Assembly (NCBI GenBank): GCA_030374765.1
Contig: JARGXX010000117.1
Coordinates: 1,528,112-1,592,111 of the forward strand
Direction of reading: 5' to 3'
Length of the DNA: 64,000 bases
From: Agarophyton chilense
Lineage: Eukaryota; Rhodophyta; Florideophyceae; Gracilariales; Gracilariaceae
Part shown: piece after piece, positions 1 to 64,000 of the stretch
Numbering within the stretch: the first letter of the stretch is position 1
Layout of the letters: each line of letters opens with the position of its first letter
Program-made: the position numbers and the translations under genes
The notes under the pieces: model-generated
Database searches by the model: none
Seen by the model: only the letters and a program-made list of their open reading frames with translations
What the model was told of the DNA's origin: nothing

Positions 1-62
1 CCGGTGCAACCAGAAAACTAAGTGAGGGAGCCCCTAGGGGGTCGGCACTAGTCGATCCCGTA

Positions 63-3000
63 GTGCTGACCAGGGAGAGCTCGCCTCCCTGCTCCCGCGC
101 TTGGAAGCCCAAGATTCTCTTGAGGCCTTCCAAATTTCCGCCGTACGGAATCAATCCGCCGGACGGAAAGCGAGTACAGTTTGAATGTGAGTTACATCGT
201 CCTTGGAGACGTTATACTTGTCCGTCAAAACGGGAAAGTTACCTCATGGTAGTGTCTGAAATAAACTATAAGGTCTACGCCGACATCGGCTCTGACAGGA
301 ATCTGTTATCTCGTCGATTGACTATCCTGGACACAGGTGCTGGTCCGAACTTTATACGGGAATCGGAGCTCGCTCCTGCTGACTTCGACCGTATTCGATA
401 CGGTCCTTTACAGGACATCAGGGATGCCAACAAAAATGCTGTGAAGACACTGTGAACAGTTCGACTCGTGGTGCGTTTGGGACGCTTTGTAGTCCTAGTC
501 GACTTCATCGTCTGTAAGACGTTAGCTGCACCAGTGGTACTGCGATGTGATAATTGCGACAAGTTTGTCGAAGCCATTAGCCCGCGAAGAAAACTAGTGG
601 AACTAGATGATGTGTCAAGGGTACCAATTGTTCGCAAGCCAATGCGTCGTTGCTCAGAAGCACCTCCACTTCCACCATCCATGGAAAACGGGAAATCCCG
701 AGGACGTGTCTCGCCGAGGATTCGAGTAGCGAAGAGTGCCATGCTGAAGGCGCAAACTCAAACTCGGGTTCAAGTAAGAACAGAACGACACGGACTCGTG
801 GTAATTCAACCGAATACTCGGATGTACGTATCCCGTGAGTTTCTAGTCTCCAATGGCATTGTTCAGGTTGGTTCTGGTAGCCCCTTTTGGATACTAGTGA
901 GTAACTTCACCGATAACGATTATCAAATACCGAAGAATCTGGTTGTTGCAACAGCTTTCCCTCATCCTACAGTGGTGGTCCCTACTCATATTTCTACTGC
1001 AGAAGTATTGGGATTAACCCATGTCGGTGACACAGACGAAGAACTGCAAACTCCGTCTGGAGATCAATTGCAAACGGCAAAGGATCCAGAGAGCCTGGTC
1101 GATGAGCTAGACTTAGCACATGTGTTGGAACACTACAGAACGAAGATCAGGTCTATGCTGAAGAAGTATACATCCATGTGGAGTGGAAAACTAGCAGAGA
1201 TCTCCGCTACGGAACACCACATTGATTTGGTCCCAGGGTCACGACCCATCTCCGAACCACCCTACAGAGCGGGACCGCGAACTCGCCAAATCGAGGAGGA
1301 GAATGTCAGCAAAATGCTGGAAGAAGGAGTGATCGAAGCAGCTCAATCTGCTCGGGCCTCACCAGTGGTGCTGGTTCCAAAACCTGATGGTTCTTTACGA
1401 TTCTGTATCGATTATCGAAAACTGAACGCATTTATAGTTCGAGATACATACCCGTTGCCTCGAATGGACGAATGTATTGACATCCTAGGAGAAGCGAACG
1501 TCTTCACCACGTTGGATGCCGACTCTGGCTATGGCAGGTGCCTGTAGCGGAAGAAGACCAAGATAAAACCTGATTTGCGTGTCACGCCGGTCTCTACCGT
1601 TTCAAAAGGATGCCCTTTGGCTTAACGAATGCACCGGCTACTTTCCAGCGTACTCTGGACATCTTGCTCTAAAGATACAAGCGGAAGACTTGTTTAGTCT
1701 ATTTGGACGATGTGATCATCTTTTCCCAGGATGTGGAAAGCCATTTACTGCATGTAAAGGAGATCCTCAAAGCACTACAGAGCGCAGGTATCACCTTGAT
1801 GTTCAAGAAATGCGAATGGTTCGCTGGCACCGTCCGGTACTTAGGACATGTGATCAAACCGGGACAGCTTGCCATTAAAGAGGCACAAACAGCGGCTCTC
1901 TGCGAAGTACAACCTCCGTCGACACAGAAGCAATTGCGTTCTTTTCTCGGCTTGTGCAACGTCTACCGACGATTCTTGCCGCGATACTCGCATATAGCGG
2001 CACCGCTCAACGCCAAGCTGCGTAAAGGACAACCAGTACAGCTGGAACAATTCAGACGAGCTGAAGCGGAAGCGTTCGACACGCTGAAGACAAAGATTAT
2101 CACAGCCCCAATCTTGGCGCTGCCCATCCCCAACCTGCCATACTCAATGGATACCGACTCTAGCGAGTACCAAGTAGGGTGTGCCCTTTTTCAAACACAC
2201 CCTGATGGTGAGCGCAAACCCATTGGTTACTGGTCAAGATCGCTGAACGCAGCTGAGAAGAAGTATTCAGTTTCAGAAAAGGAATGCCTTGCAGTCGTTT
2301 GGGCTCTAACCTCATTGCGACCGTATCTCCATGGAGAACGTTTTACCGTCAACACCGATCATTCGTCTCTACGATGGTAACTGTCCATTACCGACCCGTC
2401 TGGTCGTCTCACACGATGGCGCTTACGCCTTTCTGAATTCGATTTCGAAGTGAAGTATAAGAACGGATTGGCCACTGTCCAAGCTGTCGCGCTATCGCGA
2501 CTCAAAACACTGGGCGAAACCCAAGGCGAAATCGATGAAGAGATACCTTGCTTCTACATGGAGACCCATTCACCATCTTTTGAAGAAGAGGAACAAGATA
2601 ACCTTGATGATTATTCGGATGCAGACCCGTTCCTTGCATTAGCAGACACTGACCCTTCAGTTCAACTCGAGCGAATCTCGTGCACTGAGCTCCTCAATGA
2701 GCAACACGCCGATACGTTTTGTGCGTCGATACGCTCTCGTCTTAACGGGGGGGAGGAGCTCCCCTTTTCACTCGATTCACGAGGAATACTGTTAAGACAT
2801 GTCGAAAATCATGATCAAATCGTGATTCCATACGTCTTGAAGAGTCGAGTACTCCATCTGGCACACTACAGCAGGCTGTCTGGTCATCCAGGAGGAACGA
2901 AGTTGTTCATGACTCTAAGAAGAGATTTTTACTGGCCTACTTTGGCAATGGACTGCCATGCTACAGTGAGGTTGTGTACAACATGTGCGAAGAATCGCGT

Positions 3001-4839
3001 GAAGCTTTAGAGGAAGTGGAAACCGATGACGTTATTCCAGGCGAAAGCGCCTTTACAATACGTCAGTATTGACATCCTAGGGGAATTGATTTGCTCAAGG
3101 CGAGGTTATCGCTACCTATCGGTAATCACCGACCGCTTCTCGAAGCTAGTGCGGACTGTGCCGCTGAAGCGGATAACCGCAGCCGTAATCGCACAGGCGT
3201 TTATCAAACACTCGGTCTTTATATACGGACCACCAGAAGTTCGGTTATCGGATAATGGGAAGCAGTTCATTGCGAAGTTCTTTCAGAATGTTTGCCGCAT
3301 TATGGGCATTCGAAACGTGTTTACCACGACCTATCATCCGCAATGCAACGGTCAGGTGGAGCGTTTCAACCGCACGCTGATAGCAGCACTACGACACTAC
3401 ATCGCGGACCACCCGAAAGAATGGGACATGTTTACAGATACTCTGTGCTACGCGTACAATACGCAAGTGCATACCTCTACAAAGACGGCACCGTTCGACC
3501 TCGTGCTCTCACGTAACCCTCCGGCTTTACCGGTTGCGCTCGATGACGAGACAGAATTGGACGCGCCGACCCCGGCTAAGTACCATCTGAAATGGAGGAA
3601 TGACCTGAAGGCCAGAGCGGAAGAAGCCGCTAAGGAGTTATCAAAGACGCAAGCTCGCTATAAGCAAAACTATGACGCCAGAAGGCGAAGGGGAAATCCG
3701 GCAATCCGAGTAGGAGGTCACATCTTCGTGCGAATCGAAAGACCTGACAAACAGGAAGAATCTCGGCATAAGTTGTTGCCGATAGCGGCTGGACCCTAAA
3801 AGTGGTGGACCTTAATGAAGACACAGTGGTCATCAAGACAGCTGAGGACGTTGAACGTGTATCGTGCGATCGTGTTGAAGTCGCGCCTGACCCGCAAGTG
3901 AAAGTCCATGTATCTGGTAAAACTAAGGAGGCAAAAGCGACGGAACGTCAAGGCAAAAGCCCAAGTGACTCTGGGGAGAGTGAACCGCCACCCATGGCTC
4001 GGGCGGAGAAGAAAGCTCCTGATCTCCCACTGCCGGCGGTTGCGTACGCCAATCAGGGACAGCTTCCTAAGTATCGGGATATGCCCCGTGTCACGCGCAC
4101 ACCCGTAAGTACGGAAATGGAACCTGAAAGCAGGAAAGATGTTTTGAACTTTGGTCCCAAGGACTTGGAAACGAGTGCACGCGAAAACACACCGTTGCCG
4201 CTTCAGGCTGAACCGTCAGGTGAAGCGCCACTCGCTGTTCCGCCGATATCGGATCCCATCCCTCGTGGGCAGGAAGAAGAAGAGGTATCGCCTCCTGTCG
4301 TGGTGCAAGCCCCATCGTCCACCCAACAGCTGTCAGAATCGGATAAACCGAAGGAAGTTCATCCACGAATGGAATTGAGAAGTAGCAAGAAGTACGCTTC
4401 TATGGAACCTAGAAAACAGGATAGCTCTTTATCTGAGAAAGGATCTCAAGGAATGAGTACACTGCACCTGCGGGCAGAACGACAGTTAGTCGACGAGCGA
4501 ACGCTTAGCGACGCTGAGACTGCTAACACAGAGACGCTAGGGTCAGCCCTAAGACACTTCAAACCTGCTAACAGGAGTCTCGCGCCAATAGCGAAAGCAT
4601 TGGGAAACGCCCAGGAATATGTTATGGATCGCACATGTGAACATGGCGAGCATGAAGATACTAGAGAATTACTGTATCGAGTCCGTTGGTACGGTTTTCC
4701 TCCGGAAGCGGATAAGTGGGAACCTATAGCTCATATCCCCCGTTCGCAACTCGTGCGATATCATCGACGCATGCGATTACCACTCCCCAGGGAGATCGAC
4801 TCCTCGATAGTCGGGCTCATGGGCACATCCCATTTCTAA
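63..4839 (+). pseudogene. pol: Ty3/gypsy chromovirus-type retrotransposon pol, degenerate
   Basis: This is a retrotransposon polyprotein read in consecutive blocks. A retropepsin-like DTGA motif lies near 340. Reverse transcriptase runs from about 1300, with the YLDD catalytic box at 1700-1711. RNase H covers about 2100-2500. Integrase follows with an H2C2 zinc finger near 2850-3000 and catalytic D, D, E at VSID, LSDNG and QVERFNR (about 3060-3380). A long polar linker ends in a chromodomain at about 4610-4780. The domain order protease-RT-RNase H-integrase-chromodomain is that of Ty3/gypsy chromoviruses. It is broken by frame changes near 455-470, 1545 and 3797 and by in-frame stops at 2378-2380 and 3008-3010, so it should not be active. 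No gag is visible upstream, and the element may begin outside the window. Copies elsewhere probably supply function; I see only this one here. Confidence 0.93.
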
Positions 4840-5140
4840 GGGTGGGCTACAAAGGTAGTAAAAACTCGAAAGGCGAGAAGAAAACAAGAAATCATGAACA
4901 GGAAACGTGAAGACACGCAAGCAAAGGACATTTACTGATTATCACCTAGGACAAACTCATGAAGCGAGAAGAAGGATTGAAGAACTCGAGAAGCGAGAAG
5001 AAGAAGTTAAGAACTCGAAAAGCGAGAAGAGATGAAGACTAGAAGATAAGAAGGGAACGTGAAGACACGAAGTCACCGGAGTTTTATTGGTATCAAGATA
5101 CCTCCGCAAGGGTGTTGACTAGGAGTCTTTTCTAGGATCA
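4840..5140 (+). other. Purine-rich tract downstream of pol
   Basis: No gene is seen. The plus strand is strongly purine-rich from about 4855 to 5070 and repeats a short unit resembling GAACTCGAAAAGCGAGAAG at least three times. A polypurine tract just 3' of pol would normally prime plus-strand synthesis next to a 3' LTR, but I could not delimit an LTR here. Confidence 0.5.
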
Positions 5141-6823
5141 TCAAAGAGACGTGCGAGCACGCAGGTTCGCAAGAAGCTGTGCGCAATCACCCTCAACTTG
5201 GTCCACGGGAAAGCCCGCATCTAAGAGGAACTGTCTCAGCGGATCCAAGCCTGGATCTTTGACCGACACTGCACTCAGTTGTTGGGTAAACCCATGAAAG
5301 TTCTCTTCAGCAACTCCCGCCGCTGCGGATTGATCGACAGAAGTCGCTACGCCTGCCAGCTCTGGCTCGTCCTCGTAACCGAGTTCAGCCTCAGCTCCCG
5401 GTGCTTTCTCATACGGTTCCTCTCCGTTCTCGAATGGAGTACCATCGTACACGTATCTAGTAAGCTGGTTCGGTGGCATGTCACGCGGGTTATCCTGAAG
5501 AAAGCGAGCCTGCTCGGAGGTGATGAACTGGCGCGTCCAGGGGTCGTACCAAACTAAATCTCCAGCACTTGCTGTTCGTCCAGGAGAATGGTCGTAGTGT
5601 CTTGCACGGGTTCCGCGAGCAGATTGATCAGCTGGCACTCCAGACCAATCGACACTGTCGATCAAATCCACAAGATAGAGGAAGTCGGCATGGTTCGCAC
5701 GGGATCCCAAGACAAGGGAAAGATCGAGTTCTCTCGCATAATTTCGCGCTGTGGGCGACATGTACCAAACTCTAAAGGTATCGTAAGCATCCCACAGGAG
5801 GAAGACGGCCATCTTGGCGGTAAACTAGGTATAAACCACCCTCCAATATCCCGAGAACGGGTCGTTAACCAACGCGGACCCGATGTAGGAGATCGCCGCT
5901 GGGAGCTTCACAGGGCAACCACGAGAACTCTCGATCCCCGCCCAATGCTCCGGAATACCGATGTAGCGCCCGAAGCGCGCGTTCCACCGGATGCGGTCAA
6001 TCTCGATCATTTGATACGGCACCAAATAGCCCAAACGTGATCGAGTACGACGTTCCCAACGGGGATAATCCCAATAGGGAATGTCGCGCTTTCGAAGGAA
6101 GCGGAACTCCTCACGGAGAAGAGATTGCTGAAAGCAGAGAGCTACATCACGCACACTGCGCACACCGCGCCAACCGCTGACATCGACTTCAACGAGTGTC
6201 TCGATATACGAGTAACCTTCACCGTCGGTACGGGCTTTCCAGGTATCTAGTTCCCAGTCCTGCGGGAGGAGAACCGTACTGATGAATCGGTGAAGACGCT
6301 GGTAAATCAGCTTTGTGAACCGCGTACGGGCTTCGGACAAGGTTTCCGTTGAATATCGCGCAATCGCGTCGTCTGGCAAAGCAATATGGCTCGCCCAGTC
6401 GTCGCTATAAATCGTGTGTTCCGGAATACCGTCAGGGAAGTACCCACCGTGTACATACTGTTGTATCAACGCGTCATCGCGGATAGAAACTGGATCAAAC
6501 CAGGGCGCTTGCGCGAAAAGTTCAACGTTGTCGAGAGGATCTCGTCCATAGAAATCCACAGGGTGCGGGCAGCTCCGCTGAGCACGACGAGAAGGAGCTC
6601 GAATCACACCCGCAGAGGCGACGTAAGCCGCGTTCGGCATCGGAGCCACGGTTGGCTGAGGTAACGGTACCGACCGGAATCCGGTGTACGGTATGGGGAA
6701 CGAACGGTATGGACCGAGTTGAGCAGTAGGCTGTGGCAGAGAACCAGCAGTGTTGGACGGAGCCCCACAAGGCACATCCTCAGAGGAGGGCTGAAACGGG
6801 TTGGACCCGGCGTTCGGATTCAT
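5141..6823 (-). CDS. Unidentified 561-codon frame antisense to the gypsy pol, with one in-frame TAG
   Basis: A 332-codon frame (6823 to 5825) ends at a single TAG. It is followed in the same frame by another 223 codons starting at 5812 and ending at 5141, so the unit reads as one protein with one stop. The N-terminal ~90 residues are rich in Pro, Ser and Ala. The middle is aromatic and charged (many W, Y, D, R), and the C-terminal ~80 residues are acidic. I see no zinc knuckle, protease or polymerase motif. The position next to pol suggests a Gag-like or accessory antisense product, such as those reported between pol and the 3' LTR in some plant gypsy elements, but this is inference. The TAG could be decay or read-through. 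The first ~160 codons recur in the tandem units downstream. Confidence 0.45.
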
Positions 6824-7305
6824 CGCGAGAGATCGAGCTCGAGCTGAAGAGCGGAGATGAACAGAATGCTGTTGAGAACTGTAAGAGTTGGTCGGGCAGC
6901 GAGGAATTCGTGATGACGATGAGTACCCAGAACACCGATCCGACTACGTATAAAGGCTTCTTGCGTCCCCCATGGTTCGCGATTAACGAGGGGGGTATGT
7001 AGTATTCTCCTATGTCGGGGAATCCAATAGGTTGGTTTTTCGCGAAGTCGCGGTTGAAACTCATAAGTGAGTGATATCATCAGCATTGTGATATGAAACG
7101 GCATCCCGCGTAGGATGCCTAGAGGCAGAATGTCTTAGTGGAACACGTGGCTTCATGGGTCGAGTGGCTTGCAACGGCGCATGAAGTGGCGATCCACGTG
7201 GCTGGCTTTACTACCCTTGGTAGCTAGACGTCCATTAGGGACCGTACCCATACAGTGGTTTGGCTAAGTGGCTGACCACTGGGTATTATTTATATATTTA
7301 TTTGG

Positions 7306-7350
7306 GCACTCACCTTGGTACACAGTATATAGTGTACCAGAGGTGAGCGC
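7306..7350. other. Near-perfect hairpin (repeated at +5598 and +11196)
   Basis: The arms GCACTCACCTTGGTACAC and GTGTACCAGAGGTGAGCGC pair with one mismatch and one bulge around a short AT-rich loop. Further inverted repeats lie nearby: GGCATCC/GGATGCC at 7099-7118 and CAGTGGT/ACCACTG near 7252-7281. Copies are at 12904-12948 and 18502-18546. The function is unknown; a structured untranslated or LTR-derived segment is possible. Confidence 0.6.
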
Positions 7351-8189
7351 CAACTCCACGTAAAGGAGACAACATGGGCATCATGGCTATTCTGTTCCTC
7401 GCTTAGGATTCCTTAACCGGAGATCCGGACGAGCTATAATAGATAGTCAGCCCCCAACCACTTCACGAGCCGTCTCGTACTTACGTTCCATCAACGTTTT
7501 ACAGGTGCACTGTTCACCCTCGCTGGCGAGTAGTGGCCTTACACCCCAATTCCACCTCGCTGGTTTTGTAGCTCTACCACCCCTTTTCCCTCGCCTCAAC
7601 TGACCCATCGGCAGTCCGAACGCTGTCACAATTGTCTGCTCTCTCCATTAGAGCGGATACTACACTAACGTGAGATTATTAAAAGGATATGTTTTCATTC
7701 TATACCCAAAGCTGTTTTTTTGCGGGAATGGTTATGCGGCACTACTTGCGGTAGTTTACCGTTCTGTAGTAGATTCCAGATCGTCACCAAGTCTTTACGA
7801 CCGTCACAGGCTTTTAACTTTGTGTGGAATCTCTAGACAGACCCAGTACCGTTGGTACACACAGAGCGTCTCCCTTCTACGCGGAGGAGGCTACAACCTG
7901 TGCAGTGGGCTGACAGGAAAGGCTCTATGCAGCGGCTAACGCCTCACTTGACCCCTTCACTGCGGCAAAAGCCTCATTTTTTTTTTATAATGTATGAATT
8001 TGCTCTTTCAGCTGCAGTGGCCTCACTGGATTTAGGCGGCAAACGTCTCACCTTTTGATAAAGTTGAAGGGCTCGAAGCCAAAGAAAAATAATGAGTTGG
8101 GGTGTCAATTGTTGGTTGAAGTCGTCCGAGAAAGAACTCGGAGACATCAGAGCCCTTTTTATAGAGATCTAGAACCTCGAAAAAGGAGC

Positions 8190-8320
8190 TAAAACGCATT
8201 ACTACTCGATAGTTACTACTGTGTGCTTCTAGGTTACTCTAATCGCTGCTAGTAGCGATTAAAGCAGCACACTAACCAATAAAAATATAAAAACTATATT
8301 ATTTTTCCTAATGCGCCATT
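8190..8320. other. Imperfect foldback segment
   Basis: Nested inverted segments are seen: GCATTA near 8195 with TAATGC near 8311, GTGTGCT near 8222 with AGCACAC near 8266, and TAATCGCT/AGCGATTA around 8231-8252. This resembles a small degenerate foldback (MITE-like) insertion, but no target duplication was identified. It is present in all three tandem units. Confidence 0.3.
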
Positions 8321-8742
8321 ATGGCTTTCGACGCCAGCGGTGAAATACAGTGAAGATCCTGCTGGCACTCCATAAACGTGTGTTCCAGCAATGCTGGAAC
8401 ACTGTACGCATTACGAGACCCACAGCTACCATGTAGGAAGCGGATGTGTCGGGAAACCTCGATGCACACTATACAGTATCTCCCCGTTGGGTAACACCAC
8501 CGCCGGCGGCTGTGCATTCTTTTTTCATCAGTGCAGTCTACAGTGCCGTTTGCAGGCACAATGAGTACCGCGTGTCACGGTACGCCATCGCCTTGCATGA
8601 GGCGCATGGATATCAAGAGTTTTCACCACTATTCGGGGTCTCTCATTGGCCGCGGTATGGGAAAGGGGAAATGTGGTACCTTCCTAATTCCTGGTTCAGT
8701 GCCGGAGATGTGAAGTGAGAAGAGAAGGCTCGTCCTCGGTAC

Positions 8743-9162
8743 ATGACGCCAACCCAACTTGTGGAAGGCCTACACTTCATATCGGCCCTTCTTCAAAGTG
8801 ACCACCGGGAAAAAGCCTTGTGCCACAGTTTACAGAATGCTGCACCAGGAAGTCAATCACCCATTTTGTCCGCCTTGAGCCAAGACGGTACCAGAAAAGC
8901 ATTGTTTGACTTTCTCCAAGTTCTGAAAAGCAGCAGTTTTTTCAAGTCCGCAGCTCACCTTTTAAGCTGTGCCTCAAAGCGCCAATGTCTCTTCTCCCTT
9001 GGCGATCAGCAGCGATACTCGAAACGCATTTGTCATATTACTCTTCCTTGGTACACAGTTAGATTGTTTCAAACACCTACGAGGGTCGTTCTGCTGAAAA
9101 CCCAACCTTCTGAACTATGTGAATCAGCTCAAAGACGCAGTGGAGAAGGATTGTATTCATAG
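8743..9162 (+). CDS. Unidentified 139-codon frame in the tandem unit
   Basis: An open frame of 139 codons begins at ATG and ends in TAG. The sequence is mixed hydrophobic and polar, with no motif I recognise, no signal peptide and no membrane segment. It is preserved in all three tandem copies (also 14341-14760 and 19939-20358), but preservation is trivial given their recent origin. It may be a chance frame. Confidence 0.2.
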   Translation: MTPTQLVEGLHFISALLQSDHREKALCHSLQNAAPGSQSPILSALSQDGTRKALFDFLQVLKSSSFFKSAAHLLSCASKRQCLFSLGDQQRYSKRICHITLPWYTVRLFQTPTRVVLLKTQPSELCESAQRRSGEGLYS

Positions 9163-9746
9163 GTTGCTTCTCGGCCATTTCAGATACGGGACGAATACTT
9201 AGACGGAGAATAAAGGAAACTTTTCAGCAGAGTTGACCGCTCTGCACTAAACAACACGCCTTCTTGTCCACGTGATGCTAAAGAATTGGTTGCAAATTCC
9301 ATGTTGTTTAGATTACGTGAGACCTATCCATTCCAAGTATTGCTAAAAATGATTAGTATGCGGGTACTTAGGTGTGTCTGAGTCGAGTCTAGTTCGAGAT
9401 GATGTCGAGATGATGCCACTCGAGACGTAGTCAGATGACTATGACATCCGACATGCCGGAGTTTATGTAGAGGTCAAGTCTAGCGACAGTTCAGCTAAGC
9501 GGTCGTGTGTTCACATGTGCACTACTTGCATTCTGTCCTGCATTCTGTCCTGCATGTTGAATGCTCTCTTGTAGACACCTGCAGTGTCGACTGACATCAT
9601 GACATGACATACATAATTGCATTATGATAGCCTTAGACGACTAGGCGTTCAACGATAGTCCTCAACGCCTCCATTCGACTCCCCGTTGAGCAGCAAAGTG
9701 ACAGACATATTCCGCTGTTGAACTGATCAAAGTGTTCCAACTTCTC

Positions 9747-10805
9747 CTAAATGCGCTCATGAGACGAAAGATGCGATAAGGCCTTTCGTAGACCTTTCGG
9801 TGCTGTGCCCCTTTGCTCCAGTACATCAACGACGGTCTTTAGTTCGTCCAACTTTTCTTTCTCGACTTGAGTATCACCCACATGATACCCACCAGCCTCA
9901 ATTTGCTCTTCATACATTTTCTTCGCTTTCTCTAAGGTTCCCATTCCAAACATTCTCAACTGAGATGGACACAGGGGCCCGAATATCATCGCTTTGGTAA
10001 GTTCCGGATTTTCAGCTAAGTCAACTTCAAACCCTCCATGTTTGGTAAACATATCTAACACCTCAAATCCAAGTGTTAGTTCTATGTACTTCCGTTCCTT
10101 TCTCATGAGCTTGTTTGCCTCAATTCCCTTTCCCATCATAGTATCGTCTACCATTGCTATTTTCCCCGCGATAGTAACCGCCACCCATCGAGCCTGCTTC
10201 TCAAACATAGGCGCACTGGCAGTTCCTGGAGGCATCAGGTCTACAAACGAAATGCCTTTAATGTCGGGATGGAATGTGAAGTCGTAAAGTTCCAATATGT
10301 TTGAACTATCTTCCGGAGTGATGAGCTTCTGCATTTCCTCTCCCAGAAATGAGACACGAGTCTCATACCCAGTTCCAAACACAACAGTTTCAAATTGATC
10401 AGTAGTTCCGTCTGAAAAAACAACTGCGTTCTCGGTCACTCGCTCAAGTCCACCTACCTTCCACGTCAACGATCTCCCGCTCTGCACAGCATCTATCATA
10501 GTGCCATTCACCACGGTGAACCCCAAAAACGGGGGAACTACAATAGGAACGTTAGGCGGAGGTGCATTGATAGCACCATGATCCACAAAGCACATACTCT
10601 GCTCATGTAGAAGTTCCGCTGATGTGAGCCTTCCAGCCTGCATTCGCAACAGTGCATATCTCGTAGAATACTCTGCAGTCAGTACGCGTCCTTTTCGTTG
10701 CTTGACGATGATCTGGCGCATGGTCCGCGTGCTGACTGTGACGGAGGATGGGCCTTGATCTTCGGGAGCGGATAACATGTCCGCAACAGCGGCAACTTTG
10801 GTCAT
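9747..10805 (-). pseudogene. Flavin-containing monooxygenase, 5'-truncated (tandem copy 1)
   Basis: The 352-codon frame matches the C-terminal two-thirds of class B flavin-dependent (FMO-like) monooxygenases, which use FAD and NADPH to oxygenate small substrates. The clearest landmark is the family segment DG(x)nFETVVFGTGYE at residues 132-148, the usual (F)ATGY motif with G for A. The N-terminal FAD-binding GxGxxG half is missing. Upstream the frame stays open without an ATG for about 30 codons to a TAA near 10896. A 5' exon is possible, but I found no partner exon in the unit. It is therefore probably a captured fragment. Copies 2 and 3 carry one E-to-K change. Confidence 0.6.
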
Positions 10806-11627
10806 TTTGAAGGGTGATTTGAGCTTGATTACACTGGGTTGGCGATTCGGAGTTGGGCACTTCGGGCTGTCATCGATGACGGATGAGAAGTTCGCTTTTT
10901 ACTATATGGCTGGCGGCAAACCTGTTCTCTTCAACGGCTGTTTTCGAGATCATACCCTTTGGCTCATTGTCATTGGTGTGGAGGAGAAGATTGCTTCCTA
11001 TGACATGAAGGAAAAAAGCTTAAGAACAGGAACCTTGGACTGAATCTGTTATTAGCAGTTGATAGCCTACTATTTTGTTACGAAGGAAGAGCCCATAGGG
11101 GATCGCGGATTGCGAGAGTTAATTTCTCCGGGATGGATGCTCGTTGGCTCTTTGCCAATCGGAAGAAGTGAAATGAAAAGGTTTAAAAGGTTTAGGCGAG
11201 GAAGGAGGACGGCCAATGGTAGATCGCATATCTGGAGCGAATCATGAAACCTAGAGCATGAATCATCAAGTCTGAGCTATTGCCAACATTAGCTCATCGC
11301 GACAAACTCAAACGGAAGCGCCATTAGATAGGCGTTTTATAAAGAGAGAAAGCGTGAGACTGAAGTTGTTCAAACCCCACTTTAAACTGCTCCCAGCAGT
11401 CAATTCGCGTACTCTTTAAGCTCATCGGGTTGCCAGTACCCTTTACATGCGCTGCATGTCGATCTTGTAGTTGGTCTCGAACTTTCTCCGAGTGTCGGAA
11501 AGGCCCCAGAACTATTGCGGCCTATGTGATTTCTTCTTTTCTGTGTCGTGCAATGTAGTGAAACAGCGTACCGATGATTCCAACAGTACAAGGGAAAACC
11601 CGTTGTAATATTGGAGATTAAGATTAC

Positions 11628-11895
11628 TGTTGTAGAAACCTCTAGAAGGTTCCAGAATGCAAAAGGAAACTGCTTTATGTAATAGAATATTGTAGAAGAC
11701 TCTAGAAACTTCTATAAAACTTTATGTAGAAAAGACAAGAACTATCTTAGAACAAAACTATATGCGTCTAGAACAATTTAAAAGTGCTTTAAAGCAATAT
11801 AAAAGAACAGAAGAACAAAGACTGAGTCGAGAAAAACGAACTCAAGTCAACACTTCACAGAACTATCCGCGTTCGAGTGTACTTTACTACCATCA
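11628..11895 (+). mobile_element. Solo LTR with 5-bp target duplication (tandem copy 1)
   Basis: The 268-bp element starts TGTTG and ends CATCA (TG...CA ends). It is flanked on both sides by ATTAC (11623-11627 and 11896-11900), a 5-bp target duplication typical of LTR retroelements. No internal coding region is present, so it is a solo LTR. Inside are TATA-like sequences (CTATAAAAC near 11716; AATATAAAAG near 11798) and, at 11645-11657, a perfect GAAnnTTCnnGAA heat-shock-element pattern. Confidence 0.8.
11645..11657 (+). promoter_or_regulatory. Heat-shock-element-like motif in LTR
   Basis: GAAGGTTCCAGAA is a perfect three-unit nGAAn inverted array, the consensus HSF-binding form. It lies about 70 bp upstream of a TATA-like CTATAAAAC in the same LTR, and further GAA/TTC units surround it. 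Copies are at 17243-17255 and 22841-22853. Function is inferred from the pattern only. Confidence 0.45.
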
Positions 11896-11896
11896 A

Positions 11897-12421
11897 TTAC
11901 TCCTTCTCTGCAACTGAAGGATACGGAATAACTGACAAGTTTTCCGTTGAATATCGCGCAATCGCGTTGTCCGGAAAAGCAATATGGCTCGCCCAGTCGT
12001 CGCTATAAATCGTGTGTTCCGGAATACCGTCAGGGAAGTACCCACCGTGTACATACTGTTGTATCAACGCGTCATCGCGGATAGAAACTGGATCAAACCA
12101 GGGCGCTTGCGCGAAAAGTTCAACGTTGTCGAGAGGATCTCGTCCATAGAAATCCACAGGGTGCGGGCAGCTCCGCTGAGCACGACGAGAAGGAGCTCGA
12201 ATCACACCCGCAGAGGCGACGTAAGCCGCGTTCGGCATCGGAGCCACGGTTGGCTGAGGTAACGGTACCGACCGGAATCCGGTGTACGGTATGGGGAACG
12301 AACGGTATGGACCGAGTTGAGCAGTAGGCTGTGGCAGAGAACCAGCAGTGTTGGACGGAGCCCCACAAGGCACATCCTCAGAGGAGGGCTGAAACGGGTT
12401 GGACCCGGCGTTCGGATTCAT
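11897..12421 (-). pseudogene. 3'-truncated copy of the gag-like antisense frame (tandem copy 2)
   Basis: Residues 1-163 closely match the N-terminus of the frame at 5825-6823. The last codons come from sequence across the tandem junction, which gives an artificial C-terminus ending in VAEKE. It is a by-product of the duplication, not an independent gene. An identical fragment lies at 17495-18019. Confidence 0.85.
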
Positions 12422-15344
12422 CGCGAGAGATCGAGCTCGAGCTGAAGAGCGGAGAGGAACAGAATGCTGTTGAGAACTGTAAGAGTTGGTCGGGCAGCGA
12501 GGAATTCGTGATGACGATGAGTACCCAGAACACCGATCCGACTACGTATAAAGGCTTCTTGCGTCCCCCATGGTTCGCGATTAACGAGGGGGGTATGTAG
12601 TATTCTCCTATGTCGGGGAATCCAATAGGTTGGTTTTTCGCGAAGTCGCGGTTGAAACTCATAAGTGAGTGATATCATCAGCATTGTGATATGAAACGGC
12701 ATCCCGCGTAGGATGCCTAGAGGCAGAATGTCTTAGTGGAACACGTGGCTTCATGGGTCGAGTGGCTTGCAACGGCGCATGAAGTGGCGATCCACGTGGC
12801 TGGCTTTACTACCCTTGGTAGCTAGACGTCCATTAGGGACCGTACCCATACAGTGGTTTGGCTAAGTGGCTGACCACTGGGTATTATTTATATATTTATT
12901 TGGGCACTCACCTTGGTACACAGTATATAGTGTACCAGAGGTGAGCGCCAACTCCACGTAAAGGAGACAACATGGGCATCATGGCTATTCTGTTCCTCGC
13001 TTAGGATTCCTTAACCGGAGATCCGGACGAGCTATAATAGATAGTCAGCCCCCAACCACTTCACGAGCCGTCTCGTACTTACGTTCCATCAACGTTTTAC
13101 AGGTGCACTGTTCACCCTCGCTGGCGAGTAGTGGCCTTACACCCCAATTCCACCTCGCTGGTTTTGTAGCTCTACCACCCCTTTTCCCTCGCCTCAACTG
13201 ACCCATCGGCAGTCCGAACGCTGTCACAATTGTCTGCTCTCTCCATTAGAGCGGATACTACACTAACGTGAGATTATTAAAAGGATATGTTTTCATTCTA
13301 TACCCAAAGCTGTTTTTTTGCGGGAATGGTTATGCGGCACTACTTGCGGTAGTTTACCGTTCTGTAGTAGATTCCAGATCGTCACCAAGTCTTTACGACC
13401 GTCACAGGCTTTTAACTTTGTGGGGAATCTCTAGACAGACCCAGTACCGTTGGTACACACAGAGCGTCTCCCTTCTACGCGGAGGAGGCTACAACCTGTG
13501 CAGTGGGCTGACAGGAAAGGCTCTATGCAGCGGCTAACGCCTCACTTGACCCCTTCACTGCGGCAAAAGCCTCATTTTTTTTTTATAATGTATGAATTTG
13601 CTCTTTCAGCTGCAGTGGCCTCACTGGATTTAGGCGGCAAACGTCTCACCTTTTGATAAAGTTGAAGGGCTCGAAGCCAAAGAAAAATAATGAGTTGGGG
13701 TGTCAATTGTTGGTTGAAGTCGTCCGAGAAAGAACTCGGAGACATCAGAGCCCTTTTTATAGAGATCTAGAACCTCGAAAAAGGAGCTAAAACGCATTAC
13801 TACTCGATAGTTACTACTGTGTGCTTCTAGGTTACTCTAATCGCTGCTAGTAGCGATTAAAGCAGCACACTAACCAATAAAAATATAAAAACTATATTAT
13901 TTTTCCTAATGCGCCATTATGGCTTTCGACGCCAGCGGTGAAATACAGTGAAGATCCTGCTGGCACTCCATAAACGTGTGTTCCAGCAATGCTGGAACAC
14001 TGTACGCATTACGAGACCCACAGCTACCATGTAGGAAGCGGATGTGTCGGGAAACCTCGATGCACACTATACAGTATCTCCCCGTTGGGTAACACCACCG
14101 CCGGCGGCTGTGCATTCTTTTTTCATCAGTGCAGTCTACAGTGCCGTTTGCAGGCACAATGAGTACCGCGTGTCACGGTACGCCATCGCCTTGCATGAGG
14201 CGCATGGATATCAAGAGTTTTCACCACTATTCGGGGTCTCTCATTGGCCGCGGTATGGGAAAGGGGAAATGTGGTACCTTCCTAATTCCTGGTTCAGTGC
14301 CGGAGATGTGAAGTGAGAAGAGAAGGCTCGTCCTCGGTACATGACGCCAACCCAACTTGTGGAAGGCCTACACTTCATATCGGCCCTTCTTCAAAGTGAC
14401 CACCGGGAAAAAGCCTTGTGCCACAGTTTACAGAATGCTGCACCAGGAAGTCAATCACCCATTTTGTCCGCCTTGAGCCAAGACGGTACCAGAAAAGCAT
14501 TGTTTGACTTTCTCCAAGTTCTGAAAAGCAGCAGTTTTTTCAAGTCCGCAGCTCACCTTTTAAGCTGTGCCTCAAAGCGCCAATGTCTCTTCTCCCTTGG
14601 CGATCAGCAGCGATACTCGAAACGCATTTGTCATATTACTCTTCCTTGGTACACAGTTAGATTGTTTCAAACACCTACGAGGGTCGTTCTGCTGAAAACC
14701 CAACCTTCTGAACTATGTGAATCAGCTCAAAGACGCAGTGGAGAAGGATTGTATTCATAGGTTGCTTCTCGGCCATTTCAGATACGGGACGAATACTTAG
14801 ACGGAGAATAAAGGAAACTTTTCAGCAGAGTTGACCGCTCTGCACTAAACAACACGCCTTCTTGTCCACGTGATGCTAAAGAATTGGTTGCAAATTCCAT
14901 GTTGTTTAGATTACGTGAGACCTATCCATTCCAAGTATTGCTAAAAATGATTAGTATGCGGGTACTTAGGTGTGTCTGAGTCGAGTCTAGTTCGAGATGA
15001 TGTCGAGATGATGCCACTCGAGACGTAGTCAGATGACTATGACATCCGACATGCCGGAGTTTATGTAGAGGTCAAGTCTAGCGACAGTTCAGCTAAGCGG
15101 TCGTGTGTTCACATGTGCACTACTTGCATTCTGTCCTGCATTCTGTCCTGCATGTTGAATGCTCTCTTGTAGACACCTGCAGTGTCGACTGACATCATGA
15201 CATGACATACATAATTGCATTATGATAGCCTTAGACGACTAGGCGTTCAACGATAGTCCTCAACGCCTCCATTCGACTCCCCGTTGAGCAGCAAAGTGAC
15301 AGACATATTCCGCTGTTGAACTGATCAAAGTGTTCCAACTTCTC

Positions 15345-16403
15345 CTAAATGCGCTCATGAGACGAAAGATGCGATAAGGCCTTTCGTAGACCTTTCGGTG
15401 CTGTGCCCCTTTGCTCCAGTACATCAACGACGGTCTTTAGTTCGTCCAACTTTTCTTTCTCGACTTGAGTATCACCCACATGATACCCACCAGCCTCAAT
15501 TTGCTCTTCATACATTTTCTTCGCTTTCTCTAAGGTTCCCATTCCAAACATTCTCAACTGAGATGGACACAGGGGCCCGAATATCATCGCTTTGGTAAGT
15601 TCCGGATTTTCAGCTAAGTCAACTTCAAACCCTCCATGTTTGGTAAACATATCTAACACCTCAAATCCAAGTGTTAGTTTTATGTACTTCCGTTCCTTTC
15701 TCATGAGCTTGTTTGCCTCAATTCCCTTTCCCATCATAGTATCGTCTACCATTGCTATTTTCCCCGCGATAGTAACCGCCACCCATCGAGCCTGCTTCTC
15801 AAACATAGGCGCACTGGCAGTTCCTGGAGGCATCAGGTCTACAAACGAAATGCCTTTAATGTCGGGATGGAATGTGAAGTCGTAAAGTTCCAATATGTTT
15901 GAACTATCTTCCGGAGTGATGAGCTTCTGCATTTCCTCTCCCAGAAATGAGACACGAGTCTCATACCCAGTTCCAAACACAACAGTTTCAAATTGATCAG
16001 TAGTTCCGTCTGAAAAAACAACTGCGTTCTCGGTCACTCGCTCAAGTCCACCTACCTTCCACGTCAACGATCTCCCGCTCTGCACAGCATCTATCATAGT
16101 GCCATTCACCACGGTGAACCCCAAAAACGGGGGAACTACAATAGGAACGTTAGGCGGAGGTGCATTGATAGCACCATGATCCACAAAGCACATACTCTGC
16201 TCATGTAGAAGTTCCGCTGATGTGAGCCTTCCAGCCTGCATTCGCAACAGTGCATATCTCGTAGAATACTCTGCAGTCAGTACGCGTCCTTTTCGTTGCT
16301 TGACGATGATCTGGCGCATGGTCCGCGTGCTGACTGTGACGGAGGATGGGCCTTGATCTTCGGGAGCGGATAACATGTCCGCAACAGCGGCAACTTTGGT
16401 CAT
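15345..16403 (-). pseudogene. Flavin-containing monooxygenase, 5'-truncated (tandem copy 2)
   Basis: This is the second copy of the FMO C-terminal fragment, 352 codons. It is identical to copy 1 except that the codon overlapping 15680 gives K instead of E in the KYIxLTLGFE segment. It likewise lacks the N-terminal dinucleotide-binding motif. Confidence 0.6.
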
Positions 16404-17225
16404 TTTGAAGGGTGATTTGAGCTTGATTACACTGGGTTGGCGATTCGGAGTTGGGCACTTCGGGCTGTCATCGATGACGGATGAGAAGTTCGCTTTTTAC
16501 TATATGGCTGGCGGCAAACCTGTTCTCTTCAACGGCTGTTTTCGAGATCATACCCTTTGGCTAATTGTCATTGGTGTGGAGGAGAAGATTGCTTCCTATG
16601 ACATGAAGGAAAAAAGCTTAAGAACAGGAACCTTGGACTGAATCTGTTATTAGCAGTTGATAGCCTACTATTTTGTTACGAAGGAAGAGCCCATAGGGGA
16701 TCGCGGATTGCGAGAGTTAATTTCTCCGGGATGGATGCTCGTTGGCTCTTTGCCAATCGGAAGAAGTGAAATGAAAAGGTTTAAAAGGTTTAGGCGAGGA
16801 AGGAGGACGGCCAATGGTAGATCGCATATCTGGAGCGAATCATGAAACCTAGAGCATGAATCATCAAGTCTGAGCTATTGCCAACATTAGCTCATCGCGA
16901 CAAACTCAAACGGAAGCGCCATTAGATAGGCGTTTTATAAAGAGAGAAAGCGTGAGACTGAAGTTGTTCAAACCCCACTTTAAACTGCTCCCAGCAGTCA
17001 ATTCGCGTACTCTTTAAGCTCATCGGGTTGCCAGTACCCTTTACATGCGCTGCATGTCGATCTTGTAGTTGGTCTCGAACTTTCTCCGAGTGTCGGAAAG
17101 GCCCCAGAACTATTGCGGCCTATGTGATTTCTTCTTTTCTGTGTCGTGCAATGTAGTGAAACAGCGTACCGATGATTCCAACAGTACAAGGGAAAACCCG
17201 TTGTAATATTGGAGATTAAGATTAC

Positions 17226-17493
17226 TGTTGTAGAAACCTCTAGAAGGTTCCAGAATGCAAAAGGAAACTGCTTTATGTAATAGAATATTGTAGAAGACTC
17301 TAGAAACTTCTATAAAACTTTATGTAGAAAAGACAAGAACTATCTTAGAACAAAACTATATGCGTCTAGAACAATTTAAAAGTGCTTTAAAGCAATATAA
17401 AAGAACAGAAGAACAAAGACTGAGTCGAGAAAAACGAACTCAAGTCAACACTTCACAGAACTATCCGCGTTCGAGTGTACTTTACTACCATCA
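17226..17493 (+). mobile_element. Solo LTR (tandem copy 2)
   Basis: This is the same 268-bp LTR with ATTAC on both sides, carried along by the tandem duplication. The heat-shock-element-like motif is at 17243-17255. Confidence 0.8.
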
Positions 17494-17494
17494 A

Positions 17495-18019
17495 TTACTC
17501 CTTCTCTGCAACTGAAGGATACGGAATAACTGACAAGTTTTCCGTTGAATATCGCGCAATCGCGTTGTCCGGAAAAGCAATATGGCTCGCCCAGTCGTCG
17601 CTATAAATCGTGTGTTCCGGAATACCGTCAGGGAAGTACCCACCGTGTACATACTGTTGTATCAACGCGTCATCGCGGATAGAAACTGGATCAAACCAGG
17701 GCGCTTGCGCGAAAAGTTCAACGTTGTCGAGAGGATCTCGTCCATAGAAATCCACAGGGTGCGGGCAGCTCCGCTGAGCACGACGAGAAGGAGCTCGAAT
17801 CACACCCGCAGAGGCGACGTAAGCCGCGTTCGGCATCGGAGCCACGGTTGGCTGAGGTAACGGTACCGACCGGAATCCGGTGTACGGTATGGGGAACGAA
17901 CGGTATGGACCGAGTTGAGCAGTAGGCTGTGGCAGAGAACCAGCAGTGTTGGACGGAGCCCCACAAGGCACATCCTCAGAGGAGGGCTGAAACGGGTTGG
18001 ACCCGGCGTTCGGATTCAT
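17495..18019 (-). pseudogene. 3'-truncated copy of the gag-like antisense frame (tandem copy 3)
   Basis: It has the same 174-codon chimeric frame as at 11897-12421, created by the tandem junction at 17532/17533. It retains the Pro-rich N-terminus and loses the remaining ~400 codons. Confidence 0.85.
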
Positions 18020-20942
18020 CGCGAGAGATCGAGCTCGAGCTGAAGAGCGGAGATGAACAGAATGCTGTTGAGAACTGTAAGAGTTGGTCGGGCAGCGAGG
18101 AATTCGTGATGACGATGAGTACCCAGAACACCGATCCGACTACGTATAAAGGCTTCTTGCGTCCCCCATGGTTCGCGATTAACGAGGGGGGTATGTAGTA
18201 TTCTCCTATGTCGGGGAATCCAATAGGTTGGTTTTTCGCGAAGTCGCGGTTGAAACTCATAAGTGAGTGATATCATCAGCATTGTGATATGAAACGGCAT
18301 CCCGCGTAGGATGCCTAGAGGCAGAATGTCTTAGTGGAACACGTGGCTTCATGGGTCGAGTGGCTTGCAACGGCGCATGAAGTGGCGATCCACGTGGCTG
18401 GCTTTACTACCCTTGGTAGCTAGACGTCCATTAGGGACCGTACCCATACAGTGGTTTGGCTAAGTGGCTGACCACTGGGTATTATTTATATATTTATTTG
18501 GGCACTCACCTTGGTACACAGTATATAGTGTACCAGAGGTGAGCGCCAACTCCACGTAAAGGAGACAACATGGGCATCATGGCTATTCTGTTCCTCGCTT
18601 AGGATTCCTTAACCGGAGATCCGGACGAGCTATAATAGATAGTCAGCCCCCAACCACTTCACGAGCCGTCTCGTACTTACGTTCCATCAACGTTTTACAG
18701 GTGCACTGTTCACCCTCGCTGGCGAGTAGTGGCCTTACACCCCAATTCCACCTCGCTGGTTTTGTAGCTCTACCACCCCTTTTCCCTCGCCTCAACTGAC
18801 CCATCGGCAGTCCGAACGCTGTCACAATTGTCTGCTCTCTCCATTAGAGCGGATACTACACTAACGTGAGATTATTAAAAGGATATGTTTTCATTCTATA
18901 CCCAAAGCTGTTTTTTTGCGGGAATGGTTATGCGGCACTACTTGCGGTAGTTTACCGTTCTGTAGTAGATTCCAGATCGTCACCAAGTCTTTACGACCGT
19001 CACAGGCTTTTAACTTTGTGGGGAATCTCTAGACAGACCCAGTACCGTTGGTACACACAGAGCGTCTCCCTTCTACGCGGAGGAGGCTACAACCTGTGCA
19101 GTGGGCTGACAGGAAAGGCTCTATGCAGCGGCTAACGCCTCACTTGACCCCTTCACTGCGGCAAAAGCCTCATTTTTTTTTTATAATGTATGAATTTGCT
19201 CTTTCAGCTGCAGTGGCCTCACTGGATTTAGGCGGCAAACGTCTCACCTTTTGATAAAGTTGAAGGGCTCGAAGCCAAAGAAAAATAATGAGTTGGGGTG
19301 TCAATTGTTGGTTGAAGTCGTCCGAGAAAGAACTCGGAGACATCAGAGCCCTTTTTATAGAGATCTAGAACCTCGAAAAAGGAGCTAAAACGCATTACTA
19401 CTCGATAGTTACTACTGTGTGCTTCTAGGTTACTCTAATCGCTGCTAGTAGCGATTAAAGCAGCACACTAACCAATAAAAATATAAAAACTATATTATTT
19501 TTCCTAATGCGCCATTATGGCTTTCGACGCCAGCGGTGAAATACAGTGAAGATCCTGCTGGCACTCCATAAACGTGTGTTCCAGCAATGCTGGAACACTG
19601 TACGCATTACGAGACCCACAGCTACCATGTAGGAAGCGGATGTGTCGGGAAACCTCGATGCACACTATACAGTATCTCCCCGTTGGGTAACACCACCGCC
19701 GGCGGCTGTGCATTCTTTTTTCATCAGTGCAGTCTACAGTGCCGTTTGCAGGCACAATGAGTACCGCGTGTCACGGTACGCCATCGCCTTGCATGAGGCG
19801 CATGGATATCAAGAGTTTTCACCACTATTCGGGGTCTCTCATTGGCCGCGGTATGGGAAAGGGGAAATGTGGTACCTTCCTAATTCCTGGTTCAGTGCCG
19901 GAGATGTGAAGTGAGAAGAGAAGGCTCGTCCTCGGTACATGACGCCAACCCAACTTGTGGAAGGCCTACACTTCATATCGGCCCTTCTTCAAAGTGACCA
20001 CCGGGAAAAAGCCTTGTGCCACAGTTTACAGAATGCTGCACCAGGAAGTCAATCACCCATTTTGTCCGCCTTGAGCCAAGACGGTACCAGAAAAGCATTG
20101 TTTGACTTTCTCCAAGTTCTGAAAAGCAGCAGTTTTTTCAAGTCCGCAGCTCACCTTTTAAGCTGTGCCTCAAAGCGCCAATGTCTCTTCTCCCTTGGCG
20201 ATCAGCAGCGATACTCGAAACGCATTTGTCATATTACTCTTCCTTGGTACACAGTTAGATTGTTTCAAACACCTACGAGGGTCGTTCTGCTGAAAACCCA
20301 ACCTTCTGAACTATGTGAATCAGCTCAAAGACGCAGTGGAGAAGGATTGTATTCATAGGTTGCTTCTCGGCCATTTCAGATACGGGACGAATACTTAGAC
20401 GGAGAATAAAGGAAACTTTTCAGCAGAGTTGACCGCTCTGCACTAAACAACACGCCTTCTTGTCCACGTGATGCTAAAGAATTGGTTGCAAATTCCATGT
20501 TGTTTAGATTACGTGAGACCTATCCATTCCAAGTATTGCTAAAAATGATTAGTATGCGGGTACTTAGGTGTGTCTGAGTCGAGTCTAGTTCGAGATGATG
20601 TCGAGATGATGCCACTCGAGACGTAGTCAGATGACTATGACATCCGACATGCCGGAGTTTATGTAGAGGTCAAGTCTAGCGACAGTTCAGCTAAGCGGTC
20701 GTGTGTTCACATGTGCACTACTTGCATTCTGTCCTGCATTCTGTCCTGCATGTTGAATGCTCTCTTGTAGACACCTGCAGTGTCGACTGACATCATGACA
20801 TGACATACATAATTGCATTATGATAGCCTTAGACGACTAGGCGTTCAACGATAGTCCTCAACGCCTCCATTCGACTCCCCGTTGAGCAGCAAAGTGACAG
20901 ACATATTCCGCTGTTGAACTGATCAAAGTGTTCCAACTTCTC

Positions 20943-22001
20943 CTAAATGCGCTCATGAGACGAAAGATGCGATAAGGCCTTTCGTAGACCTTTCGGTGCT
21001 GTGCCCCTTTGCTCCAGTACATCAACGACGGTCTTTAGTTCGTCCAACTTTTCTTTCTCGACTTGAGTATCACCCACATGATACCCACCAGCCTCAATTT
21101 GCTCTTCATACATTTTCTTCGCTTTCTCTAAGGTTCCCATTCCAAACATTCTCAACTGAGATGGACACAGGGGCCCGAATATCATCGCTTTGGTAAGTTC
21201 CGGATTTTCAGCTAAGTCAACTTCAAACCCTCCATGTTTGGTAAACATATCTAACACCTCAAATCCAAGTGTTAGTTTTATGTACTTCCGTTCCTTTCTC
21301 ATGAGCTTGTTTGCCTCAATTCCCTTTCCCATCATAGTATCGTCTACCATTGCTATTTTCCCCGCGATAGTAACCGCCACCCATCGAGCCTGCTTCTCAA
21401 ACATAGGCGCACTGGCAGTTCCTGGAGGCATCAGGTCTACAAACGAAATGCCTTTAATGTCGGGATGGAATGTGAAGTCGTAAAGTTCCAATATGTTTGA
21501 ACTATCTTCCGGAGTGATGAGCTTCTGCATTTCCTCTCCCAGAAATGAGACACGAGTCTCATACCCAGTTCCAAACACAACAGTTTCAAATTGATCAGTA
21601 GTTCCGTCTGAAAAAACAACTGCGTTCTCGGTCACTCGCTCAAGTCCACCTACCTTCCACGTCAACGATCTCCCGCTCTGCACAGCATCTATCATAGTGC
21701 CATTCACCACGGTGAACCCCAAAAACGGGGGAACTACAATAGGAACGTTAGGCGGAGGTGCATTGATAGCACCATGATCCACAAAGCACATACTCTGCTC
21801 ATGTAGAAGTTCCGCTGATGTGAGCCTTCCAGCCTGCATTCGCAACAGTGCATATCTCGTAGAATACTCTGCAGTCAGTACGCGTCCTTTTCGTTGCTTG
21901 ACGATGATCTGGCGCATGGTCCGCGTGCTGACTGTGACGGAGGATGGGCCTTGATCTTCGGGAGCGGATAACATGTCCGCAACAGCGGCAACTTTGGTCA
22001 T
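20943..22001 (-). pseudogene. Flavin-containing monooxygenase, 5'-truncated (tandem copy 3)
   Basis: This is the third copy of the 352-codon FMO fragment, with the same protein as copy 2. All three remain open. That would be expected either from very recent duplication or from selection; the data cannot distinguish these. Confidence 0.6.
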
Positions 22002-22823
22002 TTTGAAGGGTGATTTGAGCTTGATTACACTGGGTTGGCGATTCGGAGTTGGGCACTTCGGGCTGTCATCGATGACGGATGAGAAGTTCGCTTTTTACTA
22101 TATGGCTGGCGGCAAACCTGTTCTCTTCAACGGCTGTTTTCGAGATCATACCCTTTGGCTCATTGTCATTGGTGTGGAGGAGAAGATTGCTTCCTATGAC
22201 ATGAAGGAAAAAAGCTTAAGAACAGGAACCTTGGACTGAATCTGTTATTAGCAGTTGATAGCCTACTATTTTGTTACGAAGGAAGAGCCCATAGGGGATC
22301 GCGGATTGCGAGAGTTAATTTCTCCGGGATGGATGCTCGTTGGCTCTTTGCCAATCGGAAGAAGTGAAATGAAAAGGTTTAAAAGGTTTAGGCGAGGAAG
22401 GAGGACGGCCAATGGTAGATCGCATATCTGGAGCGAATCATGAAACCTAGAGCATGAATCATCAAGTCTGAGCTATTGCCAACATTAGCTCATCGCGACA
22501 AACTCAAACGGAAGCGCCATTAGATAGGCGTTTTATAAAGAGAGAAAGCGTGAGACTGAAGTTGTTCAAACCCCACTTTAAACTGCTCCCAGCAGTCAAT
22601 TCGCGTACTCTTTAAGCTCATCGGGTTGCCAGTACCCTTTACATGCGCTGCATGTCGATCTTGTAGTTGGTCTCGAACTTTCTCCGAGTGTCGGAAAGGC
22701 CCCAGAACTATTGCGGCCTATGTGATTTCTTCTTTTCTGTGTCGTGCAATGTATTGAAACAGCGTACCGATGATTCCAACAGTACAAGGGAAAACCCGTT
22801 GTAATATTGGAGATTAAGATTAC

Positions 22824-23091
22824 TGTTGTAGAAACCTCTAGAAGGTTCCAGAATGCAAAAGGAAACTGCTTTATGTAATAGAATATTGTAGAAGACTCTA
22901 GAAACTTCTATAAAACTTTATGTAGAAAAGACAAGAACTATCTTAGAACAAAACTATATGCGTCTAGAACAATTTAAAAGTGCTTTAAAGCAATATAAAA
23001 GAACAGAAGAACAAAGACTGAGTCGAGAAAAACGAACTCAAGTCAACACTTCACAGAACTATCCGCGTTCGAGTGTACTTTACTACCATCA
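22824..23091 (+). mobile_element. Solo LTR (tandem copy 3)
   Basis: This is the third copy of the 268-bp LTR with its ATTAC duplication. The heat-shock-element-like motif is at 22841-22853. The tandem array ends 39 bp after it. Confidence 0.8.
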
Positions 23092-23130
23092 ATTACTCCT
23101 TCTCTGCAACTGAAGGATACGGAATAACTG

Positions 23131-25173
23131 GGTATAATTTCTCTTTGTGTTCTTATCTGCTTTTTGTTTTAGTATTGTAAACTCTCTCGGTCCGATAGTC
23201 CGTCCCTGCGGGATAAGTGGCTTTTGAGGCGAACACATATAAACAATATATATTTTTGAATATACACGTATTTTCCATACTCATCAAAAGACATATATGG
23301 AAAAACTAGAAACTTGCTAGGAAACAAAACTATAAGAGGGGTTGGTACAACTTGACTTTTTCGTTCTACATGTTTGGAACATTGTAATCATTTTGAGAAG
23401 GAAACGGAAAAGATGATGGTTGTTCGCAGCACAGCAGCATTTTTTGTATCGAAAGAGGTGTCTGAAGTTGGGTAAGGTTTCTACGGAGAAATAGTTTTGT
23501 ATGTTTTCCCGTGAACGAACCAAATGACCGCTCGCGCATATGCTGATGCTCCTCATATGTTGATATTTTGTTTAGTGAGCCCCAAGGCAATAATAATATT
23601 TATCGGTCGCTTGGCGGGATATGGTGCCAGAGAGGAGTGATAAGAACGCAATAAGTAAAGCTTTTATTGCAAAGTTCGGGAATGATTTCTGTCCGTGGCT
23701 TTATTTCGTTGTCGGGAAAGAACCCAAGAATAGCAGTAGGGCATAGAGAAAAAGTGTCTCAGCTGGTCGGACGCTTCAAGCGAGCGTTCCTGTTGGCTAC
23801 CAGCATCCCCATGAAAAGAATTTCAAGACCGCAGATGTTACTTGTTCTGTGCTTCACAGAGTGTCACTGGGAACGCAGCGCGGAAGGCGATGTAAACTTC
23901 CAGCACAGCACCGTGTTCAAGAAGATGGAGAAATAGGTTTGGACAGGGTACAGCGTAATCAAACCGACACTGTACTGTCCAGTTTTCAACGCTATCTTCT
24001 TGTGGATTCGTGTACGTGTGCCTGGTCCGATGTCAGTGCATATGCTCAGTCAATGTCATCGTGTCATTGAAATCTATTTGTCAGCCGTACTGCTTTGCCC
24101 AAACGTCACCATGCGCACAGCAAGATAAAACATCTTCTTCGTCCCTTGAAAAGCCGGTAGTATGATATGAAAATGGTTCTTCTTTGGATGTGCACAAAGA
24201 CCTGTGAATCAATGAATGCTTCTAGACCCCAAGTGCTCGACAGCATTTCGAAAGCGCTTTGTTACGTGCGAATCTGTGTACGGCAGAAGCTAAGGGTTCG
24301 TGAATGATGAAAAGTTTTGAGCTTTTGCTGTTGCGAAGGTGAAGGTGATGGGACTAGATTTGATGCCGCAAGAGTTGACAGTATTTGAATTGGTATCGGA
24401 CTACAAATTGAATAGATACTGATTTAATATCTACTGTAGTACTTGAATTGAGACTCTGATATGTCTCCTGCTGAGTTAGACTGTCAAGAGTATGTGAGTT
24501 GGTTTTAGCAGGTTTGCAACTCCTGAAGAGTATATAAAGAAATCGGACGAGCTCAGGACTTGAGAGTTCGGTAAGTAGTATTTTTCAACAGTAGGAAGCG
24601 GGACACTCAGGGAAGGGGAGGCGGTATGACTGCAGTGTGGAACGCGCTGGATGTATCCTTGTTGATGCACTGATGGTTGCCAGGATTGGGCCGTCACGTT
24701 GATCCAAGAAGAAGTTACGGCATCAACTAGCGTTGGACAAGAAGTGATTGGAAAAGCGCGTGACAGCGTTTAATGGCCCCTACAGAGGGCGTTTGATTGC
24801 TCCTCCTCTCACACTATTGCTATGGTCAGTTATTACTGTTCAGGTCCGACAGATTTCTCGTGGGAACTTGGGCAAGTATTGAAGAGCAGTCAAATTCAAG
24901 CACCAATGCACACAAGCCATCATACAACAGACACAGGATGTACCTCTTGCAATTATTTTACGTCGCTGCGCGAGATATATACAAAACGAAAGTGGACAGG
25001 TTCCAAACTGAGCAAATGTCACAGAGTTAGGTTAATAGTGCAGGCTCATGAATTTGGTGCGAGTGGCACAAACCGCCTTGTTCGTCGAGGAACAATCCAA
25101 ACTATAAAGCTGTTTTTAGGCGGTCGTCTTTAACCCTTTCCTTGGAGCAAAGGACACCATTGTCTCATTCTAT
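23131..25173. other. Unique intergenic sequence
   Basis: This lies between the end of the tandem array and the NOX-like gene. Only short unconvincing frames occur, and I recognise no repeats, RNA genes or domains. Confidence 0.6.
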
Positions 25174-27735
25174 TCAAAAATTCTCCTCGCGGAACGAAAA
25201 GCGCACCGAACAACCTTGAGCACGAAGCTTCTTCACCACGTCCGCGTTGATACCCGCGTCGCTACTTACCCTTTTGTTGCCAAAGCTTCGAAGATACGCA
25301 CCTTTCAAAGCGCTAACGACTTCATTCTTCTTCATACTTCGTCGAATCTTGTCTCCCATGGCTGGCGGTCCGCAGAAGAACACACCCACTGTACAATTAC
25401 TCTTTGTACGTTGCGCAATGCCATGGAACAACTCGTCCCAGTTTGGACGTCCTACACGCGTGTGAGCAATCATACTTTCTTCTGCCACTTGCTCTTCGTC
25501 TAGCTCGGTTTCGCGCGTGAGATAGCGGTGTAGAGTTAGTTTGCAATCGGTTGCAAGTGGTTGGAGTTCTTGACGAAGCCATAGATCATCAGTGTACTTG
25601 GGTATTGTCCACACGAAGTCTACTCGTGGGATCTTTGTGTGCAGGTTGCAGTGGCACTGTGTGCAGGTGTCTGTTAGACGACGACCACCCAGAGTTCCGT
25701 GTAGACGCGCCAAGAGCAACACAAATATGATTGGTAGGAACACCACGTAGTGCAGCGCGATAAGTCCGTTGCTGAGCGGTTCGTTTTGGATGTAGGCCAC
25801 CATGTTGAGTGCCACCGTTGTTATGGAAGTGGGAACGAGGAGCAACAGGTCCAACACGCGCGCCGTTCGCCTGAAGAATTGGCGTCCCATGTACGATATT
25901 TCCAGCGCAACAGTGATTGATATGAGAAAAGCGACGATGGCACTCACGTACGTATCCACAACCACCACCCATACTCCTTTGTTCAACGCTTCTTCACCGG
26001 ATTGTGACGATAATACAGACACAAAGGTGGAATTCCATATACTTGCACTGCATATCACAAACACTCTCACCATCAACAGCAGCAGTAGAACAAATTGCAT
26101 CCACGTGGTATGGAACATCGCCATCAAGTGCGCCCTCGAATCCAGAAGTCGAATCATTTTCTGTCTTGCTTTCGGAATTGCCTTGCCGCTCGACACAAAT
26201 ATGGGATCATTGCTCTTCAAGTGCCTCTTTCCGGGAAAGACCGAGTGATTATTGCGACTATCATTGGCATAGTCACCATCAGCCATATCAACCATTGTTG
26301 AATCATCATTATAATATGAATCGGCAACTCGGGAGTCGGTATCTTCTGAATCGGTTGTAACATCACCTGCACCTTCGATAACATTAGCATTTTCTTGAGC
26401 GCCTTTCAGTTGCAACATATCAGTAACAAACGCTGATCGCTGCTCGTCAGAGGCGGAAATGTGGTTCAACGCGGTATCCACGTTCACGTTGTACAACCTC
26501 GAAATGGCACTGTACAACTTTTTCTCAATCACACTCGTATCACAATCAGCCATCATGGCACGTGCACTACTTTGCGTGTCCCAATCCCCATGTGAAGAAG
26601 AACTCTCATTGTGCGTTTGCAAATGATGAAGTTGTTTGCATATAGCAGCAAAAGGCGTAGAACCAATACCACCGGAGATCAGAACCACGCGGTCATATCC
26701 CTGAACATGCTGAGCAGGAGCTCCATACGGTCCGCGCACACGAACGTCCAACAGTGAATCATCATCACCTTCCATGCGTCGCGAAAAGTGCTCGTGCAAC
26801 TCGGCTGTCCAATCGCCTAAATTCTTGATGTATAACGCCAGCGTCTGTTCATACGGCGCGGAAGCAATTGTAAACGGATGCCACTCGCGATTGATAGACG
26901 GCACTTGAAGCTCTACATACTGCCCGGCTTGGTATGAAAACGGCTTGGGCAAACGCAGCTCCAGCACGGTTTCGTCCTTGAAGAGGCTGTTTGTGGACGA
27001 CAGTCGCAATCTGGTGGTGCATGCGTTCAAGCGGCGCAACACGCGATCGAAGAGGTACACAATGAGCGCGGGCACGATGTACTTGTAAGTCTCGGGTCGA
27101 TTTCGATACATGCCGTGTATAATAAGCAGCGGGTAAAACAAAACGGCTCCGACAATGTGCACGCGATAGAAAAGCTGAAAGTTGTTTTTTCGAACGGAAG
27201 GACGGGTATAGATAACCATGGAGAGAAACACAACAGTGAGAATGGAGCCGGTGATGACGCTCATGTTGAAGCCCCACAGCCCGCCCTGCCATAGATCCCA
27301 GCCGAAGAGCCAGCCAAAATGAAAGGAGGCGTGAATTAGAACGGCAAATGCAGTGGTGTAGCCAACCACGATGTGGATCATGGGAAACGCTTTGTCAAGA
27401 GGCAGAATGTCAGCAATGGGCGTGTCTCGCAAAGCGGTGGTCATATATCGCGCCGCCAGAATAATGACCAACGCCGTATTGATGTTGAGCGTATAGCCAG
27501 CGCCGCGTGCCATTCCAATGATGTAGCGCATGACCGGACCCAGTTGTATGTTGTCGCGGTGTATGATTTCTCCATGAAAGCCCCATTGAAACAGCAGAAT
27601 CATGGCCACGGCGTAGAAGCAGAGAAACAAATAGAGCAGCGCGCTCGTTGAAAGATGAGCCTCTACAGCGGCGAAGAAGCGAGTGACGCGCTTCGCCACG
27701 CGCGGTCGGGGTGGTGTGGCAGTCGAATCACCCAT
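25174..27735 (-). CDS. NADPH oxidase / ferric reductase family protein, red algal type
   Basis: This is an intact intronless frame of 853 codons. It encodes a membrane flavocytochrome that would pass electrons from NADPH through FAD and two hemes across a membrane, making superoxide or reducing ferric iron. Early membrane helices lie at about 33-52, 84-100, 119-140, 158-177 and 190-210. Heme-ligand candidates are H121/H135 and H193/H207. FAD binding is at HPFTIASAP (286-294), the NADPH motif GGIGSTPF at 355-362, and the terminal FCGPP at 787-791. Between these NADPH motifs lies an unusual ~420-residue insert. It contains an acidic stretch (about 450-495) and four further membrane helices (about 545-567, 588-612, 627-648, 658-677). 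Such an insert is what I know from red algal NOX proteins. No EF-hand is present. Both His pairs have 13 residues between them, a spacing closer to ferric reductases than to classical NOX (13 then 12). Confidence 0.9.
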   Translation of the reverse strand: MGDSTATPPRPRVAKRVTRFFAAVEAHLSTSALLYLFLCFYAVAMILLFQWGFHGEIIHRDNIQLGPVMRYIIGMARGAGYTLNINTALVIILAARYMTTALRDTPIADILPLDKAFPMIHIVVGYTTAFAVLIHASFHFGWLFGWDLWQGGLWGFNMSVITGSILTVVFLSMVIYTRPSVRKNNFQLFYRVHIVGAVLFYPLLIIHGMYRNRPETYKYIVPALIVYLFDRVLRRLNACTTRLRLSSTNSLFKDETVLELRLPKPFSYQAGQYVELQVPSINREWHPFTIASAPYEQTLALYIKNLGDWTAELHEHFSRRMEGDDDSLLDVRVRGPYGAPAQHVQGYDRVVLISGGIGSTPFAAICKQLHHLQTHNESSSSHGDWDTQSSARAMMADCDTSVIEKKLYSAISRLYNVNVDTALNHISASDEQRSAFVTDMLQLKGAQENANVIEGAGDVTTDSEDTDSRVADSYYNDDSTMVDMADGDYANDSRNNHSVFPGKRHLKSNDPIFVSSGKAIPKARQKMIRLLDSRAHLMAMFHTTWMQFVLLLLLMVRVFVICSASIWNSTFVSVLSSQSGEEALNKGVWVVVVDTYVSAIVAFLISITVALEISYMGRQFFRRTARVLDLLLLVPTSITTVALNMVAYIQNEPLSNGLIALHYVVFLPIIFVLLLARLHGTLGGRRLTDTCTQCHCNLHTKIPRVDFVWTIPKYTDDLWLRQELQPLATDCKLTLHRYLTRETELDEEQVAEESMIAHTRVGRPNWDELFHGIAQRTKSNCTVGVFFCGPPAMGDKIRRSMKKNEVVSALKGAYLRSFGNKRVSSDAGINADVVKKLRAQGCSVRFSFREENF

Positions 27736-30700
27736 ACTGAACGGGGCGAAGCTGCACAGATGTGGTCAAGTGTTAGCGTTGTTATACGACAAAGAAAGGC
27801 TGCACAAGGCGTAGAGAGGGTCCGACACAAGGCAACAACGACTAAACTTTTATGTTGCGCGACAGCTCCAAGCAGTGGCCGCCATCTCCCAACAACAAGC
27901 CGCAAGGCAGGCATTTGTTTCCCGCAACACAGCGCAGAACAAAAAGTAACGCGTGGCAATAGGCCATACACATGGTCGTCGACAAGTACTCGTCCGCATG
28001 CAGGGTCATGTTTACTTTTGGAAACAAAACAGCTGGCGATGGATTTACTTGAGCATGGTTAACGGACGTCACGACGCTTTTGGACATGTCTTCTTTCGCA
28101 GCGGTTGCGTAATGTGCGGCTTTGGGGAGGTGCCACTTATGGCATGGCTGCCGAGAAGAGAGAGTGCGTGTAGACGTGGGAGGGGCGAGAGGCAATTGAT
28201 ATGCAGTAGCTTTGTTCTTCCGCCTCCTCCGAATGAAGGGCTCAATGCGGCTGGAAGAGACGGTCAGAAGGACAGGCAAACGCTCATTTGGTGGTCGCAT
28301 ATGCGTGTTCGTGATGGAGCGCGACGCGCGTGTCGCCGTGGTAAACGAGTATTAAGACGTTGTGAGAATACGTTGTTGTCGTCGTCGTCGTCGTCGATGA
28401 ACAAAGCAATCACTCGCGTCAACGAGGATGGAAGCAGACAAGGTCTGATCAACGTATAGCTTTGTACATTTCGGTACAAACGACCGTTGTCACGTAGTTG
28501 TACACGTGCACTGTTGCGTATAGAACAATGCAAAGCACGCTGCTCAGGATGAATGGACTGAATGAAAGTGGGGGGTGACGAGATGTAATGTGTGCTTTGG
28601 CATGCCCCTTCGGAAATTGGAGGCGCGACACAGATCTTTTACTCAAGTACAACGCGACTTCCGTATAGTGGTGCATGTCAACTGGACTTCGCCTTGCGTG
28701 ACAACCGCACAATATATTAGCTGTTGAATCTGTGCTTATCAGGAGTGGTTGTACTTCGTCAGGCGTAGAGGTTGCCAACCCGTCATCGGCGCCTCGCGAA
28801 CGATAGCAGGGCAGCGAAAACGCTCTCTGTCGCCGTCTTCGTGTGGACTGAAGTCTTTTCGAGGATACAGGATGTATGCGGAGGTGCCCTCCTTTGACGT
28901 TGTTAATATGTTGTGGTGGACTTGCTATTCGACAAGTGGTTTAAACGTTTGTCAACGAGAGAACACCTCGCGAACGTGCCAATGCGTCACCAGAGAACGA
29001 GCGCCTCACGCCGAGCACCAGTCAGGTAAAGATACCGCTAGTTCAGCAAGCTTCCTCACGGCATTCGACGACAAGAGCGAGATGGAGGGAGGGGGAGAGA
29101 GACAGAGAGAGTGATGAACTGAACTGAGGCCGCCGTCTCACTCTGTTGGCAGCAAAACGCACAGGAGGAACTGATGTATACGCAGTAGAAGCTTATTCGT
29201 GGCAGTGGCTAGGAGAATGCACAGTTGCAGCCAGAAGATCGAAAACAGGGCGCACGCCGTTGTCGCACTTGATGAACATAGACGAAGCTTTGCTCGTTCG
29301 AAACCGAAATGAGAGAGGGAGAGCTTTATGGTGGTTGTCATCCAGAGCGACGCGAACGGCATCCTCGAAAGTTGCGTTACCAACAATGGCGTTAAAACAC
29401 GTTTGCGAGTAAGCTTTGGTTATCATTTTGGTTTGTCATTCCTTGTTTACTTACAACACTGCATGTGTATCGCGCTCGCGCTTTGGCGGAGTGTTTTGAA
29501 TAGTGGTGATCTTTGTAATACAGTATGTGCTTTGAAATGACAATTTGTGCCTTTTGCATATAATCGTGTTTGATTTGCACTTGATGGCGTCAATTCACAC
29601 AATCTATCTGCTGAAGCCTTTCCTCTTCAGCTCATGAAACTAAACATTTTGCATGCCTTCCTCATCAACTGTCACAGATAAACTCGGAGAGAAGCTTCGA
29701 TACGGAGCGCAAGCTCAAAATATGGACTACGAACACTTTTTGCACCATATGGGGCTTCGAGCCTTGATGGATTTACGCTCTACCACGTCTGTTCTCAATA
29801 GTTTGTCATGCTTTGTGCATTGAAAAGGGGTTTTACGGAGAAATAGTCACTTTAACACATTCCAATTAGAGAAAGTTACAGATTGACAACTATTATATAC
29901 CATCATCACTCAAGGAGGACCAACCCCTTCATGTATGCACGAGACTACGCAAAAAAATAGTTGCACTTCCGGTTCACTATTCGCTTACTACTACTGCTGG
30001 CTGAGCACGACGATAAGGAAGCAATCGTCGCGCCTTCTTCTGCTGTCTTTGTCCCAGATTCGCTTCTCTTGAACTAACACGCTGTGAATGGGTATTGAAC
30101 AGAAGTCGGGTACTAATGTAGATCTGAGGCTGCTAAGGGATGCTAGTCGCTGAGGTCGTTAATCAGATATCTATCGTTCGCAGGATGGTGTCGTTTATAT
30201 ACTGTCGATGCCAACTGCATTGTAATACAATTATTATAACTGCCAAATTCTAAGCGGGTGCAATGTAATATATATTCTCTCGTGCATATTACAAAAGCTA
30301 TCGACATTCATAGTGAAGGCGACGAGCCGAACCTGACCTTGTCACAGTATGTTTGACCCTCGAGCCTTCCAGAAACACCGTGAGCTTCTTGGACATACTA
30401 GACTTGCACCTGTCTCCCAATTGCGATCACACATACAAATGTCACTTTCGGTACAAAGGCTCCTTGCCTACGCATATATAAAAACACATTAATTACTTAC
30501 CCATACATCATATTTGCCCAACAATAAAACTGCATAAAACATATACAAAACAAATGCACTGATTCAAACTACTGCTGGACCATCCTGTGTTCCTTTTCAC
30601 AACGAAACCAAATATACCAGACAAGTTCCAATTCGTACGCCTTTGGCGCTATGGCCTACATACTTAATCTGTGTTAAACTTCTCTTGCGACATATATCAT

Positions 30701-31602
30701 TTGTAATTTAATATTGCCTACAGTTCATCCATTTAAAGAAAATGCTCTGTTTTGGTATCTTATCAAAGACCTTTCTATATACATTTATGTGAGTGCCGTA
30801 TATTTTTAAATATCTATAGAGCATAAAAAGTTGAAAATTAGCAAGAAGCAAATGGAATGGTGGAATAATTTAGTTGATAATCTGTGCATTTGCATGTGCA
30901 GAATCGGAAACGCTTAGTTACATCATGGACGATGGCTCATTCGGGTGACATCTATGCTCAAGCCAATACATCAAGGTTTCTTCAGGATGTCCTGAAAAGA
31001 CGTCTTACTTTTCTTTCTCTTATGACAGTCTATGAGCATTGAACGCTTTCGACGTAAAATTTGATTATGACTAAGAAACTAATACACTGCATTTTAGAAC
31101 TGTAAGAATACAGGCACGAAGCAGACTCTGGTCATCGACTTAAAGGTCAGCTTTCATGCAAACAGTTTTCATATTCTTTGGGAAAGTTTTACAATATTAT
31201 GGTTACTAACTATGTTTCCCTTGATAATAATACTTAATTGATATGAACCCAGACTCCCTGATATTTTTTGAATAAATATTTCTTTTCTGGTGCCTTTCAA
31301 CAATAGTGGTCACTTTTACCATGAAACCTCGTTTTCCAACAATTTATTAAGCCCCACTGCTTTAATGTATGTTTGTATGATTCTTAAATTATTACGTCAC
31401 CATTATAAATTCCACAAAATATGATTTCTCTGACTATATGTCTGTAAAAAATTATAAACAATGCTGAATTATTCCAAGCCAGTAACATATCAAAGAATAT
31501 CTTGTGTTAAAGCCTAAACTATCCACCATCAAGTCGTCCTCAACAGATTATGGATTTTTCGAAAGGATAAACATATTTTATGCTTTTCGAAACTAAGACA
31601 TC
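27736..31602. other. Intergenic region, increasingly AT-rich
   Basis: This is the upstream side of the NOX-like gene. I see a (GTC)n microsatellite at about 28378-28396 and no convincing coding sequence. From about 29,600 the DNA becomes AT-rich with few open frames. Small frames at 27,840-29,540 have no recognisable motif. Confidence 0.6.
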
Positions 31603-32081
31603 TTAAACATGTTTACCCGCAAAGCTTATGTCTAGTGGAATAGACATAAGCTACGAATTTGATTGGTACAAGAAAGAAAGTATTGGCATTCAGCGTTACA
31701 AGTGTTGAGATTGCTTACGTCTATCTCGCGAGACATAAGCGAAGCAATTCTATTGGTTTTAATCAGATTTCAGGCTCTTTTAAGCCAATAGTTTAGAATT
31801 TCATGGCATTGTCTTCTGTAGCATTACAACATGCCTTAAAACACAATCTGTAGTGTGCAATCCCTGTTTTTGTTTGCGTTTTGAGCACCCTGCTCTGCAC
31901 TGCACGGCTGACGCAAGGTTAACCGGGCTAACCCGTACACATACCACGGCCAAAAGGCCAGAAAACCACCGGAAACCCTGGCCAGTGCCATCACAATCAA
32001 CAGACATATTTTCTTGGCTGCAACCTTTGGGAGCGAACTCAAAGGTTATCACTGCACTCAAGACTCTTAACCAAAATTTTG

Positions 32082-34056
32082 TAAGAAGATGAAGACTGTG
32101 GCGGCTCCCGAGACGCTGGGGAATGGTACTGGGAAGCAGAAGACACGAAAGAATTCGTTGTATCGGCATTGGGCGCGGCCGATGAAAGGAACTTGTATGA
32201 GACAGTTCCATATTGCACGAAATGGCGAGACCGGAGCGGGCTGTACCTTATTAAGGCCGATTTGATACGACTCGCATGCGCCCACAATAACGAACTAAGT
32301 TTACTTAGCCTACTATTGAACAAATCATATCTACACTTTATCAGAGCATTGACTAGTAAAGAGCTTATGAAGCATGGGAAAAGGACCAGGGCGCTACGGA
32401 TGGATGAACTTTTGCCATATTCGGGGCTCGAGCTAGCAAAATTTGTGCAAAGATTGAACTGTGTCAAAGATTACTGGAGTACATCTGATTTTCTTGGTAA
32501 TCCATTCTTCAAAAAGACAATGAGTAGAGACAAATTTACCAGTATAAGAGCATCGCTACAGATTTACTCTTCGTATGATTCCGATGTCGCTGTCGTCGAC
32601 CCATTGTGGCACAGTAGGCAGATTCTAGAGCACTTCGCCAGAAATGCAGCAACTCTTGCTGTTCCCGTTAGTGTGAGATCTTTTGATGAAAACCCAATCA
32701 GGTGCAAAGGTCGTACGGCAGCCCGTTCATACATGAAATCGAAGCCTGTAAAGTTCAGTATACGCTTTTATGCTGTGGTTGGTTAGTTGTATGCGTATCT
32801 TCATAGCTTTCAAGACAACCATTCACGAAATAAATCTGAATAAACGCCAGTGCAGCGATACACAAATTTAGTTTGCAATCTCCGCGGATGTGTTGAGCGG
32901 AAGGTGGACGGTAGTTTGGTGCGAAAGACAACGTCATCTGCATTATGGTGCGCGCAAATGGCACATCGACGCAGCTTTATCCCACCCTTGACCATGGACG
33001 TTTGATGGTCATGGACAATTTATACACCACGCATGTGCTGGCTGGGCAACTGCAAGAACTAAGTGACGGAGTGTGTAGAATTCTTGGAACTATGCCTTTA
33101 AAAATGTAGATGGCATAAACCGACCTGCTTTGAAGGAAGAAATCGAAAGCTCACGGCATGCAACACGTGGAGAATGGCGTTTGGTACAAATATTTCAAAA
33201 GTCAAAGACAGCGGACGGTCCGATACAAATATCGCAAAACGCAGGATTTATAGTGTTCAAAGATCGTTCAGTGGTCGCGTTTTACACGAATGACATAGCC
33301 GATACGCTTACATGTCGAATACATACTGCAGACGAACACGCTGTGGTTTGTGTGCATGGTTTAGCATCATTGATGAAGTGGACTGGTAACGAATCTCTGG
33401 CACGAACAACACTACGCGTCCCTGCGATTTTCGTCGCTTACAACCTTTTTATGAATGGTGTGGATAGATTTGACCAGTTTCGGTCAACAAAAGCTACATT
33501 GCGAAAAGAACGGTGGGTTACTATGAGCATTCTAACTTTTATTCTGGAGGCCTGCATTATAAATGCACATGCTTTACTGAAAGTCATCGCGAGTCCTGGA
33601 ACTTCGATAATTGATGTTGGTCTTATGAAGAATCAAATCATTTTACAGCTTGTCAAAGATCGTGTTGAATATAAACAGAGGAGGGTGTCGCTTTCCGCTC
33701 TGACATTACCCAGTAACAACAGAGAGCGAAATGTCGGTACCACTGCGTCAAACAGACCCGTCCATTTACTGCTAGAAACGTAGAACCGTAGGAGCGTTCA
33801 CTGTTTCCTCGGCAAGATGCACTCATTGCGAGATCGCGGAGGATATACCATGTATTCATGCATTGAATGCTAAATGGGGTTCCATGTGAACTGCTTCGCG
33901 GTTTACCATAACAAAGAAATGTTTTGCAGTTCTCGTCCCGATATTTACCATGCCTTTGTCGGGGCGCAAAAATCCGTTCAATCCAAGAAAAGACACAAGA
34001 GAACAAACAAAGTTACATCAACACTATCTACAGCCCACGCATTGTTCAAGAAATAA
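32082..34056 (+). pseudogene. piggyBac-family transposase, broken
   Basis: This is a DDE/D transposase of the DDE_Tnp_1_7 (piggyBac) type, which cuts and pastes at TTAA. The first block (about 32082-32786) has an acidic start, then the family segment YWSTSDFLGNPFF and the first catalytic Asp in FDENPIRCKGR. Frame breaks follow: TAG at 32784, TAA near 32841 and a shift near 33000. The second catalytic Asp lies in VMDNLYTTHVL near 33015. The block 33130-33783 holds the third, in NGVDRFDQF, then RWVTMSILTF..NAHALL, typical of the piggyBac C-terminal core. A Cys/His-rich tail at about 33815-33900 resembles the family's C-terminal zinc-binding domain. All three catalytic codons persist, but the frame is not translatable as one protein. 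Confidence 0.85.
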
Positions 34057-34058
34057 AT

Positions 34059-34517
34059 CTATTCTTGTTTGAATCCCATGGACGCACCTGTTTCGTCTGG
34101 CCACATTCTTATTATGCTCTCTAGCACACACTGCGGAATTTGAATGCGATGAATATCCCCTAGAACCCCGTGACGTTCGAATATATAGCTTTTGCAGGCC
34201 TTTTTGCGAGCGTTGTTGTTGCTCGCCGCACAGGCACCAAGGGAAGGGTATTCCACCGCTACTCTTTTCACTACCGCTGGACCGAATTGCATCCAATAAC
34301 AAGGCGTTCCCCCACATTTCATACATACGACGTCTTCATTACTACTGGGTATTACTGGAATTTGCTCATAAGCATGAGAACTTGGGTGTGGGGGTTCTGT
34401 GATGCTGTTTATCTTGTCTTCCATGACGATGCTCTCACTAAGGTAATTTGTGCAACACAAAGGTGGCTGTCGGCGATTAGTGATAGAGAGAAGGAGACTG
34501 CATAGGGGAGAAACCAA
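34059..34517 (-). CDS. Accessory frame inside the piggyBac-type element, unknown function
   Basis: The frame of 152 codons lies within the transposon ends and converges on the transposase 3' end with only a few bases between. It contains a CxxC..PC cluster (CMKCGGTPCYW), a conserved-looking core with NNNARKKACKSYIF, and a tail IPQCVLESIIRMWPDETGASMGF. The even composition and cysteine clustering look protein-coding, not random. I do not recognise the family. It may be a transposon-encoded DNA- or zinc-binding helper. The true start may be the internal Met at residue 32, because the first ~30 residues look less coherent. Confidence 0.45.
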   Translation of the reverse strand: MVSPLCSLLLSITNRRQPPLCCTNYLSESIVMEDKINSITEPPHPSSHAYEQIPVIPSSNEDVVCMKCGGTPCYWMQFGPAVVKRVAVEYPSLGACAASNNNARKKACKSYIFERHGVLGDIHRIQIPQCVLESIIRMWPDETGASMGFKQE

Positions 34518-34913
34518 CCCGGCTCAAGAGAGACACAAGCACTTCACGGCTCAGAAAAGGTAGAACCTTGGTTCAGACGAATCGCAGTCACGCTTCAAAA
34601 GGTTCGCCATAAGAGGGCGGGAAACAGGGTTGTAAGGAGAGTCAAGCACGGCTCTCAATTTTCGCGGTAAGATGGTGATGGCAGAAGGCGAAGATCGCGA
34701 GTTGACGACACCAGTACCTTCTCTGGGTTGTATCTCCACTCTCTCTCTACCCGCCTTTGTTGCACCCCACCCCCCGCGAACGCAAAAGTGTGCAAAGAAA
34801 TCGAATGACAACTCATCCTCAGCCGGCCACTTGGCACTCCTGCTCGCAACCTCATTGGCCTGTCTTTTGTCCATCTCACTAGACATAAAAACTTTCCGGG
34901 TCCAAAGGGTTAA

Positions 34914-35610
34914 TATCGTATTTCATAAACTGTTCGGCATGAGCGAAAACATGTCTTAAAAGAAAAATAAATTTCTTAACAAGTAGATTTCTTAACGCAG
35001 CACTTGTCAAATTGTATTAAAAAACATTTTATGACATGTGGCAGGTTCAGAGCAGCTCCCCGAGTTGCGGACTAAATGCCCAAACGACCATATTCGTAAT
35101 GCCATGATGTATTGATCGCTATAGTGATCAGAGTAGAGAACAGATTCATAATTCGCCTTTTTTAATATAGGCTGGTTTTAAAGAGCACAGAGCTACTCAT
35201 CACGAATTTTTGGATCATACAACCAAGTTTCATCACATTTGGAAGAAAAATTGCCACAGGACGACTCTATAAAGCTAACTCACCAGGCTTGTTTCTAGTG
35301 GGTCAGAAATAGGCTTTTGATCAGTTTATTGATAAGAAAACCCAAGCATTCGTGCCGTAAAAGTGGCAAGGACGAACAAGAACAGCTCCAGTGCATCTAC
35401 ATTTACTGCCTAAGCTTCTGATAAACGTTGCAGGCGACCACTACTCTACTTCTGCAGATGCCTCTGTTCTGATTCGCCCCGCCACACGCGAAGATGCCCG
35501 CCGGGGTAGTGCATCTGAGCGAGGTATAATCACGTTACGCCCCGAGTCTTCCGTATCCATCTCCACAAGAGTTTCAATTTCTTGCTGCTCTTAAGGCGGC
35601 GGAACATCTT
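34914..35610. other. Intergenic
   Basis: No gene, repeat or RNA recognised. A 67-codon frame at 35391-35594 has no identifiable motif. Confidence 0.5.
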
Positions 35611-36508
35611 TTATCGCGCTAGAACCAGTGTGGGGGTGTATCGAGCAATTTCACGGACACTAAGGTGTGTCAAACATTCCAACAGCTCTTCCGCAGAACT
35701 CCGTAGGTACGGACACAGAGTTTGACGCTGCAGATCAGGCAAGAAAAAAAAGAGCAATGGCCCCTCCAGGGTCCTTTGTGTTAACCGCAAAGGACACAAA
35801 GAAGAATCTGCCCTTGCTTGGGCGTGTGCCCCATGAGTGATAAACGCACTTTGCGTCCACCAGTACTATTGAAAAAGGCCATTCATTTCCGCCCCTATCC
35901 CTGGACATTCCTCTCAAGCGCGTTTGCTCCTGCTTGTATAATGGGCAACCTTCATTCTCTACGGCCTCTTCCGTCGCAATAAGCAGTGATTCCGCATAAA
36001 ATAAAAGCTCTTAGGATACATCGTGCATAAAGTCAGCGGTCGCTTGGAACTTTTTCATGGCGCTTCTGTAGTGTTCGAAAGACTTGAATCTGTCTGCGGT
36101 TTCGAGCAGGTCTTGTCTCTTTAACACACGCCAGGCGAAGAACGCATTGATAGCAACAGTTTTCAGAGTTTGAGAAACAATATTTTGTTCCCACTTACAG
36201 TGAGATCTAGAGCTCCGCAGAACAGCGTGTTGGTGTGTTGCACCATCTACCTCAGCTTTCGTTTTCGATTAGAAGCTCTGCGTAGCGTGCTTGAAGAGCT
36301 AAAGGGGGGTTAAGGGGCCCTTTTCAGCGACATAGTCGTTGACCATCTTCCAGAATTCAAGTCGGGATTTCACAAAACTTCGTTGCCCTGCTCCAACGAA
36401 GTTAGGAAAGAAAACATCGTCTTGATGCGCCCAATGAGCGACAGAGCCAATTGTCGACGTAAGCGCTGCACAGCATACATCTAAAACAGTATGCGAGCAA
36501 GTTTTCAC
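35611..36508 (-). pseudogene. Degenerate unidentified coding region
   Basis: On the minus strand one frame from 36508 to 36011 reads through 166 codons with internal stops at 36299-36301 and 36269-36271. The most protein-like part is 36268-36014, including HCKWEQNIVSQTLKTVAINA followed by a charged helix-like tail ending HDVS. Weaker blocks continue downstream (35917-35735 and 35799-35611, the latter with LLFFFLPDLQRQ). A KW...iNAf.aWR pattern is loosely reminiscent of DDE transposase C-termini, but I cannot name the family. It is probably a dead transposon gene. Confidence 0.4.
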
Positions 36509-36592
36509 GACCGTTTACAAAATTCCCGTCTCCGCTGCAGCAATGTAGTTGGCGTAGTTCAGGCCAAGGACAAGGAGCTGGTGGACTACCTG

Positions 36593-36776
36593 AATATATT
36601 GGTGTTTTGGCATGCTGAAAAATCAATGAATTTTTTGATGTCTGTGTCTGCGTTGAAAACAGGGCCGGCCAGACAAAGAATTGTAAAAATTATGCTGTGG
36701 CGCAGGTCAAGCAGTCAGACATGTATTTTGATTAAATCCACCGAATAGCAGGCCTCAGTACACCGCAAATGCAAGT
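36593..36776. repeat. Diverged ~185-bp direct repeat, left member
   Basis: It aligns with 37202-37388 (shared ATTGGTGTTTT, GCTGAAAAATCA, TGATGTCTGTGTCTG and later blocks). The two members flank the 425-bp dispersed repeat, as if that sequence had been inserted between, or into, a tandem pair. Confidence 0.6.
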
Positions 36777-37201
36777 CTATATATATTACAGGTTGTAAGT
36801 GTGGGCTGGCGCTTGGTAAAACGCGATTGTCAGTAGCGCTTGGTAATTACATACACCAAGCGTCACGCGCTGCATTCGAGGTATGTGCGATTTTGACCCA
36901 CGGGATGGAAAACGTTGTGCTGTAGAGCGCGTATGACACATTGACACGCTCAAAAAATCCTGGCTAATTGCGCTCAGGCGCTTCGTTCGGGTAACGTAGC
37001 GCGCGACTTGCCAGATGTTGGCGCGCAGCACCCGTTTTCGCAATTTTTGCTTTTGAAAAAATCATAAATTTTACGCGCGCTGGGCTTTCTGCCAGATCCT
37101 GCGTTTGCACATGCTTTATTGTAACATTTTTGCTACACAACGTGGAGGCGTGCGTCGAGTGTGGCACTCAAAGGCGCTTGGTTTCAGCCACATCTCCGCT
37201 G
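36777..37201. repeat. 425-bp dispersed repeat, copy A
   Basis: The repeat begins CTATATATATTACAGG and ends ACATCTCCGCTG. It matches 41347-41771 in the same orientation over its full length without net indels and with only a scatter of base changes. It holds no coding capacity that I can support. Confidence 0.9.
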
Positions 37202-37388
37202 AATACATTGGTGTTTTTGGAAGCTGAAAAATCATTGAAATTTTCGATGTCTGTGTCTGAGGTGAGAACGAGGCCGTCTAGAAAAAAATTGTAAATTTTA
37301 TGCTGAGGTCCAGATTGAGCGGAAACACATGTAATTTTAATAAATTTAGCGAAGAACACGCCTCACTACGCTGAAAACGCATGTCTGT
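37202..37388. repeat. Diverged ~185-bp direct repeat, right member
   Basis: This is the counterpart of 36593-36776 immediately after the 425-bp repeat, with substitutions and small indels. Confidence 0.6.
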
Positions 37389-39672
37389 CCGAGATTGAAA
37401 AATCACCATGAATGGTGCTGAAAATCAAGGTTGTCTGAGACAGCACGGCTGTGTCTGAAGCACGCTCCAGAAAGTGAGGACAGCTGCCAAATTCAACGCA
37501 GCCTATGCGCATCATGTTGAGCACTTTTGGCGTCACCCAAAACACGTTAAGGTTCTCTCTCGTATCGCTGAACCCGAACATTGTTAAACGATTTTAACCC
37601 CAAAATAACCTCACCTTAAAATCCCGACTGTCATACCATCACGAGTCTCAGAGCTATGTGATAGTTCTATCAGTTGTCGCAAACACTGTGCTCTGGTTGC
37701 TTAATGGATGCAGCATGGAGAAGCGAAAGTGTTGTATACAGCGGCACGATGCCGGCGGAGCGAAGGCGGCAACGAGCGAAACCTTCGTATTCAAAGGCGC
37801 ACGGGCGACAGGACGGCTGCACGTCACTGCTGGCTAGTGCGGGCGGCATTGCGTCAGAATCGACCAAAAACGACGTACATGTTTCCGATTGTGCCAGTAG
37901 GGGCAGCAAAGAGCGTAAGCGCCATGATCAGAAGGCCGCCAGTAGCAGACCGGACGGCGACCGCTTTTAAGACTGTAGGTTGTACGACGGCGAGGACGAG
38001 AACCATCGACGTGTTTTCTAGCAGGCATGCGCACAAAGGTCTCAAATAACGACTGCGATGATAATAACAGGGCGGCGGCAGCGAGAAAGCGGTGGCGAAA
38101 ACGATCGCAGCGAAACGTGAACGGCGCCAACAAGTACGGCGCGACAACGGCGGCGACAACCAATGTAACCCGACTCTAGTGGCGACGAAAAGCTCCACTG
38201 AAAGACAGCAGCAACGGCGACAACAAGTTTGGCTTATCGAGCGCGGCGCAATGGCGGCAGTTATAAAGAGCTCTGCTGGATGGCAGTGGCAACAACGATT
38301 GCGATGTTGCTGCAGGGACTTCGACAAGCACTAAGCTACTGCTGGGGCTGCACCCAACGCAACCCGACGGCCGCTTCGACAGCGAGCATGGTGTGGCGGA
38401 GGAGGCTCCAATAATCGGGAGGCCTATGTGATGAAAGTCAACTGGCGTGGCCCTTTGGCAGTCGAATCAACATGCGAAGTCTAACGGCCACAACAGCACG
38501 ACCGACAAAACGGCGGGAGCCACAGCCGGAGCCGTGCGTGGGGTGCAACCCTAGCCGAAAAAGGGCGGTGGCTGAATCCACAATTCTAGGGGTGATGTTG
38601 CGGAGCAGGCGGCAGCAATACGAGTGGTGCGGGTGCAGCAAGTTTAAAGCGTGCATGAGCGGCATAAATTCGTCACAACTAGAAAGTATCGTAGCGCTTC
38701 AGCGGCAGCGTATCGATCAGCAACGTACGGCGAGGATCGGCAGCGGGATTCACATGCGGTGTGTTTCGGAGGTGGCGACGGCAGCGATGGTAACCTGGAG
38801 AGCGGCGCAGCCGCGGAAAGCACATTGACTGTGGGACAGCCTTACCAGTCGTAAAGCGAGCGAACCGCGGCAACTTCAACATCGCCAGCAGTGTCGCAAC
38901 TCGATCAAGAGCAGTAGCGAGGCTACTGCCACGGGACGCCACTATTGTTGCTACGGCGTCGACTAGCGCATTGGCAGCAGAAGCGGCGTGATCAATAGCC
39001 TGAAGCGAATACCGCTCGAATGATAGGAAACTGCAGATACAGTTAGGTTCTTAAACGGTTTTGTATAGTTCTGAAGGACTGTAATTCACGCCTGGAAGAA
39101 GTCATGACACGGGATGTTTGTGTACACAGAACTCTTGGCAAGTATATGGAGATAACTTCTCTTCTGAAATTCTTAAAAATTGGGATCATTTTTGAAGTAA
39201 TGCGTCCTGAGCGCTGACAAGGCCCCCATCTCGCCACTTCGACACGCTCTCCGGGGTACCATACGAAAGGCCGCTTTTGTAGCGAAACAGTCTACTGTCT
39301 CTGTAGTTCAGAGCCTCTCCTCGTGATACCCTTTGCATCGCGGTGTGCACTACCTCTTACGCTACAACGGTATGCGTACACGCACGAGCTAAGTCGCGAA
39401 GCGCCGCAGCTTTGTCAGGCAGCGGTCAGCTGCCACACGCTCGATGGGTATTACAGCACGCATGCGCTAAATCCTCAGCCAACTGCCGCTGTCCAAACTA
39501 AATGTTCCACCCTGTGCGCGCCATTTTTTCGCCTCAACGCGTCAACAGCACCTCATGTGTGCCGCTCTCAGCCTTCAATCCTACGGTCTTTCTTGTTGAA
39601 TCAACGCTGTGACAGCTTTCCTTCCATTCAGAAATCATTCCCTTCTTCACGATTTCCTGCTTACTCGTCATC
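37389..39672. other. Non-coding region with triplet-biased GC-rich stretch
   Basis: From about 37,700 to 38,960 the plus strand is dominated by imperfect CNG/GCG/ACG triplets (many GGC, AGC, ACA units) in all frames. This gives several overlapping low-complexity frames on both strands. It looks like a degenerate trinucleotide-derived region, not a gene. No domain is recognised. Confidence 0.45.
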
Positions 39673-40290
39673 TTGTCTTCTCCGATCATTCCATCTTCGT
39701 ACTTGCGGCATTCTCTTGATCACCCTTCTACACGTGCAAGGCAGATACAAAGCTCTCTTCATGGTCTTTATCTGGCTTCTAGTCCCGCATCCTCTCTGCC
39801 CTCCATGCGACCCGCTCCCGATTATCTAGGCCCTGATTCCTCATCACGAGCTGTCATTCGTCGAACCGACTTCTCTTCTCTGAGGTCGGGATCTCCGGAT
39901 TCAGGACCGAATTACAATGCTCCCTCATCCCCCGTGAACGCCCCTTCACGCCCCATTGCTCCCTATCCTGTGCAATTCGACCACACTAGTCCCTAAAATC
40001 CGTATGCGTCCGAATCCAATCAACCCGAGGCATGTGACATTGTGATTGTGCTAACTGAAAATGTAGGCCCCATCATTGGAAAACACGGCGATACCATCAA
40101 GGCCATACAGAACTCCTCTAATTTTATTGTTTCCATGGATCGAAGCTATCCCAGTCGCGATCGAAAAATCCGTTAAGACTCAGCCTTAGAAACTCGAGAG
40201 ATGTGGATTCCAGTCTCCAAAATTGGGCTCGTCATTGGTGCGGGTGGCGCTACCATTCGTTCTATCAAAGAGAAGACGGGGGCTTAAGCC
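39673..40290 (+). pseudogene. KH-domain RNA-binding protein pseudogene
   Basis: One frame reads from 39673 through stops at 39994-39996, 40174-40176 and 40285-40287. After a Ser/Pro-rich N-terminal part come two KH-domain cores. The first has IIGKHGDTIK (GKHG at about 40078-40089). The second has LVIGAGGATIRSIKEKTGA (GAGG at 40237-40248). The GxxG loop is the nucleic-acid-binding signature of KH domains, and two in series suggest an FBP/PCBP-like multi-KH protein. Stops in a single maintained frame indicate a recently dead copy. No introns are evident, so it may be a retrocopy or captured fragment. Confidence 0.75.
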
Positions 40291-40726
40291 TCAATTCACT
40301 ACTACTAGGATCAGGTTGGGTTCTATGATTTTACATGCGTTTGGGCTGCTTACATGTTGTCATTGCTCTGACACCAACCATGGAACGCAGGGCAGAATAA
40401 ATGTATGTGCGTTTTTGACAGCGCCTGATGGATGCAATGGAACGCGATTAAATTTTTAATTTTTTGGAGAACCAGTTGTATGCCAAGGCGCTCCGGTAAA
40501 TTGAGCCCCGTTCCATTGTTGATCATTTTACGATACCAAAACCATAGAACGCGGCGAAATGGAGCATGGTATTTACTTCAAGCATCCCATGGTTCATATA
40601 ACTCGCATTTCATATCTCTGATCGGTAATGGTGCAGTACTGCCCTCAAACTTGTACGTGTGAAACGAATGTGAAAGTTTATACTTACGTACAGCTGCATT
40701 TACTTTCATATCTGACTAAGCTCGTT
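40291..40726. other. Intergenic
   Basis: Short frames only; no recognised domain or repeat. Confidence 0.5.
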
Positions 40727-41346
40727 TCACACCTTCCTCACATTTGAAAACCAAACGCCAATCCTTAGAACATTGGGAGTTTCGTCTTCCGACGACGATA
40801 ACCATTTCGCAAAAACCCGGTCTTGTTCGTGAAACATAGTAGAGTCAGAACGTAAGCTTGCCACTTGTGATTCGTTGAAGAGACTGCAGTCTCTGTCGCA
40901 GAAAAGATCATGTACCAAACGTGCCCTATTCATCGGCGATGATCTCCACAGATACCAGCCAAGATCCCTGAGAAGAACCAGTCTACAAGTAGGACCGAAA
41001 CCCAGCCCATCCCTGTGTACTTTGAATCCTTTCGCGTAAGACAGACCACACTTGAAACAACCTCCAGATGGTATTGCAAGATCTTAGTCACACAAGCGGT
41101 ACCTGTGATCCTTTGAGTAGCATCTGAAGTATCGGTTCATTTTCCACCCGCAACTTTGATTACCGTGTTTAACAACTGCTTTGTGTGAAACATAGCAAGC
41201 AATGCAATCATGTTCAAATTCTCTAATGAGGGACTCGCAAGTCCCTACACCATGACTCATTGAGTCTTCTTCATGAGAAGATGTAAATTGTAGTGCCCGA
41301 CTAGAAGGTTCATATGCTTGAGAGAAGGCGTTAGCAGGACCTTCCC
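40727..41346 (-). pseudogene. C-terminal remnant of a RecQ-element helicase
   Basis: The minus-strand frame is open from 41346 to 40727 except for one TAA at 41084-41086. It aligns with the C-terminal ~170 residues of the 1,875-codon protein at 43034-48661. Shared features are a zinc-knuckle-like FRCYSKDHRYRLC, then GGCFKCG, KGFKVH, FG..C, and LGWYLWR corresponding to LAWVLWR, and near the end NVLRIGVWF corresponding to NILRLAAWW. It lies in the same orientation, just downstream of the intact gene, and is cut off by the 425-bp repeat at 41347. It is therefore a fragment of a second, diverged family member. Confidence 0.8.
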
Positions 41347-41771
41347 CTATATATATTACAGGTTGTAAGTGTGGGCTGGCGCTTGGTAAAACGCAGTTGT
41401 CAGTAGCGCTTGGTAATTACATACACCAAGCGCCACGCGCTGCATTCGACGTATGTGCGATTTTGACCCCCTGGATGGAAAACGTTGTGCTGGAGAGCGC
41501 GTATGACACATTGGCACGCTCAAAAAATCGTGGCTAATTGCGCTCAGGCGCTTCGTTCGGGTAACGTAGCGCGCGACTTGCCAGATGTTGGGGCGCAGCA
41601 CTCATTTTTGCAATTTTTGCTTTTGAAAAAATCATAAATTTTACGCGCGCTGGGCTTTCTGCCAAATCCTGCGTTTGCACATGCTTTATTGTAACATTTT
41701 TGCTACACAACGTGGAGGCGTGCGTCGAGTGTGGCACTCAAAGGCGCTTGGTTTCAGCCACATCTCCGCTG
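41347..41771. repeat. 425-bp dispersed repeat, copy B
   Basis: This is a direct copy of 36777-37201 at an offset of 4,570 bp with no net indels. It abuts the RecQ C-terminal remnant. It is followed by unrelated sequence, not by the 185-bp repeats that flank copy A. Confidence 0.9.
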
Positions 41772-42203
41772 CACAGTCGAGCTGTGTTGTAAGCTGGATA
41801 ATGTGCGAAATTTTTATCAAAAGAAAGGGTTAGGGTATGCGTTTGCGCTTGGTTCTGTGGCGATTTCGTGGAGGCAGTTGGCACATTGTCAGGCGTTTTG
41901 TATGTGCGTTTTTGGGGTCGTGGACGCGGCTAAAAAAGGTGCGTTTGCGCTTGGTTCTAGGATGGTTTTCATATCCGGCAACACTGGGGGCCGATATTCG
42001 TTGGTATTGTCAAGTTCAATGTAGGTTGAGTGTGGTGAGTAGTAGGTCAGGCGAGTGCTGGCGCCACACTCTCAGCTAAAGAAGACGCGTGCAGTGCGTT
42101 TAGTGAGGTAGGGATGACGTATGCTTAACGATGCCAGGTAGGGTCTTATGACGTTAAGGTTTGTCCAACAGTGCCATCGCCACAAAGTAGCTATTGGTCA
42201 GGG

Positions 42204-42590
42204 CCTACGGGAGTTTACGTTTTCGTACAGGAAACCATTGTGTACGGGCTTTTACAGGTTTCAGGGGTTTAGGAGTTTAGGGGTTTTAGGGGAAGCTTTA
42301 CCCTACGGGAGTTTACGTTTTCGTACAGGAAACCATTGTGTACGGGCTTTTACAGGTTTCAGGGGTTTAGGAGTTTAGGGGTTTTAGGGGAAGCTTTACC
42401 TTTATGGGATTTTGAATTTACGGAGAGGAAAACATTGTGTAGGGGTTTTAGGGGTTTTACAGGTTCAGGGGTTCAGGGGTTCAGGGGGTTTAGGGGAAAC
42501 TTTACCTTTATGGGATTTTTTATTTACGGAGAGGAAAACATTGTTTAGGGGCTGGTGGGCTTTAGGGGTTTTAGGGGAAGCTTTGCGTTT
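42204..42590. repeat. Tandem ~80-105-bp G-rich repeats with telomere-like motifs
   Basis: There are four tandem units: 42204-42301, 42302-42400, 42401-42506 and 42507 to about 42587. The first two are nearly identical and the last two have a diverged 5' half. Each ends in a run of TTTAGGGG, TTTTAGGGG or TTCAGGGG followed by AAGCTTTACC or a similar sequence. The motif resembles plant and green-algal telomere repeats (TTTAGGG, TTTTAGGG). Similar motifs recur at 52911-52951. Confidence 0.8.
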
Positions 42591-43000
42591 ATTGGATTTT
42601 AGGGGTTTTAGGGGTCTAGAGTCGAGACGTCAAGTTCCAGTATAGTACGAATGCGTGGTGAACAGATTGTTTGAGGGTGTACTCGATATCTGCTGTGGTT
42701 GGATAAAGTTCTGTGTTGAGCGACCTGCATTCGATAAGTGTACTGGGCTTTATGTGTAGGACTGATATAGATTGTAGGTTGTTTCGTTACACTGTATTTT
42801 TGAGGCGGAGTTGGGGTATTTAGGGGCTGAGGTTGAGCTGGAGATAGAGTCGTTTGAATAACGCTTGTTGCTGGTTTGGGTGTAATGTAACGGTCGAATA
42901 TGGGGTGTTTGGCGTTATACTTAAGTAGAAAGAGGAGGAAATGTGGTTTTCTGTGGCAAGGAAGAGAGTTGAAAGCAAAATGGAGAAAGAAGAATGGGTG

Positions 43001-43006
43001 TTTATT
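43001..43006 (-). terminator. Candidate polyadenylation signal for the RecQ-element gene
   Basis: AATAAA on the minus strand lies about 28 bases after the stop codon of the 1,875-codon gene. Confidence 0.4.
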
Positions 43007-43033
43007 GTACCGGGTTGGAATCTAAAATCGTGC

Positions 43034-46000
43034 TTAAATGAGTGTTGTGGTTGACTTCCACCAAGCTGCAAGGCGTAGAATGTTGGGAACGGCAAAGTGG
43101 TTGTTGTGTGTTAACCAATCATGAAACATGGCGTCTATTTCAAGGTGGAGGGGTGAGGAATCTTGGGAGGATTGGGAAATGGAGTTGAACTTGGATTGCA
43201 TGCGGCCGTCAAAGAGGTGGAGTGCAAATTCGGAGCGAGTTTTGGAGCATGTTCGCCACAAGACCCATGCCAGTTGATAGAGCGAAATGAAGATGCAGTG
43301 TCTTGTTCCAAAAGTGTGCGGTTGAGAATGAGTTTTGAGTCCCTTGCAGAATCCGAGATGGCAACGGTAGCAGGTTCCTTGAGGTGATTTATCGAACCTG
43401 CAGTTGCGCGATATATGGTGCGGCGAAAAGCATCTGAAGCATCGTTGACGGGAATGGGGGCATGCATGAGTGTCTGTCAAGTGCACTTGCGTTTTTTCGT
43501 GCAGCAAGCATGGCACACAGAGAGGGGCAAGTCGGCGGGAGAGCTCCTCGAAGTGTGACACGATTTGTTGCGGTGTTTTTCGTTCCAAGGTGTAAAAGAA
43601 GGTGGCAGAGTGCGACTGAGATTGAGAAGGAGCGACAGTGGGCGATTGGGTCGCAGCGGATGGATACGTGGTTGTCAGCAGCGGCGATGGAGTGGAGGTG
43701 GGGGGTCGTGGTGGACGACTGGCGTGGGGTTTGGGGCTTTGTGTTGGGCCGCCGTTGGTGTTGGTGTTTTGATTGTTTAAGGATGTTCTGTTTGATTGAT
43801 TGGGACCGTTTTTTGGCGGCGTGGGCGTTTGTGGGGAAGCGCTGGGTGACGGTGAAATGGATTGGGCGTGCTGAGAGGCAGAAGGGGTAGCGGAAACGGA
43901 GCTTCGTTCAGGGGTGGGGGAGGGGGAGACAGCTGCGATGCTATTGCAAATATCGCAATTAAGAACCGAAGGAGAGAAGAGACAGATGCCTGGTTCTTTT
44001 CCGTCCATGTGGAAATAGAGGGCGTTCCTTCGACAAACAGATTTGCATTCGACCCAATGCTGCGCTTCCAACCAACGCTCCGTGGAAAGTGCTTGGTTGT
44101 ATATGCGATTGGGCTCCTCAAACGCATTTGTGTTGGAAGAGGACGAAGAAAGAGTTTCCGTGACGAGTTTGAAGTAGGGCTGGAAATAAATGGTGACGCA
44201 AGTGGATGGGTTTCCATCGCGGCCGGCCCTGCCGGCCTGTTGCGCGAGGTCGCAAAGACTCGCTACTCCACCAAAGTTGAAAACCAGGCGAACGTTGGGA
44301 ACGTCGATGCCCGTACCAAAAGAAGAGGTGCAAACCATGAAGAGAATGTGGTTGGTTGTGGGCGCGCTGGAAGAAGGCGGAGAGTTCCAAAGGGTGTGAG
44401 CCCGGCGTTTACGAACATCGGAGAGACCAGAATGGTACAGGAGAACCGTGACAGTAGTGGATTGTTTAAGGGCACCAAAAGAAGAACGCGAAGCGGAGAG
44501 AGCTTCATGGACAGCTTCGGCAGCCGGGCGTGTCAACGAGAATATAAGAACGCGAGCTAGGGTTGTGTCAGCCGACGAGTGAAGTAATCGAGCCACATGC
44601 TCTTGCATGATTGAGACGCCCAGCTGAAGCAGGTATCCAAACACATCCTGAAAGTGGCCATGAGCGGCGCGAAAGCGTGTGGCACGCGAAGTGCTGGGGG
44701 CTGAGCTTAGGTGATACACGACAAAAGAAATGTTGTTTCTTGCAGTCGAAGAAGCGTACACATGCGCGTTCGGGATGTGCAGCTGCGACAGAAGAAGGGG
44801 GCGGTCGCGCGGCGGCACTGTCGCGCTTAAAAGCACGCGAGGGATCTTTGTGGGAATATGGCCGAAGCAGTTGTGGAGGTTGGCCAAGCACGGGCGAAAG
44901 TGTTGCCATAAAAGAAACAAGTGACATTCATCGATGGCAATGCGGGCGAGGCGGTCGGCGGCGATCAGTCGCGTGGTGAACTCTGTAAAAGAAGGAAGAG
45001 AAAGTCTTTCAGCGGAAAAGATGTAAATGTCGGCAAAGGAGTGCGATCCGGGAGGGGTGGGTGTACGAGAAGCACGAAGGCCGAAGAGCTGAGCGCGCAG
45101 TTCGTATTCACTGAGCAAGGCTGTGAGAGGGGTGATGAGAACGGTGGAGTATTTGCCCTTTTCCATGAAGACGGGGAGCAGAAGAGATAGTGTTTTTCCA
45201 GATCCAGTCGGCTGGAGTAGTAGCATGTTGGAAAGCCTGTTGTACACGGCCGCTGTGTTCACAAATTGTTGGTGGGACTTGAATAAAGCGGAGTCGTTGG
45301 AAAGTGCCTCTCTTAGTGCTCGGAGCATTTCTGATGTAGTATGTTCGTAGGTCACAAGCGGTTGTTGTAAGAGAGAAGCTCCACCGCGCGGTATGGCGGC
45401 TGCCATAAAAGCAGGCGGATGTGGATTGAAAGGATGAGAGGCGGCCAGGTTTAGGTTGATTTGAGAATGGGGGATCGCAGAGCGGTCAGTGGGAGGGGAC
45501 GGGGTTGGCTGCGATGTATGGATGGAGCGCTTTGGTTCAGGTGTAGGTAGAACTGTGTCAGAAACCGGACGTTTTCTGTGGTGTTGTTGTTGTTGTTGTT
45601 GTTTGGTGAGGGGAGCATTAAGAAGAAGACCGAGATACTGGTGCCATTTGCTGGACCACTCGCGATATTTGGAAAGTTGAGAGTGCTGCAAACCGGATAT
45701 GTCATGTGGTGTACGAGCGTAAAGAAAAGCGGCGGTGTGCGCAGAGTGGCCCGCCTGGCCATGGGCAGTGGTCAATAGCTCTTCCAAGATGTGATCGGCT
45801 ACAGAAGATGCGGTGACATTGGAAACTGTGTTGGTCATTCCCACGGTGAAGTTTCTATAGTCGTTGAAGGATATCGGGAAACCGCGTTTGCTCAAGTGAG
45901 AGCTGATTATCGAGCGGATGGTGTTTGCGGCATAAGGAATTCCGCAGTTGGCGAACAGCATTTTCCAATGCATCTGGAAACAGTTTTCCCCGTGTAGGCG

Positions 46001-48661
46001 GCGGACGATATATGCTTCAAAAGGACGTATCAGAGTCAAGTACATGAGCAGAAGACGGGATGTTTGGGCATCGGGAAAGCGAGCAATCGGAGTGGCGGCC
46101 CCTTTGCTGTTTGGCGTTTTCATGTAACGGCAAATGAGGACAGGCGATTTGTCGATGAGCATGAGACAACGTTGAAAGTGTTGGTCGTTGTGGATACGGT
46201 ATGTCTCAATCTCTGTGCCGCGCGCAGGAGAGCCCGACGAAAGGTGTAGCGCAACCAACAGGCGTTCTTGGATTTTCTGTGCACATGAGAGCCACCTCGA
46301 CAACGCATGCGTGAACATATCGGTGCCCAAAATGTCGGTTGTGGGCAGTTGTGTGCGGGGAAAGGTACCGTTTTGCTTGCGTTGCGGAAGAAACGGAGTG
46401 TGGTCGGTGTTGGAGTTGTGGGGCATGGAAGACGTGAGACAAGTGAAAACGAAAGCCATGTTTTGTTCGATAAATGGGCGGTTGTTGAGGTTGGTAAGGA
46501 AAGAAAAGCCTGGGCTTTTGTTGAAGGAGTCGTCCTGAAGTGAGTGTAGCGCGTTTGTGAAACCGGTTGGCAGAGCGTGGCCAAGAAGCAGGTCGTTGTG
46601 AAGGGTATGTTGTATTTCTTTGTGTAGAGTTAAAACCAAAGAGCCGACTTCTGAGAGGGCGAGGTGAATGTCACGCACTATGCCGCAGGACGGGTGAACA
46701 TCACAATTGTGGAAAGAAACGAACATTTCCTCGCGAGAGGATATGGACATTGCAAGCGTGAGTGTCTTTCTGACAAACGAAAGGGCGTTGTTGGAATCAG
46801 CGTCGATTGCCGCGTCGATGGTACGCATGCGTTCTTGAACGTGAACTGGGCGTTCGGAAGCAGGGGTGGCAGGTTGCAACAGGGGAGAAGATTTGGAGAG
46901 CACGTGCAGTTCGTGTATGGCGCAGGCACAGATGCCATATTGAAGAGCGGCGAGGAGGTGCGTCACATCTGAGGCGGCTGCAAAACGAAAGGAGGTATTG
47001 TTGGGGTCGTGAGAAATGACCGTGTCGTAAGGCTCAGGCGTGCGGTCAGACGGCAAGGGGGCAGCGATAGGCGGGTTGGGGTCGGTGCTTATCACGCTTG
47101 CGCAAGCAATGAAGTTGCGAACGGAGAGGAGATCTAAAGACTGGTATGGCGCTAAAGATTGAAGCAAGAAGGGCTTGAGCGCGCTATGGACCGCTGGGCC
47201 ATGTTGGGTTGGAGGAAACGGGGCGGGGAGCTCACCAGAGGAAGACATGCGAATGGCATCCAACACGGAAGTAGTGTAGCAGTACATGAGGTCTGAGTCG
47301 GGTACGAGATGAGGGAGGTTTGCCCTTGTCCTGTGAGTAAACACAAGCAAACGGGAAATGTGTGAAGCGTAACGCTTGAGGGTTTCAGTGGAGACAGTTT
47401 TAAAAGCTGTGTCGGTGCGCTTGTTGAGGCGGTCCAAGAAAGCCAGGGAGGTCTTACTAACCAAAATGTTCACCTGAGAGAGGTAGTCGAAGATGTGGTG
47501 GGTGATGGTGCTTTCAGCGGATGTGGGCGTTGTGCCAGTTCTGGATAGTTGAGCCGCCACATCCAGATGAACATGAAGCGAGTGAAGAACGATGTCAAAC
47601 TTGGAAAAGGTGATGAAAGAATTCTTCTCCGAGTGGTGACGAAGCAAAGGGTCTGATTGCGAACAAGGAGCGCCGGTGGTGAACTTTTGTAAAAAGTGGT
47701 TAATGTGTTGAAGCGGGGGCTCGATGCCTTTGGCAGTCGTTGCCACTGAACGATGGGGTGGTTGGAGACAAACAGGCTGCGCCGGGGGGGTCTCAGGCCG
47801 TGCCGCAGGCGCCTGCGGAACCTGGAAAGTTTTGGACAAGCAGCCTATGGGTTGAGCATTGGTAACGGGGAATAAACGGCGACGAACGCCGCCGTACACT
47901 GTCTGCAAGGCAATACGGCCCGACGAGACGGTACGGTCAAGGTGCGGCTGGGCAACCGCAGGCGACATGTTGTGGCATTCGATCAGATGCGCTTGCAAAC
48001 GAACGGGGTCGAGGTAGCAGAATTTGCAGAGCGGGCACTGATAGCCATTGTGAATGGCAATGTGAGCCAGGGGCGTGAGGAACGTAGAGGGCCCGGACAC
48101 AAATTGAGCGTTGTGTTGGGGGCGATACTTTTGCCACACGGGGGCAACGGTAGAGTTGTTGCGCAAGGTGTGCACCTCGTGCAGGATTGCCATTGACATG
48201 GGACGTGCAATTTCCAAAGGGATGGAGTGCTGTTTGCGCAAGTGATGTTGGATTGCGCGGGCAGACGGCAGCCCACACTGGCAGTTGACGCACAACGGAA
48301 AGAACCCAATAGAATGAATACCCATATTCACAATGGTACCGAGTGCCATGATAAAAGAGGAAGAATCGTCGGCTGCATTTGCGTCGGTAACGGGTAAGTC
48401 GGAATGGGGTTGAGCATGGGCGTCACGCGCCACGGGTGGAGGCGGTGGGGGGAGCAGGGGATTAGGGGGAGTGGGCGGTGAGATGTTCACCGCAGCCCTC
48501 GGTGGGCTGTGCACCGAAGAGGGGATGAACACGGGCAAGCCATGTTCGCCGGCGGAGGATAAGCTGTTTTGCGACATAACTGAACGTGTAAGAGAGAGAA
48601 GAAGACGCTTGGGAGGATTGTTTTTGAAGACGCAAAGAAAGACACACACAAACAAACACAA
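43034..48661 (-). CDS. C2H2 / tyrosine-recombinase-like / RecQ helicase fusion protein
   Basis: This is an intact frame of 1,875 codons; Met29 is an equally plausible start. Two fingers of identical spacing (C124-x2-C127-x12-H140-x4-H145 and C209-x2-C212-x12-H225-x4-H230) resemble OrsD-type (DUF3505) fingers. Residues ~790-1010 carry a tyrosine-recombinase pattern. R814 lies in SPARGTEI and K848 in YMKTP. R936 lies in NDYR, with Asn where HxxR has His. H972 and Y981 lie in GHSAHTAAFLY, with the canonical nine-residue step. After a Q/P-rich linker comes a RecQ-type SF2 helicase: PTGSGKT 1151-1157, DECH 1244-1247, SAT 1279-1281 and QQAGRAGRDG 1474-1483. A low-complexity linker leads to a CCHC knuckle (C1741, C1744, H1749, C1754). 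The helicase resembles telomere-linked RecQ helicases of fungi. I infer that it recombines and unwinds element DNA in the nucleus. Confidence 0.85.
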   Translation of the reverse strand: MCLFVCVFLCVFKNNPPKRLLLSLTRSVMSQNSLSSAGEHGLPVFIPSSVHSPPRAAVNISPPTPPNPLLPPPPPPVARDAHAQPHSDLPVTDANAADDSSSFIMALGTIVNMGIHSIGFFPLCVNCQCGLPSARAIQHHLRKQHSIPLEIARPMSMAILHEVHTLRNNSTVAPVWQKYRPQHNAQFVSGPSTFLTPLAHIAIHNGYQCPLCKFCYLDPVRLQAHLIECHNMSPAVAQPHLDRTVSSGRIALQTVYGGVRRRLFPVTNAQPIGCLSKTFQVPQAPAARPETPPAQPVCLQPPHRSVATTAKGIEPPLQHINHFLQKFTTGAPCSQSDPLLRHHSEKNSFITFSKFDIVLHSLHVHLDVAAQLSRTGTTPTSAESTITHHIFDYLSQVNILVSKTSLAFLDRLNKRTDTAFKTVSTETLKRYASHISRLLVFTHRTRANLPHLVPDSDLMYCYTTSVLDAIRMSSSGELPAPFPPTQHGPAVHSALKPFLLQSLAPYQSLDLLSVRNFIACASVISTDPNPPIAAPLPSDRTPEPYDTVISHDPNNTSFRFAAASDVTHLLAALQYGICACAIHELHVLSKSSPLLQPATPASERPVHVQERMRTIDAAIDADSNNALSFVRKTLTLAMSISSREEMFVSFHNCDVHPSCGIVRDIHLALSEVGSLVLTLHKEIQHTLHNDLLLGHALPTGFTNALHSLQDDSFNKSPGFSFLTNLNNRPFIEQNMAFVFTCLTSSMPHNSNTDHTPFLPQRKQNGTFPRTQLPTTDILGTDMFTHALSRWLSCAQKIQERLLVALHLSSGSPARGTEIETYRIHNDQHFQRCLMLIDKSPVLICRYMKTPNSKGAATPIARFPDAQTSRLLLMYLTLIRPFEAYIVRRLHGENCFQMHWKMLFANCGIPYAANTIRSIISSHLSKRGFPISFNDYRNFTVGMTNTVSNVTASSVADHILEELLTTAHGQAGHSAHTAAFLYARTPHDISGLQHSQLSKYREWSSKWHQYLGLLLNAPLTKQQQQQQHHRKRPVSDTVLPTPEPKRSIHTSQPTPSPPTDRSAIPHSQINLNLAASHPFNPHPPAFMAAAIPRGGASLLQQPLVTYEHTTSEMLRALREALSNDSALFKSHQQFVNTAAVYNRLSNMLLLQPTGSGKTLSLLLPVFMEKGKYSTVLITPLTALLSEYELRAQLFGLRASRTPTPPGSHSFADIYIFSAERLSLPSFTEFTTRLIAADRLARIAIDECHLFLLWQHFRPCLANLHNCFGHIPTKIPRVLLSATVPPRDRPLLLSQLHIPNAHVYASSTARNNISFVVYHLSSAPSTSRATRFRAAHGHFQDVFGYLLQLGVSIMQEHVARLLHSSADTTLARVLIFSLTRPAAEAVHEALSASRSSFGALKQSTTVTVLLYHSGLSDVRKRRAHTLWNSPPSSSAPTTNHILFMVCTSSFGTGIDVPNVRLVFNFGGVASLCDLAQQAGRAGRDGNPSTCVTIYFQPYFKLVTETLSSSSSNTNAFEEPNRIYNQALSTERWLEAQHWVECKSVCRRNALYFHMDGKEPGICLFSPSVLNCDICNSIAAVSPSPTPERSSVSATPSASQHAQSISPSPSASPQTPTPPKNGPNQSNRTSLNNQNTNTNGGPTQSPKPHASRPPRPPTSTPSPLLTTTYPSAATQSPTVAPSQSQSHSATFFYTLERKTPQQIVSHFEELSRRLAPLCVPCLLHEKTQVHLTDTHACPHSRQRCFRCFSPHHISRNCRFDKSPQGTCYRCHLGFCKGLKTHSQPHTFGTRHCIFISLYQLAWVLWRTCSKTRSEFALHLFDGRMQSKFNSISQSSQDSSPLHLEIDAMFHDWLTHNNHFAVPNILRLAAWWKSTTTLI

Positions 48662-49546
48662 TCGAGTTTGGGAGCATCAGCGAAATGGACGGGTTCACTG
48701 CCGATATAGCAGTATAAGTAGTAAATAGGTGGGGCGAGGGTAATTGGAGAAAGGCGGTTTGGTGTTTTGGGGGAGGGCGCGTGTGGCTGGCTTTAGCAAA
48801 CGGCATACTGTAAAAGGGAACCATCAGGATACTATTTGGTATTGCAGGTCATTCATTCCCGGTGTATGACTGTGGGTTTGTGGGGAGGAGTGTGTCACAA
48901 TAAAGCTCATTGGCCTCCGCCCCATTGAGGAGAGTGATTTTGTGTAAGGGGCGTGGTTTCCGTGGAAGGGGGGAGCGGGAAGGGGAAAAAGGGCAGCGCA
49001 GAGAAGAGATGGGGCTGCGCGTTGGTGGAGTCGGGTTGGGGGAGGGCAGAATTTTTCACGGTGGGTTCGTATTTGTGTGTAAATGGACGGAGGTTTAGAA
49101 CGAGCTGGCGCGCGATCGGGTGCGCCAGCGGATGTTGTGCGGCAATGTGGCAACTTGTTGTGAAGCATGACGTTTTCGGAACGGCTAACTAGTGACGGTG
49201 GTGGCGTATCGTACACACGTATTAGTTTGAGCACAAGCGGTGCTGCACCTCGGTTGAGCTCATATATGCATATGCGACATGTTTGACCGTTGATTTTGGA
49301 AAAATGGTTCTACATGTGACGTGGGTAGGAGGGGTGCTATGTGTTACAGTATGCGCACTGTGTAACGTTATGATGGTGTTTGGCAAAAGAAGTGAGATGT
49401 TGCGGGGCGTGGCAGTGGGGGCCGAAGAAGAAGGTTATAGGTTTTCTGTTTTTAAAACGAATGAAGGAAGAGAGTTTGCGCGTGGTTGTTCTTAGGAGAG
49501 AAGGTTTAGTTTTTAGTTGTGTTTTACTGAGAAAGAAAAGAAACAA
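48662..49546. other. Intergenic between RecQ-element gene and methyltransferase gene
   Basis: This spans the 5' side of the RecQ-element gene and the 3' side of the methyltransferase gene, both minus strand. It is G-rich on the plus strand with no supported coding sequence. Confidence 0.5.
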
Positions 49547-51277
49547 CTAATCTACAAGATTCACATGAAAGGTCTGTGTTTGTGGTTTTGGAACCCTGGG
49601 CCAATGAGCGTAGTCGTTTCCATAGTCTATTAGCACTTCTTCTTCTCGCTCGATGGTTCGGGTGGCCACTATTGTGATAAGGTGGTAGTCTTGGATTCCT
49701 GACTTTGAGTTTTTCAAAGTAGACGAAAGGCGCGCTACTACATTTGGTGTGCGAGGGTTTGGGAGTACCTTGTCCCGTAAGGCCTGAATGTCGAGGTCCT
49801 CTGGGCGGTATTGGGCATCATTGATGATTCCGCCAACACAGAACGGGGCAGGCGTGATCCACATGGAGTGGGTTCCACGGTCTCCCGGGGTGGGCAGTCT
49901 GACAAAGTCCGGGCCTGTCACTCGGATTTCCATGGAAGTAGAGTTGAAGCGCTCCACGGTGACGGCGAGCAAACCGTTGGCATACGAAGACTGTGTGGCG
50001 GAGCGTTTGGAGAGGTCGTGGTAGACGAGGGTTCCATAAAAGTAGCACACTGTGTCGCCTTCATTAAACTGGCGTGCGGCAAAGACACCGTCTCCCGCCA
50101 AGGGGTGTCGGATGTCGGACTTTTTGGTATACACTCCATGGGCATACCCTTCTATGGCCAGTAACGTATCCGGATCGATCTGAGTGAGAAGGCCCTGTTT
50201 CTCTCGCGGCCATTCATGCACCGGTTTACTGCGGCAAACGGCTGCAAACTCACGGTCTTTCCACAAGTTGCAGAGAAAGGAAGCGAGCGGCGCAGGAAAA
50301 ATTTGGTACTGTGGCAGACCGGGAGGCGCGGTCCAAAGGTATTTCGATCGCAGGTCCGTGTTCGGTATTGAGCGAACTACGCGATTGAACTTGGTGATGA
50401 GATGGTGCGGCACTTCAATGTCGGTGCTGTTCTGTAAAACGGTTTTGATAAAGTGAACGACAGCATTGTGTTTTGCGTGAGCGTAACACACTGCGTCTTT
50501 CTCGCACCCCAAAAAGCGTCTGTGACCTGGGAGCTCCATGCACGCCAAAGCGGTGGAACCCGTTCCGGCAAATAAATCCACCACCATGTCGCCAGGCTGA
50601 GAATAGCGGCTTATGAGTTCCTTGAGTAGAGCACGACTGTTCTGCTCCGGGCGTACTTTTTCAGTGACGGCGTTGTGATTGTTGGTGACAGAATGCAGGC
50701 GATTCCAACGCAGGGTCTCGCCAGCGGCTAGTCCCGGCACGTTATCAATCACGTTCTTGTAAGCCGGGTAGCGAGAAGGAACGTAGTTGTAGTTAACGAG
50801 GTTTACGCGAGCCAGGTTTTCATCGTGAGTGAGCCCCGTTTTGATGCCGTGAATGGCGTACTCGGTGATGGGCAACGGCGACGTTCGCAGCCCGCGGTGG
50901 CTCCCAGTAGGATGGGAGGCGGCGCGGACGAAAACCAACGGCACAGGGTCCACCTTGAATAGCGCAGTTTGGGACTCGGAAATGCTTTTGAAGCACGACA
51001 ACCACGGCCTGAACTGGCGAATGGAGCAAAAGAGAATAAAGTGGCCGCCAGGGCACAACAGCTCGCCAATAACCTGCGCCGTGCGCTTCATATCGTCTTG
51101 GGAAATGGCGTCGTGGTTGCTGTTGTGGCGGCCAGCTAAGGAACGAATGTTGTAAGGCGGGTCGGTGAGGACCAGTTGCACTGCTCCGACTGGAGATGAG
51201 GCGGTAGTTCGTTTGATAATATCCACCTGTACGAATTCTTTGAAATCGACACCGTAGAGGCGAATATACTTTTCCAT
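49547..51277 (-). CDS. DNA amino-methyltransferase (beta class) fused to SET domain
   Basis: This is an intact frame of 576 codons. Residues ~1-275 are an N6-adenine/N4-cytosine DNA methyltransferase. The catalytic DPPY (39-42) precedes the SAM-binding FAGTG (236-240, within VVDLFAGTGSTALACMELPG). That order defines the beta class, typical of bacterial type II/III modification enzymes (N6_N4_Mtase), unlike the MT-A70 enzymes usual in eukaryotes. Residues ~380-557 form a SET lysine methyltransferase domain: GDGVFAARQF near 395, INDAQY 485-490 and EVLIDYGNDY 547-556. I see no post-SET cysteines. It would place DNA methyl marks, and possibly histone marks, on the same target. It is separated by only 84 bp from the upstream gene in the same orientation. 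The bacterial-like half implies horizontal acquisition. Confidence 0.88.
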   Translation of the reverse strand: MEKYIRLYGVDFKEFVQVDIIKRTTASSPVGAVQLVLTDPPYNIRSLAGRHNSNHDAISQDDMKRTAQVIGELLCPGGHFILFCSIRQFRPWLSCFKSISESQTALFKVDPVPLVFVRAASHPTGSHRGLRTSPLPITEYAIHGIKTGLTHDENLARVNLVNYNYVPSRYPAYKNVIDNVPGLAAGETLRWNRLHSVTNNHNAVTEKVRPEQNSRALLKELISRYSQPGDMVVDLFAGTGSTALACMELPGHRRFLGCEKDAVCYAHAKHNAVVHFIKTVLQNSTDIEVPHHLITKFNRVVRSIPNTDLRSKYLWTAPPGLPQYQIFPAPLASFLCNLWKDREFAAVCRSKPVHEWPREKQGLLTQIDPDTLLAIEGYAHGVYTKKSDIRHPLAGDGVFAARQFNEGDTVCYFYGTLVYHDLSKRSATQSSYANGLLAVTVERFNSTSMEIRVTGPDFVRLPTPGDRGTHSMWITPAPFCVGGIINDAQYRPEDLDIQALRDKVLPNPRTPNVVARLSSTLKNSKSGIQDYHLITIVATRTIEREEEVLIDYGNDYAHWPRVPKPQTQTFHVNLVD

Positions 51278-51361
51278 TTCGTCCTCCGCCTCTTGTAGAG
51301 CGTTGAGAGTAGTAGTTTGGGTGAAGGAGTGCGGCGGGAGGACGCGAGTTTCGTTGACGTT

Positions 51362-52744
51362 TTAGGGAAGATTTGGGGGTTGGGGAGGAGGTGAGGGACC
51401 AGCGGCGTTGGCGCGTTCCGACGACGACGGTAGTGGCGCTGCCGGATCAGGCGGAGGTTGCTGCTGTGACTCGTTCATAATGATGTCCACCAACTCGGCT
51501 TCTTTTTTGGCTATCTCCACGACCGGGTTGAGGGGTTGGCCCGGAATAGGGCCGACCATGGCCATTCGAATCGGGGTCCAAAGTGGCAGACCGAACGTCG
51601 TGAAGCGGTGAGGGTACACGTCGACGGTCGAGTTATACTCGAATTGCGTCAAAGATTGCCAGCGAGCGGTTTCATCCATTTCGTATAGGAAGTCGTTGAA
51701 AAGCAGGCGGTGAAGGTCGTTCAAAAATTCGGAAGCTAGCACGCGTAGATTGCGGTCAACCTCGTCGGTGTGGGACCAGGCGACGCTGTCCACTTCAGAT
51801 TGGACTTTGGAAGGCTGAGCCTTCTTGGCAAATGTGGTGGTTTGCGATAAAGGGGCGTAGCCTTCCCCGCGGCGTTCGAGAGCGTGGTAGGTTAGGGTGT
51901 TGCTGTCGAACAAGATGTACGGAGCGAGCATGTGCTCCAGTGAGTCATACCCAAGATGGCGGCAGAACACATTCCAAGAGGTCACAAGCTTGTGCACGAC
52001 AAATGAAATTCGCTCGCACGTTTCGTGCTTAAAGTTTTGCAACGAAGCCAACATAGAGGTCGCGGTTGCAACGCCGGTATTGAGGCGTTGTTTCTTGGTC
52101 TGGCGCGATTTGAGTTTCTCGCGTTTGAGAGTGTAGATCATCGACAGGTACAAAACCATTTCAAAACGAGATGCCTCAACGGTAGTGGAGAATCGTGAGC
52201 GACTGTCCTTGGAAGTTTGCGACTGCGGAGGCAGAATGCGCGATTTAAGGAAGGACGACAAGAGAGCCGTTTTCGGAATGAGCAAGTCGACTTGACGGCT
52301 GGGGCGGCGGCGATTTGTAGGCGCATTGGAAGAACGAGCACTTGCACGGGTGGTACCATTACCAGCAGCAGAAGACGGTTGCTGCTCAGAAGTATTGTTT
52401 GAAGCTTGGATTTGGAGGTAGAGCTGGTACAAGTCCCTGAGACGCCGGTCGTTGCTACCATCGTCGAGGTCCACACATCTGGCCATGAGGTACACCTGAG
52501 AAAAGTAGTTGTTTTTGAGGAGGCTGTGTTGTATCTCCGTGTTGGTGTACTTGCCGTGCTTTTCAGATGGCACGACCAAGGAGCAAACTTCCTCTGCAGC
52601 TGGCACAGAGCCTCGGTTCTGAACTGCGAAGTAGACCAAGTCCAGGTACTGCAGCGCGCGGGCGTTGGGATCATCGGGGCGCATGCGGGCGTACGCGTCG
52701 CGCAGCGGCAAGAACAAACCAATGAGACCTTCGGTGGTGACCAT
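51362..52744 (-). CDS. Unidentified 460-residue protein, methyltransferase neighbour
   Basis: This is an intact frame of 460 codons, 84 bp upstream of the methyltransferase-SET gene on the same strand. An N-terminal helical region (1-115) is followed by a Ser/Asn/Gln-rich, then basic linker (about 115-155, with NRRRPSRQ). A mainly helical globular region (about 155-410) with several W/F/Y-rich stretches comes next, then a Pro/Ser-rich tail from ~430. I recognise no catalytic motif, zinc finger or membrane segment. The linker could hold a nuclear localisation signal. Tight spacing and shared orientation suggest co-regulation with the methyltransferase, perhaps as a structural or specificity partner, but this is inference. 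Confidence 0.75.
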   Translation of the reverse strand: MVTTEGLIGLFLPLRDAYARMRPDDPNARALQYLDLVYFAVQNRGSVPAAEEVCSLVVPSEKHGKYTNTEIQHSLLKNNYFSQVYLMARCVDLDDGSNDRRLRDLYQLYLQIQASNNTSEQQPSSAAGNGTTRASARSSNAPTNRRRPSRQVDLLIPKTALLSSFLKSRILPPQSQTSKDSRSRFSTTVEASRFEMVLYLSMIYTLKREKLKSRQTKKQRLNTGVATATSMLASLQNFKHETCERISFVVHKLVTSWNVFCRHLGYDSLEHMLAPYILFDSNTLTYHALERRGEGYAPLSQTTTFAKKAQPSKVQSEVDSVAWSHTDEVDRNLRVLASEFLNDLHRLLFNDFLYEMDETARWQSLTQFEYNSTVDVYPHRFTTFGLPLWTPIRMAMVGPIPGQPLNPVVEIAKKEAELVDIIMNESQQQPPPDPAAPLPSSSERANAAGPSPPPQPPNLP

Positions 52745-53189
52745 CTTGTAAGACGGAACTTGGAGAGATATTCGAAGTGTCGGTGGAGAAGGCTGGGGGC
52801 GGAGATAGAGAGATAGAAGGGGATGTGATTGAACGAAGAGAGACTTGTTCTTTTGAAGGGGAAATCGGGGGCTGAAGTTGTGTAAGGGCGTCTTGATTGA
52901 AGGGGTCGTGGGGGTTTAGGGGTTCAAAGAGCGGGGCCGTTTAGGGGTTTGCGCAATGGTGAGGTCTTGGGCTTTAGCGGGTGTGCGTGTACGTCAAAGC
53001 CGTTCTTGATCGTAACTCGATACCGCAGCGGGCGCAAGAATCCAAAACAAGCAACACCGCTGAAACAACGACAAAGTTTCGAAAGGAGAACGTTGCCAAG
53101 CGGAGAGGACTGCAGAAGAGCGATAGCCGACAGCTCAAATACGGTCGGGGTCGGTTAACGTGAGATGCAGTTTGAGGGAGCAAAAGGGG
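52745..53189. promoter_or_regulatory. Upstream region of the 460-residue gene with telomere-like G-rich motifs
   Basis: It contains GTTTAGGGGTT and GTTTAGGGGTTTG at 52911-52951, matching the motif of the tandem block at 42204-42590 on the other side of the three-gene cluster. It ends at the first long inverted repeat. Promoter function is assumed from position. Confidence 0.35.
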
Positions 53190-53332
53190 ATTGCCTGCAG
53201 GCAATAAATTTCAACTGCGAATTACGGCTCATAATTTGCACCCCGATTGTTGATTTGCATTATTATTTCGCACTTTCGGGGTGCAAATTATGAGTTGTAA
53301 TTCGCAGTTGACCAAAAGTGCCCGCAGGCAAT
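53190..53332. repeat. Long inverted repeat H1
   Basis: The 143-bp foldback starts with the perfect palindrome ATTGCCTGCAGGCAAT. Its ~35-bp inner arms CAACTGCGAATTACGGCTCA... and their complement enclose a 32-base AT-rich loop. It ends GCCCGCAGGCAAT. H1 has one diverged arm (GAGTTGTAATTC). Confidence 0.9.
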
Positions 53333-53962
53333 TTCACTCAATGTGAGCAAAACTCGTTTCTCTTCTACCAAGCGCCGTACCAAGGCCGTAGACGCTGTAT
53401 AGAGCCGATTCCCATGCCTGTGTCTCCCTCTTACGGCTTATATACCGGCGGAAACGAAGGTTATTGAACCTGGTGGGGCTGAACGCCTTTTCTAGCGGCG
53501 CCCAACCTTACACTACCACAGGCGAATACTGTCGAATGTGAAAGGCGAACGAGCTCGCGTAAAGGGTGCCGACAGACATGTTTGTGGAAAGACAATGTTT
53601 TGGTGCACTTCCGAGAATTAGTAGCATCTGTATAAAGAGGAGAGTGGTGAAAAGGTTTGGTGTTTTAGAGTACTTGGTTGAAATGAAAAAGTTGAATGTA
53701 TATTAGGTGTGACACGGTGCAGTGGAGAAGGAGCGCTGTGCGCGAGTGAAGGGGTTTAGTGAAACATCATTAGGCTTTCGGTTTTGCAATGGGCTTGAAA
53801 TGGGTCTACAGAGGCGTATGCGAGAGACGAGGGGTGTGGTGAGAGTTTAGGAGTGTGGCGCAAATGTAGGAGAGGCGTGTGGGCGAAGGCGAAAAACGGG
53901 GTGTGGGGGCCCAGGGGGTGTTTTTGGGATGTGGGCAGACGTAGTCAAAAAGAGCGATTGGG

Positions 53963-54105
53963 ATTGCCTGCAGGCAATAAATTTCAACTGCGAATTACGG
54001 CTCATAATTTGCACCCCGATTGTTGATTTGCATTATTATTTCGCACTTTCGGGGTGCAAATTATGAGCCGTAATTCGCAGTTGACCAAAAGTGCCCGCAG
54101 GCAAT
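53963..54105. repeat. Long inverted repeat H2
   Basis: Same structure as H1, with a fully complementary inner arm (GAGCCGTAATTC). Confidence 0.9.
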
Positions 54106-54732
54106 TTCACTCAATGTGAGCAAACTCGTTTCTCTTCTACCAGGCGCCGTACCAAGGCCGTAGACGCTGTATAGAGCCGATTCCCATGCCTGTGTCTCCC
54201 TCTCACGGCTTTATACCGGCGGAAACGAAGGTTATTGAACCTGTTGGGGCTGAACGCCTTTTCTAGCGTCGCCCAACCTTACACTACCACAGGCGAATAC
54301 TGTAATTTGAATGGTGAACGAGCTCGCGTAAAGGGTGCCGACAGACATGTTTGTGGAAAGACATGTTTTGGTGCACTTCCGAGAATTAGTAGCATCTGTA
54401 TAGAGAGGAGAGTGGTGAGAAAGTTTGGTGTTTTAGAGTACTTGGTTGAAATTGAAAAGTTGAATGTATATTAGTTGTGACACGGTGCAGTGAAGAAGAA
54501 GCGTTGTGGGCGAGTGAAGGTGTTTTGTGAAACATCATTAGGCTTTCGGTTTTGCAATGGGGCTTGAAATGGGTCTACAGAGGCGTATGCGAGAGACGAG
54601 GGGTGTGGTGAGAGTTTAGGAGTGTGGCGCAAATGTAGGGAAGGCGTGTGGGCGAAGGCGAAAAACGGGGTGTTGTGGGGCCCAGGGGGTGTTTTTGGAT
54701 GTGGGCAGACGTAGTCAAAAAGAGCGATTGGG

Positions 54733-54875
54733 ATTGCCTGCAGGCAATAAATTTCAACTGCGAATTACGGCTCATAATTTGCACCCCGATTGTTGATTTG
54801 CATTATTATTTCGCACTTTCGGGGTGCAAATTATGAGCCGTAATTCGCAGTTGACCAAAAGTGCCCGCAGGCAAT
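54733..54875. repeat. Long inverted repeat H3
   Basis: Same structure and length as H2. Confidence 0.9.
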
Positions 54876-55497
54876 TTCACTCAATGTGAGCAAACTCGTT
54901 TCTCTTCTACCAGGCGCCGTACCAAGGCGTAGACGCTGTATAGAGCCGATTCCCATGCCTGTGTCTCCCTCTCACGGCTTTATACCGGCGAAACGAAGGT
55001 TATTGAACCTGTTGGGGCTGAACGCCTTTTCTAGCGTCGCCCAACCTTACACTACCACAGGCGAATACTGTCGAATTTGAATGGTGAACGAGCTCGCGTA
55101 AAGGGTGCCGACAGACATGTTTGTGGAAAGACATGTTTTGGTGCACTTCCGAGAATTAGTAGCATCTGTATAGAGAGGAGAGTGGTGAGAAAGTTTGGTG
55201 TTTTAGAGTACTTGGTTGAAATTGAAAAGTTGAATGTATATTAGGTGTGACACGGTGCAGTGGAGAAGAAGCGCTGTGCGCGAGTGAAGCGGTTTTGTGA
55301 AACATCATTAGGCTTTCGGTTTTGCAATGGGGCTTGAAATGGGTCTACAGAGGCGTATGCGAGAGACGAGGGGTGTGGTGAGAGTTTAGGAGTGTGGCGC
55401 AAATGTAGGGAGAGGCGTGTGGGCGAAGGCGAAACGGGGGTGTGGGGGCCCAGGGGGTGTTTTTTGATGTGGGCAGACGTAGTCAAAAGGGGATGGG

Positions 55498-55638
55498 ATT
55501 GCCTGCAGGCAATATTTCAACTGCGAATTACGGCTCATAATTTGCACCCCGATTGTTGATTTGCATTATTATTTCGCACTTTCGGGGTGCAAATTATGAG
55601 CCGTAATTCGCAGTTGACCAAAAGTGCCCGCAGGCAAT
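55498..55638. repeat. Long inverted repeat H4
   Basis: Same structure, two bases shorter next to the left palindrome (AATATTTC instead of AATAAATTTC). Confidence 0.9.
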
Positions 55639-56265
55639 TTCACTCAATGTGAGCAAACTCGTTTCTCTTCTACCAGGCGCCGTACCAAGGCCATAGACGC
55701 TGTATAGAGCCGATTCCCATGCCTGTGTCTCCCTCTAACGGCTTTATACCGGCGGAAACGAAGGTTATTGAACCTGTTGGGGCTGAACGCCTTTTCTAGC
55801 GTCGCCCAACCTTACACTACCGCAGGCGAATACTGTGGAATTTGAATGGTGAACGAGCTCGCGTAAGGGTGCCGACAGACATGTTTGTGGAAAGACATGT
55901 TTTGGTGCACTTCCGAGAATTAGTAGCATCTGTATAGAGAGGAGAGTGGTGAGAAAGTTTGGTGTTTTAGAGTACTTGGTTGAAATTGAAAAGTTGAATG
56001 TAATAGTAGGTGTGACACGGTGCAGTGGAGAAGAAGCGCTGTGCGCGAGTGAAGCGGTTTGTGAAACATCATTAGGCTTTCGGTTTTGCAATGGGGCTTG
56101 AAATGGGTCTACAGAGGCGTATGCGAGAGACGAGGGGTGTGGTGAGAGTTTAGGAGTGTGGCGCAAATGTAGGGAGCGCTGTGGGCGAAGGCGAAAAACG
56201 GGGTGTTGGGGGCCCAGGGGGGTGTTTTTGGATGTGGGCAGACGTAGTCAAAAAGGGGGATTGGG

Positions 56266-56407
56266 ATTGCCTGCAGGCAATAAATTTCAACTGCGAATTA
56301 CGGCTCATAATTTGCACCCCGATTGTTGATTTGCATTATTATTTCGCACTTTCGGGGTGCAAATTATGAGCCGTAATTCGCAGTTGACCAAAGTGCCCGC
56401 AGGCAAT
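56266..56407. repeat. Long inverted repeat H5
   Basis: Same structure, one base shorter (ACCAAAGTG). It is followed not by a spacer but by the gene-bearing segment. Confidence 0.9.
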
Positions 56408-56847
56408 TTGCCACACACAACCCCCCTAAAAATTATAAAATTTGGTGTCTGTGCAGCGGTTTTTTTGGAACGGATCGCGATTGCTGTGACGCGTGTCACG
56501 CGTCGTTGGGGTTCAGGTTGCCACTACACAACCACTAGGAGCCCTTTTTAGTTTTTCGCGGAAAGGACGGAGTCGAAGTACACCCGTTTACACCGTTTTC
56601 CCCCCCCGCCGTCACATTCCTCCCTTTCCCGAACTGCAGCCTCTGTCTTGTTTTGTAACGGATCAAGCGGGCGCCATCAAAGTTCGCATCAAGTCTGCAC
56701 TTTTACTTGAATCATCTCCCCGCGGGCCTGAGTTTCGGATCTGCCGTATTTGGCTTTGTGTTCCGCCTTCATTCGCCCGTGTCATAGTTTTTGTTGTCAC
56801 GCTCTTCTGCGCGCATCTCCCCGGTTCATATTGTGTGTATTGCAATG
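56408..56847. other. Upstream region of the ParB/dioxygenase gene
   Basis: This lies between H5 and the first Met of the following gene. It includes CCCCCCTAAAAATT just after H5, which is the complement of the TTTTAGGGG-type motif seen elsewhere in this region. No gene is assigned. Confidence 0.4.
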
Positions 56848-59800
56848 CCATCGCGTGGAAAACATCAAAAGATGAAAGCAGCCGACGTCGTGTTTCTTTT
56901 GGCGAAAGGCGAAGGGGGAAACCGCCGGCGCGTCGGAACGGCTGTGTTGATGCCTGGTAGGAAGGAGGGGAATTGTCCAGGGATATGCATGGATCTAGCC
57001 TAAAGAGCTTTGAGGCGGAAGGTGAGGATTTGGTGAAAGTTCGCAGTGTTAAGATCCTGCCGGGGTTTGACGACATTAGGTACCCGTACCGATTTGGTGG
57101 TGTGGAAGAACCGCCTGCAACACTGGGTGGGGTGTTACCGAATTCTTTTTATTCGTGGGACCTCGGTATGATGGAGGCGATGGAAACAACAGGGGAGGTG
57201 GTTGAGGTGGATTCAGATGAATCCGCTGATGCGGTCGGAAAGAGGAGGAGAAAGTCCCCACCCCCGTCGAAGGGTACTCCCGACGTACAACGGCGTCCAC
57301 CTACGACGCCCCGAACGGGAAGTCGTAAGACGAGGTCCCAGAGCCGCCAAGGGCGCGCATCGCAGCGCTCGAATGCATCTGGTTCGACTGCAACTGGTGC
57401 TGGGGCAACTGTTGCCACCGTTTCTCCTGGTACAATTCGACGCACTGGGCGACCTCGTCTGAGGTCTCAACCAACGCCGCGCAGGGGCACATCCGTTTCA
57501 CGCGCAGTAACGCCACGCCCTCGTACGCCACCGGGCGGAACGATTGAAGTGGGTACTTCGGCCGCCAAGGCAGTGGAGGTGGATGAGGACGTCATTTTCA
57601 CGGGTATGAGGTCGGGCCCGTCGAACACCCGGTCATTGTCACAAGCGGTGGAGCCTCCGAAACAGGCTGTTGCGATCCCCACCGATAGCAAGATTGAGCT
57701 GAACCACTATAGGCAGGTGAATGCTACGGTGGATATCGGCAGAATTCGCTACGGGAGCATCAAGTGCGGGCATTGAATGGGCAGCACAGGGAGAATTTGA
57801 AGGTTATGATGGAGCAGCAAGGTGTTTTGGGAGCGGTTGGGCGGGTGAGCGTTGCAATCGTGCTCGGCGGCAGATCAGTGGATGAGGTTCTTCAAGGCAA
57901 TTCAATTACCTGTGAGTGTCTGTTGGTGGATGGGCTTCATCGTTTGGTGGTGTACCAAGACCTGAGGAACACGTCCCAGAGGTGGAAAAGCATGACCCAA
58001 GTGCTGGACGTCGTTCTGTGGTTGCGACCGGACGGGAAGGACCTCACAAGGAAGGAGCGGTTGAGCATCGGTTGTAAGCTGAACATCATGGCAAGCAACG
58101 TGTTGGCGATGTCGTTTGCGGACCGCGTGCACACCACCGTGTCGTTCATAATGGCGTCAGTGTTGGATGACAAAGTGAAGGTCAAGTCACTGACGTCATA
58201 TGCGGTGGCAGTAGCGATGCAAGAGTTTATGCTACTCGGCACATTGGAAACGACGCAACTTCGGCGCTACGCCGACATTGCCCTTGCTCTTGTAAGGAGC
58301 CCGGAGTTGCTGAGCAACTTTGAGAAGGTGTGCAAAGAGGCGCCGAAGTTGGGTCTGTCGCATTTGTCGGACGACCGGTTGTACACACTCGATGAAGGCG
58401 GTTTTTTGTTTTGCGTGGAGTGTGTGAAGGCTTTACTGGGTACCCGCGGGGGTTTCGAAGGGGGGAGAAGGGCCGGTTCGAGGATATGCGGTATTACTTT
58501 TTCAAGTTTGCGCTGCAGGTGTACTTCTTTTGCCGACAAGTGGCAGAGAAGAAGGACGTGACGGTTGCCGCCGTGCTCGACACCCAAATGAGCATTGGCG
58601 GAGTGGAAACGTCCACCGTGCGGAACTTCCTCGTCATGATTGTGTCGAAGATGGAGAACTCCGGGAGCGACCGGCAGTGGGAAAGGAAGCTGGAGCGCAA
58701 AATGAAGGAAGTGACGGACAGGATGGAGGGGTTGTTTGAAGTAGGGAGTGAGGAGAGGAGTAGGGACAGGGTCTCCAGCGAGCCCTTCGGGGCAGCATCA
58801 AAGTCGGAGCGCTCCGGGACGGGCGAAGGTGAAGACTGTGGCGCCGTCGCCGGAGGTGGCTGTGTTGGACTTGGACGACGACATGAACTACAACGAGTCG
58901 CGTCCAAGGGTGAGCACGCGTAAGGGGAAAGGAAAAAGAACTGTTCCAAGGGTGGAAGAGGTGCCGGTTGGGCGTGCAAGGGGTGTGAAGCGAAAAGCTC
59001 CTGACACGAGACTGTCTCCACCCAGTCGCCGGTCGAAGAGAACCCAACTGGCACAGGAAAGGGAGTTGTTGCAGCGGATGAAGCAGTTGCGGAGAGAAAC
59101 TCTGTTTGAACTGTTGGGGAACCTGGGAATCCGCGCCGAGAACTTCTCAGACGGCGAGGGTAATGAGGCATTCGTGACGGACGATGCAGTGGGTGAAGGT
59201 GTGCAGCAGGGTGGGGAGGGGTCGATGAGAGATGCTGACATTGAGCGCCCATTTGACGACTCTAACCCTCCCGATGGACCGCCGCAATGGATGAGGCTGC
59301 CAGAAACTTACAAAGGGGCTTCATCGCCGGCATGGTGTAATTGGGCAAATGTGCCGCCGAGCATGTTGCCAAAGGATGTTAACGTGATTGAACACGTGCA
59401 TCCTTGGCTGGACACCATCCATATGGCGTCCAAGCACCGAGCTGAATGCCTGACGGCGGAAGAGCTGAAGCTGGTCCACCATCTGGTGTTTTGGCACGCC
59501 GCGAAGGAGAAGCATGCGGCGCTGGAATCTACCAAGGTTCCGGTGTTTGGACAAGTGCTACCGACGAGCGGCAATCCGAAAAGTGAAGAGGAGCGCCTGT
59601 GGATGGCAGCGATGGAGCGGGATGAGTTGGCGTTGGAGTTCTTCGGTGAAAAGCGCAGGGAGCTGCAACACCAAGGGTTCTGCATTTTGGAATCGTTTGC
59701 AACCGATGAGGGTGCGCCGAAATGTTTGAATGGTGGGGATGTGTCTGGGAAAATGCTGCAATGGTTTGAAGACAACTTCAAGCAGCAGCCCGACTTGCGG

Positions 59801-60738
59801 ATTGAATCGAACCGCATAAGATGGAACCCGATTATCAACGCCGGATCGGCGGTGGATGGGAAGGATCGGAATGTAGGAGTTGGAAGGTTTATGACGACCC
59901 GAGCCGGGATGGTGGATGCAGTAGAACGCGACCCGCAATTGGAGTGGCTTGTTCGGCGTCGGGCATTGTTGGATGCGCGGCTGGGCCAGATCTTGTGTGC
60001 GTTGCGATTGAACAACAACCTCAGCAACAGCATCAAGATGCATGGGCCGGTGACGGGAGGCAGAGTTTTGTGCACGAGCTTGGAATGCCGGCGGCAAGCT
60101 CTTCACACCGACTTTCGAGGGCTGACGCACGAAGAAAGGGAGGCCGGAGGGAACCCGGGTACTTTATGATGGTTTCTGGGCAGTTTTCGTTCCCCATATG
60201 GGTGTGCGAAGATTCGCACCGCACGGTATTCGGAAGCTTGCAGCGCCTGAAGCAGCTTTCGAAGAGCATGGAGGTGAAAAAGTTGCGAGTGCCGCCGTTC
60301 TCTGTTTTCATTGGCAGGGGAGACGTGTTCCACGCTGGAGCTTCTTACGAAGACGGGTACATGGAGCGTGAGCTGGTCCGCTACCACATGTACATGGTGC
60401 CTGACGGATATCAGCTCCCTGATGCAGTTCACCGGCAACAGGGATTCACTCCGCGTTTGTTTGTGTCCAATGATGACGTGGACCTACAAGCCGAAGAGGA
60501 ATATGAAGGACTGGGGGAACAAGGGACCAAGAATAACTCCGGAGAGGACGATGCGCAGTCGCCGATAGAAGCAGACGAGATAGAAGCGATGGAGGTGGCC
60601 AACGACGAATCGGATTTAGACGCGGAGATTTTGCAATTGGTGGGAGGGGACAACAACGGCTATGCAGGGGCTGATAGCGATGGCATTCATGAGTCTGACT
60701 GGGTCGTCAGTGATGAATCTGAAGCCAATAACGCATGA
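56848..60738 (+). pseudogene. ParB-like / 2-oxoglutarate-Fe(II) dioxygenase protein, frame-disrupted
   Basis: This reads as one ~1,290-codon protein in successive frames: 56848-~57000, to ~57770, to ~58460, to ~58790, to ~60150, then 60738. Most joins look like single-base losses near G or C runs; the one at 58745-58830 needs a gain. A ParB-fold-like segment spans about 57740-57960, with NGQHR (57776-57790) and VDGLHRL (57926-57946). Basic, Ser/Pro-rich linkers follow. The C-terminal part carries 2OG-Fe(II) dioxygenase signatures: HxD in LHTDF (H 60104-60106, D 60110-60112), the distal His in GDVFHAG (60331-60333) and Arg in RYHMY (60379-60381). The tail is acidic. Possible roles are oxidation of a DNA base (TET/JBP- or AlkB-like) or another substrate. 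The breaks may be decay or sequencing error. Confidence 0.6.
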
Positions 60739-60785
60739 TGCACCGATGCGGTCTGTTGGAACAGTAGCATATCTAGATACCTTGG

Positions 60786-60791
60786 AATAAA
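60786..60791 (+). terminator. Candidate polyadenylation signal
   Basis: AATAAA lies 48 bases after the stop codon of the ParB/dioxygenase gene. It is followed at 60840-60869 by a perfect 10-bp stem, ACTTGTACTA/TAGTACAAGT, with a 10-base loop. Confidence 0.45.
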
Positions 60792-61037
60792 GTACTCGTT
60801 TCTATCCTAAAACCTAACCTTCATCGTGCTTCTTCCTCTACTTGTACTAGTAATTCTGGTAGTACAAGTATATGTGCTACTAATACTATTGGTAATCAGC
60901 ATAAGTAAGAGGTAGTAACACACATAGTACTACATCAGTGGTTGTTTTAGTCATACGTAGAACATTTTCTGAATACGGTATTCCAAGTAGATGTGGCGCT
61001 TGCAACGGCGCCACTGTATGCAGTATAAAACCGTACG

Positions 61038-61322
61038 ATGAGTACACGCGATTGCAACGGGGGGGAACGAGTCAAGGAGGCGGTTTTGTGTTGTGAGGAA
61101 TATAGAAGGGTTACGAAATGGGGCCATTTGACGATTGCAGGCGTAAATGTGGTTTTCAAAAAGGTATCTTATATCGAAAGTTACCCGTACTTTTCCGTGA
61201 TGATTGTATTAAACGGTAAAGACATCACAGCGTACACGCGTATTGAGGTGGTCGACGTACTGCAGCTCCGCGTAAAAGTAATGAAAGCACATGCGTGCAT
61301 ATGTAAAGCAATGGCCACTTGA
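61038..61322 (+). CDS. Small unidentified frame
   Basis: The frame has 94 codons with reasonable composition (ITAYTRIEVVDVLQLRVKVM near its end). It lies between the dioxygenase gene and the second hairpin array. I recognise no motif; it may be spurious. Confidence 0.25.
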   Translation: MSTRDCNGGERVKEAVLCCEEYRRVTKWGHLTIAGVNVVFKKVSYIESYPYFSVMIVLNGKDITAYTRIEVVDVLQLRVKVMKAHACICKAMAT

Positions 61323-61373
61323 ACGCGCAATGGCACCCTAGCGCGTGATGTTTACCATGTGCTGTGAAGGCTA

Positions 61374-61472
61374 TGTGTTTTAGAATACTTGGTTGAAGAC
61401 GTAATATGGCGTGTGGGGGCCCAGGGGGGTGTTTTAGGATGTGGGCAGACGTAGTCAAAAAGGGGGATTGGG
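61374..61472. repeat. Partial array spacer with internal deletion
   Basis: It starts at a segment matching the middle of the spacers (GTTTTAGAATACTTGGTTGAA). It jumps after a few bases to the G-rich 3' segment (GGCGTGTGGGGGCCCAGG), then leads into H6. This shows that the gene-bearing interval retains a spacer 3' end. Confidence 0.7.
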
Positions 61473-61615
61473 ATTGCCTGCAGGCAATAAATTTCAACTG
61501 CGAATTACGGCTCATAATTTGCACCCCGATTGTTGATTTGCATTATTATTTCGCACTTTCGGGGTGCAAATTATGAGCCGTAATTCGCAGTTGACCAAAA
61601 GTGCCCGCAGGCAAT
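61473..61615. repeat. Long inverted repeat H6
   Basis: Same 143-bp structure as H2, at the downstream edge of the gene-bearing interval. Confidence 0.9.
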
Positions 61616-62242
61616 TTCACTCAATGTGAGCAAACTCGTTTCTCTTCTACCAGGCGCCGTACCAAGGCCATAGACGCTGTATAGAGCCGATTCCCATGCC
61701 TGTGTCTCCCTCTACGGCTTTATACCGGCGGAAACGAAGGTTATTGAACCTGTTGGGGCTGAACGCCTTTTCTAGCGTCGCCCACCTTACACTACCACAG
61801 GCGAATACTGTCGAATGTGAAAGGTGAACGAGCTCGCGTAAAGGGTGCCGACAGACATGTTTGTGGAAAGACATGTTTTGGTGCACTTCCGAGAATTAGT
61901 AGCATCTGTATAGAGAGGAGAGTGGTGAGAAGTTTGGTGTTTTACAGTACTTGGTTGAAATTGAAAAGTTGAATGTATATTAGTTGTTGACATGGTACAG
62001 TGGAGAAGAAGCGCTGTGCGCGAGTGAAGGGGTTTTGTGAAACATCATTAGGTTTTGGTTTTGGAATGGGGCTTGAAATGGGTCTACAGAGGCGTATGCG
62101 AGAGACGAGGGGTGTGGTGAGAGTTTAGGAGTGTTGGCGCAAATGTAGGGAGAGGCGTGTGGGCGAAGGCGAAAAACGGGGTGTTGGGGGCCCAGGGGGG
62201 TGTTTTTGGATGTGGGCAGACGTAGTCAAAAAGGGGATTGGG
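61616..62242. repeat. Array spacer, fifth complete copy
   Basis: A 627-bp non-coding spacer highly similar to those at 53333-56265. Confidence 0.9.
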
Positions 62243-62385
62243 ATTGCCTGCAGGCAATAAATTTCAACTGCGAATTACGGCTCATAATTTGCACCCCGAT
62301 TGTTGATTTGCATTATTATTTCGCACTTTCGGGGTGCAAATTATGAGCCGTAATTCGCAGTTGACCAAAAGTGCCCGCAGGCAAT
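62243..62385. repeat. Long inverted repeat H7 (array end)
   Basis: This is the last hairpin. Its flanks extend the inversion (TTGGGATTGCC on the left, GGCAATCCCAA on the right, about 62239-62389), which suggests the intact element end includes TTGGG. Unrelated sequence follows. Confidence 0.9.
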
Positions 62386-64000
62386 CCCAAACATTAAAAA
62401 ATAAAAATATTAAATTATCATAGAGGGAAACCGAAAGTGCAAAACGCGACACGAGGCCACGAGGCCACGAGTCCACGAGGCCACGACGCCACGACGACTC
62501 CGCGTCACGACTCGAGGCATTGTACAGCAAGGCCCGGTGGGTGATGGCGCTTGTTGTGTGCAATGGTGTGCGCTGTATACAGTGTCGCTGTTTGTATAGT
62601 TTGGGACTTCGAGGGCATGTACGAGATGCGATGGGCATTGTACATTTTTTCGGACAAGCGCTGCCAAAAGCGCATGTGTATCGGTGGCAGCGTGACTCCC
62701 ATTCAGAATTTTTAGCGTTGTTCGTTTGTGCGTATGTGTGTGTGGACTGCTTCCGCGTCGCGCCCGAATGGTATGGGGCGTCACGTGACAAAAAAGCGCG
62801 CTTGCGACGCACGTTTTTACATCATCTGAGAAGCACGCGTGTGCGCGTGGTGGAGCCGAACGACGGCGATGTGATTGCTATTTGCAATATACAAACTGAA
62901 CATTCTATCAGAATGTCGGTGTCAAATTCTGTAGTGGATTAAAACTTGCAGCCGGCTTTGTGCGCAGCGGTGCCGTGGCACTAGGCCCACCCCCACCGGA
63001 GTGGAAGGGAGGGTTGGGCACAGAGGGGTTTAGCCTTGCAAATTGTATTGGGGGTATCGAAGAGCCGGGATTTTAGGCGGGAGGAGTAATGAGGAGGGCT
63101 TGCAAACATGCCATAGTTCGGACAGCGACAAGCAGACATAATGTGCCAGTGCTTTAAGTTGCGACAAGAAGCGAGACGTTTTGTCGCGTATTTTGGCCGA
63201 GCTGGCGCGCACGTCACACAAACAAACAAACAGCATAGACATGGTAGACACATGCGCGAGAGCGCCATGGACGCGCGGCGGTGACTGTAATAAAGGGCAA
63301 CGGTTCCAGCGCCCGCTGTGAATGACGTTGTCGGCGAGCGCTCTCTTTGGCGTGCATACAACAGGCGTTGGCTCACGCGGCTCACTCGGACGCGCACGCG
63401 ACACATCCATGTCACGCTGTGTGCAAGACGGGCACGTCTTGTAGGGGCGTTGTGAGCTATAAGAAGTGAGGCGACGGCGATCCGTGACAAGAAAACAACG
63501 GGCACAGGTTGCAGTTTTAGTATAGCAGCTTCACAGACAAGACCCATCGACATCCTTGGATTGCATGCTGTGGGGTGGTTTTCGAGGGTGTAAGTCTATG
63601 ATCATGCAGCCCACGCAGAGAATCACGCCACTTGGGACACACGCATCGTCCCAGCCAAGGCCGGCCGCGCAGGCAACGACGGGTTGGCGCCGCCGGTGAC
63701 GGCAGGCGCGAAAGAGCCGTGGCACGGAGACGCTGCACATCTCATTGAGGCACAGCGGTGGGGCTTGAACCCATGACGAGGAAGTGGAGCGTAAAATACT
63801 TTGGATAATGTAATCGACGCGATCATCATAGGCCTGTCACTCAAGCAGCGTGGTCTCTCAAGTCAAGCGTTCCGGCACCGTACTTTGTGAGGTTGTGTGG
63901 CGCAACTTTCATCACAAGGGCAATCGAACCGGCACCGCCGGGTTGTGCACCAGGGTAAACGCGTGAGGTGCGACCGCGCACAGTGCAACGAGGTACGTAC
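62386..64000. other. Terminal region, no firm genes
   Basis: It contains a 9-bp minisatellite (CCACGAGGC variants) at about 62449-62497 and a 140-codon unidentified plus-strand frame at 62520-62942 with no recognised motif. Otherwise it has low-quality overlapping frames. No tRNA or rRNA could be supported. Confidence 0.45.

Follow-up and report, generated by a model that had tools for sequence, protein, structure and literature searches.

A probable telomere-associated mobile element of a red alga and its putative self-marking cassette, shared with a Plavaka transposon

The window analyzed here, a stretch of 64,000 nucleotides of Agarophyton chilense DNA, forms the right-hand end of a contig of 1.59 Mb and carries a copy of a subtelomeric element that recurs in the genome; we call this element E, and it is about 23.2 kb long when complete. 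The copy starts with S, the constant end of E (41344..42203, plus strand; core CTATATATATTACAGG), which is the end joined to older sequence, as seen from the junctions read and from genome matches. An older S start in the same orientation, truncated after 425 bp, lies at 36776..37201 (plus strand; 96% identity to 41346-41770). S is followed within E by G-rich repeats (42204..42619, plus strand; tandem repeats of 98/106 bp and of 8 bp) that resemble degenerate copies of the genome's telomere repeat TTTAGGGG/TTTTAGGGG, present as (TTTAGGGG)n in the contigs C32 and C76. Three long ORFs are found in E: an OrsD-YR-RecQ protein of 1,875 aa (43034..48661, minus strand), a methyltransferase-SET protein of 1,065 aa on the same strand (C-terminal part 49547..51277, N-terminal part 51362..52744) and a ParB/2OG-dioxygenase-like protein on the plus strand (56787..60738), whose gene is frame-broken here. 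Repeat analysis placed a palindrome or inverted-repeat array between the two divergent genes (53190..56407) and a second part of it at 61473..62385, beyond which the telomere-side part of E (62386..64000) is ended by the contig end; this last part is repeated in C76, C32, C92 and C33, and a complete far end lies at C32:36380.

An earlier note on this DNA had described these genes and inverted repeats as a mobile-looking subtelomeric element extending from 41347 to 62389 and bracketed by G-rich repeats. Genes and repeats are present as described, and the impression of a mobile-looking subtelomeric element was borne out by the repetition of E at many contig ends. The unit runs past the proposed right limit, reaching at least 64000, and the G-rich repeats lie solely on the left, since the window's right edge coincides with the contig end. 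Strand G/C skew is continuous along the whole E unit, independent of gene direction, and long blocks are 97-99% identical between E-bearing contigs. Telomere repeats were found at 7 of 15 contig ends sampled and in part at an eighth. No RT is among the families that Pfam found in the three proteins of E. The pooled pN/pS values of the E genes, which come from few distinct sequences, are 0.30, 0.31 and 0.15, with one two-copy estimate of 0.55; the genes are under weak purifying selection.

What had been taken for a tightly linked unknown protein is one half of the methyltransferase-SET protein. An in-frame stop divides the 1,065-aa protein of the window into the two ORFs given above, and this is the only split copy among those fetched; all six other copies encode a single protein of 1,065 aa. 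The N-terminal part belongs to no known family. The C-terminal part contains an N6_N4_Mtase domain (PF01555, 62.7 bits vs a cut-off of 26.7), with DPPY in the window and a DPPY/DPPF motif ([DNS]PP[YF]) in 6/6 aligned proteins, for which DpnA and CcrM are the nearest solved structures. It also contains a SET domain (PF00856, 26.2 bits vs a cut-off of 22.4), and an alignment profile gave short matches to KMT5A/EZH2. Because of the DPPY motif and the DpnA/CcrM relatives, 6mA is a more likely predicted product than 4mC. The only named relative of the protein that we found comes from the red alga Chondrus crispus.

The ParB/2OG gene appears in the window as several overlapping ORFs. Other copies that cover the gene have a single ORF of 1,297 aa in four cases out of five (C92, C76, C32 and C106), and the open frame is shorter in C33; introns were ruled out since the other copies are one open frame. 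The DGxHR motif of ParB is invariant in 3/3 (D363, G364, H366 and R367), and in a Foldseek search with the ParB part, based on a weak model, the best 24 of 45 matches were ParB, Noc, KorB or sulfiredoxin (top E-value 7.7e-4). For the 2OG assignment of the earlier note, the candidate motif HxD...H...R is there and invariant in 3/3 (H1088, D1090, H1164 and R1180), but database profile searches gave no match to the domain, and AlphaFold did not predict a double-stranded beta-helix fold. Pfam had no match at all for the ParB-2OG protein P0005, and no TET/JBP match was obtained for P0005, P0014 or the Plavaka-type protein. PDB profile searches with the ParB-2OG protein and with the YR region returned nothing relevant, and the AlphaFold models of the YR region and of the ParB-2OG protein P0014 are poor (pLDDT of 35-37). 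In the 770-bp units of inverted repeats, which lie at 53.1-56.4 and 61.4-62.4 kb, a 16-bp palindrome occurs 14 times (7 times exactly and 7 times with 2 mismatches) vs 0.04 expected. A generic palindrome scan of the window allowing loops of up to 4 bases found none, because the arms in E are about 29 bases apart. Palindrome arrays occur both in E and in the Plavaka carrier described below, where the palindrome is 12 bp long, and are candidate ParB sites.

In the 1,875-aa ORF, Pfam identified OrsD, DEAD and Helicase_C, and RecQ models match too. The proposed YR domain keeps its catalytic residues R, K, R, H and Y in 3/3 aligned proteins, with 9 residues from H to Y, but received no support from Pfam, PDB profile search or Foldseek. 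The HxxR histidine is replaced in all three aligned proteins (by N, N and S). This OrsD-YR-RecQ protein would be the mobility or replication protein of E. Subtelomeric RecQ genes occur in fungi, and the fungal OrsD-RecQ protein P0011 (Pisolithus) has OrsD, a YR-like domain and RecQ in the same order as in E, although its identity to the E protein is 24% across 20% of the query.

Near-full-length matches to S (41346-41645) number at least 42 on 27 contigs, and all 42 starts listed, among which those of the short contigs C32 and C76 are not counted, point toward the nearest contig end, at a median distance of 18.7 kb. What S is joined to is either other sequence of the subtelomeres or a truncated E copy. 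We read 49 junctions, among them those of all the 42 listed starts but C90:10452-10750; 39 are distinct (about 35 after merging near-identical pairs), and 36 of these 39 have YCT. Ten distinct breakpoints fall inside older E copies, where the uninterrupted sequence reads YC in 10/10 and YCT in 7/10, a count that omits 3 of 15 element-matching junction rows (two partial 78% matches and one at E's own far end). Plain tandem duplication was rejected as the origin of the E copies, as the breakpoints vary between them. Subtelomeric methyltransferase pieces total 36, of which 6 are of unknown contig extent; the telomere-pointing orientation holds for 25 of the other 30, and the 5 misoriented pieces are a stop-containing copy inside C4 and those on the contigs C32, C76, C87 and C89, which are 44-60 kb long. 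Identical junctions occur on different contigs (e.g. C98/C1, C129/C128, C92/C1 and C106/C95), so copying between chromosome ends certainly takes place too. The target duplication that the earlier note had suggested looking for was not found, joining being visible on one side only. With its constant attached end, variable telomere-side loss and single orientation E behaves as a HeT-A-like element, and the pattern agrees with attachment, from one side, to chromosome ends that erode, as in HeT-A or Terminons.

The methyltransferase-SET and ParB-2OG pair, separated by a palindrome array as in E, is also found inside an 18.8-kb TIR-bounded Plavaka transposon, in both copies read. Its transposase was identified by PF18759 (80.9 bits vs a cut-off of 26.3, E-value 1.3e-22), a family with at least 123 matches in this genome vs none in 14 control genomes. 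Plavaka lies 2.6-5.2 kb from the methyltransferase gene, in convergent orientation, in 36 of 40 interior vs 1 of 36 subtelomeric cases; no Plavaka was seen up to 10 kb from the remaining 4 of the 40 interior genes. The ParB-2OG partner was examined at 2 of the 40 interior methyltransferase copies. The carrier has a 23-bp TIR at 96% and boundaries common to the two copies, one of which (C105) is without about 770 bp of the palindrome array, and no target duplication was recognized at either. Its termini, ACGTC..GACGT, are unlike the TGT..ACA or CATCA..TGATG given in excerpts of PMC12730594.

By tblastn, E copies on six contigs carry YR-RecQ and methyltransferase-SET in 6/6 and ParB-2OG in 5/6 (the sixth fetched in part). 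The genes noted earlier thus do occur together in E, but their linkage is not exclusive to one element: when the refuting condition of the earlier note is applied, the pair recurs at unrelated loci, in a different element type from which YR-RecQ is absent (0/2). A single element with four genes was rejected on this ground. With YR-RecQ absent from the interior carriers, the genes are more aptly described as one engine, YR-RecQ, accompanied by a two-protein cassette, and since the pair recurs in the Plavaka transposon this cassette is portable, being carried by two unrelated mobile engines, E and Plavaka.

With some reserve, we consider E to be probably a mobile element of giant size, associated with telomeres and provided with a self-marking cassette, joined by S at YC(T) and eroding on the telomere side. 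The fixed end S would join chromosome ends, including eroded older E copies, at YC(T), and the other side would then be lost to differing degrees, giving head-to-tail stacks toward the telomere. The methyltransferase-SET and ParB-2OG genes would form the cassette, transcribed divergently around the palindrome array. The ParB domain could load on the palindromes like ParB/Noc on parS and spread along E carrying the oxygenase, with the methyltransferase marking the DNA of E and the SET domain its nucleosomes. E might thereby fix its own DNA and chromatin state, and so escape host silencing or distinguish self from host. The anatomy, copy number, junction pattern, orientation, weak purifying selection and Plavaka reuse of the cassette are directly supported; we infer all that the proteins do biochemically, which enzyme joins E and what purpose it serves, and its writing or oxidizing of DNA marks is predicted from sequence. 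It is tempting, if rather speculative, to extend this to nuclear selfish elements that use bacterial-type ParB/parS logic, in which a ParB-oxygenase would spread from palindromes, one enzyme would write both DNA and histone marks, and the cassette could be swapped between a transposon and an element that attaches to telomeres and lives on chromosome ends subject to erosion.

The same junctions could have arisen in a Crypton-like manner, which we regard as possible but doubtful: YR would excise E as a circle (joined ends GAGAG-CCT-ATATATATTACAGG) and recombine it at a target YCT, and the insertion would be two-sided, with the distal target half later lost with the chromosome end. The YR-like domain with its conserved R, K, R, H and Y is in keeping with this, as is the core YCT common to the E end and the target, since Cryptons and their targets have terminal repeats of 4 or 6 bp in common (PMC3212892). 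CCT occurs both at S and behind the far end, and the sole far end that runs into S reads GAGAG-CCT-S. However, the second half of a split target follows none of the seven complete far ends, which continue into a related end S' in 6 cases and into S in 1; at least 50 S starts stand against at least 7 complete far ends among the matches listed; and no distal half of the copy that was interrupted follows on the telomere side in C76 (matches of at least 1.2 kb) or in C32 (fetched portion). Rather unlikely, in our view, is retro-attachment in trans, by which a minus-strand transcript of E ending ...TATATAG[G/A] would pair with a chromosome 3' end YCT and be copied by a neighboring telomere-associated RT, HeT-A- or Terminon-like. 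An RT ORF (PF00078, E-value 3.8e-7) does sit between telomere repeats in C76, and of the 32 matches listed for a 64-bp piece of it 31 lie in head-to-tail series of about 3.06 kb on 5 contigs. A 67-bp piece in the far end of E is 82-84% identical to this RT element, truncation falls on the would-be 5' end side, and the G/C skew spanning the whole unit whatever the gene direction also favors a transcript. Yet it would be unusual for a template to reach 23 kb and to have one of its genes on the opposite strand, S has no poly(A) or telomere-complementary tail, and the RT element itself attaches at the telomere repeat, not at YCT.

The common junctions and the long 97-99% identical blocks could also point to a subtelomeric block that is not mobile itself, comparable to yeast Y', and that only recombination or break-induced replication has carried from one end to another. 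We find this improbable: about 35 differing junctions share the E start base and the YCT core, whereas ordinary recombination ignores fixed points. That E is what remains of a large virus or linear plasmid integrated at chromosome ends is very improbable. Its large intronless ORFs, phage-like methyltransferase and ParB-like domain recall such an origin, but PHROG matches are limited to the methyltransferase and helicase domains, and viral contigs contained no relative of ParB-2OG or of the whole methyltransferase-SET protein (P0006), an alignment search giving short methyltransferase stretches of 22-51% identity. A telomere-attaching element with a self-marking cassette is the reading that we prefer.

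Transposons with epigenetic enzymes are already known, and our literature search found no description of a methyltransferase-SET and ParB-2OG fusion pair. If our reading is true, a cassette of two genes, a fused DNA and histone methyltransferase and a ParB-oxygenase, arranged around palindrome arrays and carried by two engines, would give genomic parasites a new means of managing their chromatin. Whether parasites write the 6mA (or 4mC) of a red alga thereby becomes testable. E also enlarges the set of telomere-attaching elements by one that has no RT itself, while telomere repeats and RT arrays are present at contig ends of its genome.

HeT-A and TART have a fixed centromere-side end, telomere-side erosion, head-to-tail stacks and a strand composition bias, and E is like them in all four. 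E is far larger, however, and without RT, and sampled contig ends are often simple TTTAGGGG repeats. Both of these Drosophila elements are listed in a review (PMC5537684). Terminons, or telomere-associated Penelope-like elements, are described in passages of PMC6431247 as giant, telomeric, head-to-tail, mostly truncated and with many accessory ORFs, as E is; unlike them E has no RT, although an RT element adjoins it, and S joins at YCT in place of their ribozyme and telomere-complementary repeats. With Cryptons and other YR elements, as portrayed in portions of PMC3212892, E shares a YR-like domain, the lack of TIR and a short common junction core, but its RecQ and OrsD are fused, it spans 23 kb and two-sided insertion is not seen. 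The interior carrier resembles the multi-ORF giant Plavaka repeats of Amoebidium, where YR genes have red-algal relatives (extracts of PMC11244446), and the giant EnSpm families of Chondrus, of 16-20 kb with 4-5 ORFs (cited in PMC6431247), to which it may be related; the relevant passages of these two sources say nothing of a pair such as methyltransferase-SET and ParB-2OG. Oomycete HarbingerS and MuDR elements carry a SET histone methyltransferase, as the cassette does, but unlike it theirs is not described as fused to a DNA methyltransferase in the passages of PMC12730594 that cite them. A parallel to the cassette's mode of life is offered by TET/JBP DNA transposons of fungi, where the mark enzyme rides unrelated lineages including Plavaka and has moved between them, with escape from silencing as the proposed role of the cargo (Kojima 2025, excerpts of PMC12730594). 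E and its Plavaka counterpart likewise place an epigenetic-mark enzyme gene in unrelated transposon lineages. In the fungal case described there it is one 5mC-oxidizing enzyme, whereas here it is a two-gene cassette of predicted write/oxidize type with a palindrome array, and one of its carriers is a telomeric YR-RecQ element.

The element that starts at 41344 in the window, termed E here, very likely recurs at subtelomeres, its copies sharing a fixed start and a single direction. Its left end is a constant sequence, S, and two stretches of the window, 42.3-56.4 and 53-64 kb, are collinear in contigs C33, C92, C76, C32, C34 and C106 at about 97-99% identity. Within the assembly (79.8 Mb, 135 contigs) we counted at least 50 starts of S, at least 42 among the matches listed and 8 more in C117, C33, C32 and C76. 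The 42 listed starts all point toward the nearest contig end, at a median distance of 18.7 kb and a maximum of 92.8 kb. The last base of contig C117 is the end of the window (G000:C117:1528112-1592111). Arrays of (T3-4AGGGG)n form 7 of 15 contig ends sampled, and an eighth, that of C32, consists partly of this repeat. The G/C skew per 2 kb runs from about -0.11 to +0.12 up to 42 kb of the window and from +0.16 to +0.44 over the remainder, and the same shift was seen in other E copies.

The sequence preceding E holds other features. An rve (integrase core) ORF followed by a chromodomain-like ORF, the latter just below the Pfam cut-off, lies at 3026-4839, an order as in a Ty3/gypsy-type retroelement. 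Three tandem copies of a 5,598-bp unit occupy 6336-22001 (99% identical over the reported 300-bp stretch), the unit carrying an FMO-like ORF of 352 aa and another ORF of 174 aa with no Pfam match, and a ferric-reductase/NADPH-oxidase-like ORF of 853 aa is found on the minus strand at 25174-27735.

Reading 49 junctions of S with older sequence gave 39 distinct ones by their 24 flanking bases; since four pairs among these differ by 1-2 bases or have a common breakpoint, about 35 are independent. The core where S meets its target is CCT in 23 of the 39, TCT in 13, ACT in 2 and TTT in 1. At 10 distinct breakpoints within older E copies the uninterrupted sequence reads YC in every case and YCT in 7. 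The complete far end of E occurs at least seven times, and an eighth far end is cut off at TCT and joined to S. With both ends, S and the complete far end, identified, the complete unit measures about 23.2 kb. S follows one of the seven complete far ends; the other six are followed by S', a diverged form of S (87% across 90 bp; L091, L092, L094, L090; C32:4474), which suggests a second element family related to E.

We consider it probable that E attaches one-sidedly to chromosome ends. Attachment to eroding ends would leave copies that begin at a fixed start, lack varying amounts of their telomere-side part, share one orientation and stack head to tail. S junctions that different contigs have in common show that copying between chromosome ends also happens. 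Beyond the last S of C76 and C32 come telomere repeats and, after them, a reverse-transcriptase ORF (RVT_1, E 3.8e-7; L014:403-2028, between telomere repeats). No endonuclease domain was found with this ORF, which we take to belong to an endonuclease-deficient Penelope-like element. A 64-bp piece of the element occurs at least 32 times in the genome, at a spacing of about 3.06 kb in C87 (11), C89 (8), C32 (6), C63 (4) and C1 (2), plus once in C76, and a 67-bp piece at the far end of E is 82-84% identical to this RT element. In L014 a long hairpin that looks perfect, about 84 nt (about 4170-4290), sits beside a telomere-repeat scrap, directly upstream of one of the S starts of C76.

The first protein of E, P0001 (1,875 aa), carries OrsD, DEAD and Helicase_C domains, and RecQ models also match. 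The region between OrsD and RecQ is common to P0011 from Pisolithus and P0012, a JGI protein, and its R, K, R, H and Y residues are invariant in all three sequences. The distance from H to Y is 9 residues, as in XerD and Cre, and the HxxR histidine is replaced (N, N, S). This motif-based tyrosine-recombinase (YR) call was confirmed neither by Pfam nor by a PDB profile search or Foldseek. P0006 (1,065 aa) combines a DPPY methyltransferase domain, whose closest solved structures are DpnA and CcrM, with a SET domain, each over the Pfam cut-off. No Pfam family matches P0005, the ParB/2OG-dioxygenase-like protein (1,297 aa), at E<=1. For its relative P0014 a weak AlphaFold model gave ParB, Noc, KorB and sulfiredoxin as Foldseek hits 1-24 of 45, and the DGxHR and HxD...H...R motifs are invariant in 3/3 ParB-2OG sequences.

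Among the E copies read, the methyltransferase-SET gene is a single ORF in 6/6 others, and ParB-2OG has 1,297 aa in four of the five others covering the gene. YR-RecQ is full length in 5/7, the window's included, a count in which the C92 copy lies only partly inside the stretch read and C106 was not recovered as one ORF. Pooled pN/pS was 0.30 for YR-RecQ (5 copies), 0.31 for methyltransferase-SET (6 copies; 0.55 from two copies only) and 0.15 for ParB-2OG (4 copies, 3 identical), pointing weakly but consistently to maintenance of all three proteins.

The methyltransferase-SET gene is very likely part of a cassette common to E and Plavaka transposons. Its 76 matches in the genome comprise 36 subtelomeric pieces that match the window's gene at 90-100% identity and 40 other genes, mostly interior, at 44-47%. 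Of these 40, 36 have a Plavaka gene no more than 10 kb away, always convergent and at 2.6-5.2 kb, and four have none; 1/36 subtelomeric pieces has such a neighbour, at 9.3 kb, with about 3.4% per locus expected by chance. Reading of two interior copies, those of C117 and C105, placed the methyltransferase-SET gene together with a divergent ParB-2OG gene (38% identity to P0005) inside one element that is bounded by 23-bp TIRs and encodes a Plavaka transposase; neither copy has YR-RecQ. The C117 copy measures 18,778 bp with a ParB-2OG ORF of 1,228 aa; the ParB-2OG ORF of C105 is shorter. ParB-2OG, present at both of the interior genes examined for it, 2 of the 40, is likely a further part of the cassette. 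Two more minus-strand ORFs with no Pfam match (410 and 385 aa; L027:5397-8154) sit between the transposase and methyltransferase-SET genes.

In E and in the Plavaka element alike, the spacer that separates the divergently transcribed pair contains inverted arms tipped with paired palindromes. The E palindrome, ATTGCCTGCAGGCAAT, has 14 sites at <=2 mismatches (0.04 expected), four of them in a second stretch past the ParB gene; that of the Plavaka element, TGTCGGCCGACA, has 14 at <=1 mismatch (0.01 expected). The arrays are alike in layout and unlike in sequence, and about 770 bp of the array are missing from the C105 copy. The ParB domain may load at these palindromes; that the elements mark themselves with their own enzymes is a guess from the domains.

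Outside this genome, searches scoring about 8,000 candidates per query found four relatives of P0006, one of them a Chondrus crispus protein, three of P0001 and one of P0005. P0007 (59% identity to P0006) and P0014 (47% to P0005) may sit together, since each is recorded on the same 4 contigs, of which the largest measures 20,528 bp. In the parts of PMC12730594, PMC6431247 and PMC11244446 drawn on here, the contents of the Chondrus EnSpm ORFs aside, the methyltransferase-SET/ParB-2OG pair is not mentioned. The same parts offer several points of comparison: TET/JBP genes occur in 11 fungal transposon lineages, Plavaka included, and SET genes are cited in oomycete transposons (PMC12730594); Terminons are described, and Chondrus EnSpm families of 16-20 kb with 4-5 ORFs cited, in PMC6431247; and the giant Plavaka repeats of Amoebidium carry YR genes related to some in red algae (PMC11244446).
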